Shown: piece after piece, positions 1-60,723 of the stretch
Position numbering within the stretch: position 1 is the stretch's first letter
Layout: each line of letters starts with the position of its first letter
Source: Singulisphaera sp. GP187
GTDB taxonomy: Bacteria > Planctomycetota > Planctomycetia > Gemmatales > Gemmataceae
Length of the DNA: 60,723 nucleotides
Direction: 5' to 3'
Assembly (NCBI GenBank): GCA_945861245.1
Contig: CAMAUE010000012.1
Span: 1-60,723, forward strand
The notes under the pieces: generated by a model
What the model saw: the letters and a program-made list of their open reading frames with translations, nothing else
What the model was told of the DNA's origin: nothing
Database searches by the model: none
Translations under genes and position numbers: made by a program

Positions 1-47
1 ATTTGCTTCTATACAAGCGTCGCTAAATATCGCATTGTTGACGCGAC

Positions 48-132
48 CGACAAAAGTCGCTTTACGAGCCGGAAGCGTAAGCGACGGACTGGAGAAATCC
101 GTCGCTTACGCTTCCGGCTCGTACTTTTGTCG
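48..132. repeat. Intergenic palindrome, family G (GCGTAAGCGACGGA type)
   Basis: Long inverted repeat. The left arm (48-87) and right arm (98-132) pair almost perfectly apart from a 5-base insertion in the left arm, with a loop of about 10 bases. The core resembles the palindrome at 19292-19381, which also has a CAAAAGTCG outer end and an inner GCGTAAGCGA segment. No gene is seen to its left inside the window, so its relation to a transcript end cannot be judged. Confidence 0.85.
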
Positions 133-478
133 GCGGTGTTCTTTTTAACGAGTCGGCCAATCCCCTCGGGCAGGTGGCGGGGCGGCATGGCACGACCCCC
201 TAAAAGGCTTGCGAGGTTGCTTTGTTGCGAACTTGTCTGTGTACTAAAACACGCAAGCCTAAAACACGCAAGCTTACTTGTACAAGATTAAAGTTATATT
301 TTCGAGGGTTCGTAGCAGGTTTCCTTCGGGTGAATAAACGCGCTCTAAGCTTCGTGGCCAACACCCCCAAAAAAGCGAAAAAAATACCGAAAAAACGCGA
401 AAGTGTTTGGCCATCGGCGGGCTGGTCAATCGCTCGGGTTGGCCACGCCGCAGGCTCCTTCGTCGCCTGCAGGCTTGC
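133..478. other. Non-coding stretch downstream of the porin gene
   Basis: No convincing gene. The short open frames here have atypical composition and no ribosome binding site. The stretch contains A-rich runs at about 367-402 and a small hairpin, GCAGGC with GCCTGC, near 451-473 just past the porin stop. That hairpin could help end the porin transcript but lacks a T-run. The phrase CGCTCGGGTTGGCCA near 430 recurs near 11425, so it may be a short dispersed repeat. Confidence 0.4.
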
Positions 479-1519
479 TTAATATCGCACGCCGGCTCGC
501 AGCGCGATGCCGATGAGGCCCATGTTGGTGTTCGATGCGGAGCCCGAGCCGGCCGTGTCGATGTTGCTCGTATTACCGGTGCCCCACCAGACTTGGCCGT
601 GGAAGCCGGCTTGCAGGAATAGCTTCGATTTGCCGATGTCGCGCTGGTACTCCGCGCCGACTTCAAATTCGCCGACGGGGAGCACCTGGAATTGGTTGCG
701 TGAGACATGCTGGAACGTCGTGCCGTTGTTCGCCGACTGATGCTCGTTTTGCCGACCGAACAGGACCGAGCCATAGATCTGGCTGTAGATTGCGAAGGCG
801 GATTCGCCGAGGCGGCGTTTGGTGTCGAAGGAGATCGATGGCCCGGCGCCGTGATAGCTGTGCCCATTGGAGAGGTTGACGGCGGAGCCGGGGCCGGCAA
901 GCGTCGCCTGATAATCGAGATTCAGGTAGGTGTAACGCACGCCGCCGCCCAGGACGTGCGTCCAACGTGGGCCGTCCCAGGTGCGGGTGGCCTGAAGGTC
1001 CACGACGCTGGTGCTGAGGTTGCCGCGTGCGGTGATGGTCCCAGCAACGGGTGTCATGCCGAGAGCGAGCGTTGATGCGCCGCCGACTGTTTCGCCCGAG
1101 GCGGCGGTTTGGCTGGCGGCGTAGGTGCGGTCGAAGTGGAACCAGCGTGCCCGGGCGCCTCGGCCGCGTTCGCTGGTGTAATCGATGCGGACCATCGGGG
1201 CGACATCGAGCGAGGCGCCGAAATCCATTTGCTGGGAACCTGCGCTGCGATTGATGACGAACGCGGGATTGGTATTGAAGGCGGGATGGACGAAGTAAAC
1301 GCCGGCGTGGATCGCCCATTCGCCAGTACGATTGCGATCGGTGTTAGGCCGCTTCGCATCGGGATACTCCGGTGGCAACAGAACACCGTTGTTTGCGGCA
1401 TCGGCGGACGGCGGGGCGTTGGGGATCGTCGGTGGCAGGACCACATCATCGGCGTAAAGCGATTGAATACACGCGAGTGTGGCAAGAAACGCACCGAGAA
1501 ATCGGCATGGCCAGTTCAT
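479..1519 (-). CDS. Lpg1974-type (Legionella MOMP-like) outer-membrane beta-barrel protein
   Basis: Probable outer-membrane pore protein of 346 residues. The start chosen is the ATG at 1519, because a hydrophobic signal peptide (MNWPCRFLGAFLATLACIQS, then a cut near LYADD) begins there and an AAGGA-type ribosome site lies 8 bases upstream; the frame is open further upstream but that extension is charged and non-hydrophobic. After a Pro/Asn-rich linker (residues 25-60) the protein is made of alternating amphipathic strands rich in Gly, Tyr, Phe and Asn, and ends in a short strand with a terminal aromatic (GVRY), typical of barrels. Pattern and layout fit the family annotated in planctomycetes as Lpg1974 family pore-forming protein (PF05150-like). 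The exact substrate is unknown. It is transcribed away from nadA. Confidence 0.72.
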   Translation of the reverse strand: MNWPCRFLGAFLATLACIQSLYADDVVLPPTIPNAPPSADAANNGVLLPPEYPDAKRPNTDRNRTGEWAIHAGVYFVHPAFNTNPAFVINRSAGSQQMDFGASLDVAPMVRIDYTSERGRGARARWFHFDRTYAASQTAASGETVGGASTLALGMTPVAGTITARGNLSTSVVDLQATRTWDGPRWTHVLGGGVRYTYLNLDYQATLAGPGSAVNLSNGHSYHGAGPSISFDTKRRLGESAFAIYSQIYGSVLFGRQNEHQSANNGTTFQHVSRNQFQVLPVGEFEVGAEYQRDIGKSKLFLQAGFHGQVWWGTGNTSNIDTAGSGSASNTNMGLIGIALRAGVRY

Positions 1520-1844
1520 GGAGAAATCCTTTTCACGCGAGGTAGATCGATGGTGTCCCTTCGGCCGTGAAGGGTGGGGTATCATTCATCATCGGATGAA
1601 ATCGGTCGAATCCGTAGAAGAACCGCGCTAACCGATAATCCGCACAGCAAGGATGTCACGCAAACCAGGCGCAATCCGTACAACCAGCTACCGTTTAGCG
1701 GCTGCAGGAGAAATTGGGATCGCTATATTCACCAAACTTCCTTGTATTACCACACTCGCAATATGTACACTGAAAGGAAGAAGAAATCGTAAATTCCCTG
1801 CTGTGGGTTGTCCTCCGCCACACTAAAAACAAGGAACACTCCTC
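1520..1844. other. Divergent intergenic region between porin gene and nadA
   Basis: This 325-base gap must hold the promoters of both divergent genes. A small hairpin, TTCATC-ATCG-GATGAA, sits at about 1587-1602. No convincing -35/-10 pair or known riboswitch could be identified by eye. The AAGGA ribosome site of nadA is at about 1831-1835. Confidence 0.4.
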
Positions 1845-2771
1845 ATGACCAATCTCATCGACGAAATCAAGCAACTCAAAAAAGACCGCGACGCGACGAT
1901 CCTCGCCCACTATTACCAGGACGGCGAAATCCAGGAATTGGCCGACTTCACGGGCGATAGCCTCAAACTGGCTCGCGCCGCCACCAGGGTGCAGACGAGC
2001 ACGATCGTCTTTTGCGGTGTGCACTTCATGGCCGAGACCGCGAAGATGCTGAACCCGGAGAAGCACGTCCTGCTGCCTGACATGAAGGCCGGCTGTAGCC
2101 TCGCGGACAGCTGCCCGGCGCCAAAGCTGCATCGCTACCAAGAGATGTTGCGCGAGAACGGGCATCGCTTCCAAACCGTGACCTACATCAACAGCACCGC
2201 CGCCGTGAAAGCTATAAGCGATTGGATCGTGACGTCGGGCAACGCCGAGGAGATCATTCACCGCGTGCCAAAGGACATGGAGATTCTTTTCGTGCCCGAT
2301 CGGCATCTTGGTCAATATTTGGAAGAGGTCACGGGCCGCAAGATGATCCTGTGGAACGGCTCATGCATGGTGCATGAGATTTTCAGCGTCGGCGATCTGC
2401 TCGCGCAGAGGAAGAAGATACCGGCGAGTATCACGCTGGCGCATCCGGAATGCCCGGCGAACATCCGCGAGCACAGCGATTTCGTCGGCGGGACCGAAGC
2501 GATGCTAAAGTACGTCGGCGCATTCGGCGAACCCAAGGAATTTCTCGTCGCCACGGAAGCCAATATGATGTGGCAGCTGCAAAACCAATTTCCGCGGCAC
2601 CGTTACCATCCGGTTCCGGGCATCTCGTGTGCGTGCAACAAATGCCCGCACATGGCGCTGAACACGCTCGAAAAACTGCGTGAGTGCCTGGCGACCGGCG
2701 GACCGGAGATCACCTGGCAGCCGGAGTTCGACAAAGCCCGCGAAGTCGTTCAGCGAAGCCTGCTGAATTGA
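1845..2771 (+). CDS. nadA: Quinolinate synthase A
   Basis: Condenses iminoaspartate with dihydroxyacetone phosphate to quinolinate in de novo NAD synthesis; a cytoplasmic [4Fe-4S] enzyme. The 308-residue length is normal. Recognisable blocks are AHYYQ (21-25), GDSLKLA (37-43), [13 protein letters not shown] (57-69), CSLADSC (84-90), [10 protein letters not shown] (114-123), WNGSCMVHE (170-178) and CACNKCPHM (262-270). Cys84, Cys174 and one Cys of the 262-267 group are the expected cluster ligands. The ATG has a clear AAGGA site. nadB and nadC are not in the window, so the gene stands alone. Confidence 0.97.
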
Positions 2772-2811
2772 GGCAGCGTTCCCCTGGCGCTGCGCCCGCA
2801 TGGGATTATCC

Positions 2812-2832
2812 GAGCGCTAAGCCGCAAGCGGA
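2812..2832. repeat. Solo right arm of family-A palindrome
   Basis: The string GAGCGCTAAGCCGCAAGCGG is the right arm of the family-A palindrome found complete elsewhere (for example 9091-9146). The matching left arm is missing; a GC-rich stretch without clear complementarity lies where it should be. It sits between the converging nadA and RarD-type genes and looks like a decayed copy. Confidence 0.8.
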
Positions 2833-2843
2833 AAACGAGGGAG

Positions 2844-3725
2844 TCATGCATTCACTTTTTGCTGGCGATAAAAGCGAAAGGAATCGATCGAGAAGATCAC
2901 CAGCGCGGCCCAGACCATGACATAAGGCCACCACCCGCCGCGAATTTGCTCGCCGAAAAGCGTGATCGCGAGCACAAACTGTAAACTCGGCGAGATGAAC
3001 TGCATAAATCCGAGCAACGAGAACGGCAATCGCCGCGCGGCTTGGCCAAAGCAAAGCAGCGGGATCGCCGTCACGACGCCACTGAGCGACAGCTTGGCGA
3101 GGTGTTGCGTATCTTCCAAATTGCCTCGCTCAATCGTCAACGCGATCAGGCCGCCGACCGCCAAGGGCAGCAGCACGATTGTTTCGACGGCCAAACCGGT
3201 CAACCCATCTACGGGCACTTTCTTGCGGATCATTCCATATAAACTAAACGACAGCGCCAGGGCGAACGCGATCCAGGGAACTTCGCCGCCCGCAAACGCC
3301 AACGCCACGACGCCAATCCCCGCAACGACCACCGCCAGGTACTGCAACGCCCGCATGCGCTCGCCGAAGATCACCATGCCGAGCGCAATATTGACGAGAG
3401 GCAAAATGAAATAGCCAAGGCTCGCTTGCACGATCTTCTGTAGATGCACCGCAAGGATATACATCAGCCAGTTGAACGCTACCAATATCGCCGAGATTAT
3501 CAGCGGTCGCAAAATGTCGCGTGTCTTGAGGCTACGGAGCGTTTCGTTCCATCGTCCGGTGACCGTCAATATCATCGCCAAAAAAACAGCCGACCAGAAG
3601 ATGCGATGGGCGAGAATATCGAGCGGTGAAATCTCACCCAGCCAGCGGAAATAGATCGGCACGAGGCCCCACCAACCATAAGCTGCCAGGCCATACAGTA
3701 CTCCCTCGCGTGTCGGGCTTGCCAC
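2844..3725 (-). CDS. rarD: RarD-type EamA-family transporter
   Basis: Inner-membrane permease of the drug/metabolite transporter superfamily. The 293 residues contain about ten hydrophobic helices forming two EamA halves. The N-terminus (GVLYGLAAYGWWGLVPIYFR, residues 8-27) followed by a PLDILAHRIFWS segment is the signature of the RarD (chloramphenicol-sensitive protein) branch. Substrate is not established for the family. The likely start is GTG at 3725, preceded by an AGGAAGGA site about 9 bases away. The gene converges on nadA. Confidence 0.9.
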   Translation of the reverse strand: MASPTREGVLYGLAAYGWWGLVPIYFRWLGEISPLDILAHRIFWSAVFLAMILTVTGRWNETLRSLKTRDILRPLIISAILVAFNWLMYILAVHLQKIVQASLGYFILPLVNIALGMVIFGERMRALQYLAVVVAGIGVVALAFAGGEVPWIAFALALSFSLYGMIRKKVPVDGLTGLAVETIVLLPLAVGGLIALTIERGNLEDTQHLAKLSLSGVVTAIPLLCFGQAARRLPFSLLGFMQFISPSLQFVLAITLFGEQIRGGWWPYVMVWAALVIFSIDSFRFYRQQKVNA

Positions 3726-3754
3726 GTTGAATGATTCCTTCCTGATTCGTATCA

Positions 3755-3817
3755 GAGCCTCGCACGAAGTCAGCGGTTTGAGACTTCACATTCAACCGCT
3801 TACTTCGTGCGAGGCTC
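3755..3817. repeat. Intergenic palindrome, family I
   Basis: Near-perfect inverted repeat with arms GAGCCTCGCACGAAGT (left) and ACTTCGTGCGAGGCTC (right) and inner AGCGGTTTGA/TCAACCGCT pairing. It lies in the gap upstream of the RarD-type gene and upstream of the cyclo-ligase gene. No second copy of this family was found in the window. Confidence 0.85.
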
Positions 3818-3918
3818 CAACACTCCAACACGATTGCATAGAGAACTAATGATATAGGCGAGACTCTCTGCCGTGACGATCCTATCAATAGAAAGGAACG
3901 CCCGTCGCGGCGGATATT

Positions 3919-3947
3919 GTTTAGCCGCTTGCTTCTGGCGAGCGCGT
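3919..3947. repeat. Solo arm of family-B palindrome
   Basis: TGTTTAGCCGCTTGCTTCTG followed by GCGAGCGCG matches one arm of the family-B element that is complete at 17533-17621 and 44691-44791. The second arm is absent. It lies about 20 bases before the start of the cyclo-ligase gene. Confidence 0.7.
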
Positions 3948-3966
3948 AATCCAGGACCATTGATTC

Positions 3967-4581
3967 ATGACCACGCACGTAACCGAAACGATTCAGGAAC
4001 GCAAGAAAAAGCTTCGCGATCAGGCCCATGCCAATCGCAACGCGCAGGAACACAAAGACGATCTGAGCCGCGCGATCTGCGCGAAGTTCGTCGCCCTGCC
4101 CGCATATGCCAGCGCAAAGACTGTGCTGTACTACATCGACGTTCGCAGCGAGGTTCGCACTCGGCAAGACCTGCCCGATGCGCTTGCATCGGGAAAAAAG
4201 ATCATCGTCCCGTGGTGCAATGAGAAGGGCGAGCTGGAATTGTTTCACCTGGAAAACATGGATGAGCTTTCGGTCGGCATGTACAAGATTCTCGAACCGA
4301 AACCGGAACTGCGCCACCTGTCCGCCAAGCAAGTGGGCGCCACCGAGCTTGATCTCGTCATGGTCCCCGGCGTCGCCTTCGATCGCACCGGCGCACGCAT
4401 GGGCCACGGCAAAGGCTACTACGACAAACTACTGCAACACGCTCGCCTCGACGCACCGCTGGTGGCGCTGGCGTTCGAGTGCCAGCTATTCCCGGAAATC
4501 CCGACGGCATCGCACGACATCTTCATGGATATGCTCATCACCGAGGCTGCGGTGTATTCAGGCAAAGGCCGCGGCAAATAG
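3967..4581 (+). CDS. 5-formyltetrahydrofolate cyclo-ligase
   Basis: Converts 5-formyl-THF to 5,10-methenyl-THF using ATP; cytoplasmic folate metabolism (MTHFS/YgfA family). The 204-residue length is normal. The basic N-terminus KKKLRDQAHANRN (12-24) and the glycine-rich GVAFDRTGARMGHGKGYYDK (136-155) with PGVAFD, G-x-GKGYYD are the family hallmarks; a short 'FEC..FPEIPTASHD' segment follows. It is followed after a palindrome by the H4MPT-dependent formyltransferase gene, so two C1-carrier systems sit side by side, which may reflect a shared one-carbon role. Confidence 0.94.
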   Translation: MTTHVTETIQERKKKLRDQAHANRNAQEHKDDLSRAICAKFVALPAYASAKTVLYYIDVRSEVRTRQDLPDALASGKKIIVPWCNEKGELELFHLENMDELSVGMYKILEPKPELRHLSAKQVGATELDLVMVPGVAFDRTGARMGHGKGYYDKLLQHARLDAPLVALAFECQLFPEIPTASHDIFMDMLITEAAVYSGKGRGK

Positions 4582-4592
4582 ACGAATTCTTG

Positions 4593-4650
4593 CCGAGCCT
4601 GAGCGCCAGCGAAGGACACGTAGAAGCCCTTCGCTGGCGCTCAGGCTCGG
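4593..4650. repeat. Intergenic palindrome, family F (GAGCCTGAGCGCCAGCG type)
   Basis: Arms CCGAGCCTGAGCGCCAGCGA and its complement at 4631-4650, loop of about 16 bases. The same core recurs at 51827-51890. It occupies almost the whole gap between two genes read in the same direction. Confidence 0.9.
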
Positions 4651-4679
4651 ACGAACCAGCAAAAATTGAAGGACCATCC

Positions 4680-5582
4680 ATGAGCCGAGCCGAAATCGAC
4701 GACACCTATGCCGAGGCTTTTCGCAGCATCTACGCGGAGGTGCTCATCACCGCGCGCGATCGCGTCTGGCTCGATCATGCGTTGAATGCTGCCACAGGCA
4801 ACGCATCGAGCAGCATACTCTGCGACTGCGAGGCGGGGTTGGATCGCTACGTCGGCGCGGATGCGACGCCCGACGGTCGGCCTGGCGCGGTGGTGCAGTT
4901 TCACGTGCCTCGCTTCCACAAGGATCGCGACAAACGGCTCGAACGTTCGTTGTTGGTACGCTTGAGCCAAAACGTGCTGACCTGCCCGACGACGGCATGC
5001 TTCAACCTGATCGACGAGCCGACCTATTTCAAGCTAGGCCGCAAGATCGCGTTCTTCGGCGACGGCTTCCAGTTTCGTGCAGAACGTTTTGGGCGCAAGG
5101 TGTGGGTGATTCCGATCCTGTCCGGCGAGTTCGTGCTCGACCGCCGATTCGGTTATCGCGATGGTTTGATGGGTGGGAATTTGTGGTTCCTGGGGGCCAC
5201 GGCAGACGCCGCAATCGACGCCGCTGAACGTGCCGTGATCGCCGTGAATAGTGTGCCAGGCGTGATCCTGCCGTTCCCGGGCGGCGTGGCGTCGAGCGGG
5301 TCCAAAGCCGGCAGCCGATACAAGTTCGCCATCGCCAGCACCTATGAGGCGTTCTGCCCGACATTGCGCGAGAAGCTCGGCGACAAATCGAAACTGCCCG
5401 TCGGAGTTGTCGCGGTGCAAGAGATCATCATCAATGGCCGCGATTTGGCGACGATTTCGATGGCAACACAAGCTGCGCTCGCCGCATCGGTCGAGACGCC
5501 GGGTTTGATCAAAATTTCGGCGGGTAACTACGGCGGACGGTTGGGGAAGAGCTTCGTGTATTTGCGACCGGCCGCGAGTTGA
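4680..5582 (+). CDS. ftr/fhcD: Formylmethanofuran:tetrahydromethanopterin N-formyltransferase
   Basis: Transfers the formyl group between H4MPT and methanofuran (the FhcD subunit in bacterial formaldehyde oxidation). The ATG at 4680 is chosen because it has a GAAGGA site 6 bases upstream and gives 300 residues, the family's usual length; the frame stays open upstream only because of the palindrome. Family blocks are clear: DTYAEAF (6-12), TPDGRPG (about 62-68), LTCPTTA (about 100-106), FGDGFQ (about 122-127), LPFPGGVASSGSKAGSRYK (about 198-216), AFCPTLR (about 223-229) and ISAGNYGGRLG near the C-terminus. The enzyme is soluble. The partner subunits FhcA, FhcB and FhcC are not in this window. 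Confidence 0.95.
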   Translation: MSRAEIDDTYAEAFRSIYAEVLITARDRVWLDHALNAATGNASSSILCDCEAGLDRYVGADATPDGRPGAVVQFHVPRFHKDRDKRLERSLLVRLSQNVLTCPTTACFNLIDEPTYFKLGRKIAFFGDGFQFRAERFGRKVWVIPILSGEFVLDRRFGYRDGLMGGNLWFLGATADAAIDAAERAVIAVNSVPGVILPFPGGVASSGSKAGSRYKFAIASTYEAFCPTLREKLGDKSKLPVGVVAVQEIIINGRDLATISMATQAALAASVETPGLIKISAGNYGGRLGKSFVYLRPAAS

Positions 5583-5602
5583 GGTGTTGGCGCTTTCGTT
5601 TT

Positions 5603-5630
5603 TTGCACCTATCGAGTATGGTGGTATTAT
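5603..5630 (+). promoter_or_regulatory. Probable sigma-70-type promoter of the Uma2 gene
   Basis: TTGCAC (5603-5608) and TATTAT (5625-5630) are separated by 16 bases. The downstream gene starts at 5660, giving a short leader of about 22 bases that includes an AAAGGAG ribosome site at 5648-5654. Confidence 0.5.
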
Positions 5631-5659
5631 GATTGTGCCCTAATGCGAAAGGAGTGTCT

Positions 5660-6235
5660 GTGAGCATTCCAAAGATTCGGCTTTCTCCAACAGAATATCT
5701 TCGCCAAGAACGAACGGCCACGTTCAAGAGCGAATACTATGCCGGCGAAACATTCGCAATGGCAGGCGCAACGCACCAACACACGCGAGTGAAGGACAAC
5801 TTCGCACGAGAAACAGGCACCCAACTTCTTGGCGGCCCTTGCTATGTGCTGACGAGTGACATGCGTGTCAAAATCGATGCAAGCGGACTATATACCTATC
5901 CCGACATCGTGGTTATCTGCGGTCAACCAACCTTTGAAGATCAAGTATTCGATACATTGCTCAATCCGTCTGCGATCGTGGAGGTATTGTCCGATTCGAC
6001 GGAAAAATATGATCGAGGCGTCAAGTTTGGACACTATCGTCGCGTGCCCGCCATTCGCGAATATGTGCTCGTTTCACAGGATAGTCCGTTGATCGAACGC
6101 TACGTTCGCCAAACTGACGATAGTTGGCTGCTGACGATCTTCAGTGGACTCGACGGTCAATTCGAATTCTCCACCATCAAGGTCAAAATTACCTTGGCAG
6201 ATATCTATCGCGGTATTTCCTTCGACACGAAGTAG
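5660..6235 (+). CDS. Uma2-family (DUF820) putative endonuclease
   Basis: A restriction-endonuclease-fold protein of about 191 residues, a family strongly expanded in planctomycetes and cyanobacteria; biological role unknown. The GTG at 5660 is chosen because AAAGGAG ends 5 bases before it; GTG 5654 lies in the site itself and TTG 5633 lies upstream of it. The typical family pattern is visible: LSPTEYLRQE near the N-terminus, YYAGE, HTRVKDNF, a Pro-Asp pair in YTYPDIVVICGQP (PD of the PD-(D/E)XK core), VEVLSDSTEKYDRGVKF (E-x-L with Lys downstream) and YVLVSQDSPLIERY. Base use is less GC-rich than in its neighbours, which may point to transfer. Confidence 0.88.
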   Translation: MSIPKIRLSPTEYLRQERTATFKSEYYAGETFAMAGATHQHTRVKDNFARETGTQLLGGPCYVLTSDMRVKIDASGLYTYPDIVVICGQPTFEDQVFDTLLNPSAIVEVLSDSTEKYDRGVKFGHYRRVPAIREYVLVSQDSPLIERYVRQTDDSWLLTIFSGLDGQFEFSTIKVKITLADIYRGISFDTK

Positions 6236-6271
6236 TTCTTCCGCGATCGCAATTCATATCATCGCACATGC

Positions 6272-6304
6272 ACAGACGCATGCAGAAATCAGAAATGCGT
6301 CTGT
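6272..6304 (+). terminator. Hairpin downstream of the Uma2 gene, terminator-like
   Basis: Perfect 10-base stem, ACAGACGCAT with ATGCGTCTGT, loop of 13 bases, followed by ATCTTTA. It begins 37 bases after the stop codon. The T-run is weak and the loop long, so termination activity is a guess. Confidence 0.4.
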
Positions 6305-6444
6305 ATCTTTACAGTCGATGAAAAATCCTTGAAATTGACGCCGATTCCTACTTAGTAGAAATCGCGGCGATTATCATGGGGCTTGAATGCCCGCTTCGCA
6401 ATCCTAAACCAATGGAGTAGGTCCAACCTTTGTGGAACCGCGTT

Positions 6445-7014
6445 ATGCATCATTCGACGCTACTATCGGCTCGCGAATCAGCGGTGCTCGTCATCGACGT
6501 GCAGGAAAAGCTGATGGCGAAGATACCGAGCGCGGATCGCTTGGTGTGCAACGCCGCCTTCCTGCTCGATGTGGCCAAGCTGCTGGAAGTCGATATCGCC
6601 GCCACCGAGCAATATCCGAAGGGCCTGGGTCCGACGGTCGAATCGCTGGCGCAACGGTTGCCGGTTCGGCCTGACAAGTTCGCGTTCAGCTCGTGTGCCG
6701 TGCCGCAGGTGCTCGATGGTTTTCGTGCCGCGGGTCGAACGAAGGTGGTGCTGGTCGGCATCGAGACGCACGTATGCGTATTGCATACGACGCTCGACCT
6801 GTTGGCCGCGGGGTTGCAGCCATACCTTGCGGTGGATGCGCTTGGCAGTCGTTATTCGATCGATCACGAGATTGCCCTGCGTCGCCTGGAAAAGGCCGGC
6901 GCGATCGTGACGACGGTGGAGACGTGTGCGTTTGAATGGATGGGCGGAGCGAAACACCCGCGTTTCAAGGAAGTCAGCGGTCTCGTGCAGGAACGTATGA
7001 AGTTGCTTGGATAA
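6445..7014 (+). CDS. Isochorismatase-family cysteine hydrolase
   Basis: Soluble alpha/beta hydrolase of the isochorismatase/nicotinamidase/YcaC superfamily; actual substrate unknown. The catalytic triad can be read as Asp in VLVIDVQEKL near residue 14, Lys in the PDKFAFSS segment (about 78-85) and Cys in ETHVCVLHT (about 110-118); the TEQYPKGLG segment is also typical. The ATG at 6445 gives 189 residues; a TTG at 6430 in the same frame, nearer to a GGAG sequence at about 6413, is an alternative. The gene is followed by a palindrome and then the aminotransferase. Confidence 0.9.
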   Translation: MHHSTLLSARESAVLVIDVQEKLMAKIPSADRLVCNAAFLLDVAKLLEVDIAATEQYPKGLGPTVESLAQRLPVRPDKFAFSSCAVPQVLDGFRAAGRTKVVLVGIETHVCVLHTTLDLLAAGLQPYLAVDALGSRYSIDHEIALRRLEKAGAIVTTVETCAFEWMGGAKHPRFKEVSGLVQERMKLLG

Positions 7015-7020
7015 ACATTT

Positions 7021-7099
7021 AAGCCCAAGGGTGAGCGCAGCGAATCCTTGGGATCGGACGCCATATCCCAAGGATTCGCTGCGCTCATCCTTGGGCTTA
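7021..7099. repeat. Intergenic palindrome, family E (AAGCCCAAGG type)
   Basis: Long inverted repeat. AAGCCCAAGGGTGAGCGCAG pairs with CTGCGCTCATCCTTGGGCTT with one mismatch, and inner CGAATCCTTGGGAT pairs with ATCCCAAGGATTCG. The remaining loop is about 10 bases. A shorter related hairpin, CCCCAGGA..TCCTGGGG, is at 47951-47980. Confidence 0.92.
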
Positions 7100-7113
7100 C
7101 TTGGATTTTGACC

Positions 7114-8289
7114 ATGTCAATCCCCGGACAACTCAATCCGTCGCCACGCATCCTCCTTGGCCCTGGCCCGAGCGATGCCCATCCGCGCGTGCTGAGCGTG
7201 ATGTCAACGCCGTTGATGGGCCATCTCGACCCGCAGTTTTTGACGCTGATGAACGAAGTGCAGGACATGCTTCGGCAAGCGTTTATCACCAAGAATCACC
7301 TCACGTTTCCGATCAGCGCGACAGGCATGGCCGGCATGGAAACCTGCATGGTCAACCTGCTGGAGCCTGGCGACAAGATCGTCGTGTGCGTGAAGGGCTT
7401 CTTCGGCCAACGCATGGTTGAAATCGCCCAACTCACCGGCGCTGCGGTCACACGCCTTGATGTGCCGTGGGGCAATGTATTCGATCTGAATCAGCTGCGT
7501 GAGGTTCTGACGAAAGTTCGCCCGAAGGTGCTGTCGATCGTCCATGCGGAGACCTCGACTGGCGCCTGCCAGCCGTTGGAGGAAGTGGGCAAACTGTGCC
7601 ATGAGTTTGGTACGCTGCTGATGATCGATACCGTCACCTCGCTGGGTTGCATTCCGCTGAAGCTGGACGAATGGGGCGTCGATGCGGCATTTAGCTGCAC
7701 GCAGAAGGGCTTGAGTTGTCCGCCGGGTTTGTCGCCAGTGACGTTCAGCCCGCGTGCGGTGGAGGCGATCACCAGTCGCAAGACGAAAGTGCAGAGCTGG
7801 TACCTCGACATGGGCATGGTGCAGAAGTATTGGGAATCGGATCGCCATTACCATCACACCGCGCCGATCACGATGATCTACGCCATCCGCGAGGGCCTGC
7901 GTTTGTTGCTGGAAGAAGGACTTGAAGCACGCTGGGCCCGTCATCAGCTGCACCACAAGGCGATCAAAGCCGGCCTGGGGGCGCTGGGCCTCGAATACAC
8001 GGCCGATCCGAAACATCAGTTGCCTCAGCTCAACGCTGTCAAGATTCCCGCTGGCGTGGACGACTTGACCGTGCGTAAGAAATTGCTGAACGATTTCGGC
8101 ATCGAGATCGGCGGCGGTCTGGGCGATTTCAAGGGTAAGGTCTGGCGCATCGGCATCATGGGCCATAACTCGCGAGCCAACAACGTGCTGCTGGTGCTTG
8201 GAGCGCTCGAGCAATGCCTGAAGTCCGCCGGCTACAAGGTCACTCCCGGCGCCGGCGTCGCCGCCGCCAACGCGGCGTATGCGGGATAG
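7114..8289 (+). CDS. Class-V aminotransferase (alanine/serine-glyoxylate type)
   Basis: PLP enzyme of 391 residues from the alanine--glyoxylate / serine--glyoxylate / serine--pyruvate aminotransferase group. ATG 7114 is chosen since the upstream in-frame extension lies inside the palindrome. The N-terminal LLGPGPSDAHPRVLSVMSTPLMGHLDP (residues 14-40, read in parts: GPGPS, MGHLDP) is the group signature. The PLP-binding Lys is Lys198 in FSCTQKGLSCPPG, Asp172 of MIDTVTSLG binds the ring nitrogen, and GTG..E motifs ATGMAG (69-74) bind phosphate. Amino donor cannot be settled from sequence. A role in glyoxylate or serine metabolism is inferred from family. Confidence 0.92.
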   Translation: MSIPGQLNPSPRILLGPGPSDAHPRVLSVMSTPLMGHLDPQFLTLMNEVQDMLRQAFITKNHLTFPISATGMAGMETCMVNLLEPGDKIVVCVKGFFGQRMVEIAQLTGAAVTRLDVPWGNVFDLNQLREVLTKVRPKVLSIVHAETSTGACQPLEEVGKLCHEFGTLLMIDTVTSLGCIPLKLDEWGVDAAFSCTQKGLSCPPGLSPVTFSPRAVEAITSRKTKVQSWYLDMGMVQKYWESDRHYHHTAPITMIYAIREGLRLLLEEGLEARWARHQLHHKAIKAGLGALGLEYTADPKHQLPQLNAVKIPAGVDDLTVRKKLLNDFGIEIGGGLGDFKGKVWRIGIMGHNSRANNVLLVLGALEQCLKSAGYKVTPGAGVAAANAAYAG

Positions 8290-8303
8290 TGACCAACCGT
8301 AAT

Positions 8304-8350
8304 GTTTACGTTTAGCGCTCGCGCGAGCGCTAAACGTAAACCGGATTTTT
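8304..8350 (+). terminator. Palindrome with T-run, likely terminator (short family-A variant)
   Basis: GTTTACGTTTAGCGCTCGC (left) pairs perfectly with GCGAGCGCTAAACGTAAAC (right) with no extra loop, then CGGATTTTTTC follows. It begins 14 bases after the aminotransferase stop. The perfect stem plus T-run fits an intrinsic terminator. The TTTAGCGCTCGC core is shared with 45366-45416. Confidence 0.65.
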
Positions 8351-8366
8351 TCATCGTCTTCTTGAT

Positions 8367-9071
8367 ATGGACGTAATCATGCAACAACCACTGAATCAAT
8401 CCTGCGAGCAACCGCAACGCCCCGTCGCCTCGTGCATCGCGGTTTTCGCCGGTTTCGTCGCGGCACTGATGCGCGTCATCCCGCATCCGCCGAACTTCTC
8501 CGGTGTCGGCGCGCTCGGCCTGTTCGGCGGGGCCAAGCTGAGCGGCTGGCAGGCGTATCTGTTTCCGCTCGGCATCATGGCGATCAGCGACCTCGGCCTA
8601 TGGGCGATTACCGGGCTGGATCCGCAATATTCACCCTGGCATGTCTCGCGGGCCTATGTTTATGCGTCGTTCATGGTCTATGTGCTGATTGGCCGTTGGC
8701 TGATTAGCGATAACGCCTCGCCGATGCGAATCGCATCGGCGGCGTTCCTGGGCGGTGTGCAGTTTTTCGTCCTCACCAATTTCTGTGCGTGGTTGTTCCA
8801 GCCGTATGAGGTTGGTGTGCTGCCCGAGTGGGCCTACTCGCGCGATCTCGCCGGGTTGACGAAGTGCTTCGCGATGGCGGTGCCGTTTGCTCCACAGGAC
8901 TCGGCTTTTATTCCGGCCCCGTTCGTGCTCGTTTCCAATTTCCCCGGCGGATTCCTGCTCTGGACCTGTATTGGCGACGTGCTGTTCACCGTTGCTTATG
9001 TAACTGTGTATTCTCGTTTGACCCAGCCGCATACGGACCAAACGCCCGCAGTCGCGCCGGCGGGACAGTGA
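8367..9071 (+). CDS. DUF6580-like integral membrane protein
   Basis: 234 residues with about five or six hydrophobic segments: VFAGFVAALMRVIPHPPNF, ALGLFGGAKLSGWQAYLFPL, the HVSRAYVYASFMVYVLIG region, a AAFLGGVQFFVLTNFCAWLF helix and a C-terminal GGFLLWTCIGDVLFTVAYVT helix. The P-P-NF-xxxGALGLFGGA and (T/S)NFxxW patterns match the family annotated as DUF6580 putative transport protein. Function unknown. An alternative start is the ATG at 8379. The gene lies between two palindromes and is probably its own transcription unit. Confidence 0.78.
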   Translation: MDVIMQQPLNQSCEQPQRPVASCIAVFAGFVAALMRVIPHPPNFSGVGALGLFGGAKLSGWQAYLFPLGIMAISDLGLWAITGLDPQYSPWHVSRAYVYASFMVYVLIGRWLISDNASPMRIASAAFLGGVQFFVLTNFCAWLFQPYEVGVLPEWAYSRDLAGLTKCFAMAVPFAPQDSAFIPAPFVLVSNFPGGFLLWTCIGDVLFTVAYVTVYSRLTQPHTDQTPAVAPAGQ

Positions 9072-9090
9072 CGATTTTTATTGGACGTAT

Positions 9091-9146
9091 TCCGCTTGCG
9101 GCTTAGCGCTCAGGTGGAATCTTGCGAGCGCTAAGCCGCAAGCGGA
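9091..9146. repeat. Intergenic palindrome, family A (complete)
   Basis: TCCGCTTGCGGCTTAGCGCT at 9091 pairs with AGCGCTAAGCCGCAAGCGGA ending at 9146; the spacer is about 15 bases. This is the commonest family in the window, with at least six complete copies and two solo arms. Confidence 0.95.
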
Positions 9147-9162
9147 AATCAAGGACCCTATC

Positions 9163-9450
9163 ATGAAATTCTCAGCCGTTATCGAATACTCGCAAGACAA
9201 AATCAAGATCGCCGAGGTGCGCCCCGCGCATCGCCAATATCTGGCGAGCCTGAAGGAGAAGGGCCAGCTCGCCATTTCCGGGCCTTTCACCGATGACTAC
9301 GGCGCGCTCATCGTCTACGAAGCGGCCACGAAGGAAGAAGCCGAGGCGTTCCTCAAGGCCGACCCGTTCAACGCCGCAGGCATCTTCATCAGCTACGTCA
9401 TTCGGCCATGGAACACCGTCATCGCCAATCGCGAACTGTTCCCGGCCTAA
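9163..9450 (+). CDS. YciI-family protein
   Basis: Small soluble protein of 95 residues of the YciI / ferredoxin-like dimeric family (PF03795). Visible features are the beta-strand KFSAVIEYSQDK, the conserved His of RPAHRQYL (about residue 23), GQLAISGPFTDD (35-46), and the Asp-Pro-Phe motif ADPFNAAGIF (about 65-74). Members are thought to be small-molecule enzymes or binding proteins but roles are mostly unknown. It is followed 12 bases later by the hydrolase gene, so the two are probably co-transcribed. Confidence 0.93.
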   Translation: MKFSAVIEYSQDKIKIAEVRPAHRQYLASLKEKGQLAISGPFTDDYGALIVYEAATKEEAEAFLKADPFNAAGIFISYVIRPWNTVIANRELFPA

Positions 9451-9462
9451 AGGTCGACGACC

Positions 9463-10335
9463 ATGTCGATCCCCATACAAACCCGCTTCGTCCAGGCCAA
9501 CGGTCTCACCTTCGAGGTCGATCAGTGCGGCGACGGCGACAAGCTCGCGCTCTGCCTGCACGGCTTCCCTGAATGCTCGTTCTCCTGGCGCTATCAACTG
9601 CCGCTCCTGGCCCGACTCGGCTATACCGCGTGGGCGCCGAACCTGCGCGGCTATGGCCACACGACTCGCCCACGATACGTCGGCGATTACGCGCTGTCGC
9701 ACCTCATCGCCGATGTCGCCGGTTTGATCGACGCCGCCGCCAAACGCTCGACGCTGCTAATCGGGCACGATTGGGGCGGCGCGATCGCCTGGAGTTTTGT
9801 ACTCGCGCCGTTGCGTCCAATCGAGCGCTTCATCGTGATGAACATGCCGCACCCAGCCAGGTTCGTCGCGGGGCTGCTTCGCTTGCCGCAGATGCTTCGC
9901 TCGTGGTATGTCTTTTTCTTTCAAATGCCGATCTTTCCCGAATGGTTCCTCACGGCAAACGGCGCGAAGGCGATCGGCGATGCATTCCTCAACACGGCCG
10001 TGGACAAGAGCCGATTTCCCGAAGCGGTGCTCGATGTCTATCGCCGACAAGCATTGCAACCCGGCGCGATGACAGCGATGCTGAACTACTATCGCGCCCT
10101 GTTCCGCGCCTGGCCCCGCGCGAAGCAGATGCAACGATTCGAGGCCAACCCGTTCGAAACGCCGACGCTGATGATCTGGGGCGAACGCGACGCGGCCCTC
10201 GGCAAGGAGCTAACGCTCGGCACCGACAAACTCGTGCGTGACCTGACGTTGCACTACCTCCCGAACGCCTCGCACTGGGTCCAGCAGGACGCGCCCGACA
10301 CCGTCAACGCGATAATCGAGGAATGGCTAAAATGA
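9463..10335 (+). CDS. Alpha/beta hydrolase, epoxide-hydrolase-like
   Basis: Soluble 290-residue alpha/beta-fold hydrolase. The nucleophile motif is GHDWGG (about 104-109), with Asp as nucleophile, as in epoxide hydrolases and haloalkane dehalogenases rather than Ser esterases. The oxyanion-hole segment LHGFPE (about 31-36) and the acid/base His in NASHWVQQDAP near residue 272 complete the active site, and a helical cap spans about 130-215. It starts 12 bases after the YciI gene and its stop overlaps the start of the methyltransferase gene by 4 bases (ATGA). Epoxide substrate is inferred, not shown. Confidence 0.9.
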   Translation: MSIPIQTRFVQANGLTFEVDQCGDGDKLALCLHGFPECSFSWRYQLPLLARLGYTAWAPNLRGYGHTTRPRYVGDYALSHLIADVAGLIDAAAKRSTLLIGHDWGGAIAWSFVLAPLRPIERFIVMNMPHPARFVAGLLRLPQMLRSWYVFFFQMPIFPEWFLTANGAKAIGDAFLNTAVDKSRFPEAVLDVYRRQALQPGAMTAMLNYYRALFRAWPRAKQMQRFEANPFETPTLMIWGERDAALGKELTLGTDKLVRDLTLHYLPNASHWVQQDAPDTVNAIIEEWLK

Positions 10336-11360
10336 AACCAACGACCGACCCGACGCCGATCTTTGAACTCTTCCGCGGCTCCTACGCCACGGAACTTCTG
10401 ACGGCGGCAGTCGCGCACTTCAACCTGTTCGGCCGACTCGCCACGCAACCGCTGTCGCCCGGAGAAATCGGTACGGCTCTCGGCTTGGCGGAGCGTCCCG
10501 TCGTCGTCCTGCTCACCGCGCTGCGAGCCTTCGGCCTGCTGGAAACCGACGCCCAAGGCCGACTGCGGCCCACGCCTTTGGCCAGCGAGCATCTCCTGCC
10601 CGGCGCCACATTTGACGTCGGCGATTACGTCGGCTTGGCGGCGAACAGTCCCGGCGTGCTGGAGATGGTCGAACGCCTCCGCACCAACCGCCCCGCCGAA
10701 CACGCCAGCGGCGTCGCCTTCATCTATCGCGAAGGCGCGCGCTCGGCCATGGAAAACGAAGCCGCCGCCAAGCACTTCACCCTCGCACTCGCCGGCCGCG
10801 CCAAGAACGTCGCCCCGGTCCTCGCCGAGAAGGTCGCGCTTGCCGACGCGAATCTGTTGCTCGATGTCGCGGGTGGCACGGGCATCTACAGCATCGCGCT
10901 CCTTCTCAAGAATCCACGCTTGCGGGCCATCGTGCTCGATCGGCCCGAGGTCCTCAAAGTCGCCGGCGAGATGGCGGCCACGTTTGGCGTCGCCGATCGC
11001 TTAACGCTCCACGCCGGTGATATGTTTCAGGACGTTCTGCCAGAGGCCGACGTCGTGCTGCTGTCCAACGTCCTCCACGATTGGGATGTGCCCGACTGCC
11101 AAACGCTGCTCGCCCGCTGCGCCACAGCACTCCCGCCCGGCGGTCGGCTGCTGATCCACGACGTGCTGCTGAACGACGCCCACGACGGCCCTTTGGCGAT
11201 GGCCCTTTACTCCGCCGCACTCTTCACATTAACCGAAGGCCGACTCTACAGCGCCTCCGAATACCAAGGCTGGCTGCGTGAAGTCGGCGTGGAACCCGTA
11301 AGCGTCACGCCAACGCTGGTCCATTGCAGCGTGCTCGAAGGACGGAAAACGGCAGGATAA
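10332..11360 (+). CDS. SAM-dependent O-methyltransferase (PF00891 type)
   Basis: 342-residue small-molecule methyltransferase of the plant OMT / hydroxyneurosporene methyltransferase type. The N-terminal winged-helix dimerisation domain spans about 1-90 (FNLFGRLATQPLSPGEIGTA with LGLAERPVVVLLTALRAFGL). The SAM-binding loop is LLDVAGGTG (about 178-186), and VLLSNVLHDW (about 242-251) carries the His often acting as base. ATG 10332 overlaps the upstream TGA as ATGA, so translation is probably coupled; an ATG at 10323 is possible. The substrate is unknown. Confidence 0.9.
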   Translation: MKPTTDPTPIFELFRGSYATELLTAAVAHFNLFGRLATQPLSPGEIGTALGLAERPVVVLLTALRAFGLLETDAQGRLRPTPLASEHLLPGATFDVGDYVGLAANSPGVLEMVERLRTNRPAEHASGVAFIYREGARSAMENEAAAKHFTLALAGRAKNVAPVLAEKVALADANLLLDVAGGTGIYSIALLLKNPRLRAIVLDRPEVLKVAGEMAATFGVADRLTLHAGDMFQDVLPEADVVLLSNVLHDWDVPDCQTLLARCATALPPGGRLLIHDVLLNDAHDGPLAMALYSAALFTLTEGRLYSASEYQGWLREVGVEPVSVTPTLVHCSVLEGRKTAG

Positions 11361-11450
11361 ACAACCAAGCCTCATCATGAGCGAAACGATTGGTGGGGGT
11401 ATCGGCCAACAGCAGATAGCCAAGCGCTCGGGTTGGCCAGGCCAGAAGTG

Positions 11451-12398
11451 CTACCCTCTTCCTGGGGTTTGAAGGCGGTCTGCACCGATTTGCGTGGACA
11501 GCGTTTCGATTCGGGCGCTCGATAAGCGAGCCGGCAGCAGTTGGCCGGCGTTGTCGGCGGCGGCGGCAATGCCAAGGCGAACGGCGCTCGTTAGCGGCTC
11601 GCCTCGACTTAACGCTGTCACGATGCCCGCCGTCAGGCAATCGCCGCAACCGATCGGGTTCACAATGCTGCTCAATCGCGGCGGCATCAATCGCCAAGTT
11701 TCTCCGCCTTCCATCATCAGCACCGGGCCGGGACCGTTCGTGACGACGACACTGCCCGCGCCTCGCTCAATCAACTCGCGCATTGCGGCGAGAATCGCTG
11801 ATTCGTCGGGCAAGGACCGCTTTACCGTCATCGCCAGCTCTTCGCGATTCGGCTTGACGACGCGCGGCTTGTGTTCGAGCGTCGCCAGCAGTTCCGGGCC
11901 ACGCACATCGAGCACGGCTGGGCATTGCACGGATGTCAGCAGGTCGCGGTAGAACGTCGTCGGCACTCCCATAGGAAGCGAACCGGTCAGCACGATGAAT
12001 TTGGCTTTATGCGCGAGCGCGATGAATTCGCGCATGAAAGCGAGCAGCACATCGTCGGGCAGCGGCGGGGCGTTTTCGACAAGCTCGGTCGCATTGCCGG
12101 TCGCGTCGTCGAGAACCGTCGTGCAGACGCGCGAGGGGGAAGGCGTGCCAGCGGCGATCCAGGTGGTCGGGACATTCAGCGCTGCCAATTCCTCGCGCAT
12201 CGCCTGGCCCGTCCAGCCGCCGGCCGGCGACAACAGATGCACCGGTCCGCCGAGCCCGGCAACAGCGAGCGCCGTGTTGATCGCTTTGCCCGATGCGCAC
12301 CAGTGCGCCTCCAGGGCGCGATTGACGGCACCGGGCTTCACCTCGGCAAAGCGCAGGATCTGTTGCCAGGCGGGAGTTAGTCCGGCTACGAGAATCAC
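11451..12398 (-). CDS. PfkB-family sugar kinase (1-phosphofructokinase-like)
   Basis: 315-residue ribokinase-fold kinase of the 1-phosphofructokinase / tagatose-6-phosphate kinase subgroup. The substrate-side motif is SGKAINTALAVAGLGG (about 36-51), where the usual GGK is SGK. The ATP-site motif is NPIGCGDCLTAG (about 246-257), whose Asp is the catalytic base. GTG 12398 is chosen because GTGA overlaps the stop of the dehydrogenase gene by 4 bases, suggesting coupled translation, and because the family N-terminus (VILVAGLTPAW) begins there. The kinase and dehydrogenase may act on the same sugar or triose pathway, but this is inference. Confidence 0.88.
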   Translation of the reverse strand: MILVAGLTPAWQQILRFAEVKPGAVNRALEAHWCASGKAINTALAVAGLGGPVHLLSPAGGWTGQAMREELAALNVPTTWIAAGTPSPSRVCTTVLDDATGNATELVENAPPLPDDVLLAFMREFIALAHKAKFIVLTGSLPMGVPTTFYRDLLTSVQCPAVLDVRGPELLATLEHKPRVVKPNREELAMTVKRSLPDESAILAAMRELIERGAGSVVVTNGPGPVLMMEGGETWRLMPPRLSSIVNPIGCGDCLTAGIVTALSRGEPLTSAVRLGIAAAADNAGQLLPARLSSARIETLSTQIGADRLQTPGRG

Positions 12399-13570
12399 AG
12401 CATCGCCTCCAAGATTGTGTGTAGTTCGGCATCGTTGAGTTGGCATGGGTTGCCGTTCATGCTGTTGCCTCGCGAACCGGCGACGAGATCGCCGAGTTGC
12501 TCGGGTCTGACGCCGACCTGCTGCAATCGCGTCGGCACGTTCAAATCATGGCAGAGCGAATGGATCTCACGGATCAGGGCATCGGCGGCCTCAGTGTCGG
12601 AGCGAAGCGCAGGAGGCAGGGCGGCGCGAGCGAGTTCGGCGAGCGGTTTCTCGGCAATCGCGCGATTGACACGCAGCGCCACCGGCAGCATCATCGCACA
12701 GGCCAGACCGTGTGGCACGTCAGCGAAGACGCCGAGCGCGGCAGCGACACCATGCGCGAAGCCGAGTCCCGAGTTCGCCAGGGCCATGCCACTGAGCAGC
12801 GCGGCATGTGCCATCGCTTCACGAGCCAGGCGCGAGGCGCCATCACGCACCGCCGTGCGAATCCATGGCAACGCCAGAGTCAGGCCGTGCATCGCGAGCG
12901 CTTGCGGGATCGGTTTGGCGTTCTTGCTGATGTAGCTCTCGATAAGCTGCGTGATCGCATCCATGCCGGTCCACGCGGTCGTCTCTGGGGGCACGCTGAC
13001 GGCCAACTCGGGATCGACGAGCACAATGCGTGGGACCATCATCGGCGAGCGGATGCTCTTCTTGACGGGCGGGCTAGCGACGGAAATGACGGCGTTCTTC
13101 GTCGCCTCCGTACCCGTGCCGCCGGTCGTCGGCATGGCCAGCATCGGCAACGGCGGCGTGGTGATTTGCAGGCCCAAGCCGACGCCTTCGAGAAAATCGC
13201 GAACGCTGTTGCCATGCGCATTCGTCGCCATCGCGGCGGCGGCTTTCGCCAGGTCGATTGAAGCCCCGCCGCCGATCGCGACGAGAAGGTCGCCCGCGCC
13301 AGCATTTTTCGCGCGGAGATACGCCGTCACGCTGTCCACGTCGGCGATTGTCGGTTCGCGCGACAGGGTCGGCAGCAGTTCGGTGGCGATGCCGGCGTCG
13401 CTCAAGCGTTGGCGCAACTCCGCCCACGATCCGTTGCGTTCGAGCGTGCGCGAACCGAGCACGACGAAGGCGCGCTGGCCCAGCGTCTTGGCGAGATCGC
13501 CGAGTTCACGTCGTCGGCCCCAACCGAAGACGATGCGCTGCGGCGACAAGAATTCGTAGTCGAGGGTCAT
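12395..13570 (-). CDS. Iron-containing alcohol dehydrogenase
   Basis: 391-residue group-III (Fe-dependent) alcohol dehydrogenase, NAD(P)-linked. The dinucleotide site is GGGASIDLAKA (about 101-111), followed by PTTGGTGTE (about 149-157). Likely metal ligands are Asp in TGMDAITQLIE (about 201-211) and the His residues of FAHGVAAA (about 271-278) and DVPHGLACA (about 285-293). Start ATG 13570. It is first in a two-gene unit with the PfkB kinase. The alcohol or aldehyde substrate is unknown. Confidence 0.93.
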   Translation of the reverse strand: MTLDYEFLSPQRIVFGWGRRRELGDLAKTLGQRAFVVLGSRTLERNGSWAELRQRLSDAGIATELLPTLSREPTIADVDSVTAYLRAKNAGAGDLLVAIGGGASIDLAKAAAAMATNAHGNSVRDFLEGVGLGLQITTPPLPMLAMPTTGGTGTEATKNAVISVASPPVKKSIRSPMMVPRIVLVDPELAVSVPPETTAWTGMDAITQLIESYISKNAKPIPQALAMHGLTLALPWIRTAVRDGASRLAREAMAHAALLSGMALANSGLGFAHGVAAALGVFADVPHGLACAMMLPVALRVNRAIAEKPLAELARAALPPALRSDTEAADALIREIHSLCHDLNVPTRLQQVGVRPEQLGDLVAGSRGNSMNGNPCQLNDAELHTILEAML

Positions 13571-13582
13571 GTGGTTTGAATC

Positions 13583-13600
13583 TTCCGCTTGCGGCTTGGC
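13583..13600. repeat. Solo left arm of family-A palindrome
   Basis: TCCGCTTGCGGCTTGGCG is the left arm of the family-A element with one change (GG for AG). No right arm follows. It lies just upstream of the alcohol dehydrogenase start. Confidence 0.65.
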
Positions 13601-13632
13601 GTTTGGGGCATCCCTTGTTTACGCTACGTGCA

Positions 13633-14061
13633 TTATACTTTGATCCCCACGTCGTCGGACCCGGCGGGCGGTTGTGGCTTCCTCGGCCTTCGCTCCCAAT
13701 CATCGTCGTCTTCATAGCGCGATCTCGGCGTCAACGGCGGGTACGGGCGGGTCGGCTCGTTGCGCCCGGCGAAGGCGGCGAGCAACAGCATCGCGTTGGC
13801 TATCAAGTTTATGAATCCCAAGCCGAAGATTACGTAGTTGAAAATCTCGCGATCATTGGCGACCTGAAACCAGAACATGATGAACAGGACACGCGCGCAG
13901 GTCACGACGAAATGGATCGTGCATGCCAGCGCGACCAATCGGCAGGCGCTCGGGCAACGCCGCCAATAGACCAACGCGAGAATGAACCCCGCGGCATACA
14001 GCAACGCGAACAAGCCGGGCAGGCCGTAATACGTCGCCATTGCGTCGATACCCATCGCCAT
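13633..14061 (-). CDS. Small membrane protein of unknown function
   Basis: 142 residues. Three hydrophobic segments are seen: about 13-33 (GLPGLFALLYAAGFILALVY), 41-63 (CRLVALACTIHFVVTCARVLF) and 73-96 (IFNYVIFGLGFINLIANAMLLL). The C-terminal 40 residues are polar, with Pro and an acidic-basic stretch (YEDDDDWERRPRKPQPP), probably a disordered cytoplasmic tail. No family was recognised. ATGs at 14061 and 14055 are both possible starts. It lies between two palindromes or palindrome arms. Confidence 0.75.
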   Translation of the reverse strand: MAMGIDAMATYYGLPGLFALLYAAGFILALVYWRRCPSACRLVALACTIHFVVTCARVLFIMFWFQVANDREIFNYVIFGLGFINLIANAMLLLAAFAGRNEPTRPYPPLTPRSRYEDDDDWERRPRKPQPPAGSDDVGIKV

Positions 14062-14085
14062 GTGTGGCCTCTGTTTGGTTGTTTT

Positions 14086-14129
14086 CGTTTAGGGCCTACG
14101 CCCGCGTCGCATTGAGCGGGCGCTAAACG
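14086..14129. repeat. Imperfect palindrome, related to family A/B
   Basis: CGTTTAGGGCCTACGCCCGC (left) pairs imperfectly with GAGCGGGCGCTAAACG (right). The outer CGTTTAG/CTAAACG ends are shared with the short family-A variants. It lies just downstream of the large propeller gene, which ends at 14139. Confidence 0.65.
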
Positions 14130-14138
14130 TGGAACGTA

Positions 14139-17100
14139 TCACGGCTCAGTGCCTTTCAGCCAACGGCGGATCGCGTGTTCCTCCTCGGCTTCATCGACGG
14201 CACGGTCAAGCCCGGGCAGGCGTGGGTCGCCTTCTATCGTCACGACGCGAGCAAGCTCCACACCGTCGGCGTCGAGAATGAGACGATACTTGCCCGCGCC
14301 GACGAAGGGAGCGTTCGGTCCTGCGAGCTGGCCTTTGCCGATCTTGCCTTTCCCGACTTTCTTTCCACCTGGCGGTATTTTCTTACTGGTTCCCGTGGAA
14401 AGATCCCAGGTGATGCGATGCAAGCCTGCTGCGGATTCCTTGGCGAGATCGTACTCACGCAATGTCGTGCCTTCGACGTCCACGATCCGCAGTGAGAGTT
14501 TCTCGACTTTGCTCGGCAGGCTAAAGTCGATGGCGACGGTTCGCTGCGGATTCTGTCCAGCGAAAGCGCGGGTTCCCGTGCGGAACATGCCTTCGCGCGT
14601 TGTGTCGAGTTGCCAAAGCGTCAACGGCGTCGGCGTGTAGAGGGCGATCAATTCCGTGAAGTGCGTCTTCTTCATCTGCCTCAACGTCGTGACGTCGAGC
14701 ACCCAGATGCTTCGCCCATGCGTACCAACCACGATCTCCGGAGCCGTGCCGGCCTGGGCGATTTCGTGAATCGCGACCGTCGGTAGCGTGCTGCCGTTAA
14801 GAGATATCCACGATTGACCGCGATCGATCGAACCGAACAGCGAGAACTCCGTTCCCAGGTAAAGCAGATCGGGATTGACGCGATCTTCACGCAAGACGCG
14901 CGTTGAGCCGCCTGGTAGATTGGCACGCAACGAACGCCAGGTTTGGCCGAAATCCTCGGTGACGAAGACATACGGCTCATCGTCGTCCGAGCGATGTCCG
15001 TCGAAGACGACATAGCATCGGCCCGCGACACTGCGCGACGGTTCGATGCTGGAGACCCAGCGTGGTCCGGGCAGGCCGGCGGGTTTGAATTTGTCGGTTA
15101 CGTTCGTCCATTTCTTGCCGCCGTCGCGCGTCACTTGGACGGCGCCGTCATCCGTGCCGACCCAGAGAATATCGGGATCTTTGGGTGATTCCTCGATCGC
15201 TGTTGCGCTGCCGCGTTTGGTGAGCGTGATTTCCGGCGAGATCGCTTGGAGGTCGGCGCCCTGTTTGACGGAACGGAAGACGTAGTTACCCGCGCAGTAG
15301 AAGATATGCGGGTTATGATGCGACAGGATGAATGGCGTGCACCAGTTGAAGCGAAGCGTGCTGAGGTTTGGTTGGGCCTTGGGTCGAATCAACCAGCTTT
15401 GGCCGGTGCGAAGGTTGCGTCGCATCATCATGCCATCTTGGCTTTCGCCATAGACGAGATCGGGATCGGTGGGATCGACTCGGCAAACGAAGCCGTCGCC
15501 GCCGTTGATGAAGCGCACGTCGGAGTTGGCGACGCCGCTGGGCCGCAGCGTGTTTGAAGGCCCGCCCCAGGTCCCGTTGTCTTGCAGGCCGCCGTAGACG
15601 TTGTACGGTTTACGATTGTCCACAGTGATGTGATAGTATTGGCCAAGTGCGAAGTGGTTGAGATGCTCCCAATTGGCGGCGCGGTCGTGGGTGACGTAGA
15701 ACCCGCCGTCGGTGCCGATGATTATATTGCGGCTATCTCTGGGATTGATCCAAAGATCGTGATGGTCGGCATGCAGGCCTTTGTTGATGCCTTTGGCGTC
15801 GAAGTTTTTGCCACCGTCGGTCGAGCGATAAAAGTAGATGCCGAGAAAGTAGACGGTTTTCTCGTCACTGGGATCGGATTTGACGACGGAGAAATAGAAG
15901 GGCCGTTCGTTGATGCTGTTGACGCGGGTCCAGGAATCGCCGCCGTCGGTTGATTTGTAGACGCCGCCGGTGTCGTTGCCGGCGGTGCCTTGCTTGTCTT
16001 GAATGTTTTCGACTTGGCCACCGAGTCTGCCGGCGTAGGGGCGTTCGGTCGTGCCGGTGGACATCGGATCGAGGGTGATCTGCACGTCCTTTTTGTCGTT
16101 GCTTCGCTGGTAGGTGAGCGTGACTTTCTCGCCGGCCTTCTTGAGAAAAATCACTTTGAAGAGGACACGTGGGTTGTCGATTTTCATGCCGTCAATGGCC
16201 AGCAGTCGATCGCCGGCCTTGATGCCGATTTGCTCGGCGGGACTGTTGTCGAAAACCTTGCTGACGACGACGCCCTTGTCCGAGTCATCGACGGCCAGGC
16301 CGAGCGTACCGCGTTGATTCGGATCGACGGGGCGTGCAGCGAGGGTCAACTCGGCTTCGCGTTTTTCGCCGTCGCGTTGGTAGGCGACCTTCAGCTTGTC
16401 ACCGCCGATCTTGCCTTGGAGCAGGAGCGTCATCCCGCTGATATTCTTCAACGCTTTGCCATCGAGCGAGAGCAAGAGATCGCCCTTGGCCAGACCAGAC
16501 TTTTGCGCGGGCCCGTCCAGCGAAACGGCAGAGACGACGACACCCTTCGCGGTGTCTTGCGGTGTGATGCCGAGCACGACTTTCGCGGGAGGAACGCCCT
16601 TGCCGGCGTGTTCGGAATCGATGATGGCATAGAGCAGCTTGGGGTTCTTTTGATGCCAATCGAGTCCGATGCGTCCGAGGTTGCCTTTGGGGATGCCTTT
16701 GGTGATTGGGGTCCAGGACTTTCCGCCATCGATCGTTTTGAACATGCCGCTGCCGGGGCCATGCAGCTTCACCGGCGAATAGACATCGCCGCCGGGCGGG
16801 TTCTTGGCGTCGCCGCGAAACGAATCGAAGGCGTCACGCTGGCGTTCCCAGGTGGCGATGATGAGCGTGTCAGGATCGGCGGGGTTCATGATGACGTCCA
16901 TGACGCCGGTCTTGTCGTTGACGTAGTGAATCTTCTGCCAGGTCTTGCCGGCGTCGATCGTTTTGAACAAGCCTCGCTCTTCGTTCGGGCCGTACAGGCG
17001 ACCGAGCACGCCGACGTAAACGATGTCGGGGTTCTTCGGATGGATGACGATTCGGCTAATCTGATACGATTTCGTCAGGCCCTTGTTCTTCCACGATTTT

Positions 17101-17495
17101 CCGCCGTCGGTGGAGAGGTAAGCGCCGTCGCCATAGGAGACGGAGTTGCGCGGGTTCGCTTCGCCGGTGCCGATCCAGACGATGTTGCGATTCGTCGGCG
17201 CGACGGCAACGGCGCCGATCGATACAGTTTTCTCCTTATCGAACTGATGCTCGAACGTGGAGCCGTTGTTGATGGTCTTGAGCAAACCGCCCGATGCGGT
17301 GGCGACATACCAGGTGCTCGGGTCGGCCTCGAAGACGGCGAGTCCGGTTACGCGCCCGCCCATGTTCGCCGGGCCTATGGATCGCCAGGCGAGGATCTTC
17401 GCCAAATCGACCTGCGGCCCTGCGGGCTGAGCGCATATGGGATCGACACAACCAACAATAATGATCAATGCCGTAATGGCATAACGATGAAACAT
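14139..17495 (-). CDS. Giant secreted BNR/Asp-box beta-propeller with two inserted PDZ domains
   Basis: 1118 residues with a signal peptide (residues 1-22, MFHRYAITALIIIVGC, cut near CAQ). Asp-box repeats of the form S/T-x-D-G/A-G-K-x-W occur at about 128-135, 179-186, 254-261, 515-522 and further on, the mark of sortilin/VPS10-like or xyloglucanase-like propellers. Between blades, at about 303-387 and 395-477, lie two PDZ-like domains, each with a GVVVS strand, a PA..(S/I)GLAKGDLLLSLDG-type loop and a conserved DGK/DGM turn. A C-terminal beta-sandwich-like part spans about 990-1090. Planctomycete propellers are often annotated as glycosyl hydrolase, but no catalytic residues are evident; a protein-binding or protease-adaptor role is inferred. 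Confidence 0.85.
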   Translation of the reverse strand: MFHRYAITALIIIVGCVDPICAQPAGPQVDLAKILAWRSIGPANMGGRVTGLAVFEADPSTWYVATASGGLLKTINNGSTFEHQFDKEKTVSIGAVAVAPTNRNIVWIGTGEANPRNSVSYGDGAYLSTDGGKSWKNKGLTKSYQISRIVIHPKNPDIVYVGVLGRLYGPNEERGLFKTIDAGKTWQKIHYVNDKTGVMDVIMNPADPDTLIIATWERQRDAFDSFRGDAKNPPGGDVYSPVKLHGPGSGMFKTIDGGKSWTPITKGIPKGNLGRIGLDWHQKNPKLLYAIIDSEHAGKGVPPAKVVLGITPQDTAKGVVVSAVSLDGPAQKSGLAKGDLLLSLDGKALKNISGMTLLLQGKIGGDKLKVAYQRDGEKREAELTLAARPVDPNQRGTLGLAVDDSDKGVVVSKVFDNSPAEQIGIKAGDRLLAIDGMKIDNPRVLFKVIFLKKAGEKVTLTYQRSNDKKDVQITLDPMSTGTTERPYAGRLGGQVENIQDKQGTAGNDTGGVYKSTDGGDSWTRVNSINERPFYFSVVKSDPSDEKTVYFLGIYFYRSTDGGKNFDAKGINKGLHADHHDLWINPRDSRNIIIGTDGGFYVTHDRAANWEHLNHFALGQYYHITVDNRKPYNVYGGLQDNGTWGGPSNTLRPSGVANSDVRFINGGDGFVCRVDPTDPDLVYGESQDGMMMRRNLRTGQSWLIRPKAQPNLSTLRFNWCTPFILSHHNPHIFYCAGNYVFRSVKQGADLQAISPEITLTKRGSATAIEESPKDPDILWVGTDDGAVQVTRDGGKKWTNVTDKFKPAGLPGPRWVSSIEPSRSVAGRCYVVFDGHRSDDDEPYVFVTEDFGQTWRSLRANLPGGSTRVLREDRVNPDLLYLGTEFSLFGSIDRGQSWISLNGSTLPTVAIHEIAQAGTAPEIVVGTHGRSIWVLDVTTLRQMKKTHFTELIALYTPTPLTLWQLDTTREGMFRTGTRAFAGQNPQRTVAIDFSLPSKVEKLSLRIVDVEGTTLREYDLAKESAAGLHRITWDLSTGTSKKIPPGGKKVGKGKIGKGQLAGPNAPFVGAGKYRLILDADGVELARVVTIEGDPRLPGLDRAVDEAEEEHAIRRWLKGTEP

Positions 17496-17532
17496 GACGC
17501 TGCTCCCGTTTGCGACTCAGGAAATGAACCAT

Positions 17533-17621
17533 GTTTAGCCGCTCGCCTGTGGCGAGCGCGGGCGTTACGATCGCGATTGCGTGTCGTCAAACCCGCGCTC
17601 GCCACAGGCGAGCAACTAAAC
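17533..17621. repeat. Intergenic palindrome, family B (complete)
   Basis: GTTTAGCCGCTCGCCTGTGG and the following CGAGCGCGGG pair with CCCGCGCTCGCCACAGGCGA and GCAACTAAAC. The arms themselves contain a small inner palindrome (CGCCTGTGGCG). The spacer is about 29 bases. Family B also occurs at 31255-31339 and 44691-44791. It lies between two genes read on the minus strand. Confidence 0.93.
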
Positions 17622-17635
17622 GAAACCGTCGGCGT

Positions 17636-19117
<1,482 letters not shown>

Positions 19118-19526
19118 GAGGTAGCTACTCCTGATGGCGTGCGGTGAGCGATAGGGATATTTTACGAATTCGTCCGGCGACTCTGCCTGCGCGTTGACAA
19201 GTTGCGATGAATTCGGGTTGCAGAGAGGTGCGAGGCCGCTAGAGCTGGCTTAAATGCAATGAAGAACGAGGAATGTAGAATGACGCGCCCATCAAAAGTC
19301 GATTTTTCGTCCAAGGCTGAAGCGTAAGCGAGGCATTCAGGCAGCCTCACTTACGCTTCAGCCTCGGAAATCGACTTTTGAGGGTGGCGTCAAGAATGAG
19401 GAATTGCATATGAATCTTTCGCACGCGCGGATTCGCCTGCATTACTTCTTAATTCCTCGTTTTTCATTCGTCGTTGTATTTGGGCGTTCGTCAGATCGAG
19501 CAACGCTACGTCTGTGTGCCCGGCCA
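19118..19526. other. Intergenic region upstream of the NtrC-type gene
   Basis: About 400 bases without a convincing gene. It holds the long palindrome at 19292-19381 and otherwise repeated GAAGAACGAGGAAT / GAATGAGGAATTGC-like phrases of low complexity. The NtrC promoter should lie close to 19120-19200 but no clear -35/-10 or -24/-12 element could be assigned. Confidence 0.45.
19292..19381. repeat. Intergenic palindrome, family G
   Basis: Outer arms TCAAAAGTCGATTT and AAATCGACTTTTGA, inner arms GGCTGAAGCGTAAG and CTTACGCTTCAGCC with small mismatches at their junctions; about 20 bases of loop. It shares AAAAGTCG and AGCGTAAGCGA with the element at 48-132, so the two are related though not identical. 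Confidence 0.9.
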
Positions 19527-19570
19527 ACAAAAAAGCGAGGCCCCAGGCTGTCCTACCGAGGGCCTCGCTT
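19527..19570 (-). terminator. Rho-independent terminator of the YTV-repeat gene
   Basis: On the minus strand the sequence reads AAGCGAGGCCC, a loop of about 16 bases, GGGCCTCGCTT and then TTTTTGTT. It starts about 40 bases past the stop codon at 19610. The long GC stem with a T-run is a textbook intrinsic terminator. Confidence 0.85.
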
Positions 19571-19609
19571 GCTCAACCTCTTGCCATTGTTCTCGCTTGA
19601 ATACTGAGA

Positions 19610-21640
19610 TTACTTCGATTTTTCCGAATCGATAGCCGCCGGCATCACCGGTAGCGGCGACGATCGCAACATCATGCTCGGATCGGTGCAAATCGGCACG
19701 ACCACCGGAATCTGACGCATCACCTTTTGCGTCTCGCAGTAGGCCTCAAACTTGCAGGTCACCTGCGGAACCATCTTCACGCATTCCTTCGACACCAGGT
19801 GGCAAACCGTGTAAGGGATATGCGTGACCTTCTCTTCCGTCACGATGCGGCATTTCTTGCATTCCACGATCCGCACTTTTTCCTCGGCGACCATCTTGCA
19901 AACCGTGTACGGAATCTTGGTGATCTTCTCTTCCGGAATCATGATGCACGTCGTCTTTTTCACGACTTTCGTGTGGTGCTCCGGGATCACCTTGCAGACC
20001 GTGTAGGGGATCTTTGCAACCTTTTCCTCGGGAACGATGATGCACTTCTTGCACGTCACCATCTTCGTGTGTTCCTGCGGGATCATCTTGCACGTCACAT
20101 ACGGGATACGGACAACCTTCTCCTCGGGGATCACCACGATCTTGCGGCAGGTCACGATTTTTGTATGTTCCTCATATTTGAGGTTCGTCTTCGTGTACGG
20201 AATCTTGCAGACTTTTTCTTCCGGGATCATGATACACTTCTTGCACGATACCATTTTCGTATGTTCTTCTGCAACCATCTTGCAGGTCGTCCAAGTGTGC
20301 TTGTGGATCTTTTGCTCAGGAACCATTACGCACTTCTTGCAGGTGACGATCTTGCTGTGCTCTTCCGTCACCATCTTGCACGTCGTATAGGTGCACTTAC
20401 GCGTCGAATATTCGGGGATGACCTTGCAAACGCTATACTTCACGACTTCGCTGACTTCCTTGCCAACCATTCTGCAGCACTTCACCGTGCGCTCTTCTTC
20501 ACGCGGGATAAAAGTCTTCTTGCACACCCAGCGGCCGGGCATCTGAACGGGGCACGCCACGATGGGGCCGGGGATGTAGATGCTGCGGCAGGTGCAGGTG
20601 TCGAACGTCCAGGTACCCGGCGTGCGATAGGTGTGTTGCACGATCGGGCCGGGGATAAAGCAATTCTCCGACTTCCATTCGCCCAGTTGAACTTTGACCT
20701 TCTGCTCGAAATAGACCGGTTCGCAGATTACCTTCTTGATCGTCGCCTCGCGTGCCTCAATGACCGTCTTGTAGGTCGTTACCTTCACGTCCATTTCGTG
20801 CTTCGTGTAGACCGGTCGGCATGTTGTCCACTTCACGGGAACCATGTGTTCTTCGATCTTCTGGTGATACACGGTATAGGGAATATCCTTCTCGTGCTTC
20901 TCGTAAACTGGGCGATACGTCACGCTCTTTACCGGAACCTGGTATTCCTGCCAGGCCTGATTGAACACGGTGTAGCGGTGTTCTTTGACGTGATGCGTCA
21001 CTTCCGGCTTGCAGACGGTGTACTTGACGGGGACCTTGGTCTCTTGAATTTCTTTTCGGCAAACCGTGTAACGATGTTCGCGTTCGTGCTTGGTGTATTC
21101 GGGTTTGTAGGTCGTCCATTTCACGGGAACTTGGTACTCTTCAAACTTCTGGTGATTGACGACATAGCGGTGTTCCTTCACGTGTTGTTCGATTTGCTGT
21201 TTGTACGTCGTGTAATTGATTTTTTCCTCGGTATGCTGATAGGCTGGCTTCAGGACGCAGGTGCGGTGTTCCTTCACATGCTGTTCGTACACTGGCCGAT
21301 AGACCGTGTACTGCTGCTTTTCCTGGTAGGTTTCCCACACCGGCTTGGCGACGGTGTAGCGGTGCTCCTTGACCTTCTTTTCGTAGACCGGCACTTGCAC
21401 GTTGTATTTGATTTCGTGCATGACGGTCTGGTAGACCGGCCGGTACTTGACGCAGACGCGATCTTCGAACACGGTTTGATAACAAACCCTGTATTGAATG
21501 GTCGGCATGCAGAATTGCTGCGGGCTGACCATCGCGCCGGGATAATAGAACGCGCCACAGTGCTGCGCACTCGCGACGCCGCCGGTCATCGCCACGCCAC
21601 ACAGGGCGGCGAACACCGGCAGGGTTAGGTGAAGCTTCAT
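19610..21640 (-). CDS. Cysteine-rich YTV-repeat surface protein
   Basis: 676 residues, secreted: signal peptide MKLHLTLPVFAALCGVAMTG then cleavage near ASAQ. ATG 21640 is chosen as it has GAGGAG 7 bases upstream; an in-frame ATG 18 bases earlier adds MKRRSE. The rest is repetitive. The N-terminal half has a tyrosine-rich unit of about 20-21 residues of the type (V/K)EHRYTVxxxxxEEYQVPVK; the C-terminal half has a Cys-rich unit of the type IPYTVCKMxxEEHTKxVTCKKC. Two PGPIV-containing segments (about 315-375) divide the halves. This matches the planctomycete-specific YTV repeats, reported as abundant structural/cell-surface proteins. Cys content suggests disulphide cross-linking. It has its own terminator and probably its own promoter. 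Confidence 0.9.
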   Translation of the reverse strand: MKLHLTLPVFAALCGVAMTGGVASAQHCGAFYYPGAMVSPQQFCMPTIQYRVCYQTVFEDRVCVKYRPVYQTVMHEIKYNVQVPVYEKKVKEHRYTVAKPVWETYQEKQQYTVYRPVYEQHVKEHRTCVLKPAYQHTEEKINYTTYKQQIEQHVKEHRYVVNHQKFEEYQVPVKWTTYKPEYTKHEREHRYTVCRKEIQETKVPVKYTVCKPEVTHHVKEHRYTVFNQAWQEYQVPVKSVTYRPVYEKHEKDIPYTVYHQKIEEHMVPVKWTTCRPVYTKHEMDVKVTTYKTVIEAREATIKKVICEPVYFEQKVKVQLGEWKSENCFIPGPIVQHTYRTPGTWTFDTCTCRSIYIPGPIVACPVQMPGRWVCKKTFIPREEERTVKCCRMVGKEVSEVVKYSVCKVIPEYSTRKCTYTTCKMVTEEHSKIVTCKKCVMVPEQKIHKHTWTTCKMVAEEHTKMVSCKKCIMIPEEKVCKIPYTKTNLKYEEHTKIVTCRKIVVIPEEKVVRIPYVTCKMIPQEHTKMVTCKKCIIVPEEKVAKIPYTVCKVIPEHHTKVVKKTTCIMIPEEKITKIPYTVCKMVAEEKVRIVECKKCRIVTEEKVTHIPYTVCHLVSKECVKMVPQVTCKFEAYCETQKVMRQIPVVVPICTDPSMMLRSSPLPVMPAAIDSEKSK

Positions 21641-21923
21641 CTCAGATCTCCTCTTCAAGCATGAAAACCGGGGTACGACTCAAAATGCGGCAGGGCCTGA
21701 GAATGGCTCCCACCTGGTTACATGTCAAATCTGCCCGATAATGCCGCTTTGGTAAAATGAACTTGAGAGGATAATTGGAAAATTTACAAGTTGAGGCTGG
21801 TACACCATGACTTTTCCGCACAGTGGGAATATTCCGCTTGGTGAACCTTGTCCGCCTTCGTAAGACGTAACGGGAACCGTTGAAATCGTTATTACCCGCA
21901 CGGCCCAACAGGAAGGCCCGCTC

Positions 21924-22301
21924 GTGATTCGCTGGACGTTATGGCTGACGCTCCTAACGGGTTGGACGATCGCCCTCGAAGTGCCCGTGCCGAACCCGTC
22001 CCGTTTGGCGGACGGCCAGGTGAGCGCCAGCACACGCTATTGGATCGCGAAGGGGATGCACCTTGCCATCTACGCCGGCCTTGCACTCTCCGCAGGCTGG
22101 CTACGGATCCCGGTGCGGTATCGCTGGCTGATGATGTTTTTCCTGATGGCCCACGCTACAGTGACCGAGTTGTTGCAAGTCGCACTAGAAGAATGGTGCA
22201 ATCGAGGCGGTTTGTTGAGCGATGTCGCCTACGATCAATTGGGCATCGCGATCGGCGTCGCCATCGGCTGGAAATGGTGGATGCGAACTGACGAGAAATG
22301 A
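21924..22301 (+). CDS. VanZ-like membrane protein
   Basis: 125 residues with four hydrophobic segments (about 4-20, 44-63, 68-84 and 101-116). The spaced pattern KGMHLAIYAGLAL, TELLQ and GRxxxxxD-like RGGLLSDVAYDQLGIAIG fits VanZ/YfiM-type small membrane proteins, in which a His, a Glu-Leu-Q and an Asp-x-x-x-(N/D)-x-x-G recur. Function of the family is poorly known. Divergent from the YTV gene and convergent with the M6 protease gene, from which it is separated by a terminator-like palindrome. Confidence 0.75.
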   Translation: MIRWTLWLTLLTGWTIALEVPVPNPSRLADGQVSASTRYWIAKGMHLAIYAGLALSAGWLRIPVRYRWLMMFFLMAHATVTELLQVALEEWCNRGGLLSDVAYDQLGIAIGVAIGWKWWMRTDEK

Positions 22302-22303
22302 TT

Positions 22304-22348
22304 CGATTGCCGTAGCCATCACGCGAAGCGTGATGGCTACGGCAATCG
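22304..22348. terminator. Bidirectional terminator-like palindrome, family K
   Basis: CGATTGCCGTAGCCATCACG and CGTGATGGCTACGGCAATCG form a perfect 20-base stem with a 5-base loop. It begins 3 bases after the VanZ-like stop and ends 20 bases before the stop of the convergent M6 protease gene; GGGCTTTTGTT follows on the plus strand. Position between converging genes supports a terminator role. Confidence 0.65.
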
Positions 22349-22367
22349 CGGGCTTTTGTTGATGGTA

Positions 22368-24236
22368 TCAATAGAACTCGTACCCGATCATAAACGTGAT
22401 GCGTCCATCCGATTGCCGACGGATGTTCGTGATGTGCACCGGCATACCGCCGCCGAGCTGCGATCTGCTCGTTGGCGTCGTGAACGGCGTAAAGGCACGA
22501 TTCGACGCAGTCGGGAACGGCACGGAGTCAAGGAACACACGCGGGCCGACTGGACCGTCGACACCGTGCGACTCCTCAAGGATCGGGCGGTTCGCGATGA
22601 CTCGCCAAATCAGCAAGCCCTCCGCGGGCAGACTGTGATCGAAGCCTTTTTTGCGGCGATTCTCCAGAAGAAAATACTCGCTGCCGTCGAGACGAACCAA
22701 GACTTTGAAGCACTCCTTCGGTGAGTCCTCGATCGGTGCGAGGATCAGTTTTTGTTTGACGGTAGGATCGATGATGGCCGGTCTGATCCAACTCAGTTGC
22801 TCTTTGGACCAGGCGGAGAAGTGTTGCGGTTTTCCGCCGGGAGCTTGATTGGACATGGCACACCAGACGCCGGCGCCTTCGGAGCCGGGGTTTTCGGGCC
22901 GAGCGTACAGATCGGGTAGGCCGAGCAAGTGGCCGAACTCATGGCAGATGACGCTGATGTCGCACATCTTGTCGCCGCCTTCTTGGACGATGAAGTAGTT
23001 CCAGGTTTTGCCCTGGTGGATGAAGCGTGAGCGGTGGGGCCAATAGATGCCGCCTCGATTGGTTTGCACGCGCTCGCCGGCGTAGAGGAAGAAAACGCCA
23101 TCGAAGCCGTTGAGACAGTCCTTGCCGTCGCGCGCAAAGAGTTTGTCGAATGCTTCACCGAGCAGCGCGGTTTTTCCAGCGCCGGTGTTGGCGGCGGCGT
23201 AGTCGGCGCGTTTTTTGGTGACCGTGACGAATGGGAAGCACTTGCCTTCGACTTTGAGTTTGCCAAACGATTGCTCTTGATAGTAGTCGTTCATGCTGCC
23301 ATGCACCTTTTGTCCGGTGACGCTGGTGGTAAGGTAGCTTTTGGTGCTGAAGAGCGCTTCCTCCCAATTTTTGGCGGCGATCTTGGCATTACCTTTTACG
23401 TCGGAATATTCGATGCAAACGATGGCGAGGCGATAGGCGTCACGTTTGAAGGTAATGAGGTTGCGCGAGTCCCAGCTCTCTGGAGCCCCGCCGATAATCT
23501 TGCCTCCCTTGGGGCCTTTGCCGGGAATTGTCGGGGCATCGCCGGCGAGAGTTACTTTGACGTCTCGGCCCTTGTCTTCGCCGACGGATTTCACGTAGAG
23601 TGTTACGACATCGCCGGGCTTGCGTGACTCCAAGGCATCAGCGATACCGGCGGCGCCGCCGAGATTTCTGCCGTCGAGTTTGAGAACGCTATCGCCTGCC
23701 TTCAAACCAGCGCGATCGGCGGCTGATTTCGGCGTGACTGCTCTGAGCGTGACACCTTTGCTGTCTGGCGTGGCTTCGATTTGCACACCGAGGATAGCGC
23801 GTTGTGTGCCGACCTGTAGAACCTTGCTTCTGGGAATCAGTTTGGGTTCGATGTCGAACGTCTCTTTGCCACGCGAAATGGTCAAGCGAATATTTTCGCC
23901 GTCGCCGCGACGCTGGAGGAGCCCGCGAAGGGCCTCAGCGTTGGCGATGGCTTTTCCGTCCACTTGGCGAACGATGTCGCCCGTTTTGAGACCGGCTTTG
24001 GCGGCGGGCGAATTCTCCTCGACGTCGGCGACAACCAGCCTGCCCGCTTCGACTGCCGTCGCGATACCGAGGTAGCCCGGCGAACTGGCAACGGTGGTGG
24101 CGGTTTTTTTCAGCGTCGTCGTAACCGCTTCATCAACCGTCCTGTAGCCCGGTATCGGTTGCGCGTATAGGGCGGCCCCCAACCCGAGGAGAGTCACGAC
24201 GGACCAAGCGATGCGATGCATTTGAACCATCAGCAT
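22368..24236 (-). CDS. Secreted PDZ-PDZ-M6 metalloprotease
   Basis: 622 residues. ATG 24236 has AAAGGGAG 8 bases upstream and opens a hydrophobic signal segment (WSVVTLLGLGAALYAQ). Two PDZ-like domains follow at about 53-135 and 148-232, each with a PAAKAGLKTGD or AADRAGLKAGD loop. The metalloprotease domain (about 255-520) carries the zinc motif HEFGHLLGLPD (about 432-442), with His, Glu, His and a downstream Asp, typical of M6 (immune-inhibitor-A-like) peptidases. It acts outside the cytoplasm; substrates unknown. The neighbouring propeller gene at 14139 also contains two PDZ domains, so both may meet in the envelope. Confidence 0.9.
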   Translation of the reverse strand: MLMVQMHRIAWSVVTLLGLGAALYAQPIPGYRTVDEAVTTTLKKTATTVASSPGYLGIATAVEAGRLVVADVEENSPAAKAGLKTGDIVRQVDGKAIANAEALRGLLQRRGDGENIRLTISRGKETFDIEPKLIPRSKVLQVGTQRAILGVQIEATPDSKGVTLRAVTPKSAADRAGLKAGDSVLKLDGRNLGGAAGIADALESRKPGDVVTLYVKSVGEDKGRDVKVTLAGDAPTIPGKGPKGGKIIGGAPESWDSRNLITFKRDAYRLAIVCIEYSDVKGNAKIAAKNWEEALFSTKSYLTTSVTGQKVHGSMNDYYQEQSFGKLKVEGKCFPFVTVTKKRADYAAANTGAGKTALLGEAFDKLFARDGKDCLNGFDGVFFLYAGERVQTNRGGIYWPHRSRFIHQGKTWNYFIVQEGGDKMCDISVICHEFGHLLGLPDLYARPENPGSEGAGVWCAMSNQAPGGKPQHFSAWSKEQLSWIRPAIIDPTVKQKLILAPIEDSPKECFKVLVRLDGSEYFLLENRRKKGFDHSLPAEGLLIWRVIANRPILEESHGVDGPVGPRVFLDSVPFPTASNRAFTPFTTPTSRSQLGGGMPVHITNIRRQSDGRITFMIGYEFY

Positions 24237-24456
24237 TTTGAGAGCTCCCTTTACTAGCCCGCCCATATTGACGCGTTCCCGGCGAATTCACCGTGGCTGC
24301 CGGGCTCTTTGATTGCCAATTTTACCCATTCTGTTGTCTGCGAGAATTCCGCTAGACAAAAGCGCCCGATCTTGGCATAAGGGACGATGGGAGATACTCG
24401 TCCACGAACGACACGGCTGTCGTACGTTTGCCCATCCCGAACACGGAGGATTTTGT

Positions 24457-25656
24457 ATGTTTTTTGACGCACTCTGGAACAAGCACGACGTGAAACATCA
24501 GCGACGACCGAGCGATGCGAACTCGTTCCGTCCTCGCATTGAGACGTTGGAAGCACGCGACTGCCCTGCGGTTGCCACACCGACCGGCGTCCAATTGCAA
24601 GCGATCTCGGCTACCCAAGTGCGCGTCACCTGGGCGGATGTTGCCGGCGAAGTGGGCTACCGCGTTTACGGATGGGATGGCGTGCGAACCGTCCTCGTAG
24701 GAACGGTCAACCCCAACATCACGACGTTCACCGCCAATAATCTTCGCCCCAATCAAATCCAATGGTTTACGATCGAGGCGTTCAACGCGACGACCCGAGG
24801 CCGTAGCGGTTGGGTCTCGATCATGACACCGCCGGAGGCCATCACGGCACCGACAAACGCGCGCGTCGGCGCAGTCACGCAGACGAGTGTGACGCTTGGC
24901 TGGGGCTTGGCGAACGGCGCGCTGGGCTACAAGGTCTTCCGGTGGGATGGCACGCGATCGACCGAGATCGCCTCGGTCTCCCGAACGACCACGAGCCACA
25001 CGATCAATTTTCTCACGCCGGGCCAAAATTATTACTTCTACGTGCAGGCCTACAACAACACGAATTTCGCGTCTAGCAATTGGGTCAACATCACCACGAC
25101 CTCGCAGTCGCTGCAAGCTCCGACGAATCTCCGGTTGCAAGTTCTCAGCACAAGCAGCATTCAGATCAACTGGAATGATGCCGGTGGCGAGACCGGTTAC
25201 CGCATCTATGGTTGGAATAACAGCACGTCGTCGGCTTACCTCGTAACGACACTGCCCGCGAACACGACGAGTTCTACGGTGACAGGCCTCTTGGCTGGCA
25301 GAACATATTGGTTCTATGTGCAAGCGTTCAACGCGTTCGGCACAACGAACACGGCGTGGGTGACGGCGACGACAACCTCCGCCCCACCGCTGCAGGCGCC
25401 GACCTCCGTCAACGTGGTCTCGACCGGCCCGACCAGTGTGAACGTGTCATGGGTCGAATCCACCCGCGCGGTGGGATATCGCATCTTTTACTGGAACGGC
25501 CTGAGTTGGTCGCTTAACCGCACCGTGGCCGCCGGCACCAATCAGGTTTCGATCACGGGCCTGGCGACGGATCGTACGCATTGGTTTATGATTCAGGCCT
25601 ACACCGATGGCTTCGCCGAGGTCATGTACAGCTCGGCGAAGTTTATCAACCTGTAA
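24457..25656 (+). CDS. Extracellular protein with four fibronectin type III domains
   Basis: 399 residues. ATG 24457 has CGGAGGA 7 bases upstream. The N-terminus has no classic signal peptide but the motif RPRIETLEARDCPAV (about 27-41), an LE-x-R type leader seen at the start of many planctomycete exported proteins. Four fibronectin-III repeats of about 85-90 residues follow, each with a GYRVYGWDG / GYKVFRWDG / GYRIYGWNN / GYRIFYWNG strand and a YYFYVQAYN / WFYVQAFN-type strand. No enzymatic domain is present, so a binding or structural role on the cell surface is inferred. A stem-loop follows immediately. Confidence 0.85.
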   Translation: MFFDALWNKHDVKHQRRPSDANSFRPRIETLEARDCPAVATPTGVQLQAISATQVRVTWADVAGEVGYRVYGWDGVRTVLVGTVNPNITTFTANNLRPNQIQWFTIEAFNATTRGRSGWVSIMTPPEAITAPTNARVGAVTQTSVTLGWGLANGALGYKVFRWDGTRSTEIASVSRTTTSHTINFLTPGQNYYFYVQAYNNTNFASSNWVNITTTSQSLQAPTNLRLQVLSTSSIQINWNDAGGETGYRIYGWNNSTSSAYLVTTLPANTTSSTVTGLLAGRTYWFYVQAFNAFGTTNTAWVTATTTSAPPLQAPTSVNVVSTGPTSVNVSWVESTRAVGYRIFYWNGLSWSLNRTVAAGTNQVSITGLATDRTHWFMIQAYTDGFAEVMYSSAKFINL

Positions 25657-25664
25657 CGAATTTG

Positions 25665-25708
25665 AAGCAAGCCCAGGGGCGAAGTACTCCGAACCTCTTG
25701 GCTTGCTT
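25665..25708. terminator. Terminator-like hairpin related to family D
   Basis: AAGCAAGCC and GGCTTGCTT form a perfect 9-base stem enclosing CAGGGGCGAAGTACTCCGAA-type sequence, which resembles the family-D arm at 35705-35773. It begins 8 bases after the fibronectin-protein stop and is followed by TGGTTTT. Confidence 0.55.
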
Positions 25709-25759
25709 TGGTTTTCGCATGAGGTCGCTTTGAATATTAGGTTGTTGCGGTCGTGGTAC

Positions 25760-26956
25760 ATGGAACGCACCTACTGGGAACGAACCGCGCTTGCCGTCTG
25801 GGCCGCGGTTTTGACCGTGGTGTGCGTGCGCGCATTTCTTGCACCCGATTCGCGAACCGTTTATCCCATCTTTAGCTCGTCGGGATTGTTTTGGATGACA
25901 GGCACGGACCTCTATTCGCCGGACCGCCCAATCGAGGCGCCGACGGGCTATCGCTACAGCCCGGCTTGTACGTTGTTATTCGTGCCGTTCGCGCTGCTGC
26001 CCGATGCTTTGGGCGGCGTGGCGTGGCGTCTTTTCAGCGTGGGCGTGCTGCTCGCGGCACTTGCATGGTTCGCTCGGACCGTGCTGCGGGTGCCGTTTTC
26101 CACCAAACATTTCGCCTGGCTACTGCTGCTGACCTTGCCACTGTCTCTGCAGAGCGTCAATAACGGGCAAGCAAACATCGTCGTCATCGGTGCGATGTTG
26201 GCCGCTGTGGCGGCGGTGTGCGTACAACGCTGGAACCTCGCCTGTGCGTTACTCGCTTTCAGTTTCGCGTGTAAGCTTTATCCCATCACGCTTGGCATGG
26301 TGCTGGTCTCGCTTTACCCGCGTCACCTCGGCTGGCGGTTAGCGCTCGCCCTTGCCGTGACGATTGCGTTACCGTTCGCCTTGCAAGATTTCAGTTATGT
26401 AACGAAACAGTATTCGGACTGGATCGAGATCCTGGGCAGGGAGGATCGCTCAGCTATCGCGCTCGATCAGATGTATCGCGACCTTTGGCTTTTGCTCCAT
26501 CTCTACGGCGCACCGGTGAGCCGATCGGCCTACAAGCTCATCCAACTGGCCGGCGGTGTCATCGTCGCCTTGGCCTGTATTCGGGGCCAACGCAAGGGAT
26601 GGAGCGAACCGAAGCTATTGACCTTCGCGACTGCCTGTACAACGGCCTGGATGATGTTGCTCGGCCCCGCGACGGAATCGAGCAGTTTCGCGTTGCTCGC
26701 GCCGGTAATTGCGTGGTCGGTCGTTGAGCGATTGGTCAGCCGGGAACGGGAGTGGCGTGAGCTTTTGCTCGCGGCGAGTTGCGTGTTTTTCACCGTCGCC
26801 GTCATCGCGGGTGGTTGGAACGCCACGCTCGGGCTGCACGCGTTTGGCGTTTATTCTTGGGCGTCGTTGTGTTACTTCGTGTATCTGCTTGTGGAGTCGC
26901 GTTCGATCAGGATCGCGGAACCGGCCTGTTATTATCAGAAGAAATTAGCGGTATGA
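25760..26956 (+). CDS. Polytopic glycosyltransferase, GT87/DUF2029-like
   Basis: About 398 residues with eight to ten hydrophobic helices. The pattern TDLYSPDRP..GYRYSPACTLLFVPFALLP (around residues 48-85), SVNNGQANIVVIG and CKLYPITLGM matches GT87/DUF2029 mannosyltransferase-like membrane proteins, which use polyprenyl-phosphate sugars in the membrane. ATG 25760 is the likely start; upstream in-frame codons overlap the previous gene and hairpin. A TTG at 25730 is an alternative. Its stop overlaps the next start as ATGA, so the two glycosyltransferases are translationally coupled. Confidence 0.85.
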   Translation: MERTYWERTALAVWAAVLTVVCVRAFLAPDSRTVYPIFSSSGLFWMTGTDLYSPDRPIEAPTGYRYSPACTLLFVPFALLPDALGGVAWRLFSVGVLLAALAWFARTVLRVPFSTKHFAWLLLLTLPLSLQSVNNGQANIVVIGAMLAAVAAVCVQRWNLACALLAFSFACKLYPITLGMVLVSLYPRHLGWRLALALAVTIALPFALQDFSYVTKQYSDWIEILGREDRSAIALDQMYRDLWLLLHLYGAPVSRSAYKLIQLAGGVIVALACIRGQRKGWSEPKLLTFATACTTAWMMLLGPATESSSFALLAPVIAWSVVERLVSREREWRELLLAASCVFFTVAVIAGGWNATLGLHAFGVYSWASLCYFVYLLVESRSIRIAEPACYYQKKLAV

Positions 26957-28704
26957 ACGAGGAATCGAGCATCATGGAAGCGACCAACCCGGTGCGATCG
27001 AAAGACTACATTCTGGTTGGCGCGTTCACGCTCGTGCTCTACGCCGTCATGGTATCGGTCGGTGGACCGCTGACGATGCACGAAGGCGTGCTATCGCAAA
27101 CGACCAAAGCGATGCTCGCCGACGGCGATTGGCTTGTGCCCCACTATGGCGAGGCGCCGTGGATCGAACGCCCGCCGTTGCCTCAGTGGATTTCGTGCGG
27201 GTTGTGCATGCTGGTCGGTGGATGCGATCACGAATGGCAGGCCCGGCTCGGCGCATCCCTCGCCGGCTTGTTGACGGTATTGCTCACCGTGTGGCTCTCA
27301 GGTCGGTTGTTCGGGCGTGGCGTCGCCATCGTCAGCGGCTTGATCCTGGCAACGATGTACAACTTCGCACGCTACTCGACCTTGGCCGAGGCGGATATCT
27401 TTCTCGCACCGATCGTCGCCGGCGTAATAAGCGTTTTTGCCTATCTCGAAATACTTCGTCCAGCTGCCGAGGGTGAGTCGCGTAATTTTTTCGGCACCAG
27501 GCCGTGGGCGATGCTTGCCTTCTTCACGCTGCTTGGCATGACCAATCTTGCCAAGGGAATGGTGTTCGGCACGGTAATCGCGCTGGCGCCGGTCGGCACC
27601 TATCTGCTGTGGAGCCTCCAATGGTCGCGGATTGCGCGATACTGTTGGCTGTGGGGCTGGCTGGCGTTCTTCGCCGTCGCGCTACCTTGGCCCTTGCTCG
27701 TGCTGCAACGTCTGCCCGATGCGATCGACGTTTGGCGGTTTGATCTGCTGGGCCGACTACACCAGAACTATCTCGCGCAGCCGGCATGGTACTATTTTTT
27801 CTGCCTGCTCTGGGTTCCGCAACCATGGACACTCGCTGCATTTGTCGGGTTGGGAATAACGTTCAGAAAGCTTTGGCAACCGAACTCGGCCGCGCATCGC
27901 CTGATCTGGTGCTGGGCGTGGATGCCATTGTTAGTGTTCTCGATCTCTCAAGGCAAACATCATCACTATATGCTGCATTACCTGGCGCCATGGGCGATCC
28001 TGGCAGCACAAGCGATGATATGGCTCTGGGCGCATAGCGCTGAGCGCATGCGGTCACGCTGGGTGATACCCGCGAGTATAGCCGGCGGCGGTGTCATCGT
28101 GGTCGCACTTTTCGGACGAAAGCTGCCCGGCGCGGATTGGATCATGCCGGCGTTGCTTGTCGCGGTTCCATCGATCGTTCTCTCGGCATGGTATTTCGCC
28201 ACGCATCGCCGACCTGATGTCGCCGTCACCGGCGGGTTTAGCGTCCTGGCGCTACTGTTCGGTGTGGCGTTCGCCTACAAAGGCGCTTACCTACATCGCT
28301 CGATCGACGACACCGCGTTCCTGGCCGAGGCCCGCGCCGCCGTGCCGAGCAATCGCCCGCTGATGCTCAACTCCGCGGATGAAGCGTTGGAAGGCCTGCG
28401 GATGCTGTTCTATATGCAAGACGAAGTGCATTTTCTCCACAACCTGACCTTCGTCCACGATAGCCGAATCTCCGATCCGGAGGTGTTTGTTGTGACGCGT
28501 TTCAACCGCAAAGGCCACCTGGAAAAGTACGGCACCGTGCAACCGCTCCTGAAGTGCAAACAAAGCCGCCGCGAGCAATCGGAGGACGATCGCTGGACGC
28601 TATTCCGCGTCCGCCTGCACGACGACTTCGAGCGCAGGAACGCGACGATGAGGATCACGCCGATGCAGGCGATGTATCGCGTCAACGGGCCGAATTTGGA
28701 TTGA
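26953..28704 (+). CDS. ArnT/PMT-type membrane glycosyltransferase
   Basis: 583 residues with about ten to twelve hydrophobic segments in the first 470 and a soluble C-terminal part. The first periplasmic loop has LTMHEGVLSQTTKAMLADGD and then WLVPHYGEAPWIERPPLPQW, the acidic-loop and W-x-x-(K/R)PPLP-x-W pattern of ArnT/GT83 and related lipid-linked sugar transferases. KHHHYMLHYLAPWA (about 336-349) corresponds to the usual KR.YYLLPIYP-type segment. Start ATG 26953 overlaps the stop of the GT87-like gene. Substrate may be a cell-envelope glycan or lipid; unknown. Confidence 0.88.
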   Translation: MNEESSIMEATNPVRSKDYILVGAFTLVLYAVMVSVGGPLTMHEGVLSQTTKAMLADGDWLVPHYGEAPWIERPPLPQWISCGLCMLVGGCDHEWQARLGASLAGLLTVLLTVWLSGRLFGRGVAIVSGLILATMYNFARYSTLAEADIFLAPIVAGVISVFAYLEILRPAAEGESRNFFGTRPWAMLAFFTLLGMTNLAKGMVFGTVIALAPVGTYLLWSLQWSRIARYCWLWGWLAFFAVALPWPLLVLQRLPDAIDVWRFDLLGRLHQNYLAQPAWYYFFCLLWVPQPWTLAAFVGLGITFRKLWQPNSAAHRLIWCWAWMPLLVFSISQGKHHHYMLHYLAPWAILAAQAMIWLWAHSAERMRSRWVIPASIAGGGVIVVALFGRKLPGADWIMPALLVAVPSIVLSAWYFATHRRPDVAVTGGFSVLALLFGVAFAYKGAYLHRSIDDTAFLAEARAAVPSNRPLMLNSADEALEGLRMLFYMQDEVHFLHNLTFVHDSRISDPEVFVVTRFNRKGHLEKYGTVQPLLKCKQSRREQSEDDRWTLFRVRLHDDFERRNATMRITPMQAMYRVNGPNLD

Positions 28705-28817
28705 CAACAGGCGCCGGACGGCGATGTTGAAATGAAAAGATGGATACGCTCGCCCAGGGTACTGCGAGAAGCCTGGGCTGCGATATGCAACCACTTCGCG
28801 ATTGGCCGGCGGCCAAC

Positions 28818-30407
28818 CTACTCCCGCAAATACCGCCACATGTCCGGCACTTCGATCAACGCCGGGCCACCGCGTGCTAGCGATTCTTGCAACGCCAAGG
28901 TGAACGATTGCGCGTCGCTCGCTCGGCATCCCGGCACGCCAAACGCCTGGGCCAACGTCACGAAATCCGGGTTGTTCAGCTCGGTGTCGTGGTACCGGCT
29001 CTCATTGCGGATTCGTTGCAGGTTCTTTATCGCGCCGTAGGTGCTGTCGTTGTGCACGATCGCGATCAGATTGAGTTTGTATCGCGCGGCGGTCGCAAGC
29101 TCCTGGCAAGTCATTACGAACCCGCCGTCGCCGCTGAAACTGACGACGACACGATCGGGCAGCGCGATCGCGGCTCCGATGGCGGCCGGGAAGCCCCAGC
29201 CCAGCGCAATGTAGTTGGAGGGATAGAAGAACGACCGCGGCTCATACGCCGGGAAGTCGGTGTGCATGCGATAGGCCATCTCGCTGGCATCGGTAAAGAC
29301 GACAGCATCATCGGGCAGATTCGCACGCAGGACGTCGATCAGCCATTCCGGACGCTGCAGACGAGCGGCGGCGATTGATTCCCAACGCTCGGCCCAACCG
29401 TTCGGTTTCGCGCCGGGCAACGCATTCAGGATCGCACGTAAGGACTTCTTCGCATCAGAACAAACACTTATCTCGGCCGGATAGTTCATGCCGAGTTGGC
29501 CGGCGTCTATGTCGATCTGGATCAAACGCTTTGGTACTTGCAATTTGCGAAAACCGGTGAAAACTTCAGTGAATCGACAACCGACAGCGAGCATCACATC
29601 GGCGAGCGGCAAGGCAATCCGGCTGCGTGCCGACCGTGCATGGCCAAGTGCGATAGGCGAGCGTTCGTCAACGATACCCTTGCCGTTAAGCGTCGTCATC
29701 ACCGAGCAATCGAGGCGGATCGCCAGTTCGCGAATCTCGTCGCCAGCGTCCGCCCACACCGCCCCGCCGCCGGCGAGAATGATCGGCATACGGGCCTCTC
29801 GTAACAAAGCAACGGCGCGAGCGATCGCAGCGAGATCGAGTTCAGGCATCCACGACGATTCCATGCGGAATTCGGGAACCTCGCCCGCAGGCATCGCCAT
29901 CAAATCTTGCGGCAACACCAAGGCGGCCGGGCGCGGTCGGCCATGCGTCATCGCGGCGAAGGCCTTCGCGACCATCGCTGGGATGGCGGCGTTGCTCATG
30001 GCCGTGCCGACGTATTTCGTGCATGGGCGCAAAATGCCTTCGAGATCCATTTCGTGGTAGTTGCCACATTCTTGATGCAAGCGATCGTGATTCACCTGCC
30101 CCGTGACAAGTAAGACTGGAGTCGAATCGCCCCACGCCTCGGCGATGCCGGTCAGCGCATTGGTGGCGCCAGGGCCAGCGGTGGTGCAGATGACGCCGGG
30201 CTTGCCGGTGACGCGGGCATAACCGTCGGCGGCGAAGGCGCCGGCCTGCTCGTTGCGAATGAGGATCGTACGGATGCCGCCGTGCCGATGCAGCGCATCA
30301 TAGATGGCAACGGTATGCGAACCAGGCATGCCGAAGATGACGCGCACTCCCATTTCATAGAGCGAGCGAACGAGCACGTCGGCGCCGGTAGGTGAGGTTG
30401 GATTCAT
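28818..30407 (-). CDS. Thiamine-diphosphate enzyme, acetolactate-synthase-like
   Basis: 529 residues in the three-domain ThDP layout. The N-terminal Pyr domain has catalytic Glu53 in RNEQAGAFAADGYAR; the central domain has VPKRLIQIDIDAGQLG; the C-terminal PP domain has SGDGGFVMTCQELATAARYK followed by HNDSTYG, the Mg/ThDP-binding GDG..N motif. Length is a little short of AHAS catalytic subunits (about 560-590). It could also be a benzoylformate decarboxylase or another decarboxylase of the family; no regulatory subunit (IlvN/IlvH) gene lies nearby, which weakens an ilvB assignment. Soluble, cytoplasmic. Confidence 0.88.
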   Translation of the reverse strand: MNPTSPTGADVLVRSLYEMGVRVIFGMPGSHTVAIYDALHRHGGIRTILIRNEQAGAFAADGYARVTGKPGVICTTAGPGATNALTGIAEAWGDSTPVLLVTGQVNHDRLHQECGNYHEMDLEGILRPCTKYVGTAMSNAAIPAMVAKAFAAMTHGRPRPAALVLPQDLMAMPAGEVPEFRMESSWMPELDLAAIARAVALLREARMPIILAGGGAVWADAGDEIRELAIRLDCSVMTTLNGKGIVDERSPIALGHARSARSRIALPLADVMLAVGCRFTEVFTGFRKLQVPKRLIQIDIDAGQLGMNYPAEISVCSDAKKSLRAILNALPGAKPNGWAERWESIAAARLQRPEWLIDVLRANLPDDAVVFTDASEMAYRMHTDFPAYEPRSFFYPSNYIALGWGFPAAIGAAIALPDRVVVSFSGDGGFVMTCQELATAARYKLNLIAIVHNDSTYGAIKNLQRIRNESRYHDTELNNPDFVTLAQAFGVPGCRASDAQSFTLALQESLARGGPALIEVPDMWRYLRE

Positions 30408-30438
30408 CGCTTCACGCGTCTCCGTCGGCAGGCTTGTT

Positions 30439-30570
30439 CACCACAGAGACACAAAGGCACCGAGAAAGGCAAACGGGATACGGAATTGCGGCCAATCCCA
30501 CTCGCCTGATTGCGCGAATAGTTCAATTTGCCTGCTATCCTCTTCGCGGTGTCTTTGCGTCTTTGTGGTG
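30439..30570. repeat. Long-arm repeat, family H (ACCACAGAG-ACACAAAGG type)
   Basis: CACCACAGAGACACAAAGGC starts at about 30439 and its approximate complement, GTGTCTTTGCGTCTTTGTGG, ends near 30570; about 80 bases lie between the arms. The same phrase with small changes recurs at 35543-35662. This type of AC-C-ACAGAG repeat is widespread in environmental bacteria. It lies between the ThDP-enzyme gene start and the CvpA-like gene stop. Confidence 0.85.
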
Positions 30571-30585
30571 AAAATATTCGGCTGG

Positions 30586-31227
30586 TCACTTAAGTTTGCC
30601 GAGTTCAAAATCGAATTCACCTTGATAGCCGATCGGCGCCTTGCCCTCGAAGCCGCGGCGATGACGTCGATAACGCAGTTCAAAGGTGCCGTGCTGGTCG
30701 AAGGTTTTTTTGTCGTCCGCGCCTGCATGACCTAGCGGCACGGCACCGGCGTGGCGCATCAGCGAAAGCCAAACGCGATCGGGCGGCACAAGGGTTCGGA
30801 ACGGTGACTCGCTCGCCGAGCGTGGCTCATAATCGAGGAAGTGCTCATCAAGGGGCAACGTCTGCATTGCGCATACCAGGAACCCCGTGACGAGATAGCC
30901 GGTAGCGAGGCCGACACCCGAGGCGCCGACATACTGAAAATACCCGTGCTCGGTGAGCATGTCGGGCGCGAGGTAGTTGGTGGTGATGCGCAAGAGAGAC
31001 AGCGCCACCGCGTACAATCCGACCAGCACCACAAAATCCTCGCAGCCTGCGAGTTGTCTGCTGGCCAAGATCGGATCCAGCGCATCGGCGATCGGCTCCC
31101 AGAAGTTGAAAGCGATCAATCCGGCAAGTACGACTTTCAGGAGCATCGCCACGGAACTGAACAGCCCGTTGGAATACTGAAAGTAGGCGATGATCAGCAT
31201 AATCACGACAGTTGCGACGAAAAGCAT
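30586..31227 (-). CDS. CvpA-family membrane protein
   Basis: About 213 residues from ATG 31227 (MLFVATVVIMLIIAYFQYSN). Four hydrophobic segments occupy about 1-20, 23-48, 66-85 and 105-125, then a polar C-terminal part. FSSVAMLLKVVLAGLIAFNFWEPIADAL is typical of CvpA (colicin-V production) proteins, conserved in peptidoglycan-related or envelope processes. The frame is open 15 codons further upstream but without a hydrophobic or conserved region. Precise role unknown. Confidence 0.8.
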   Translation of the reverse strand: MLFVATVVIMLIIAYFQYSNGLFSSVAMLLKVVLAGLIAFNFWEPIADALDPILASRQLAGCEDFVVLVGLYAVALSLLRITTNYLAPDMLTEHGYFQYVGASGVGLATGYLVTGFLVCAMQTLPLDEHFLDYEPRSASESPFRTLVPPDRVWLSLMRHAGAVPLGHAGADDKKTFDQHGTFELRYRRHRRGFEGKAPIGYQGEFDFELGKLK

Positions 31228-31254
31228 ATTGAGTCCACCAACACAATTTGTTTC

Positions 31255-31339
31255 CTGTTTAGCTGCTCGCATTCGGCGAGCGCGAACATGTGCCGCTCGC
31301 CACGCCAGTCGTGCTCACCAAAGGCGAACGGCTAAACAG
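31255..31339. repeat. Intergenic palindrome, family B (diverged)
   Basis: CTGTTTAGCTGCTCGCATTC (left) and the right end GGCGAACGGCTAAACAG share outer CTGTTTAGC/GCTAAACAG arms and the inner GCGAGCG segments with the complete family-B elements, but with more mismatches. It fills the gap between the CvpA-like gene and the pilus-type ATPase gene. Confidence 0.8.
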
Positions 31340-31343
31340 AGAA

Positions 31344-33098
31344 TTATTTACTGACGCGCAGCAACTCCTGAATCGAGGTCGCACCCTCAATGACGAGGCG
31401 GGCGCCGTCCTCGAAGAGTGTCTTCAGGCTATGCTCCGTGGCGACCCGGCGAATCTCGGGGATGTTCGGATTCTCGCGGATAAGTTCGCGGATTTTTTCA
31501 TTCAGCACGAGAAGCTCGAAGATGCCGGTTCGCTTCAAGTAACCCGCCCCGCCACATGCTTCGCAGATCTCGACCTCCTCGGTACCTGCATCGGCGTCAT
31601 CCTCCTTGTCCTCCGCGGGATCGAACGCGCGGTAGGTATAGCGCACCGCATCGGGATCAATTTTCAGCTTCCTCAATGCTTCTGCCGATGGCTTCATACG
31701 AACTCGACACGATTTACAGAGCATCCGAACGAGCCGTTGGGCAAGCACCGCCTGCAGCGCGGAGGACAACATGAATGGAGGCACGCCAAGATCGATCATG
31801 CGAGCGATGGCCGTCACCGAATCATTGGCGTGCACGGTGCTAAAAACGAGATGCCCGGTCTGGGCGGCCTGGCAGGCGATCTCGGCGGTTTCCTTGTCGC
31901 GAATTTCGCCGATCAGGATGACATCGGGGTCTTGCCTGAGAATGCTACGCAACTCCGATGCGAATGTCTTGCCCGCCTTCGGGTTGATTTCAATCTGCGT
32001 CACGCCATCGAGGCGATATTCGACAGGATTTTCGACAGTAATGATGTTTTGCGAGAAGCGATCGATCTCGTGCAGGCAAGCGTAAAGCGTCGTGCTCTTG
32101 CCCGATCCGGTGGGACCGCAGACGAGGAATAGTCCGTGCGGTCTGGCGATGATGTCGCGAACCTCCGTTTGCATCGATTCCGTCATACCGACCTGACCAA
32201 AGTCGGCGAGTTGGGCGGCAGTATCGAGCACGCGCATGACGAGCTTTTCGCCGACAACGCTGCCTGCCGTTGCCACTCGAAATTCGACGACTCGGTTTTT
32301 TACCTGGGCAGAGAAACTGCCGTCCTGCGACTTGCGTCTCTCGGTAATATCGAGGTTGCAGAGAACCTTGAAGACGTTGACGATGCCATCGCCCATCGCG
32401 CGATTGTACGGCGTGATATTGGTCATCATGCCGTCGATGCGGAGACGAACGGCCACTTCATTCGCGGTCGGTTCGAGGTGGATATCGGTGGCGCGGCGTT
32501 CGAGAGCGTTGTAGATAAGTTCCTGCGCGGCGCGGTAGCCCTTCGATTGCTGCACGCGGTCGACACGATCGGCGTCCTCGACTTCGCCGCTGACCGATCG
32601 ACTAATGAACTTAACGGGGACGCCGTCCGTAATGGTGACCTTCGCTTTTGTCTTGCTGCGATTGAAGTACTTCTGGACGAATCGTTGGAAATGTTCGCGA
32701 TTGAACAGTTGATCCTCTACAGCCGCCCGACGATTGCGTTTACAAATGTACCAGTACGATCCTGCCAAAACGGTGGACCAAAAGAAAAGCGTGGCCAGCC
32801 AAAATACGGGCAGACCCCAAATCAACAGAAATCCCGCTATCCCATTGACCAGAAGCAGGCTGTTCCAGAACACGGCAGGGATCTTGTAGTGGGCGGCATC
32901 CTCATCGACCCACGCGCAGAGCTTGACCCAGCCAATGAACGAGGCGATCAGTACTGCTATTCTTAGTGGATCGAAATAAAACCCAAGCCCGCGTGGAAAG
33001 GAGGGATTGGCGCTCGCTATGGCAGGCGCAGCGAGTATGAACCCGACGATCAGGCTTGTTCTCAGAACGATCGTCGCGGTGAGTGCATAAGGTTTCAT
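31344..33098 (-). CDS. GspE/PilB-type secretion ATPase with N-terminal membrane segments
   Basis: 584 residues from ATG 33098. Hydrophobic stretches at about 14-30 (signal-like), 43-62 and 77-118 put the N-terminus in the membrane, where normal GspE/PilB carry a soluble MshEN domain. From about 185 the ATPase follows: IYNALERRATDIHLEP (195-210), Walker A GPTGSGKST (328-336), Asp box ENPVEYRLDGV (356-366), Walker B VILIGEIRD (393-401), His box GHLVFSTVHAND (415-426), and a tetracysteine zinc site, CKSC at 461-464 and CEACG at 512-516. It powers assembly of type IV pili or type II secretion. It lies directly downstream of pilT-like gene; a membrane-tethered motor is inferred. Confidence 0.92.
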   Translation of the reverse strand: MKPYALTATIVLRTSLIVGFILAAPAIASANPSFPRGLGFYFDPLRIAVLIASFIGWVKLCAWVDEDAAHYKIPAVFWNSLLLVNGIAGFLLIWGLPVFWLATLFFWSTVLAGSYWYICKRNRRAAVEDQLFNREHFQRFVQKYFNRSKTKAKVTITDGVPVKFISRSVSGEVEDADRVDRVQQSKGYRAAQELIYNALERRATDIHLEPTANEVAVRLRIDGMMTNITPYNRAMGDGIVNVFKVLCNLDITERRKSQDGSFSAQVKNRVVEFRVATAGSVVGEKLVMRVLDTAAQLADFGQVGMTESMQTEVRDIIARPHGLFLVCGPTGSGKSTTLYACLHEIDRFSQNIITVENPVEYRLDGVTQIEINPKAGKTFASELRSILRQDPDVILIGEIRDKETAEIACQAAQTGHLVFSTVHANDSVTAIARMIDLGVPPFMLSSALQAVLAQRLVRMLCKSCRVRMKPSAEALRKLKIDPDAVRYTYRAFDPAEDKEDDADAGTEEVEICEACGGAGYLKRTGIFELLVLNEKIRELIRENPNIPEIRRVATEHSLKTLFEDGARLVIEGATSIQELLRVSK

Positions 33099-33123
33099 GG
33101 ATCGTGCGTGTAAGGCGCTACTG

Positions 33124-33186
33124 CATATAGCCTGCCATTCATGGCAGGTAGGGTAGTTAACCCGCCATAAATGGCGGGCTATATGG
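33124..33186. repeat. Intergenic palindrome, family J
   Basis: CATATAGCCTGCCAT pairs with ATGGCGGGCTATATGG, and inner CATTCATGGCAGG / CCCGCCATAAATGG form two smaller hairpins. It occupies the gap between the PilT-like stop (33193) and the next ATPase start (33098). An open frame runs through it, which explains an over-long apparent N-terminus of the ATPase. Confidence 0.85.
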
Positions 33187-33192
33187 CAGAGC

Positions 33193-34596
33193 TTACAAGA
33201 TACCCGGAGCGGCAACTTTGATGCCCTTGAGCATCATTTTGAGTTGATCCGGGTTCGGCGAATATTCGAGCGCCACCGATTTCTCGATGTCGCCTCGCTC
33301 GGCAAGCTGACGCAGGTTCTCGTTGAAATCGACCATGCCTTCCTGATAGCCAATGCGGATCGCGTCGGGGATCTTATAGTCATCGCCACGTTGGATTAGT
33401 GCCCTGATCATCGAATTGACGATCATGATTTCGTTCGTGGGCAAACGTGACTTGCCGGGCTTGATGCTCTTGACGAGCTTCTGGGCAACGACGGCCTTCA
33501 GGTTATTCGCCAGCGCCTGGCGGATGGCGGGATGCTTGTCCGGCGGGAACAAATCCATGATGCGGTTGATCGTCGTACCCGCACTGGACGCGTGGATCGT
33601 GCCGAACACCAAGTGGCCCGTTTCGGCGGCATGCACGGCAGCTTCAAAGGTTTCGACATCGCGCAACTCGCCGACGAGGATGATGTCGGGGTCCTGTCGC
33701 ACGGCGTCTTTGAGCGCCTTGTGCCAGTCCTTGGAATCGAGACCGATCTCACGCTGGTTGATATACGCCAGTTTATCCTCGAAGACGAATTCGATGGGGT
33801 CTTCGCAGGTGAGGATATGCAACGGTTCGGATGCAGCGATGTAGTCGATCATCGAGGCGATCGTGGTACTCTTGCCCGACCCGGTTACGCCGGCGATGAC
33901 GACCAGGCCTTCGGGGAATTTGCACAGTTTCTCAATGATGGGCGGCAGGCCGAGGCCCGCGAAATCGGGGATGGAATTGTTCACGCGCCGAGCAACCAGC
34001 GACAGTCGGCCACGCTGCCGAAACAAGCTGACACGGAATCGGCATTCGTCGGCCCCGATGACCCACGAAAAGTCAACGCCGCCTTCATCGTCGAGAATTT
34101 TTCGCAGCTTGGGCGTAAGAATCGGGTACATCAAGCGTTCCATGTCCTCCTGCGAGAGCGGTCTCATGTCCATGCGACGAATATCGCCGCGCAGCCGCAT
34201 CATCGGGGGTTGGGTGACCTTGAGGTGCAGATCGGACGCTTGCAACTTCATGACGAGACGGAAGATTTTGTTGACCTCGGGCTCTTTGGCGATCGTCGCG
34301 ATGATGACCGGGTCGGTGGCAATATCCTCAGGAACCTTGACGGGATCGGCGGGATCGCTCGAGAAGAGCGGTGCGGCGGGTTTCGCGTCGTCGGTTGGTT
34401 TGGTAACACCGGGTTGCGGAGGCTTCGCCGGAATCGCTCCCGGCGCCGTCGGCGAAGCAGGCCTCGGAGGCGCTTGCACTGTCGCCTTGACCGTACCGTC
34501 CGGCGCCTTGGCAAGTGGAGCCTGCGCAGGTTTCACGACTTCGGCTGGTTTCGTTACGGGTTGAGCCGGCTTCACAACTTGCGGACCTGTCGACAT
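33193..34596 (-). CDS. pilT: PilT-type twitching-motility ATPase
   Basis: 467 residues. The first 110 are Pro/Ala/Lys-rich (PVTKPAEVVKPAQAPLAK and similar), likely disordered; canonical PilT proteins have about 350 residues and lack this. Then EVNKIFRLVMKLQASDLHL (about 119-137), Walker A GVTGSGKST (about 244-252), ILTCEDPIEFVFED, Walker B DIILVGELRD (about 307-316) and His box GHLVFGTIHASSA follow. The retraction ATPase of type IV pili is the best match. No zinc tetracysteine is present, unlike the neighbouring GspE/PilB-type gene. Both are read in the same direction. Confidence 0.93.
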   Translation of the reverse strand: MSTGPQVVKPAQPVTKPAEVVKPAQAPLAKAPDGTVKATVQAPPRPASPTAPGAIPAKPPQPGVTKPTDDAKPAAPLFSSDPADPVKVPEDIATDPVIIATIAKEPEVNKIFRLVMKLQASDLHLKVTQPPMMRLRGDIRRMDMRPLSQEDMERLMYPILTPKLRKILDDEGGVDFSWVIGADECRFRVSLFRQRGRLSLVARRVNNSIPDFAGLGLPPIIEKLCKFPEGLVVIAGVTGSGKSTTIASMIDYIAASEPLHILTCEDPIEFVFEDKLAYINQREIGLDSKDWHKALKDAVRQDPDIILVGELRDVETFEAAVHAAETGHLVFGTIHASSAGTTINRIMDLFPPDKHPAIRQALANNLKAVVAQKLVKSIKPGKSRLPTNEIMIVNSMIRALIQRGDDYKIPDAIRIGYQEGMVDFNENLRQLAERGDIEKSVALEYSPNPDQLKMMLKGIKVAAPGIL

Positions 34597-34620
34597 GGAT
34601 TTCCTCGGATGAAAACGGCA

Positions 34621-35391
34621 TCACGCCAATCGCACAACCACACCACGCTCGGCAAGGTAACGTTTCGTATCGCGTATGCCATATTCATTGTAGTGGAAAA
34701 TACTGGCGGCCAAGGCGGCATCGGCTTTTCCGACCGTCAAGACCTGATATAGGTGTTCCGGAGATCCCGCGCCGCCGCTCGCCACAACTGGCACGCTGAC
34801 GGCGCTCGATACTGCCGATGTCATCTCGATGTCGTAGCCGGCTTTCGTTCCGTCGGCGTCCATCGACGTCAACACGATCTCGCCGGCGCCGAGTTCCTCA
34901 ACTCGCAACGCCCAGGCCACTGCTTCCAGCCCGGTCGGAATGCGGCCACCGTTGACGTGAACCTCCCACACGATGCGCCCGTCGCGATTTACCCGGCGCG
35001 GATCGATATTGACGACCGTCGCGCATCGGCCAAACCGCTCAGCCACTTGCGTGACCAAATTCGGATCGCGTACCGCCGCCGAGTTGATGCTGACTTTTTC
35101 CGCGCCGGCTTGAATAAGTTGGGTCGCATCGTCGATGGTGCGAATCCCACCGCCGACGGTGAACGGCATGAAGATTTGTTCGGACACGCGGCGAACGACA
35201 TCGAGCATGATCGCGCGGCCTTCGTGGCTGGCGCTGATGTCGAGAAACACGAGTTCGTCGGCGCCCTGCTCCTCATAGCGCCGGGCGACTTCAACGGGAT
35301 CGCCCGCATCGCGCAGGTTGACGAAGTTGACGCCTTTGACCACGCGGCCACGATCAACGTCCAAACACGGGATGATTCGCTTAGCAAGCAC
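34621..35391 (-). CDS. hisF: Imidazole glycerol-phosphate synthase cyclase subunit
   Basis: 256-residue TIM barrel. GTG 35391 is chosen since the family N-terminus [19 protein letters not shown] starts right there; an upstream in-frame stretch crosses repeats. It has catalytic Asp in CLDVD (about 8-12) and NIDPRR (about 129-134), phosphate-binding VGGGIR (81-86) and [13 protein letters not shown] (about 221-233). HisF makes IGP and AICAR from PRFAR with ammonia from HisH. No other his genes are in the window, as is usual for planctomycetes with scattered his genes. Confidence 0.96.
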
Positions 35392-35476
35392 GATACGCTC
35401 TCGATCGATTGGTAGGCCAACCAACGTCGTTAGTATATCGATGCGAGATGACGGTGACAGGATTCTCAACACAAGC

Positions 35477-35501
35477 GCAGGGGTGAGGTACCTCGAACCC
35501 G
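35477..35501. repeat. Solo arm of family-D repeat
   Basis: GCAGGGGTGAGGTACCTCGA and AACCC match the left arm of the palindrome at 35705-35773. The second arm is absent. It lies upstream of hisF in the 420-base gap. Confidence 0.7.
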
Positions 35502-35542
35502 ACAGGCACCAACTTAAGAACTCGGCTCGGAAAAACACAATT

Positions 35543-35662
35543 GAACCACAGAGGCACAGAGGACACAGAGAAAATACGAAGAATGGGAAAAAATCAAAGC
35601 ACGCAGATTGCTGAGAGTTCCCGTTCACTATCCCGCGAATTCCCTCTGTGCCTCTGTGGTTA
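35543..35662. repeat. Long-arm inverted repeat, family H
   Basis: GAACCACAGAGGCACAGAGG and ACACAGAGA at the left, CCCTCTGTGCCTCTGTGGTT at the right; the arms pair well and about 70 bases separate them. Together with the solo family-D arm before it and the family-D palindrome after it, the 35392-35812 gap is made almost entirely of repeats and holds no gene. Confidence 0.88.
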
Positions 35663-35704
35663 GTTTGCCTTTTCCTGACACCGATTCCTTAAGTTGATGC
35701 GTAC

Positions 35705-35773
35705 GGGGTGAGGTACCCCGAACCCCTGGGATATACGCATGCAAAAATCCCAGGGGCTCGGAGTACCTCACCC
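35705..35773. repeat. Intergenic palindrome, family D (complete)
   Basis: GGGGTGAGGTACCCCGAACC and CCTGGGA pair with TCCCAGGGGCTCGGAGTACC and TCACCC at the right end. The loop is about 16 bases. Solo arms of the same family are at 35477-35501 and 43205-43233, and a partial relative is in the hairpin at 25665-25708. Confidence 0.92.
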
Positions 35774-35812
35774 ACTGGGCTTTAAGGTGATCAAGTTTTT
35801 CTGCGCGGCGAG

Positions 35813-35998
35813 TCAGTGTTCCGGCACGCCATTCGCCATCACCCACAGCATGTAGGTAACACGTTCGCGCGTCATCTTGTCGCGAAGTTCGATTTGATGG
35901 TGATAGGCTCGCCAGGCGTAGAATATGTTGGCCACAGCTAACGCCGAGGTCGCGCAGACAACGAATGCCATGGGGGTGGTCTCGTGGACGAAGTGCAT
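35813..35998 (-). CDS. Small single-pass membrane protein of unknown function
   Basis: 61 residues. A single hydrophobic helix (AFVVCATSALAVANIFYAW, about residues 11-29) is followed by a charged tail (HHQIELRDKMTRERVTYM). Third codon positions are strongly GC, as in neighbouring genes, which supports coding. No good ribosome site is seen at 35998, and the ATG at 35971 is another possible start. It could be a real small gene; no family recognised. Confidence 0.5.
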   Translation of the reverse strand: MHFVHETTPMAFVVCATSALAVANIFYAWRAYHHQIELRDKMTRERVTYMLWVMANGVPEH

Positions 35999-36020
35999 CG
36001 TTTCTGTTTCAAATCAATAT

Positions 36021-36136
36021 TAGTACGACAGCGCTACTTCGTAGGTCAGGCTTTCCAGCCTGACGCATTTTGACGAACATGGGCAAGCCGCGTCATGCTG
36101 GAAAGCCTGACCTACGTAACTAGCGCTGTCGTATTA
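36021..36136. repeat. Intergenic palindrome, family C, left of unknown gene
   Basis: Outer ends TAGTACGACAGCGCTA and TAGCGCTGTCGTATTA, inner arms GTAGGTCAGGCTTTCCAGCC and its complement with small mismatches, further inner TTCCAGCC hairpins. A second copy of the same family lies at 36726-36842. The two copies bracket the gene at 36210-36728. Confidence 0.95.
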
Positions 36137-36145
36137 GCTCACTGT

Positions 36146-36175
36146 TTTACGCCAGGCAACTCAGATCGCTAAAAT
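36146..36175 (+). promoter_or_regulatory. Possible promoter of the bracketed gene
   Basis: TTTACG (36146-36151) and TAAAAT (36170-36175) with an 18-base spacer, about 35 bases before the ATG at 36210. It lies right after the left family-C palindrome. Weak call by eye only. Confidence 0.3.
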
Positions 36176-36209
36176 ACACCCCGGACCATTTATCCGAACG
36201 AGATAAGCC

Positions 36210-36728
36210 ATGTTGGAACACCCAAGCCTTCGCCTGCGGCAGTGGTCGAAATCGGCCGACACCGAAGGCGAACCGACATGGTTGCGTCTGATCGCCGATG
36301 CCGATGGGAGACGCCTAGGCGCAGTGCGGTTGAGGGGCGTGCCGGCATCGTCATGGTTTTTTTGGTTACGCTCAGCCCGGCTGGACGTGGTTGAGACCGA
36401 CGACGATTCCGAACTCATGCAGATGCGCCAATCGTGGAGCCTGTTCAATGTGTGGGAGTTGAGCGACGCCGAGGACATGCACGTCGGCAGCGTTTACGCG
36501 CGAACGCTAATCTCGTCGCTGGGTGATTGCCTGGCATATGTCCAAAGAGGCGAGCGGGGCGATGTGCGAATTGTCGATCCCACTGGCATCGAGATTGCCG
36601 TTATTCGCGCGTGCGAATCGGATTCAGTGGAATTGACGTTTCATGGGGCGCAAACAGCGAATCCCTTTCTACGAATGATGCTGCTTGCCTGCGCCATCGC
36701 GATGAATCCATCGCCCGATTCAATGTAG
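36210..36728 (+). CDS. Protein of unknown function between two family-C palindromes
   Basis: 172 residues, soluble, no signal peptide. Alternating strands are seen (WLRLIADADGRRLGAVRLRG, SWSLFNVWELSDAEDMHVGS, VRIVDPTGIEIAVIR, SVELTFHGAQTA) and a C-terminal helix FLRMMLLACAIAMNP. This layout vaguely recalls scramblase/LURP-one beta-barrel proteins, which have 'D-x-G-x-x-(V/I)-(G/A)' turns and a C-terminal buried helix, but I do not recognise it with confidence. The stop codon TAG is the first triplet of the right palindrome (36726), so the two are fused at the base level. Confidence 0.75.
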   Translation: MLEHPSLRLRQWSKSADTEGEPTWLRLIADADGRRLGAVRLRGVPASSWFFWLRSARLDVVETDDDSELMQMRQSWSLFNVWELSDAEDMHVGSVYARTLISSLGDCLAYVQRGERGDVRIVDPTGIEIAVIRACESDSVELTFHGAQTANPFLRMMLLACAIAMNPSPDSM

Positions 36729-36842
36729 TACGAGAGCGCTCGTGACGTAGGTCAGGCTTTCCAGCCTGACGTAGCTTGGCCAGGATCGTCAAAATGCGTC
36801 AGGCTGGAAAGCCAGCCCTACGTCACTAGCGCTGTCAAACTA
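36726..36842. repeat. Intergenic palindrome, family C, right of unknown gene
   Basis: Begins TAGTACGAGAGCGCT and ends AGCGCTGTCAAACTA; inner arms GTAGGTCAGGCTTTCCAGCC and GGCTGGAAAGCCAGCCCTAC. It shares most bases with the copy at 36021-36136 in the same orientation. It overlaps the stop codon of the preceding gene and ends 2 bases before the stop of the DtxR-type gene. Confidence 0.95.
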
Positions 36843-36844
36843 CC

Positions 36845-37522
36845 TTACGAAATCGCCGCCGCCGCCAATTCACCTTGAAGGCCCGCCAAACCTTCGCTAC
36901 CGACGTGAATCGTTCGGCCACCAACTTCGAGATGAAACATATCGTCGAGTGGTTGATACGCGATGAAGTTCACGACGACGCCAGGCGTCAGGCCCATGGT
37001 CTGCCAATGACGCAGCCGATCGGAATTGTCGTCTTGAACCTCGCGAATGAGCACTTGCTGGCCCGGACGAAAATTGTGCAACGGCTGAAGGTCGCGTTTC
37101 TGCAGATGGCCGTGCACGGTGGGGATCGGATGCCCGTGCGGATCCTCGAGCGGCTCACCGAGATGGGCCGCGATCGCCTGCTCCAATCGTGGCGAAATGG
37201 CGTGTTCAAGAGCGTCGGCCTCGGCATCGACTTCGCTCCAATCGAGTCCGAGTACGCGCGTCAGAAACAGCTCGACGAGCCGATGCCGGCGGATCACTCG
37301 CCGCGCATGGCCGATCCCTGATTCCGAAAGTTGTGCGCCGTGCCCGACACCGTAGCGAATGAACCCCGCAGCCTCGAGCCGTTTGAGCATACCGGTGACT
37401 GACGGCGCCTTCACGCCCAAACGCGATGCGATGTCGATCGGCGAGACCATCTGCTCGGCACCGCCAAGACTGTGGATCGCTTTCAAGTAATCCTGCACCG
37501 CCGGCGTAATGGAATCGCTCAT
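36845..37522 (-). CDS. DtxR/MntR-type metal-dependent transcriptional regulator
   Basis: 225 residues in three parts. An N-terminal winged helix-turn-helix (about 5-68, with VSPIDIASRLGVKAPSVTGM and LKRLEAAGFIRYG), a dimerisation/metal-binding domain (about 70-135, RRHRLVELFLTRVLGLDWSE, ALEHAISPRLE, and DPHGHPIP), and a FeoA-like SH3 domain (about 145-220). It should repress metal-uptake or activate metal-export genes when bound to Mn or Fe. No transporter gene is adjacent in the window. Confidence 0.93.
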   Translation of the reverse strand: MSDSITPAVQDYLKAIHSLGGAEQMVSPIDIASRLGVKAPSVTGMLKRLEAAGFIRYGVGHGAQLSESGIGHARRVIRRHRLVELFLTRVLGLDWSEVDAEADALEHAISPRLEQAIAAHLGEPLEDPHGHPIPTVHGHLQKRDLQPLHNFRPGQQVLIREVQDDNSDRLRHWQTMGLTPGVVVNFIAYQPLDDMFHLEVGGRTIHVGSEGLAGLQGELAAAAIS

Positions 37523-37568
37523 GGGATTAGTAAATAGTGGCTAGTGGCTTGTGGCTAGTGGTTGGTAA

Positions 37569-37627
37569 TTGCCGCTTGCGGCTTAGCGCTCGCAAGTGCC
37601 ACGCGAGCGCTAAGCCGCAAGCGGCAA
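37569..37627. repeat. Intergenic palindrome, family A (complete)
   Basis: TTGCCGCTTGCGGCTTAGCG and the right end CGCTAAGCCGCAAGCGGCAA pair perfectly; inner CTCGC/GCGAG extends the stem. Just before it, at about 37527-37566, a low-complexity direct repeat (GTGGCTAGTGG, twice) is seen. Confidence 0.95.
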
Positions 37628-37631
37628 CGGA

Positions 37632-38288
37632 CTACGTACCCATGGCCCAGGTAATCCAGAGAGTCAGGCCGAAGGCGAGGCGCAGGCCCATTTGCACTGT
37701 GATCCACCACAGCGTGAAGTTGAGCATGTTACCGACCTCCACCAGCGCCTTCTCGACCTCCTCGGCGACCATGCGGCGAGGATTGATGACGCCGAACGAC
37801 ACGACACGTACCACGTGTGCGGTGCGCGATCGCAGCCAATATTCTGCTTGATCGAGGTGCTTCTCAATCGCGCCGCGATCGAATTGGCCGACGACATAGA
37901 GACTGTATAGATCGAAGGCGAACATCGCCACGCCGAGCGGAAGCGCGACGAGCAGCGCGGGCCAATGGGCGAGCAGTTTGCCGAGGTTTAGCCCGTCGGG
38001 CGGCGTGCTCGCCTCGGGAAAGACAAGCCGGGACGCTAGCATCTGGGCGATCCAGATGCCGAGCGCTAGAAGGGCCGGTAGGATCATCGACCAGGTCCAC
38101 AATATCGTGCGATATTCGCTGATGAGCTTCAGCAAGCGAGGCCAACGGCCTGGCCCTGCCAAAACGAGCTTCGCCACGCTGGAATACTGTCCCAATCGCC
38201 GCCAGGTGCTGGCGCAGAAGATCAAGGCGAAGTAAAAATCGAGAAAACGAATTAGGTTCAGTGCGGCGAGTTCGTCCATGATTGGCAT
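37632..38288 (-). CDS. Multi-pass membrane protein of unknown function
   Basis: 218 residues. Hydrophobic segments are at about 10-27, 63-86, 108-133 and 190-215, with a cytoplasmic-looking amphipathic stretch between (HLDQAEYWLRSRTAHVVRVV with FGVINPRRMVAEEVEKALVE). No known family was recognised. ATG 38288 or 38279 is the start. It lies between two family-A palindromes and is read on the minus strand like its neighbours. Confidence 0.75.
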   Translation of the reverse strand: MPIMDELAALNLIRFLDFYFALIFCASTWRRLGQYSSVAKLVLAGPGRWPRLLKLISEYRTILWTWSMILPALLALGIWIAQMLASRLVFPEASTPPDGLNLGKLLAHWPALLVALPLGVAMFAFDLYSLYVVGQFDRGAIEKHLDQAEYWLRSRTAHVVRVVSFGVINPRRMVAEEVEKALVEVGNMLNFTLWWITVQMGLRLAFGLTLWITWAMGT

Positions 38289-38298
38289 CCATCATTTT

Positions 38299-38351
38299 CG
38301 CTTGCGGCTTAGCGCTCACGTGGGATGATCCAAGCGCTAAGCCGCAAGCGG
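38299..38351. repeat. Intergenic palindrome, family A (complete)
   Basis: CGCTTGCGGCTTAGCGCT pairs with AGCGCTAAGCCGCAAGCG, about 15-base loop. It lies between the membrane-protein gene start and the stop of the large VWA gene. Confidence 0.95.
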
Positions 38352-38362
38352 AATTGGTATCA

Positions 38363-40825
38363 TTACGGCAATTCGAGCGATTTACGCCAAATCCATTCCG
38401 TGGTCAAGAGCGTTAGCAATAGGCCGAGCAACCACCAGACATAGGGCGCGTCGCGCCAGGGGCGGTACTCGTCGCGCCGTTCGGTGCGCTCGACGCGTCG
38501 GGCCAGGCGTTCGAGAAGGTCGTCGATCGTTTCGGGAGTGTAGACCTTGCCATCGCTGCGATCGGCCAGGCTTTGGGCGAGCGACCAGTCGGTTGCGAGA
38601 TCGAGCAATTCGTCATTGTCACGAGGAAGCACGCGGAAGATATCGCCGTCTTTCATCGCCGGCGTGGTGGGATCGTTCGGCGCCGCGATGGCCTCGCGCC
38701 AGGCGGGAATGTCGAGTTCCACACGATAGACGCCAGGCGGAAGGTCGCGCAGCTTGGCCTCGATGATGTTTCCTTGGCGCGTATTCGTTGCAAGCGGCGC
38801 GACGGCGATCAACTCGTCGACTTGTCCCGGTTGCTTGCGAAAAATCTTCGCGCGGGCGTCGAGCGGCTCTTTTAGCATCGCCAGCGAATCGCCGGGCCTG
38901 ACGGCGATCTCGACCTCTTGGCCTTGATAGTAGATCGGTTCACGCGGCCCATAGCGGATGAGATGGTTTCCCGCGGGCAATAGCTGGTCCGCCGCTGACC
39001 AACGCACGAGTTGTCCCCAGAAGCGATGATGATACGTGTCGCCAACGCGGAAGCGCCAGCGCCAGGTGCTGTCGATGCCTAGAAACACCACGCGGCCGAA
39101 TCCGTAATTTTGCTGAACGAAGATTCCCGTATCCTCCTTGGGAGTATCAAGCACGTCCACCTGAATCGGCGTCATCAACACCGTCGCGCCGGGTTTGCGT
39201 TTGCCAACGACGCCCCAATAGTGCGAGGGCAACTCGGGCCAATCCGACATCGAAGCGTCCGGTTCCAGCTGCAGGAATGGCCGGAGTTTGCCCTCCGCCG
39301 TCGGCGCGAGCGTGAAGCCCTTGTCCGTCGCCAGCACGACCGGTTCGAGAATGGGTAGCAGCTTGCCGATCAGACCGGCGCTCTTCACGTAATCCATCGG
39401 CATGTGCCGTTTGCCTGCGATAAGGATCAACGTCCCGCCGCGTTGCGACACATAGCGTTCGAGCCGTTGGCTGTCAGCCGCCGAGAGCGAATCCGGCGCG
39501 ACATCGCCGAGGAGGATGCAGTCGTAGCTCATGAGCGGATCGCGTTCGTCTTTCTTGCCTGCGAATTCGGGCAGCTTCGTTTTTGGCAGACCGGCCTTGT
39601 CGCGAAGGTCGTCCTTAATCAGACCAAGGCGTGGCGGTGCGAAAACGACACGATCGAGCGCCACCGCTGGATCGCGTGCCAGCGCCGATGCGAGATAGTG
39701 ATACTCCCAACGCGATTCGCCATCGACAAGCAGGATTTTCGCCTTGTCTTCGATTATTCGAACGAATCGGTTGACGGTGTTATTAGCGAGCGTTATTTCG
39801 CGGGCATCCTTCGAGGTGACGCGAACCTGGTATTCATGCGTGTCGGTCTCTTCCAACTTCGCCTGGAATCGAGCGGTGTAGACCTCGTCCTTGCCACGGT
39901 GAGGAATGATCTGGCGGTGTTCGGGCAGCACAGGCTTGCCCGTGAATTGCAGCTCGATCATCAGATCCTGCGCGGAAAGGTTGGTCGCCTTAGCGCGAAT
40001 CTCAATTGGGACGGTCGCATTCTTGAACACGCGCGTTGGGGCTTGCACGTCAACGATCATCCAGTCGATGGGCGGTTCGCGCGAGCCAACGATTACCGGG
40101 AAGATCGGCACGCCCGATTTGCCAAGCTCGTCCGCGCGATCCAACGGCGACGCGCCAACGTTGTGCCGAGCGTCGGTGAGGAGGATCACGCCCAGGAGCG
40201 GTTGCTCTGTGCCGCGTGACAAATGTGCGAGCGGTTGATTCAGATCGGTGGCGGCGGGAACGGCACCGGGGATGGCGGCTTCTTGTAATTGTGCCAGAAC
40301 GCCATCGAGCGAAAAGGGGCGTGATGTCGAATCGAACCCGACGATCTCGACGGCATGCCGATCCGCCAGGCGTTGGTACAGAAACCGGCCGCTCGACGAC
40401 AGCAAATGATGAGCGATCCGCTTGCGTGTCCAGGTGCCGTCGATTCGCTCGACACCCAATGCCTTGGCCAGCGCGGCTTTCTCGTCGTCGCCGCGCTGAA
40501 GATCGCCCACGTCCATGCTTGTGGAAAGATCCATCGCAATACGGACGCGGCTCGGCGTCTCCTCGGTGCGAACATCCGCAAGATACGGCCGCCAGGCGAC
40601 GGCGAGCCAAATTACCAAGGCGACGGCCAAGCGAAGCGCGAGCAATCCAGCGGCGTGGCGTCGAGCGACCAGGCGCAGCTCGTAGCGATAGAGCGCGACC
40701 ATCAAGGTTATCGGCACAACCAGCAATCCGGCCAGCAGCGACCATTGCACGGCCGGCCCCAGATCGGCCCAGCGCGGCGATACGATTAGATAAGTGTTTT
40801 CGCTGTTAAGAAGATATTTGTACAT
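38363..40825 (-). CDS. VWA / glutamine-amidotransferase-like membrane protein
   Basis: 820 residues. Two N-terminal helices (about 27-46 and 60-79) are followed by a von Willebrand A domain with MIDAS DLSTS (99-103) and a LLTDARHN strand. A class-I glutamine-amidotransferase-like domain follows at about 365-500 (ILLVDGESRWEYHYLASALA, YDCILLGD, LERYVSQRGGTLILIAG), but the catalytic Cys-His-Glu triad is not evident, so it is probably non-catalytic. One helix ends the protein (APYVWWLLGLLLTLLTTEWI). This architecture is common in planctomycetes next to BatA-type proteins; the gene starts 4 bases after such a gene. A role in envelope stress or MoxR-linked complexes is inferred. Confidence 0.85.
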   Translation of the reverse strand: MYKYLLNSENTYLIVSPRWADLGPAVQWSLLAGLLVVPITLMVALYRYELRLVARRHAAGLLALRLAVALVIWLAVAWRPYLADVRTEETPSRVRIAMDLSTSMDVGDLQRGDDEKAALAKALGVERIDGTWTRKRIAHHLLSSSGRFLYQRLADRHAVEIVGFDSTSRPFSLDGVLAQLQEAAIPGAVPAATDLNQPLAHLSRGTEQPLLGVILLTDARHNVGASPLDRADELGKSGVPIFPVIVGSREPPIDWMIVDVQAPTRVFKNATVPIEIRAKATNLSAQDLMIELQFTGKPVLPEHRQIIPHRGKDEVYTARFQAKLEETDTHEYQVRVTSKDAREITLANNTVNRFVRIIEDKAKILLVDGESRWEYHYLASALARDPAVALDRVVFAPPRLGLIKDDLRDKAGLPKTKLPEFAGKKDERDPLMSYDCILLGDVAPDSLSAADSQRLERYVSQRGGTLILIAGKRHMPMDYVKSAGLIGKLLPILEPVVLATDKGFTLAPTAEGKLRPFLQLEPDASMSDWPELPSHYWGVVGKRKPGATVLMTPIQVDVLDTPKEDTGIFVQQNYGFGRVVFLGIDSTWRWRFRVGDTYHHRFWGQLVRWSAADQLLPAGNHLIRYGPREPIYYQGQEVEIAVRPGDSLAMLKEPLDARAKIFRKQPGQVDELIAVAPLATNTRQGNIIEAKLRDLPPGVYRVELDIPAWREAIAAPNDPTTPAMKDGDIFRVLPRDNDELLDLATDWSLAQSLADRSDGKVYTPETIDDLLERLARRVERTERRDEYRPWRDAPYVWWLLGLLLTLLTTEWIWRKSLELP

Positions 40826-40829
40826 CGCA

Positions 40830-43022
40830 CTAGCGCCCCCGGCCGATGGCGACGCGGCGCGTCATCCATACTTCAAAACACAGAAACGCCAGCACCGCGA
40901 TCAGCAGCAGCCACCAAATCTCCTCGCGGCTCGATCCTTCGATCGGCGATGCCGAGCCAGCAGCGTCACGATCGCCCCACGTAAGCGGCAGCCGTGCGCG
41001 AATCTTTCGGCGATCATCCTCTGTGCAACGCGTCAGGTCCGATTCGCCTGCGTCCGGCTCCACCGCGAAGGGTATCTGCTTGCCATCGGCGAGGGTCACA
41101 TCGTATCGGCCAATGGAGCCGGTGTCACGAAACACCCAGGGCCACGACGCCACATCGAACGTTCTCGCGGGCGCTTCGGGTGTCTGAAGCGTGAGCCGCT
41201 TGGATGCTCCATCGCCTTGCTCAATGCGAATCGGTTCACCCGCGGGCAGCACGCTCGCCGTGCCGCGCCCGCCGGCAAGCCAGCCGACCAAGTCGTTCAT
41301 GACGACGGGGAATTCCCACGAGCTTGGGAAGGTCGATCCCCATTGCCGATCCAGCGGAATGGTGCAGAGAATCACGTAGCCTTTCTTGTGGCGTTTCTCG
41401 ATAAACAGCGGTTCGCCGTTGCTCAGGCGAGCGATTGTAGCGCTGCGATCTGCTGGTTTCACGGCGGTCTTGCACCAGCTATTGACCCGTGTTTGGCGCA
41501 TGTCGAGGTCGGGTGTCAGGCGAAACAGTTCGAGTGCGGGATGTTGAAACGTGCGAGCATCGGGCGACACCGGCTCCTTACTTGATCCCACGCTGTCGAG
41601 CCGCGCGGGCAGCCAGCCTTCGCCGCGACGGTACGCTTTGTCATTCCACACGCCAAATTGCTTGGCCATGCGAGGCCCCACGGCGACGAGCACACCGCCT
41701 CCATCGGCGAGATGAGCGTCGATGGCGTCGTGTTGTGCCGCGTCGAGACTTGGCACGTCGGCAAGCACGATCACTGCGGGCTTTGTCTTCGCGGGTTCGC
41801 TCGGTCGCCAATGGGTGACGGGCACCGCGCGAACGCCGGCATCGGATTTATTGGTGAGCGCTTTGCGCACGAAAAACGTGCTGCTGTCGGCCGTCACCTG
41901 CGTGTCGCCATCCAGCAATAGCGCGGGCACGTCGTTAACCACTTCGACGATGGCGTGGCGTACATTGTCCACGTCCAGGGCGTCGCTTCCCGCAATCGCT
42001 TCAACGCGCACCGTCACGATATGTCGGCCGATCCGCTCGAACCGATGCTCGAACTGGAGTGGTAGCTGGCCTTGAGTCAGCCCAATTTGGTCGGGAACTT
42101 GAAGGTCGGCCAGCTTGGTGTCGTTCACGAATACCCGAATCGCTGACGGCTTTTGGTAGCGAGTGAAATGATCGAGTCGCAACGCCGTCTTGAACGTCGC
42201 ACGCTGGCCGACCTTCACCATGCCGCGCGATACAGTAATCGGCGCGAGCGAGTAGTTGGGCACGTCGCTCGGCAGCGATCGAGCGACGGCAATCACGCGC
42301 GCGCCCGGCACGATTGAGCCATCGTTCTTGGCGCGATCGGTTTCCGCACGCCAGCCGATGCCGAGATTCTCGAACGCCGCCAGCATCGCCGGGTCGGCCC
42401 AACCGTGGCGTTGCATGTCGCTGAGGACGACGATTTCGCGCTGCGCCGCCTTGCCGTTAGTGCGCAGATGCGACCAGGCCTCGGCCATCGCTTTGGCCAG
42501 GTCGGGGTTGCCCAACGGCGGCGGCAGGGCGTCGATCTTCGCCAAAAGCGAGTCCGTGTCGCCGCTGAACTCGAGCTGCACAAACAACGGAGGCCGACGG
42601 GCGAGCAGTATGGCAAAGCGATCGCCACGCGAGGCCTCGGTGAGCAGCGCCCGTGCCGCCTGACGCGATTCGTCCCACGGCGTCGCCTGTTTACCGACAC
42701 GCTGGCCCATGCTAAACGAGCCGTCCATCACCAGCACGACATCGCGCGTCGGCTTTTCACTCAGCGTCGCAAGCCAGGAACTCGTCGCGATTGGTCCGGC
42801 AAACGCCAGCACGATCAGCGCAATGATCGCCATTCGCGCGAGCAAAAGCAGCATCTCGTCGAGCCAACGGCGGCGCCGCGTGGCATCGCTGTGGGGCAGA
42901 AATTGCATCGCCGCCCAGTCGATCACTTCGCTCTGGCGGCGCTGCAGCAAATGTAGCACGATCGGCACGGTGAGTGCGAACAGGCCGAACAGGAGTGCCA
43001 GGTTTTCAAAAACGAAAGGCAT
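40830..43022 (-). CDS. BatA-type VWA membrane protein
   Basis: 730 residues. The N-terminus MPFVFENLALLFGLFALTVP with IVLHLLQRR and then RRRRWLDEMLLLLARMAIIA is the BatA (aerotolerance regulator N-terminal) domain with two helices. A VWA domain starts at about 94, with MIDAS DGSFS (100-104). A DUF-like beta-sandwich and an amidotransferase-like region (ADVPSLDAAQHDAIDAHLAD) follow, then a C-terminal helix (EIWWLLLIAVLAFLCFEVW). The next gene starts 4 bases downstream, so the pair is one operon. MoxR ATPase and DUF58 genes, the usual partners, are not next to it here. Confidence 0.9.
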   Translation of the reverse strand: MPFVFENLALLFGLFALTVPIVLHLLQRRQSEVIDWAAMQFLPHSDATRRRRWLDEMLLLLARMAIIALIVLAFAGPIATSSWLATLSEKPTRDVVLVMDGSFSMGQRVGKQATPWDESRQAARALLTEASRGDRFAILLARRPPLFVQLEFSGDTDSLLAKIDALPPPLGNPDLAKAMAEAWSHLRTNGKAAQREIVVLSDMQRHGWADPAMLAAFENLGIGWRAETDRAKNDGSIVPGARVIAVARSLPSDVPNYSLAPITVSRGMVKVGQRATFKTALRLDHFTRYQKPSAIRVFVNDTKLADLQVPDQIGLTQGQLPLQFEHRFERIGRHIVTVRVEAIAGSDALDVDNVRHAIVEVVNDVPALLLDGDTQVTADSSTFFVRKALTNKSDAGVRAVPVTHWRPSEPAKTKPAVIVLADVPSLDAAQHDAIDAHLADGGGVLVAVGPRMAKQFGVWNDKAYRRGEGWLPARLDSVGSSKEPVSPDARTFQHPALELFRLTPDLDMRQTRVNSWCKTAVKPADRSATIARLSNGEPLFIEKRHKKGYVILCTIPLDRQWGSTFPSSWEFPVVMNDLVGWLAGGRGTASVLPAGEPIRIEQGDGASKRLTLQTPEAPARTFDVASWPWVFRDTGSIGRYDVTLADGKQIPFAVEPDAGESDLTRCTEDDRRKIRARLPLTWGDRDAAGSASPIEGSSREEIWWLLLIAVLAFLCFEVWMTRRVAIGRGR

Positions 43023-43204
43023 GCGCCGTCCGGTTAATAGGTCGTCGTGCCGAAAATATGAAGTCGGCGTGGGTTTGTTTAGTCAACCTAAAGGACGTGC
43101 GTTAACAAAGCAAGCAAAAACCTTCTCGCGGCCAAGGATGATTCGGGCAACTTCCCGTCGTTCCCACTCTCCGCGTCGCGTTCGGCTGTCGGGAAATGGC
43201 CATA

Positions 43205-43233
43205 CCAGGGGTTCGGAGCACCTCACGCCTGGG
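43205..43233. repeat. Solo arm of family-D repeat
   Basis: CCAGGGGTTCGGAGCACCTC followed by ACGCCTGGG matches the right arm of 35705-35773. The left arm is missing. It lies just past the glnA stop, between glnA and the BatA-type gene start. Confidence 0.75.
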
Positions 43234-43244
43234 CTTGGATGTTC

Positions 43245-44657
43245 TCAAACATCGTAATACAGGTAAAACTCATACGGGTGCGGTCGCAACCGAATCGCGT
43301 CGGCTTCTTTTTCGCGTTTGTACCAGATCCAGGTGCTGATGACGTCATCGGTGAAGACGTCGCCTTGCAGCAGGAACTCGTGATCTTTATGCAGGCACGC
43401 CAGGGCTTCATCGAGGGAGGCGGGCGTCTTGGGGACGTCCTTAAGTTGTTCGGGCGAGAGGTCGTAGATGTCCTTGTCGAGCGGGTCGCCGGGGCGGATT
43501 TTGTTTTTGATGCCGTCGATCATCGCCATGAGCATCGCCGAAAAGACGAGGTAGGGATTGCTCGAGCCGTCGGGGCAGCGGAACTCAATGCGTTTCGCCT
43601 TCGGGTTCGGCGAGTAGACGGGAATGCGGATCGATGCCGAGCGATTACGGCGACTGTAGGCGAGGTTGACCGGGGCTTCATAACCGGGCACGAGGCGTTT
43701 GTAGCTGTTGGTTGTCGGGTTGGCGAAGGCGCAGAGGGCCGGCGCATGTTTGAGCAGGCCGCCGATGGCGTACAGACCCATATCCGAAAGCCCGGCGTAG
43801 CCCGAGCCGGCAAAGAGGTTGACGCCGTTCTTCCAAAGCGACGTGTGCACGTGCATGCCGGAGCCGTTGTCCTGGAAGATCGGCTTGGGCATGAAAGTCG
43901 CGGTTTTGCCATGCTTCTTGGCGATGTTTTTGACGATATATTTGTACTTCAGCACCTTGTCCGCCATTTCGACGAGCGGGCCGAAACTCATGTCGATCCC
44001 GCATTGTCCGCCCGTAGCGACTTCGTGGTGCTGGGCTTCGATCGGGATGCCGCACTTGATCATGGTCAGCATCATCTCGGTACGGATGTTTTGCAGGGTG
44101 TCGGTCGGCGGGGTCGGGAAGAATCCTTCCTTGTAGCGGATCTTGTGACCCAAATTCGGATTCTCGTCGCGGCCCATGTTCCATGCGCCTTCGACGCTGT
44201 CGAGGTAGTAGTAGCCGAAGTTCGACGATTGGTCGTAGCGGACGCTGTCGAAAACGAAGAATTCGAGTTCGGGGCCGAAGTAGGCGACATCGGCGATGCC
44301 AGTTGATTTCATCCAGTTGACGGCCTTGCGAGCGACGTTGCGTGGATCGCGCGAATAGTCCTCTTTCGTCAGCGGGTCCTGGATGTTGCAGATAATGGTG
44401 AGCGTCGCTTCGTCGCAGAACGGGTCAACAAACGCGGTCTCCGGTTGCGGGATGACGAGCATGTCGGATTCGTTGATCGCCTTCCAACCGCGGATGCTGG
44501 AGCCATCGAAGCCCAGGCCCTCCTCGAAGGTGCCTTCGGTAAGCGCGTCGGCGGGAATGGTGAAATGCTGCCATAGGCCCGGGAAATCCATGAAGCGCAT
44601 ATCGACGGCTTTGATGTCTTTCTCGCGGATGAGGGTCAATACTTCTTTCGGGGTCAT
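43245..44657 (-). CDS. glnA: Type I glutamine synthetase
   Basis: ATP-dependent formation of glutamine from glutamate and ammonia; cytoplasmic dodecamer. The 470 residues are normal for GSI-beta. Blocks are FDGSSIRGW (50-58), [11 protein letters not shown] (127-137), [13 protein letters not shown] (210-222), [14 protein letters not shown] (265-278), [17 protein letters not shown] (313-329) and NRSASIRIP (338-346). Tyr398 in [10 protein letters not shown] aligns with the adenylylated Tyr of E. coli GlnA (GlnE target), so covalent regulation is possible. The start has a palindrome upstream at 44691-44791. Confidence 0.97.
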
Positions 44658-44690
44658 GCTGATGCTCCGACTTCGTTTCCACGGCGATGT

Positions 44691-44791
44691 TGTTTAGCCG
44701 CTCGCCTTTGGCGAGCGCGGGCGCGGGCGCGGCGAATTTCAATCGTTGGCAAAGCGCCACACCCGCGCTCGCCAAAGGCGAGCGGCTAAAC
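44691..44791. repeat. Intergenic palindrome, family B (complete)
   Basis: TGTTTAGCCGCTCGCCTTTG with GCGAGCGCGGG pairs with CCCGCGCTCGCCAAAGGCGA and GCGGCTAAACA. The spacer is about 39 bases and includes GCGGGCGCGGGCGCGG-type sequence. It sits between the divergent glnA and Rrf2-type genes, i.e. in their shared promoter region. Confidence 0.94.
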
Positions 44792-44916
44792 ATCACAGAA
44801 TACCGCATACCCACATCGCCCTTCCAGATAGAATGAAGTTAATCGGTTCGCTGGCACAGTATTTCCATGCCGCGCGTGGCGATTACGCCGCCGATACCGG
44901 CGCTGGGAGGTGGTTG

Positions 44917-45357
44917 ATGTTCTCGCAAACGGTGGAATACGCTCTCCGCGCCGTCGTGCGCTTGGCGAACAATGCGCCCGCCGGACAGACGACCGAAGAG
45001 ATCGCCAAGGCGACGCGCGTGCCGCAGGCGTACCTCTGCAAAGTGCTGCAAAATCTGGTGCAGACCGGGATCGTGCGTTCGCAGCGTGGCATCGGCGGTG
45101 GGATGTCGCTCGTCAAATCGCCTGCCGAACTGACGATTCTCGAAGTCGTCAATGCCGTCGATCCGATCCTGCGCATCCGCACCTGCCCGCTGGATTTGGC
45201 GAGTCACGGCGTGCGGCTATGTCCCTTGCATCGCCGGGTGGACAACGCCCTGGCGATGGTTGAGGAGGCATTTCAGAGCACGACGCTGCAAGAGGTCATC
45301 GACGAACCCAGCGACAGTAAGCCCTTGTGTGATGTTCCGCGCGTGCGGTTGAATTGA
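44917..45357 (+). CDS. Rrf2-family transcriptional regulator
   Basis: 146 residues. ATG 44917 is chosen because GGGAGGTGG lies just upstream and the family N-terminus MFSQTVEYALRAVVRLA begins there. The winged helix is QTTEEIAKATRVPQAYLCKV (about 24-43) with the wing GIVRSQRGIGGGMSLVKSP (about 52-70). Three cysteines are in RTCPL, LCPLHRR and PLCDVP, suggesting an Fe-S or redox-sensing regulator of the IscR/NsrR type, but spacing is non-standard. It is followed by an ABC ATPase gene 72 bases downstream. Confidence 0.93.
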   Translation: MFSQTVEYALRAVVRLANNAPAGQTTEEIAKATRVPQAYLCKVLQNLVQTGIVRSQRGIGGGMSLVKSPAELTILEVVNAVDPILRIRTCPLDLASHGVRLCPLHRRVDNALAMVEEAFQSTTLQEVIDEPSDSKPLCDVPRVRLN

Positions 45358-45365
45358 ATAACCCG

Positions 45366-45416
45366 TGCTTGCGTTTAGCGCTCGCGCGGCGCCATGCGAG
45401 CGCTAAACGGCAAGCA
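45366..45416. repeat. Intergenic palindrome, short family-A variant
   Basis: TGCTTGCGTTTAGCGCTCGC pairs with GCGAGCGCTAAACGGCAAGC with one unpaired base. It fills the gap between the Rrf2 gene and the ABC ATPase gene; its TTTAGCGCTCGC core is shared with 8304-8341. Confidence 0.92.
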
Positions 45417-45429
45417 AAAAAAACACACC

Positions 45430-46161
45430 ATGATCGACGTCGACCAACTCAGCCTTCGGCAAGGCAATTTCTCGCTTACGGACATTTCCTTACATGTCCC
45501 CAAAGGCAAATACGCGCTGCTCATGGGCAAAACCGGGTGCGGCAAGACGACGATTCTCGAAGCGATCGCCGGGCTGCGAGCGATTACCACGGGCCAAATC
45601 CAGCTCAATGATCGCGAGGTGACCTATCGCCCGCCGGCCGAGCGCGACATCGGGTACGTGCCTCAGGACGGCGCGTTGTTCGGCACGATGACGGTGCGCG
45701 ACAACCTCGGATTCGCGCTGACGATTCGCCATCAACCCGAGGCCGTCGTCAAGTCGCGTGTCGAGCAGTTGGCGGAATGGCTGGGCGTGACACATCTGTT
45801 GTCGCGTTATCCCGTCGGCCTGAGCGGCGGCGAGACGCAGCGCATCGCACTGGGCCGAGCATTGGCGAATCATCCGCCTATCTTGCTGATGGATGAACCG
45901 CTCAGTTCGCTCGACGAAGAGACTCGCGATCGCATGATCGAGTTGTTGCGCGAGCTACCGCGCAAGGCCGACGTGACGGTGTTGCACATCACGCATAGCC
46001 GCTATGAATCGGAACAGCTCGGCGATTTGATCTATCGCTTGCAGGACGGGCGGATCGAATTGACACGCGCCGCACGTCCGGGCGATGCGGGATTGCCGTC
46101 GACCGAAATCAGCGCAGTTCCAGTCGTACAACCCCGTATGCCAGAAACGCCGGCGTCGTGA
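45430..46161 (+). CDS. ABC transporter ATP-binding protein (orphan)
   Basis: 243 residues. Walker A is GKTGCGKTT (33-41), Q-loop YVPQDGALF (about 76-84), signature LSGGETQR (about 130-137), Walker B ILLMDEPLSSLD (about 150-161), and H-loop in LHITHSR. The closest fit is the molybdate/sulphate/tungstate (ModC/CysA/WtpC) branch. ATG 45430 is taken; the upstream in-frame codons fall in the palindrome. No permease or binding-protein gene follows, so substrate is unknown. Its 3' end overlaps the convergent glycosidase-like gene by 53 bases. Confidence 0.92.
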   Translation: MIDVDQLSLRQGNFSLTDISLHVPKGKYALLMGKTGCGKTTILEAIAGLRAITTGQIQLNDREVTYRPPAERDIGYVPQDGALFGTMTVRDNLGFALTIRHQPEAVVKSRVEQLAEWLGVTHLLSRYPVGLSGGETQRIALGRALANHPPILLMDEPLSSLDEETRDRMIELLRELPRKADVTVLHITHSRYESEQLGDLIYRLQDGRIELTRAARPGDAGLPSTEISAVPVVQPRMPETPAS

Positions 46162-47923
46162 AACGCAGGCGACCGTTGGCGGTTTGCGATTTCACCAGGG
46201 TCGAATCGGGCTGTTCGGGAGTTAGCCAATCGATCTTGCCGATGCTCTTACCCCTGGGAATGAGCAGATCGACAGCGACACTCTTGACGGCGAGCGAGCG
46301 CTCATCGGCGATGCCTTTGCCTCGGTTCGGGGCGCCATCCTCACGCGCGTAATTGACGAAGTGCAGCACCAGCGCATCGCCGGCCGATGTGCGATCGAGC
46401 GAGACGCGCACCGTGGGCGGAGCGGTGAATCGGCTCAGCATCGCCGGCAGCTTGGCGTCTGGCAGCGTCACATCCACAACTGCGGCATAGCGCTCGCGCA
46501 CCGCCGGCGTGGCCAGGTCGTCGGGCAGGATGTCGAACAGGACGTGCTGATCGAGCAACGCCTTGCCCTTGTCGCGAAAGGCGGCGACTGCGCTGACATC
46601 ACCTTGATGAACGCGCGTGCGCGGGAACAGCAGCAGCACTTCGCCCGTTGGCCGACTGGCGCGGTAGAGCGTGTCGTGTATGGCGAGGAACTGATAGTAG
46701 CGCGTGATCTCCTTGCGGGCGAGCGGGTCCTTGAAGATCGTGTAGAAACCCATGGGCGCGCCGCCATTCGCAGCCAACTCGGCGATGGCGACGCGGATAC
46801 GTGTATTCTCGTATTTACCCAGCGTGAACGGTTTGTTGTCAAACGCTCCGCGCAGATAACGTGCTTGCAAAGTGCCCTCGCCGTAATGCCCGTTCGCGAA
46901 ATCGGTCGAACTCGCCGCAGCGCCGGTCGAGTACCACGCATAGTCCTCGCCCTTGCCCCAAAGCTCTTTGGGCAGCATGCAGCGCTCGTCGCCGTTGATC
47001 TGGTTGAAGTTGCCGATATGGTTCCACTGGGCCAGGATCAGATCCTTCTTGAGCGCTCGGCTATATTGCACGAAAACCTCGTCAAAAGCTTGCTTGCAGG
47101 CGATCTGCGAGAACTTGAGCATCTCCCGGCGAAGCGGCGTCGACTCCTTCGGATTGTGCCAGCCGACGATCTCTGTGAACTTGTGCGTCGCCACGTCCTT
47201 GATGGCGAACTGTTTCTCCGTCTCGGCGGCGGAAAAATTCGTGGCGAGGTGCGTGCGAAATCCCGCCTGGCAATGCTCGCATAAGCAATTATGCCTATAA
47301 TAGTAATTACCTACATAGCCATCGACGCCCCGGTCGATGCCGACTTTGGCCCACGCCTTGAGCACGGCCCGCCAATGGGGATTGCTGAGGCAGCCCCAGT
47401 ATTCCTTCATGCCGCCGATGGAGTAGGAGTTGTTGACGATCGGCGACCCGTCAGCGTTCCTTTGCAACAGGTCAAGCGGATCTTTGACGGGGCGCCGGCC
47501 GAGCGTTTTCTCGTCCCAAAGCTCGCGGTAGAACTTGAAGAACCCGCGCGGGCCATCCTTTGAATCGGGATCGCCGACGAGGAATTCGACGTTGAAATGG
47601 CCGACGACTTTGACCTTCCTCTCATGCAGCTTGGCATTGAGGTCTTTGAACCAGTTGCCACACTCGTCGAGACCGCGAATCGGGAAATGCGCGGGGTAGC
47701 CCTTGTACTGCGGCGTATGCGCCAGGCTCCAGAAGTGGGCGCCGTAGAAGCCGACCTGGACGATCTCGGGTCTCGCTTCGCCGACGAAATCGAGATACTC
47801 GGGATGGGCGTAATCGGTCCAATGCGCAATCATTCGGCGAAACTCCAGCCGTGAAGGTTGCGCATAGACGAGGTTGGCTGTGACACACAGAATGATGACC
47901 GAACAGGTGAAACGCGCGAACAT
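46109..47923 (-). CDS. Secreted putative glycoside hydrolase, unknown family
   Basis: 604 residues with a signal peptide (MFARFTCSVIILCVTANLVY, cut near AQPSR). The middle resembles a TIM-barrel glycosidase: PEIVQVGFYGAHFW, VKVVGHFNVEFLVGDP, GIDRGVDGYVGNYYYRHNCL with the short CLCEHCQAGFRTHL motif, and AQWNHIGNF. A beta-galactosidase-trimerisation-like domain follows (about 445-500) and then a C-terminal beta domain. The CxxC (CEHC) motif is typical of planctomycete alpha-amylase-family proteins with unknown activity. Its last 53 bases overlap the tail of the ABC ATPase gene on the other strand. Confidence 0.7.
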   Translation of the reverse strand: MFARFTCSVIILCVTANLVYAQPSRLEFRRMIAHWTDYAHPEYLDFVGEARPEIVQVGFYGAHFWSLAHTPQYKGYPAHFPIRGLDECGNWFKDLNAKLHERKVKVVGHFNVEFLVGDPDSKDGPRGFFKFYRELWDEKTLGRRPVKDPLDLLQRNADGSPIVNNSYSIGGMKEYWGCLSNPHWRAVLKAWAKVGIDRGVDGYVGNYYYRHNCLCEHCQAGFRTHLATNFSAAETEKQFAIKDVATHKFTEIVGWHNPKESTPLRREMLKFSQIACKQAFDEVFVQYSRALKKDLILAQWNHIGNFNQINGDERCMLPKELWGKGEDYAWYSTGAAASSTDFANGHYGEGTLQARYLRGAFDNKPFTLGKYENTRIRVAIAELAANGGAPMGFYTIFKDPLARKEITRYYQFLAIHDTLYRASRPTGEVLLLFPRTRVHQGDVSAVAAFRDKGKALLDQHVLFDILPDDLATPAVRERYAAVVDVTLPDAKLPAMLSRFTAPPTVRVSLDRTSAGDALVLHFVNYAREDGAPNRGKGIADERSLAVKSVAVDLLIPRGKSIGKIDWLTPEQPDSTLVKSQTANGRLRFTTPAFLAYGVVRLELR

Positions 47924-47950
47924 GGTAGTAATCCTTGCGTTGGGCAGGAC

Positions 47951-47980
47951 CCCCCAGGAATCGCTTCGCTCATCCTGGGG
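47951..47980. repeat. Short palindrome, family E related
   Basis: CCCCAGGA and TCCTGGGG with an inner TCGCTTCGCTCA loop; the loop and flanks (GAATCGCTTCGCTCATCC) recall the family-E element at 7021-7099. It sits between the divergent glycosidase-like and haem-protein genes. Confidence 0.75.
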
Positions 47981-48031
47981 CTTGAATCGAACAAAGGCTT
48001 GTCTGCACGATGAAACATGGTACTCTCTTCC

Positions 48032-48060
48032 TTGACATAGCTCAAGGGATCGCTCAAGAT
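48032..48060 (+). promoter_or_regulatory. Probable sigma-70-type promoter of the first haem-protein gene
   Basis: TTGACA (48032-48037) is a perfect -35 element and CAAGAT (48055-48060) a fair -10 with a 17-base spacer. Transcription from here would start near 48067, leaving a short leader with GGAGG before the ATG at 48085. This supports that ATG over an earlier in-frame one at 48010. Confidence 0.5.
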
Positions 48061-48084
48061 TCTTTTAAATTTTCGGAGGCGGAG

Positions 48085-51000
48085 ATGCTTCGTTGCTTCG
48101 TCATCGCTTCGCTCGTCGCCGCGTTTTTGATCAGCGCGCCGACCTGTTTCGCGCAAACAGGCTGGCTCGCGGACGGGAAGGCGGAGTATCGCACGCCGCC
48201 GATCAGCGTGGAACTTCGTGTCAAGCTCAAGGCGAAGACGAGCTACAACATTCTCGTCGCCAGCGATACCAAGCAGTCGGGAGCGCATTGGGAATTGTTC
48301 TCCATGCCCAGCACAGGTGTGCTGACGGCCTACCTTCCCGGCGCAAAACCCGATCATGTTCGCTCAAATCTTAACATCGCCGACGACGCCTGGCATGACA
48401 TCGCCATGCTCTATGAACCGACGCGCGTTCGGCTTTATTGCGACGGCAAACTCGTCGCCAACCAACTTATCGCGCTGACCGGCAAGCCGATCGTCCCCGG
48501 CCCACTAGCGTTCGCGCGTCTCGTCGAAGGCACGCTCGGTTGCGACGGCATGATCGAATATGTGCGCATCACCCGTGGCCTGCGTGAACCCGCCGTGCTG
48601 CACAAGGCGCCGATCGACGCCGACGCACAAACCGTCGGCCTTTGGCGATTCGCCAAGAGTCCCGCGCCGACGATCGACGACTACTCGATGCTCAAAAATC
48701 CCGCCAAGGCCTCGTCCACGACCGGCAGCGCGAAATCGGCGACGCCGCCCGCGGGCAATCAAATCTTTCCATCCGACCCGCGATTCAAGGCCGTGCTGAT
48801 CGACCGCTCGGACAACGACGCCTACCTGGCCGTGCGTTGCGACAGCATGGGCCGCGTCTTCGTGGGCGGACGCGAAGCGGTGTTCGTGTTCGAGCCGAAC
48901 AAGGCCGGCGGGTACGACAAACAGACGCTCATGCGCTTTCCGCGCGACTCCATCATCATCGGCCTGGAGTTTCTCGGCAACGACCTATTCGTGCTGACTG
49001 CGAATGCGCTGTATCGCCTGCCCGATGGTCGATCCAAGCGCGACGGCTTGAAGGCCGAGCGCCTGCTGTGGGGCCTGCCGCTTGATTTGCACGTGAGTTT
49101 TCATTGCATGGCGTGGGGACCGACGGGCGATCTGTATCTGAATCATGGCGATCCGCTGTTGAACTATGGGCAGTGGGATCGGCCCGATCATTTCGGCCAC
49201 TGGACGCTGTTCGCCGGGCGCGATGGTAGAAAAATCCTTTACACCGGCGCCGGAAGCGTCATTCGGGTGACGCCCGACGGCTCAACGTTGCGCGTGGTCG
49301 CCGGCGGGCTGCGCGGCCCCGTTGGTCTCGCCTTTGACCGTGATTGGAATCTGTTCACCAATGACAACGATCACGAAAGCAAGGCCGATCAGTACGCGCC
49401 GGCCCGCCTCATGCATGTGACGCCGGGAATCGATTTCGGCTGGCCGCGCGGATGGATGGCATCCAAAAGCCCCGACCGGTTCGACCTCGTCGAGCCGATG
49501 ATCGCAACGCTCGGCCGCGGCGTACCGTGTGATATGGCGTATCTGGATGAGCCGAACGTGCCGAAGGAATTGCGTGGCCAACTGCTGATGTGCCGCTGGG
49601 ACCGCATGGCCGTCACGCGGTATCCGCTGCGTGCCCAAGGTTCGACGTTTCAGACGGAGGAGCACGAGTTCGTTAAGGGCCAGAACCTCGCGCGGCCGAG
49701 CGGCATCGCTGTGGGACAGGGCGGGCGCGTGTGGGTCACGTCGCTGTATCTCGCGGGAAATGTCGTGTCGCCGTATTGCGTCAGCGACCTGGTAATGCTC
49801 GTGCCGACGGATGCGAAGTTGCCGGAGCCGTACGAAATCACGACGGCTCCCGCGGAGAGATTATGGCGTGACTTGTCGAATGATTCATGGGAGTGCCGAT
49901 CGCGCACGCATGCGGAGATACTACGGCGAGGCGGCACGCTGCTTGACGAAGCGGCGCGGCGATTGGCAAGCGTGAAAGCCGACGACCCCGCGAGCCGACA
50001 TCTGCCCTGGCTGGCCGGCGCTGGCGGCAGCGCGGAGGCGGCGGCATTGTTGGTAAAGCGTGCAAAGAGTGATGATCCGGTGGTTCGCCGGACGGCGTTG
50101 CGCGTGCTCGCCGAGCATCCCAAGTTGAAACCGGAGCAAACGCTCTTTGTCGAGGCCCTGCAATCGAATGACCTGCCGACGCAACAGATTGCTCTGGCGT
50201 ATTTCCAGACCGCAGCTGATCCCGTGCCCATCGCCCTGATCGCCGATATCGCCGGCAGCGACGACAGCTACCTGCGTCAGACCGCGACGCGATTGCTGGC
50301 AGCGCGTGCGATGTTGAAGGACGTCGAGGCGTTGGCGAAGTCACCCGACGCTCGCATCCGCCTGGCCGCGGCATTGGCAATCGGCACACGGTTGACCGTC
50401 CCGCCCGTTCACGACGTGCCGCCGAAGGAGTTGCCGCTCTTTTATCCCGCGGGCAATGCGTTCTTTCACACCAAGCATCGCTTCGTCGATGCGCCAGGCG
50501 AGGTCGATCTTCGCGATCACGGTCGCGTCGGCAGCTATACGATCGCCCAGCGCTGGAAAGCGATCGCACGCACAGCCGAGCAGGATTCACTGTTCACGCT
50601 GCTCATGCAAATGCTCGATGATGCATCCATCCCGGTGCGAAGCCAGTCGGCCTACTATCTCGGCCTTTTGCGCGATGATCGCGCCGAACCGACCATCGCG
50701 CGGGTGAAACGCGACCTGGCATCGCAGCCGTTGCTTGGGTTAAAAGCGAGAGCCGTGGATCGCGCCTGGGCGCTTGGCCCGTTCGCCGATCTCAGCAAGA
50801 TGCCGCGCATCGAGCAGAGTGCGATCGATCTCGATGGCGAATATGAGGCGGGATCGGCCAAGGTTGGCTGGCGGATCGTCGAACAACCGAAAGGCGTTGT
50901 CGGCGCGGAATCGTCGTATCTCCATTTTCGCTTGCAGAGCGCCAGGCGGCAGTCGGCGTTGCTCGATATCGATCAAGGCGAATCGGTTTCGGTTTGGCAC

Positions 51001-51672
51001 AATGGACATCTACTTGATCGATCCGTGAAGGAATCGTCGCTCGTCGATCTGCAACCGGGGAGCAACGATTTCCTCGTGCGAACGCCGGTGAAGAAGATCG
51101 CGATCCATTATCGTGCACCGGCTGGCGTCACACTCGTGTTGTCCGAAAAGCTCGACGCCTCGCAGCTGGCCCAGCGATTGAAGGAGGCCGGCGGGACCGA
51201 GAAAGTCGCAGCGGAGTTTCTTGGCGTCGATTGGTTGGCCGAGGCGAAGTCAGGTGATGCCGTCGCGGGTCGGAAGCTGTTCGGCACGCTCGGTTGCGTC
51301 AAGTGTCACGCGATTACTGCGGATCAAAAAGCCGGCGGCGGGCCAAGCTTGACGGATGCTCGCAAGCGGTTCACGGTTCCATTCTTGGTGGAATCGATCC
51401 TGTTGCCGAGCAAACAGATTGCGGAACCTTTCCGGGCGACGACATTAACGACAAAGCAAGGCCAGCTGGTGTCTGGGCTAATCGTCAACGAATCCGCCGA
51501 GAGCCTTGAGCTGTTGTTGTCCGACGCGACTCGCCGAACGCTGGTGAAGCGCGACATCGACGAGCGCGCCGCGTCGCCCGTGTCGCCGATGCCCGCGGGT
51601 ATCGTACGCACCCGCCGCGAATTGAGCGACCTGCTGGCGTACCTGCTGAGCGAAAATCCGACGCCACCGTAA
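48085..51672 (+). CDS. PVC-type CxxCH haem protein with LamG domain
   Basis: 1195 residues. ATG 48085 gives a clear signal peptide (MLRCFVIASLVAAFLISAPT, cut near CFAQ) and has GGAGG 5 bases upstream. In order: a concanavalin/LamG-like domain (about 30-185, with KPIVPGPLAFARLVEGTLGCDGMIEY region), a PQQ/NHL-like propeller (about 230-600), a HEAT-like helical part (about 620-930), a beta domain, and a C-terminal cytochrome c domain with haem motif CVKCH (about 1068-1072). This is the planctomycete PVC haem-binding type (TIGR02603-like). A periplasmic redox or sugar-oxidising function is often assumed for the family, unproven. A second member starts at 53946. Confidence 0.92.
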   Translation: MLRCFVIASLVAAFLISAPTCFAQTGWLADGKAEYRTPPISVELRVKLKAKTSYNILVASDTKQSGAHWELFSMPSTGVLTAYLPGAKPDHVRSNLNIADDAWHDIAMLYEPTRVRLYCDGKLVANQLIALTGKPIVPGPLAFARLVEGTLGCDGMIEYVRITRGLREPAVLHKAPIDADAQTVGLWRFAKSPAPTIDDYSMLKNPAKASSTTGSAKSATPPAGNQIFPSDPRFKAVLIDRSDNDAYLAVRCDSMGRVFVGGREAVFVFEPNKAGGYDKQTLMRFPRDSIIIGLEFLGNDLFVLTANALYRLPDGRSKRDGLKAERLLWGLPLDLHVSFHCMAWGPTGDLYLNHGDPLLNYGQWDRPDHFGHWTLFAGRDGRKILYTGAGSVIRVTPDGSTLRVVAGGLRGPVGLAFDRDWNLFTNDNDHESKADQYAPARLMHVTPGIDFGWPRGWMASKSPDRFDLVEPMIATLGRGVPCDMAYLDEPNVPKELRGQLLMCRWDRMAVTRYPLRAQGSTFQTEEHEFVKGQNLARPSGIAVGQGGRVWVTSLYLAGNVVSPYCVSDLVMLVPTDAKLPEPYEITTAPAERLWRDLSNDSWECRSRTHAEILRRGGTLLDEAARRLASVKADDPASRHLPWLAGAGGSAEAAALLVKRAKSDDPVVRRTALRVLAEHPKLKPEQTLFVEALQSNDLPTQQIALAYFQTAADPVPIALIADIAGSDDSYLRQTATRLLAARAMLKDVEALAKSPDARIRLAAALAIGTRLTVPPVHDVPPKELPLFYPAGNAFFHTKHRFVDAPGEVDLRDHGRVGSYTIAQRWKAIARTAEQDSLFTLLMQMLDDASIPVRSQSAYYLGLLRDDRAEPTIARVKRDLASQPLLGLKARAVDRAWALGPFADLSKMPRIEQSAIDLDGEYEAGSAKVGWRIVEQPKGVVGAESSYLHFRLQSARRQSALLDIDQGESVSVWHNGHLLDRSVKESSLVDLQPGSNDFLVRTPVKKIAIHYRAPAGVTLVLSEKLDASQLAQRLKEAGGTEKVAAEFLGVDWLAEAKSGDAVAGRKLFGTLGCVKCHAITADQKAGGGPSLTDARKRFTVPFLVESILLPSKQIAEPFRATTLTTKQGQLVSGLIVNESAESLELLLSDATRRTLVKRDIDERAASPVSPMPAGIVRTRRELSDLLAYLLSENPTPP

Positions 51673-51966
51673 CGCTGGCCGGCGTTCCGCTAGCGCGTCG
51701 TGGCGATTTTCGCTTCTCCAATCCCCATTTGCGATCCGCAACGAGCCGTGGATTGGTTTTTTTCGATGAGGCCGGAACTTATCATCGCCATCGGTGTTAT
51801 ACTTCGAGCGGATGAATTTGTCCGGTCAGAGCCTGAGCGCCAGCGCAAGGCACCCCGGAAACGTTGCCCTTCGCTAACGCTCAGGCTCTGAAAATGCGAC
51901 AATCTCACCCGTCCGCAGTATAGCGGCGGCGGAATCGAGGAAGGTAACTATCCGGGCAGCAAGGGC
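51673..51966. other. Region between first haem gene and small ORF
   Basis: No confident gene. An ATG at 51812 has a TATACT box (51798-51803) just upstream and opens a short frame (MNLSGQSLSASARHPGNVAL) that runs into the palindrome at 51827-51890 and stops. Beyond the palindrome another frame without an upstream start codon continues into the small membrane-protein frame at 51967-52206. This looks like a small gene interrupted by the palindrome. Confidence 0.35.
51827..51890. repeat. Intergenic palindrome, family F
   Basis: CAGAGCCTGAGCGCCAGCGC pairs with TTCGCTAACGCTCAGGCTCTG with one or two mismatches. It shares GAGCCTGAGCGCCAGCG with 4593-4650. It may interrupt a small gene (see 51812-52206). 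Confidence 0.92.
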
Positions 51967-52206
51967 TTGGCCAACGGCAACGGCAAGGAAGGCACCTACG
52001 GCTTCGGCAGACATTTTCGCCAGCCGATGTTCAGAGGCCCCTACCGCGACCCGCTCGGCAGCTTCCGCCTGTTCAACGTCGCGCATCAACAACATGTGCA
52101 AGCGACCGACGCCGACAGCGGACCCGGCCTCTGGGGTTGGACGTTTTTGTCGCTGTTCGTCCTTGTGCCGACGATATTGCTACTCGGTCGCCGACGACCC
52201 GTGTGA
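51967..52206 (+). CDS. Possible small membrane protein or 3' remnant of a split gene
   Basis: 79 residues if the TTG at 51967 is used. Gly/Asn/Phe/Arg-rich N-terminal half (GKEGTYGFGRHFRQPMFRGP, HQQHVQATDADSG), then one hydrophobic helix (WTFLSLFVLVPTILLLG) and RRRPV at the end, a tail like those of membrane-anchored surface proteins. The frame is open back to about 51893 without any ATG/GTG/TTG; that part encodes a similar Gly-rich sequence (YSGGGIEEGNYPGSKG). A start and the true N-terminus may have been lost or moved by the palindrome insertion. No family recognised. Confidence 0.35.
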   Translation: MANGNGKEGTYGFGRHFRQPMFRGPYRDPLGSFRLFNVAHQQHVQATDADSGPGLWGWTFLSLFVLVPTILLLGRRRPV

Positions 52207-52327
52207 CGCTTAGCCGCAACGCGGAGCGGAGCGCGAATTGAATGTCGTGCGATTGCGTGGCGTGGAGTCGGCACTTCGCTATCGCGTCGCGGCAAAACGA
52301 AAAATCCACTTGCCATACAATTCATTC

Positions 52328-52771
52328 ATGAGCAAAATTGCAATCCATTCACCGCAGGAAGCGGTGCCGATCGATCGTGGGAAAATGCGCGACATTAGCC
52401 ATGCAGTGCTCGATGGCGAAAGCATGCGCGATTACGAGATCAGCCTGGCGTTTGTCGATAATCCAACGATTCATCGGCTCAACAAGCAGTATCTCGATCA
52501 CGACGAGCCAACCGATGTGCTGTCATTTCCTTATAGTGCCGCGAATGCGAAGAAACTCGAAGGCGAGTTGATCATCGGCGTTGAGGTCGCTTCGGAACAG
52601 GCAGGCGAGCGCGGACATGACGTGCAGGCGGAACTGGCGCTATACGTCATCCACGGGCTACTGCATCTGTGCGGCTACGACGACAAGTCGCCGGCCGACG
52701 AAAAAGCGATGCGCGAGCGAGAACGGCATTATCTCACGCAACTCGGCCTGCCCGCCATCGCGGATGCGTAA
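52328..52771 (+). CDS. ybeY: Endoribonuclease YbeY
   Basis: 147 residues; metal-dependent RNase for 16S rRNA maturation and 70S quality control. ATG 52328 is chosen; in-frame sequence upstream is not conserved. Blocks are SLAFVDNPTIHRLNKQYL (39-56), HDEPTDVLSFPY (58-69), LGE-type GELIIGVEVASEQA (79-92) and the zinc motif HGLLHLCGYDD (109-119). The third zinc ligand, normally His at the end (HGxLHLxGYDH), is Asp119 here. It lies upstream of a dead transposase. Confidence 0.94.
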   Translation: MSKIAIHSPQEAVPIDRGKMRDISHAVLDGESMRDYEISLAFVDNPTIHRLNKQYLDHDEPTDVLSFPYSAANAKKLEGELIIGVEVASEQAGERGHDVQAELALYVIHGLLHLCGYDDKSPADEKAMRERERHYLTQLGLPAIADA

Positions 52772-52792
52772 ATTCTGGACTTTGCCATTTAT

Positions 52793-52848
52793 ACCGTCAG
52801 GGAGCGGCCGACATTATGGGGTATCCATTCGGCCGCTCCCTGACGGTC
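52793..52848. repeat. Intergenic palindrome, family L
   Basis: ACCGTCAGGGAGCGGCCGA pairs perfectly with TCGGCCGCTCCCTGACGGT, loop of about 18 bases. It lies 21 bases past the ybeY stop and immediately next to the 3' end of the transposase remnant, so it may be a terminator or part of the old insertion's edge. Confidence 0.85.
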
Positions 52849-52861
52849 AAGGCCACGCGTT

Positions 52862-53918
52862 TTAACTTTCGGTCATTGGCTTGGCCACGGGTGGTTTTCT
52901 TTTTTTGAACGGGTTAACCTTCGGGCGATGGGGATACGCTTCTCGCTCGCTCTGCCTTCCCGCAGGGCGATTGGGCAACTTGTACTTCATTGCGTATCTC
53001 CGCGCCACCTGATATTTCTCTCGCCAGCTCGCCGGTTCGGTATACCTCGCTCCCAGCAAAAAAATCCGGAACGTCGTCCACGTTCGCTTGAAACTCATTC
53101 GGCGTGGCGCTCGTTTCGCCAACTCGGCTGCCTGCCGACGAAACTGCGTCACCAAATTGTACGCCACCATCGACAATAACAGTTCCTTGTGAAACATCGC
53201 TACGTTGCGAGCACGCATCTGTTCCGCGTCCATCACCACTTTCACGTTCCGAATATCGATTTCCACGTCCACTCGGCGTTTGTATGCGTCCGCTATTTCC
53301 TTGGCCGACGCCTGGAGATCGCTCACCAATAGCAACGTCAGACCTTTGCTGATCACCACCTCGTGCAGCTTCACATTGCAGTGTCGGTTTGCTCGCTTCG
53401 ATCAACGACTGACTGATACGGCCGGAAAACCACTCCGCAGCTTCGCGAGGCAGCCGTTTGCGTGCATCCGAAAAAATGCTGGTGTTGCTCGAGAACGTTT
53501 TCTGCTTCACCCGTTTGTTCTCGGGCAGAAAGCTCGGCCGGAAATCGATCAGATGTTTGACCGCTGCCTACAAGGACTGATCCGGACGCATGCATTGGTA
53601 AACGAGCATCCACAAAATGACGCAGGAACTGTAGACGGCATTCCCATGCACGGGGGAGTATTCGTCCGCTTCGGTGGGATCGAACAAATCGCCGAGCAAT
53701 GCGAACGCTTCGTTAAATTGGCTGTCACGTTCCGCTTCACCAGCCTTCTTTGGCAGCTCAATCAGGGCGCAAATTTCGTGCCGAATTCGCCCAGTGCTCT
53801 CCGTTTTCCTAAAACGAGTGCCATTGACATGACGGTCGCGGTTCGGAAAGACGTCGAACGCGCCCGTCGAAAGTTCATCTGCTCGCCGATTGCACGTCAC
53901 AATGGTATCTCTGTCCAT
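52862..53918 (-). pseudogene. Degenerate IS4-family transposase remnant
   Basis: Two damaged parts of one transposase. The N-terminal part (from about 53918 to about 53385) reads ...EAFALLGDLFDPTEADEYS..GNAVYSSCVILWMLVYQ, meets an in-frame TAG at 53568-53570, and continues AAVKHLIDFRPSFLPENKRV..FSDARKRLPRE. It then joins, after a large deletion and a frame change near 53370, to the C-terminal part (to 52862): KLHEVVISKGLTLLLVSD..YKRRVDVEIDIRNVKVVMDAEQMRAR..SMVAYNLVTQFRR. The YREK motif Y-x2-R-x3-E-x6-K is intact, but the first two catalytic Asp and the core between are gone, so it cannot transpose. No clear terminal repeats or target duplication were found by eye. Confidence 0.85.
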
Positions 53919-53945
53919 ACGCCCGCACTACCCGAGGTTCCCGCC

Positions 53946-56723
53946 ATGCGTTTGATTCTGGTCCTTTCCGCGGCGATTTACTTCTCGCTTCCTGCCTTCG
54001 CGCAACTCGACGTACCCAAGGCGGCCGATCCACGGCTCGTTGTGGAACTCGTTGCGCAGTCGCCGGATATCGTGCATCCGATCTCGTGCGACTTCGATCA
54101 TCAAGGTCGGCTGCTCGTCATCGAGAGCCATACGCACTTCGCGCCGAAGGACTACAAAGGCCCGAAGTTCGATCGCATCCGCGCGTTCGAGCTACACAAG
54201 GACGGCAAGCCGGGCTTCGCGAAAGTCACCACGTTTTACGAAGGCACGCGCCATACGATGGACCTCGCCGTGCATCCCGACGGCTCGGTCTACATCGCCA
54301 CGCGCAATGAAATTCTGCGCCTGCAAGACACCCAGAAAACAGGCGTGGCGGACAAGGTCACGCGCATCGTCTTCCTCGACACCAAGGGCGACTATCCGCA
54401 CAACGGCCTATCGGGTTTGTGCTTCGACACAAAGGGCAATCTCACGTTCGGCATGGGCGAGAACCTCGGTGCGTTCTATGCGTTGATTGGTTCCGATGGC
54501 AAGAAATTCACCGGCCAGGGCGATGGCGGGCATATCTTCCACTGCACCGCCGACGGCAAGAACCTCCGCAAAGTTGCGACCGGTTTCTGGAATCCGTTCG
54601 GCATCTGCCGTGACATCTATGGCCGAATGTTCTGCGTGGACAACGACCCCGACCAGATGCCGCCGTGCCGAATGTTGCACGTCGTCGAGGGCGGCGACTA
54701 TGGCTTCCGCTTTTGCTACGGGCGCTCGGGGAAGCATCCGTTCCAATCGTGGCATGGCGAACTGCCCGGCACGTTGCCGATGATGACCGGCGTCGGCGAG
54801 GCGCCATGCGAAATCCTCAGCTACGAATCCGACGGGCTGCCCAAAGAATACCTCGGCCAACTCCTGGTCACATCGTGGGCCGATCACCGCGTCGAGCGCT
54901 ATCAGGTGAAGCCGCATGGTGCATCGTTCAAGGCCGAGCGCTTGCCGTTCGTGCAAGGCGGCAACAACTTCCGCCCCGTCGGCATGTGCATCGCTCCCGA
55001 CGGCTCCATCTTCATCACCGACTGGGTTCTCAGCAACTACACCCTGCACGGCAAAGGCGCGATCTGGCACATTCGAGCGAAGGACTTGGCAAACCGGGAG
55101 CGTAAGCGACCGGAGGATCCGCGCGAGGCGATTCTCTCTCTGCATCGCCCGCTGCGAGAATCGGCGGCGAGCAAGCTGTCGGGCGACGATAACGGCCGAG
55201 CCTTCCTACGCAATTTAGCCGGCACGAGCGCAGGCCGGCCCGCCGCCTCGGCCTTGAAGGCGCTTATTGATGCCAGCGCAATAAATACTCCGCAACTCGA
55301 AGAGATAGCCAAGAAGATTCGCAACTACGGCGTCGACGAAATTGCCGTGCAAGAACTTCTCGCTCGGCGCGAGTTGAAACCCGGCGTGGTTACTCACCGA
55401 TCCGACTTGCGATTGCGTACTTTGGAGTTCGGAGCGTATGATTTCAAAGCGAAGGATCTCGATGACCGTGATATCGAGTTCTTTCTCGATGCGCTGACGA
55501 GTCCCGACGCCTTTTTGCGGCAAGCCGCGATATTTCACATCGGAAACAGCAGAGCGGTTGGGAGGTTGCGATACGAGAAAGAGAAAAATTCGCAACTTCG
55601 ACAAGCCATTCTCCTGGCCGACCAATTCGACACTCGCCGTGTTCCGCGCGCGGACCGGCCAAAGATTTATCTTGACGACCCCGACGAAACCGTTCGCTTC
55701 CTCGCGGTCAAGTGGATCGCCGACGAAAAGCTGAAGGACTACCGCAAGGATGTCGAGAAAGCCATGCAAGACCCCACGCTCAGCGTGCGCATGTACCAGG
55801 CTCTCGCCACCGCGCTGGCGCGCATCGACGGCAAGGATGTCAACGAGAACAGCCTCGCCGACTACTTCGCGAAACGGCTCGCCGACGATGCGACGCCAAT
55901 GGCTCAGCGTGCGACGTTGTTGCGCCAGATTCCCGCAACGCACAAAGCGCTGACGGTGGACCTGCTCGCGAAATTGCTGATGTCCGATGATGGGGCACTC
56001 AAGCTCGAAGCGGTGCGAGCGCTGGTCGAGCATCCGAGCGCGAAACGGCACGATGCCTTGCTCGGCGTGTTCCGCGATGTGAAGCTTGCCATGCCGGTGC
56101 GGGCGTTCGCCATGGTCGGGCTGATAGATCGCGCGGAGTTGGTCGACGAACTCAAGGCGATTGCCAATGACAAGGTATCACCGTTACGCCAAGACGCAAT
56201 GCGAGCCCTCATCGGCATCAAAGGCGCGAGCGGTCAACATGTGCCGGAGAAGAATCGGCCCGCGTTCAAAGACATCGACGCCTGGCAGAAGCGGCTCGAA
56301 GGTCCGGCGGATGCCGAGGCCGGCGCTCGCGTGTTCTTTCATCCGAAGGTCGGCGCGTGTTTCAAATGCCATCGCATTGATGGCCGCGGCGCGGATGTCG
56401 GGCCGGACCTGAGCAACATCGGCCGGGTCGAACGTCGGCAGCTTTTGGAGTCGATCTTGCAGCCGTCGAACACGGTCGCGCCGCGCTATCAAAACTGGTA
56501 TCTCGAAACCGCCGATGGCAAGACGCGCAACGGCGTGCTGCTGCACACAAATCTCGACGAGTACACGTATCTGGACGCGAACGGCGGTCGCTTCAAGCTC
56601 AAAACGGGCGACATAGTCGAGCAGCGGGCGGTGCCGACATCGATCATGCCGGAGGCGTTGGTGGATGGGTTGATGGACCAGGAGCTGCGCGATTTGCTGG
56701 CGTATTTGCAGTCGAGGAAGTGA
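53946..56723 (+). CDS. PVC-type CxxCH haem protein (sugar dehydrogenase-like propeller)
   Basis: 925 residues. ATG 53946 opens a signal peptide (MRLILVLSAAIYFSLPAFAQ). The apparent upstream extension is only the antisense of the transposase remnant. A six-bladed PQQ-dehydrogenase-like propeller (about 20-390; HPISCDFDHQGRLLVIESH, DLAVHPDGSVYIATRNEI, GFWNPFGICRDIYGRMFCVD, PDGSIFITDW) is followed by HEAT repeats (about 400-780) and a C-terminal cytochrome c domain with haem motif CFKCH (about 813-817) and PSNTVAPRYQNW. This is the TIGR02604/TIGR02603-like planctomycete type. It probably sits in the periplasm; substrate unknown. It is related in layout to the gene at 48085 but lacks the LamG domain. 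Confidence 0.94.
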   Translation: MRLILVLSAAIYFSLPAFAQLDVPKAADPRLVVELVAQSPDIVHPISCDFDHQGRLLVIESHTHFAPKDYKGPKFDRIRAFELHKDGKPGFAKVTTFYEGTRHTMDLAVHPDGSVYIATRNEILRLQDTQKTGVADKVTRIVFLDTKGDYPHNGLSGLCFDTKGNLTFGMGENLGAFYALIGSDGKKFTGQGDGGHIFHCTADGKNLRKVATGFWNPFGICRDIYGRMFCVDNDPDQMPPCRMLHVVEGGDYGFRFCYGRSGKHPFQSWHGELPGTLPMMTGVGEAPCEILSYESDGLPKEYLGQLLVTSWADHRVERYQVKPHGASFKAERLPFVQGGNNFRPVGMCIAPDGSIFITDWVLSNYTLHGKGAIWHIRAKDLANRERKRPEDPREAILSLHRPLRESAASKLSGDDNGRAFLRNLAGTSAGRPAASALKALIDASAINTPQLEEIAKKIRNYGVDEIAVQELLARRELKPGVVTHRSDLRLRTLEFGAYDFKAKDLDDRDIEFFLDALTSPDAFLRQAAIFHIGNSRAVGRLRYEKEKNSQLRQAILLADQFDTRRVPRADRPKIYLDDPDETVRFLAVKWIADEKLKDYRKDVEKAMQDPTLSVRMYQALATALARIDGKDVNENSLADYFAKRLADDATPMAQRATLLRQIPATHKALTVDLLAKLLMSDDGALKLEAVRALVEHPSAKRHDALLGVFRDVKLAMPVRAFAMVGLIDRAELVDELKAIANDKVSPLRQDAMRALIGIKGASGQHVPEKNRPAFKDIDAWQKRLEGPADAEAGARVFFHPKVGACFKCHRIDGRGADVGPDLSNIGRVERRQLLESILQPSNTVAPRYQNWYLETADGKTRNGVLLHTNLDEYTYLDANGGRFKLKTGDIVEQRAVPTSIMPEALVDGLMDQELRDLLAYLQSRK

Positions 56724-56730
56724 TTCGTTT

Positions 56731-56791
56731 GCCGCTTGCGGCTTAGCGCTCAACGTCGCGCGGCGTGAAGTGAGCGCTAAGCCGCAAGCGG
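56731..56791. repeat. Intergenic palindrome, family A (complete)
   Basis: GCCGCTTGCGGCTTAGCGCT pairs with AGCGCTAAGCCGCAAGCGG; loop of about 23 bases. It lies between the converging haem-protein and alpha/alpha-barrel genes, 7 bases past the former's stop. Confidence 0.95.
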
Positions 56792-56798
56792 AAAAACG

Positions 56799-58040
56799 TT
56801 ATTCGATCACCGCATCCAGATACTGCACCATCGCGGTGAGGGCGTGTTGCGTGTAGTCGATGCGGATGTTGCCGTCCTGGTGCGAGGCGAAGAACGCGCC
56901 GATGATGTTGGGTCGAAAGGTCGGCGTAAAATGATCGGTGTTGTACGACGTATATTGCAGTTTCATCAAAAACTGCACGTTGTTCAGGAGCGCCCGTTCG
57001 TAGCGTTGCAAGCGAGGCAGATCGCCGGCGTGCTTCGCGACTCGGCAGGCCTCGGCCAGGCTCACTGCGGCGCGGGCCGAGCTGATGTCGGGCGTCGTCG
57101 ATTCCACCTTGTTGTTCTGGCTACGCGGAAAACCGCCCGCCCAATGGGCGCGCGTCGATTCAAACTCATCTCGATACTGCAAGCCGACCAGCCAATCGTT
57201 CATCGCGAAAACGGTGTCCGCAAACTCCTTCTCTTTGGTAAGCAAATACGCCTCGGCATAGGCCGGCGTCTGGCTGGCGACGCAGGCGATCGATCGATTC
57301 GTCTGCCAAGAGTCGTGATAGTAGCCACGCGCCTTGCGAACGATATCGAGCTTCCAGTCAGCCGGGCGACGTTTGCAGCTTCTTATCAAGCCGTGCATTG
57401 CCCAGCCTGCGTTCTCGGCCTCGCCGTCGGGCGAGTGGCCGCGGACCAGATTCGGGCCGATCGTCATGAGCAGTGAGCCATCGGGTCGCTGCTGCTTGCG
57501 GATGTAGTTGCAAAGTTCGTCGGCTTTATCGAGTAGATCAGTGCCCGGATTCGCGAGTTCGTGGATTGCAAGGACGAGCGTGCCATTGGCGTGGAGGCGC
57601 GAAATGGCCAGCGGCGGGGCGGCGGAGTATCGGCAGGACTTGTCGTCGGGATCGGGCATCGTCTCCAGCAGCAGCGTCAGCAGTGATTGCCGAGCGACTG
57701 CGGTGACACGTTCGTCGCGGAAGTATCGGCCCGCCCGTGCCAGTGCGAAGCCGGCACCGACTTGGCTGAGGTAGTTGTCGCCATCGAGATTGGTCTTGAG
57801 AGCCGGCTGAAGCCCATACTTGAATCGACCGTCGGCACGATTTGCGAGCCGTAACCAGTCGGTCGCGCGCTCGGCGCAAAAATAGATCGGCTGGGCGCCG
57901 TCGGGAATCTTCGCGAGGTCACGTGGCTTTTGCAGCGTCGGCGGAGCAGGCACGACGCGCGAGGTCTGCACAATTGGCGATGGCTGGGCGAGCACGAGCA
58001 GCGGAAAAAACGACAGCGAAAGAATAGCAAACACGCGCAT
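56799..58040 (-). CDS. Secreted alpha/alpha-barrel-like protein of unknown function
   Basis: 413 residues from ATG 58040 (AGGAGG 8 bases upstream) with signal peptide MRVFAILSLSFFPLLVLAQP. The rest is mostly helical with repeated FALARAGRYFRDERVTAVAR, TLVLAIHELANP, ELCNYIRKQQRPDGSL and SLAEACRVAKHAGD units. The (Q/K)xxDGS motif and spacing resemble squalene/pectate-lyase-type (alpha/alpha)6 toroids or family-88/105 glycoside hydrolases. Catalytic residues cannot be assigned. A second, earlier in-frame ATG at 58109 gives a polar leader without hydrophobic character. Confidence 0.7.
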   Translation of the reverse strand: MRVFAILSLSFFPLLVLAQPSPIVQTSRVVPAPPTLQKPRDLAKIPDGAQPIYFCAERATDWLRLANRADGRFKYGLQPALKTNLDGDNYLSQVGAGFALARAGRYFRDERVTAVARQSLLTLLLETMPDPDDKSCRYSAAPPLAISRLHANGTLVLAIHELANPGTDLLDKADELCNYIRKQQRPDGSLLMTIGPNLVRGHSPDGEAENAGWAMHGLIRSCKRRPADWKLDIVRKARGYYHDSWQTNRSIACVASQTPAYAEAYLLTKEKEFADTVFAMNDWLVGLQYRDEFESTRAHWAGGFPRSQNNKVESTTPDISSARAAVSLAEACRVAKHAGDLPRLQRYERALLNNVQFLMKLQYTSYNTDHFTPTFRPNIIGAFFASHQDGNIRIDYTQHALTAMVQYLDAVIE

Positions 58041-58129
58041 AGCCGAGGCCTCCTGCCCACGAGATTGTGGTCCGGGAGGAGTATACCGGAATTCGCCGCG
58101 CGGATTCAATGTGGATTTGAATGGGTATT

Positions 58130-58185
58130 GCCGCTTGCGGCTTAGCGCTCAGAAGGCGCCGTGCGAGCGCTAAGCCGCAAGCGGC
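58130..58185. repeat. Intergenic palindrome, family A (complete)
   Basis: GCCGCTTGCGGCTTAGCGCT pairs with AGCGCTAAGCCGCAAGCGGC, loop of about 16 bases. It sits between the alpha/alpha-barrel gene start and the nuclease-inhibitor gene stop, on the minus-strand path. Confidence 0.95.
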
Positions 58186-58209
58186 GGAATCGGGAAGTTG
58201 TTTTTTTCC

Positions 58210-58578
58210 TTACGTCTCAACAACCTCGGTTTGCAGGCCTGCCCATTTGCCGTCGTCCGTCCTGCCGACGATGAACACGGCCAGGTTGACTTCACCGACC
58301 TTATGGACTTCGATGTCGCTAAGGTGTTCTTGCAATTGTTTGGCGAGGGCGTCGAACTTCGCTTTTTCCGATTTCGGGACGGCCCGAAAAAACGCGGCAA
58401 GCGTCATCTTCTCGATCGCCGGGTCGTCGCCTCGCTCGGACAACTCGGCGAGGCGCTTCGGCGTCGGCCCATCCTTGGCGTCCCACACGAAAGGATTCAG
58501 CTCGGCATCGGTTTCGCTGCTGAAGAGCAGGCCCTCGCAGGCTTTCTTCAACAGCGCGAGTAGGGGGTGTTTTTTCAT
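58210..58578 (-). CDS. nuiA-like: NuiA-like nuclease inhibitor
   Basis: 122 residues, no signal peptide, so cytoplasmic. It matches the nuclease-A inhibitor family (PF07924): LLKKACEGLLFSSETDAE (9-26) aligns with the GLLFMSES part of Anabaena NuiA, and VHKVGEVNLAVFIVGRTDDG (91-110) and WAGLQTEVVET (112-122) align with its C-terminal strand. The C-terminal Thr122 (VVET-end) and Glu22 correspond to the NuiA residues (Thr135 and Glu24 as I recall) that contact the metal and active site of NucA. It starts 26 bases after the nuclease gene's stop, so the two are one operon. Confidence 0.88.
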   Translation of the reverse strand: MKKHPLLALLKKACEGLLFSSETDAELNPFVWDAKDGPTPKRLAELSERGDDPAIEKMTLAAFFRAVPKSEKAKFDALAKQLQEHLSDIEVHKVGEVNLAVFIVGRTDDGKWAGLQTEVVET

Positions 58579-58604
58579 CGCTTTCGGATCTCACATCACA
58601 ATTG

Positions 58605-59456
58605 TCAACGATTCGGATTCGGCCTCGGGGTGACGATGATGCGTTCGTCGTCCACGCGATCCATGATGGCGGTGGCGACTTCCTTGTTCAACCGCGGGAA
58701 GAAGCGGTAACCCGTGAGCTTTTCGACTTCGCGGATCGACACGCGGTACATGCTCCAATCCTCGCCGACGCTCTGGTCATTCGGAACGATAACCGCGATG
58801 GGCCGAGTGCGCGGGTCGGGCGTCGTGCGGCCTTGGGCGAGCACCAGAATCACCTTCCACGTTTTCGCGGGCACGGTGACGTGGATCTTGCCCTTGTCGA
58901 TCGATTTCATGAAGCCGTTCTTGCCTTCACCGCCGACGCCATAGGGGCCGCAAACGATGTGAAGTTCATGCCCTTTCTTGACCTGATCGCGGCTATACGC
59001 TTCGAGGCGTTCCCAGGCTCCTTGATTGTTCTTGGGCGCTTGCGGGACGATATTGGTCAGGAAGAATGTCGTATCGTTGTCGGCATCCGTATTGGAGCGG
59101 TCCTTGCTGGGACACATATGCCCGCGATCGAACCCGCTGGCGATGTAGGTGCCGTGCGTCACATGCGGGAAGCTTCGAGGTAACGCCGGGTCAGGCTCGA
59201 ACGACCCGCGGGTGGCGTTGCCGATATCGGCTTTCGTCAGATTCCAGCTTACCCAATTCGGGATGTTCTTTTTGCCGTTGAACGACAGGACGTACTGATC
59301 GCGTTTGATAACGAAGTCTTCCACTGTCGGATCGGCGAAAGGCTTGATCTTCGTGGGCATGCCGCCTGCGATGTTGCGATTGGTTTTGGGTTGCGCGGCA
59401 ACTGTCACGGGCAATGCCAAAATTGCGAGCAGAAGGAATGAACGTAGAAATGTCAT
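58605..59456 (-). CDS. Secreted NucA-type DNA/RNA non-specific endonuclease
   Basis: 283 residues with a signal peptide (MTFLRSFLLLAILALPVTVA, cut near AQPK). It belongs to the beta-beta-alpha-metal DNA/RNA non-specific endonuclease family (PF01223; Serratia nuclease, Anabaena NucA). The catalytic motif is DRGHMCPSKDR (110-120) with His113 as base; TNIVPQAPKNNQGAWERLE (134-152) supplies the metal-binding Asn near 144 and Glu152. It degrades nucleic acids outside the cytoplasm, for nutrition or defence. The inhibitor gene follows immediately, so the cell makes its own antidote. Confidence 0.93.
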   Translation of the reverse strand: MTFLRSFLLLAILALPVTVAAQPKTNRNIAGGMPTKIKPFADPTVEDFVIKRDQYVLSFNGKKNIPNWVSWNLTKADIGNATRGSFEPDPALPRSFPHVTHGTYIASGFDRGHMCPSKDRSNTDADNDTTFFLTNIVPQAPKNNQGAWERLEAYSRDQVKKGHELHIVCGPYGVGGEGKNGFMKSIDKGKIHVTVPAKTWKVILVLAQGRTTPDPRTRPIAVIVPNDQSVGEDWSMYRVSIREVEKLTGYRFFPRLNKEVATAIMDRVDDERIIVTPRPNPNR

Positions 59457-59576
59457 GCTTTGCTCCTTGTCCTGGAGTGGGGGATAGGGACATCATGCGA
59501 GGAAAAGGATATGGATTTGGCAGAGGGCCGGCAATCGAACGGGGCGGGAGAGGGTTTGTTGGCAGATTTTTGTTTT

Positions 59577-59631
59577 CCGCTTGCGGCTTAGCGCTCGGGA
59601 CATAATCAGGGGAGCGCTAAGCCGCAAGCGG
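59577..59631. repeat. Intergenic palindrome, family A (complete)
   Basis: CCGCTTGCGGCTTAGCGCTC pairs perfectly with GAGCGCTAAGCCGCAAGCGG; loop of 15 bases. It lies just downstream of the HEAT-repeat gene's stop (minus strand), upstream of the nuclease gene start. Confidence 0.95.
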
Positions 59632-59641
59632 CGAAAACGGG

Positions 59642-60723
59642 TTATCGGTAGCCTGGCATCATCGGGGCCTGGCCGAGGTTGGTCAAGGCGGCCTCGACTT
59701 CGTGGCGGACACGGGGATCGACGTCGCTGCGGAGGGCTTGCAGCGTGCCAAACACCGGTTCGACGGCGGCTTTCATGCGACCGAGACTGTTTACGCAGCT
59801 GGCACGCACGTTTGGAGCCGGGTCTTGACTGGCGGACTGCAGCAGGGCCGTGAGGATCTGCGAATTCGCCCGCCACTCGTAGCTGGTGAGCGACTGGGCG
59901 GCGGCTTCACGCTGCGACGGATAGGGCGATTCACGCAACACGCGGATGATCTGTGCGGCCTGTTGGGTCATGATCGACTGCTGCGTCGGCATGGCCGGCT
60001 GCTGGTAGTTCATGTGCTGGATCATCGGTGGTTGCGGCCCCGCGGGGGGATAGATCATCGGCCCCATTGCCTGGCCCAACGAGTTCGGCGGCATCGGACC
60101 GGCGTAGTAGCGACCGCCGTTCGCCATTGGTCCCTGCGACGGCGGCGTGCTCGCATATCCTGCATTTTGCATCATGTATGGGTTCGGGCGGTAGCCATAC
60201 TGCTGCATCATGGCGTATTGTTGTTGTTGCTGCTGCATCATGGCCTGTTGGTACATCATCTGCTGCACCAACATCGGGTTGGCGTAGGGGTTTGTCATCG
60301 CCATCGGGTGGCCAACGTATGGCTGCATGGCCCCCTTGGGCACGGGCGGTGGACTAAAGCCGTTCACGTGCATATTGAGCTGCGGCGCTTCGGGCATCTG
60401 AGGAATCGGCGGCATAGGCGGATTGTGTGGCGCCGGGACCGTTACCGTCGGGACCATGATGTAGGTCACTGGGCCGACGAGACCGTTATTGGCCGCCAAG
60501 GCCGATTGGGCACCCACCGGCCAAGATGGGCCTGTGTTGGGTTCGTTTGGTGCTGCGGGGCGTTCGATTTCTTGCGCTATCGGCGGCGCTTTTGGCGTCT
60601 CGCTTGGGATCTTGGGCTTGGAAGCTACGACTGTGTCGCTCACGGTCTTCAGATTCGAATTGTTATTTGGAACGAAACGTTCAGGCGTCAGCAGCGAGCT
60701 GTTTACCATGGGGATGGGCGTCG
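59642..60723 (-). CDS. HEAT-repeat protein with low-complexity N-terminus, partial at window edge
   Basis: The frame stays open to the window edge at 60723; the first ATG inside it is at 60709 (355 residues from there), but no ribosome site is visible before it, so the true start may lie outside. The first two-thirds are Pro/Met/Gln/Asn-rich (MMYQQAMMQQQQQQYAMMQQ at about 151-170, PPMPPIPQMPEAPQ), likely disordered. The C-terminal third (about 250-345) has two to three HEAT repeats (REAAAQSLTSYEW, PNVRASCVNSLGRM, PRVRHEVEAALTNLG). Function unknown; HEAT repeats usually bind proteins. Confidence 0.75.
   Translation of the reverse strand, partial: TPIPMVNSSLLTPERFVPNNNSNLKTVSDTVVASKPKIPSETPKAPPIAQEIERPAAPNEPNTGPSWPVGAQSALAANNGLVGPVTYIMVPTVTVPAPHNPPMPPIPQMPEAPQLNMHVNGFSPPPVPKGAMQPYVGHPMAMTNPYANPMLVQQMMYQQAMMQQQQQQYAMMQQYGYRPNPYMMQNAGYASTPPSQGPMANGGRYYAGPMPPNSLGQAMGPMIYPPAGPQPPMIQHMNYQQPAMPTQQSIMTQQAAQIIRVLRESPYPSQREAAAQSLTSYEWRANSQILTALLQSASQDPAPNVRASCVNSLGRMKAAVEPVFGTLQALRSDVDPRVRHEVEAALTNLGQAPMMPGYR

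What the first reader, a model, noticed from the sequence alone, without database searches (positions are those of the whole stretch)
48..59631. Half or more of the intergenic gaps carry a palindromic element, with about twelve families and several recurring many times
Complete or partial palindromes were read at more than 25 places. Family A (CCGCTTGCGGCTTAGCGCTC with its complement) recurs at 9091, 37569, 38299, 56731, 58130 and 59577, with solo arms at 2812 and 13583. Family B (TGTTTAGCCGCTCGCC) recurs at 17533, 31255 and 44691, solo at 3919. Families C, D, E, F, G and H each recur at least once. Loops and spacers vary while arms are conserved. This density resembles REP/BIME or MITE-like elements, but no matching transposase (RAYT-type) gene is in the window, and the families share GAGCGC/TTTAGC fragments, suggesting a common origin or one mobilising enzyme.
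Basis: partly seen in the sequence, partly recalled or inferred. Interest (0 to 1): 0.75.

Follow-up and report, generated by a model that had tools for sequence, protein, structure and literature searches.

The report
Several mobile palindrome families sharing gaps
About half of the gaps between genes in this planctomycete carry short mirror-image DNA repeats that look like miniature jumping elements, and for the commonest families the enzyme that probably copies them was found elsewhere in the same genome, wrapped in the same repeat.

Summary
Genome-wide, exact arms occur 706 times (A) and 427 times (B), with none in reversed controls. In 261 kb of this genome 86 of 99 hairpins are intergenic, and 69 of 133 gaps hold one. 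The pairing recurs in other planctomycetes; five or more A cores occur in 15 of 31 genomes with a RAYT match, 0 of 30 without. In a syntenic relative 7 of 26 elements are absent or replaced. So these are REPIN-like elements, mobilised by several enzymes, not one. A, B and D lack the GTAG foot of canonical REPs, and their three transposase genes each carry an internal stop. Known kind, new members; large A and B populations with interrupted enzymes are the unusual part.

The parts
9090..9147 (.). Family A inverted doublet, 14-nt spacer
   Evidence: conserved in place in G005 with one paired arm change
37569..37627 (.). Family A inverted doublet
   Evidence: G005 has an E-type palindrome in the same gap
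38299..38350 (.). Family A inverted doublet, one mismatch per arm
   Evidence: conserved in G005
56728..56795 (.). Family A inverted doublet
   Evidence: conserved in G005 with a diverged spacer
58130..58185 (.). Family A inverted doublet
   Evidence: G005 has a 19281-type element in the same gap
59577..59631 (.). Family A inverted doublet
   Evidence: G005 has a G-like palindrome in the same gap
2812..2831 (-). Family A solo arm
   Evidence: conserved in G005
13585..13604 (+). Family A solo arm, 3 mismatches
   Evidence: conserved in G005
17531..17621 (.). Family B inverted doublet, each half = GTTTAGC foot + hairpin
   Evidence: G005 keeps a 63-b shorter form
31255..31337 (.). Family B inverted doublet, degenerate
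   Evidence: conserved in G005
44691..44792 (.). Family B inverted doublet
   Evidence: conserved in G005
3918..3950 (+). Family B solo half, degenerate
   Evidence: conserved in G005
8304..8341 (.). Family D palindrome, no spacer (G005 copy has 27 more bases in the middle)
45366..45417 (.). D-like arms; the G005 copy at the same place has A arms around a similar spacer
14080..14137 (.). Degenerate D-like inverted pair
52793..52847 (.). Family E palindrome (family flanking the C109 RAYT)
63..123 (.). Family G palindrome inside a ~100-b repeated element (38-139)
4593..4650 (.). Family H palindrome
51826..51891 (.). Family H palindrome inside a ~125-b repeated element
19281..19392 (.). 112-b inverted-repeat element with inner G/I-type palindrome; absent from G005
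7020..7099 (.). Family J palindrome with two paired arm changes against G005
3755..3817 (.). Single palindrome with two paired arm changes against G005
35706..35773 (.). Palindrome family GGGTGAGGTAC..., 6 members in the 261-kb sample
36040..36843 (.). Pair of K-type elements (36040-36116, 36725-36843) around an ORF; G005 lacks the first and has different sequence at the second

Best explanation
The palindromes are several co-resident populations of REPIN-like miniature elements: two copies of a short arm in inverted orientation around a spacer. Each of the families A, B, D and E is, or was, copied by its own HUH single-tyrosine (RAYT/TnpA_REP-like) transposase, found once elsewhere in the genome and flanked by the same palindrome. 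Shown: A and B arms in hundreds of copies (D and E fewer), mostly intergenic and, for A, mostly paired; one flanked RAYT-like gene each for A, B, D, E and F; RAYT groups and flanking palindromes change together between major groups in other planctomycetes; five or more A cores only in genomes with some RAYT match; some sites differ between two close genomes. Inferred: the enzyme binds the arm as a single-stranded hairpin with its 5' foot (GCTAAG for A, GTTTAGC for B), cuts and rejoins it, and copies doublets into new, mostly intergenic sites where insertion is tolerated; elements later decay into solo arms, with some arm-coordinated substitutions. The A, B and D transposase genes here each have an in-frame stop, so these three populations are probably orphaned, perhaps recently.
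For: Copy number: A arm 706 exact in 6.04 Mb, B arm 427, reversed controls 0; in 344 kb of own sequence D 8, E 8, F 4 exact arm matches, reversed 0. A doublets: 199 here, 120 in G005, control 0. In the 261-kb sample 50 of 65 A arms (<=4 mismatches) are in doublets, and 21 of 25 doublets have a 14-nt spacer. Spacers are related but diverse: 58 spacers of 14 nt among 75 listed of 319 doublets, mean identity 0.51, 21 shuffles mean 0.29. Intergenic: 86 of 99 hairpins where 18.6% of the sample is non-coding (binomial p 6e-49). RAYT-like genes flanked by A, B, D, E, F palindromes. HUH and YxxxNP motifs, Pfam Y1_Tnp over cut-off for A and B; predicted fold of an A-type relative finds ISDra2/IS200 TnpA and RAYT 4er8. 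Mantel r 0.565, p 0.0002 over 60 loci; 21 of 26 loci with both flanks have matching palindromes, shuffled mean 9.1, largest 14 (duplicates not removed). A core in >=5 copies: 15 of 31 genomes with any match to the A-RAYT query, 0 of 30 without. Exact A arms vary in the genus: 706, 441, 76, 62, 31, 13, 9. Site differences.
Against: No transposition was observed. The clean presence/absence cases are a non-RAYT-linked element (19281, absent in G005) and, less cleanly, a D doublet that G005 has and the window lacks (58587); for the three A sites missing in G005 the surrounding gap also differs, so junctions are not defined. The A-RAYT scores 51 bits against NCBIfam's RAYT cut-off of 80. Co-divergence does not reach significance within the A-labelled loci (r 0.146, p 0.11), and the A and D labels are not clean clades. 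Most RAYT matches among the 31 genomes are distant. G005 has 441 A arms but its only match to the query is a B-like gene (draft, 91% complete). The A half arm alone folds no better than its shuffles. No RAYT flanked by G, H, I, J or K was found among the six Y1 places.
Confidence: 0.85

Rival explanations
1. The palindromes are intrinsic transcription terminators or mRNA-stabilising hairpins, fixed in place.
For: Strong hairpins in gaps; 16 of 26 are conserved in place in G005; arm changes are sometimes paired (5 of 269 pairs).
Against: Identical 20-mers at 706 places. A is flanked by T on the 5' side and by A on the 3' side, the reverse of a terminator's 3' T run. Little convergent-gap excess: 6 of 25 doublets against 24 of 133 gaps. 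Copy number varies about 80-fold within one genus. A role in mRNA stability is not excluded.
Confidence: 0.06
2. They are MITEs of a conventional DDE transposon with inverted ends and target duplications.
For: The 112-b (19281), ~100-b (38-139), ~125-b (51799-51925) and K-type elements are longer and repeated; 19281 is cleanly absent from G005, and the two flanking alignments overlap by 13 b there, a possible imperfect duplication.
Against: For A, B and D the genes flanked by the arms are Y1-like. No clear target duplication was seen by eye at the A sites. No DDE gene search was run. Plausible for the longer families, not for A, B, D.
Confidence: 0.08
3. One enzyme moves all families.
For: A, B and D share TTAGC/GCTC fragments; F, G, H and I share another scheme.
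Against: Five RAYT-like genes, each with a different flanking palindrome; A-labelled RAYTs carry the CCGC-NN-GCGG core in 27 of 35 loci with a palindrome, B 0 of 10, D 2 of 15; B arms are nearly restricted to the genus while the A core is not.
Confidence: 0.03

Closest known systems
REPINs and RAYTs of Pseudomonas fluorescens SBW25 and E. coli (Bertels and Rainey 2011, PMC3116915, passages seen; PMC8049555, passages seen)
   Same: Inverted doublets with a diverse spacer as the dispersed unit, extragenic, RAYT gene flanked by the same repeat, more copies in RAYT-bearing genomes.
   Different: The A, B and D feet lack GTAG; the A spacer is mostly 14 nt; several families coexist; the A, B and D RAYT genes carry an internal stop.
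TIRYT genes and TIRtrons (Di Nocera et al. 2013, PMC3733652, section 16 and passages seen)
   Same: RAYT-like genes flanked by non-GTAG inverted repeats, some self-complementary and forming repeat families; the planctomycete R. baltica is said to have several REP families and a plethora of such genes and flanking repeats.
   Different: The paper calls TIR families moderately abundant; A reaches 706 exact arms. The string CGCTTGCG is not in its main text, but its Figure 9 and supplements were not visible to me, so identity with a listed TIR is not excluded.
TnpA_Y1 class 3 and subclass 2.6 (Quentin et al. 2018, PMC6006769, section 27 and passages seen)
   Same: E and F RAYTs have a Y----Q type motif like class 3, which is found mainly in Planctomycetes, Acidobacteria and Proteobacteria, with atypical non-GT[AG]G hairpins.
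   Different: A and B RAYTs have the Y---NP motif of class 2; I did not run the paper's own profiles.

Membership tests
Canonical REP (GTAG superfamily) | 5' GTAG or GT[AG]G foot next to the hairpin | tested here: not met
   A arm reads GCTAAG-hairpin, B reads GTTTAGC-hairpin, the D arm has no GTAG (sequences; folds)
REPIN / BIME | Inverted doublets are the main unit | tested here: met
   50 of 65 A arms in the 261-kb sample are in doublets; 199 exact doublets genome-wide
REPIN / BIME | Short diverse spacer between conserved ends | tested here: met
   58 spacers of 14 nt, mean identity 0.51
REPIN / BIME | Singlets more decayed than doublets | tested here: inconclusive
   mean mismatches 1.60 (15 singles) against 1.04 (50 doublet arms), no test made
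REPIN / BIME | Extragenic location | tested here: met
   43 of 50 doublet arms and 14 of 15 single arms intergenic
RAYT / REPtron | HUH Y1 transposase flanked by the genomic repeat family | tested here: met
   at C163 (D) the downstream flank is a single arm
RAYT / REPtron | Curated NCBIfam RAYT model over cut-off | tested here: not met
   NF047646: 51, 41 and 50 bits against 80 for own A, an intact A relative and own B
RAYT / REPtron | One RAYT gene per repeat type | tested here: met
   one flanked locus each for A, B, D, E, F among 6 Y1 places found; draft genome, 94.66% complete
RAYT / REPtron | Cleavage of single-stranded cognate REP | not testable with these tools
   needs biochemistry
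Intrinsic terminator | T run 3' of the hairpin, convergent-gap bias (A only) | tested here: not met
DDE MITE | Target-site duplication | tested here: inconclusive
   13-b overlap of flanking alignments at 19281; none clear at A sites
DDE MITE | DDE transposase with the same ends | not tested
   no DDE gene search was run

The most novel reading that the evidence does not exclude
Planctomycetota carry a widespread RAYT lineage that recognises a GC[TG]AA-footed minimal hairpin (CCGC-NN-GCGG) instead of GTAG. In this genus such REPIN populations, two of them (A, B) with hundreds of exact arms, have outlived their transposases: the A, B and D genes are each interrupted by one stop, and the relative with 441 A arms shows no A-type gene. 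That would make it a natural experiment on whether REPIN populations persist, and are used by the host, without a RAYT.
Probability: 0.3. Interest if true: 0.6.

Novelty: new member of a known kind. Interest (0 to 1): 0.45.

Why it matters
It extends REPIN-RAYT biology to families without the GTAG foot. It gives a set of RAYT-repeat pairs across planctomycetes for testing how the recognition foot changes. It also offers close genomes with large repeat populations and an interrupted or missing transposase, so decay without the enzyme can be measured.

Tried and rejected
Rfam scan of the window: 0 matches at gathering thresholds. Terminator reading: rejected for A on flank polarity and gap types. 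Amber recoding of the three interrupted RAYT genes: considered because all three internal stops are TAG; TAG also ends 33 of the 164 gene calls that end in a stop, and none of the 19 relatives' loci read has a stop at those places (of 102 loci only the three own genes and L118 have a stop inside the matched stretch), so ordinary interruption is preferred; three of three being TAG has a chance of 1 in 27 under equal stop use. Plasmid origin of the 56650-59650 stretch: no match. Spacer as unrelated host DNA: rejected, spacers share ancestry. Fetching much more of G000 and G005 for further empty sites was considered and not done.

Limits: the gene caller is my own script, so gap counts are approximate. 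The set of 10 genomes with an A-type RAYT uses an identity limit of about 54% chosen after seeing the hits; the 15 of 31 against 0 of 30 statement uses no identity limit, but a copy limit of five chosen after seeing the counts (with one copy or more, one genome without a match, G030, also has the core). Paired arm changes rest on 12 of 14 hairpins that could be anchored; the null assumes independent sites (0.68 expected, 6 seen both changed, 5 still paired). Classes are my reading of the alignments. One of the RAYT-bearing records is titled Candidatus Nealsonbacteria (L121), not a planctomycete.

Literature (open-licence library only): searches turned up PMC3733652 and PMC6006769 as the papers on such repeats that name Planctomycetes; in what I saw of them the A, B and D families are not described. 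PMC11588811 held 'rayt' only inside an author name. PMC8266576: outline and abstract only. PMC2817692: search listing only.
Full report
WHAT WAS CHECKED. The window is contig C12 of a 6.04-Mb draft genome in 289 contigs, 94.66% complete. Five loci of same-family genomes have the contig lengths of records titled Gemmataceae or Fimbriiglobus, so the host is probably of that group of Planctomycetota (inference). Ten Markov shuffles of the window gave 0 or 1 hairpins of the strength of which 24 were found.

COPY NUMBER. The exact 20-nt A arm occurs 706 times in the genome and the 15-nt B arm 427 times, both strands summed, with none for the reversed patterns. In six relatives of the genus the A arm occurs 13, 9, 62, 31, 441 and 76 times; of the 14 other relatives searched only G010 has it (20). 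B is practically confined to the genus: of 61 genomes, G000 427, G005 239, G001 133, G002 62, G042 1, the other 56 none. D, E and F are rarer: 8, 8 and 4 exact arm matches in 344 kb of own sequence that includes their RAYT loci.

PLACE. In the window plus five 40-kb stretches (260,723 b), 86 of 99 non-overlapping hairpins are intergenic while 18.6% of the sample is non-coding; five shuffles of the whole sample gave 0-2 hairpins; 69 of 133 gaps of at least 40 b hold one, 16 of 29 in the window. Ten clusters have two or more members and 28 hairpins are singletons.

ANATOMY. A is an inverted doublet: TT[TG]CCGCTTGCGGCTTAGCGCTC, a spacer of 14 nt in 21 of 25 doublets of the sample, and the complement. 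199 exact doublets occur in the genome and 120 in G005. One search printed only part of them; I used the 75 it listed of 319. Of these 58 have a spacer of exactly 14 nt; they share ancestry (mean identity 0.51; 21 shuffles, mean 0.29, largest 0.30) while differing much, so the doublet is probably the copied unit. A half A arm folds as a small hairpin behind a GAGCGCTAA foot, though no better than its shuffles; a half B arm folds as a GTTTAGC foot plus an 8-bp hairpin, better than all 200 shuffles.

THE ENZYMES. Six places in the genome resemble Y1 transposases (C163 is weak there but 49% identical to the A protein). Five are flanked by palindromes: C145 by A, C126 by B, C163 by D (downstream a single arm), C109 by E, C77 by F; the sixth (C6, 127 aa) is not flanked by any of these. 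The A, B and D genes each contain one in-frame TAG before their HUH motif, and the D frame breaks up after it; the E and F frames are open. Relatives of A with 57-63% identity in seven other genomes are uninterrupted. The A and B proteins match Pfam Y1_Tnp over its cut-off but score under NCBIfam's RAYT cut-off. A predicted model of an intact A-type relative (mean pLDDT 83) finds ISDra2 and IS200 transposases first and the RAYT-hairpin structure 4er8 at rank 13, with modest TM scores.

COGNATE PAIRING. Around 102 RAYT loci (92 after removing duplicates) I looked for the best palindrome on each side. 60 of 92 have one of score 14 or more. The CCGC-NN-GCGG core is in 27 of 35 A-labelled loci with a palindrome, 0 of 10 B, 2 of 15 D; RAYT similarity and arm similarity correlate (Mantel r 0.565, p 0.0002), but not significantly within the A label (r 0.146, p 0.11). 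In a maximum-likelihood tree of 85 proteins B is one fully supported side; A and D labels (best BLAST match) are partly intermixed, though 14 of 19 D rows form a supported group and the own A gene pairs with that of G034, the genome outside the genus with the most A cores (315). Of 61 genomes, 15 have at least five A cores and all 15 are among the 31 with any match to the A protein; none of the 30 without a match has five. With a post hoc limit of about 54% identity, 10 of 10 genomes with an A-type gene have five or more cores against 5 of 51 others (Fisher p 3e-8). Four genomes (G001, G005, G010, G028) have more than 50 cores but no gene above that limit.

SITES IN A CLOSE RELATIVE. G005 aligns at 86-97% over most of the window. 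Of 26 elements compared, 16 sit in the same place, 2 are altered (17531 reduced by 63 b; 45366 with different arms), 7 are absent or replaced by something else (19281, 35544, 36040, 36725, 37569, 58130, 59577), 1 (51826) could not be anchored. G005 has a D doublet at window 58587 that the window lacks. The clean empty site belongs to the 112-b 19281 element, where the flanking alignments overlap by 13 b; the A sites that differ lie in gaps whose flanks also differ.

ARM-COORDINATED CHANGES. In 12 hairpins compared between the two genomes, 6 of 269 pairs changed on both sides (0.68 expected if independent) and 5 of these kept pairing; 15 pairs changed on one side; 9 pairs with a gap were set aside. 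This fits template-switch correction of inverted repeats (recalled, no call) or selection on structure; I cannot separate them.

TWO SUPERGROUPS. F, G, H and I arms resemble one another (local scores 10-16; 99% point of one shuffled pair 8) and G resembles the palindrome beside a RAYT of G050 (score 14); those RAYTs match the E and F proteins. G, H and I may thus belong to E/F-like enzymes; this is inference, since no Y1 gene found here is flanked by G, H or I.

VERDICT. REPIN-like populations with several RAYT-like enzymes: supported by association and comparison, not by experiment. They are not canonical GTAG REPs. The kind is known (REPIN-RAYT, TIRYT/TIRtron); the members and the interrupted state of three transposase genes were not described in the papers that my searches showed me.

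Noticed in passing
19281-19392: 112-b element with TGACGC...GCGTCA ends and an inner palindrome; about two dozen similar places listed in G005 and an empty site there. Its transposase was not sought.
   Followed up: partly
38-139: ~100-b repeated element at the contig start, about twenty similar places listed in G005; it may mark an assembly break at a repeat.
   Followed up: no
51799-51925: ~125-b repeated element with the H palindrome inside, more than twenty similar places listed in G005.
   Followed up: no
36040-36843: Two long K-type inverted copies around an ORF of 172 aa (36210-36728) without Pfam match; G005 lacks the first and has other sequence at the second.
   Followed up: partly
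3755-3817, 7020-7099, 9090-9147: Palindrome arms changed on both sides in concert between two close genomes.
   Followed up: partly
G000:C145, C126, C163 (L006, L007, L010): The RAYT genes of the three TTAGC-type families each carry an internal TAG; E and F genes are open.
   Followed up: partly
19610-21658 (-): 682-aa protein with YTV repeats encoded by 96-nt tandem repeats.
   Followed up: no
35544-35661: CACAGAGGCACAGAGG-type inverted repeat, three members in the 261-kb sample, absent at this place in G005.
   Followed up: no
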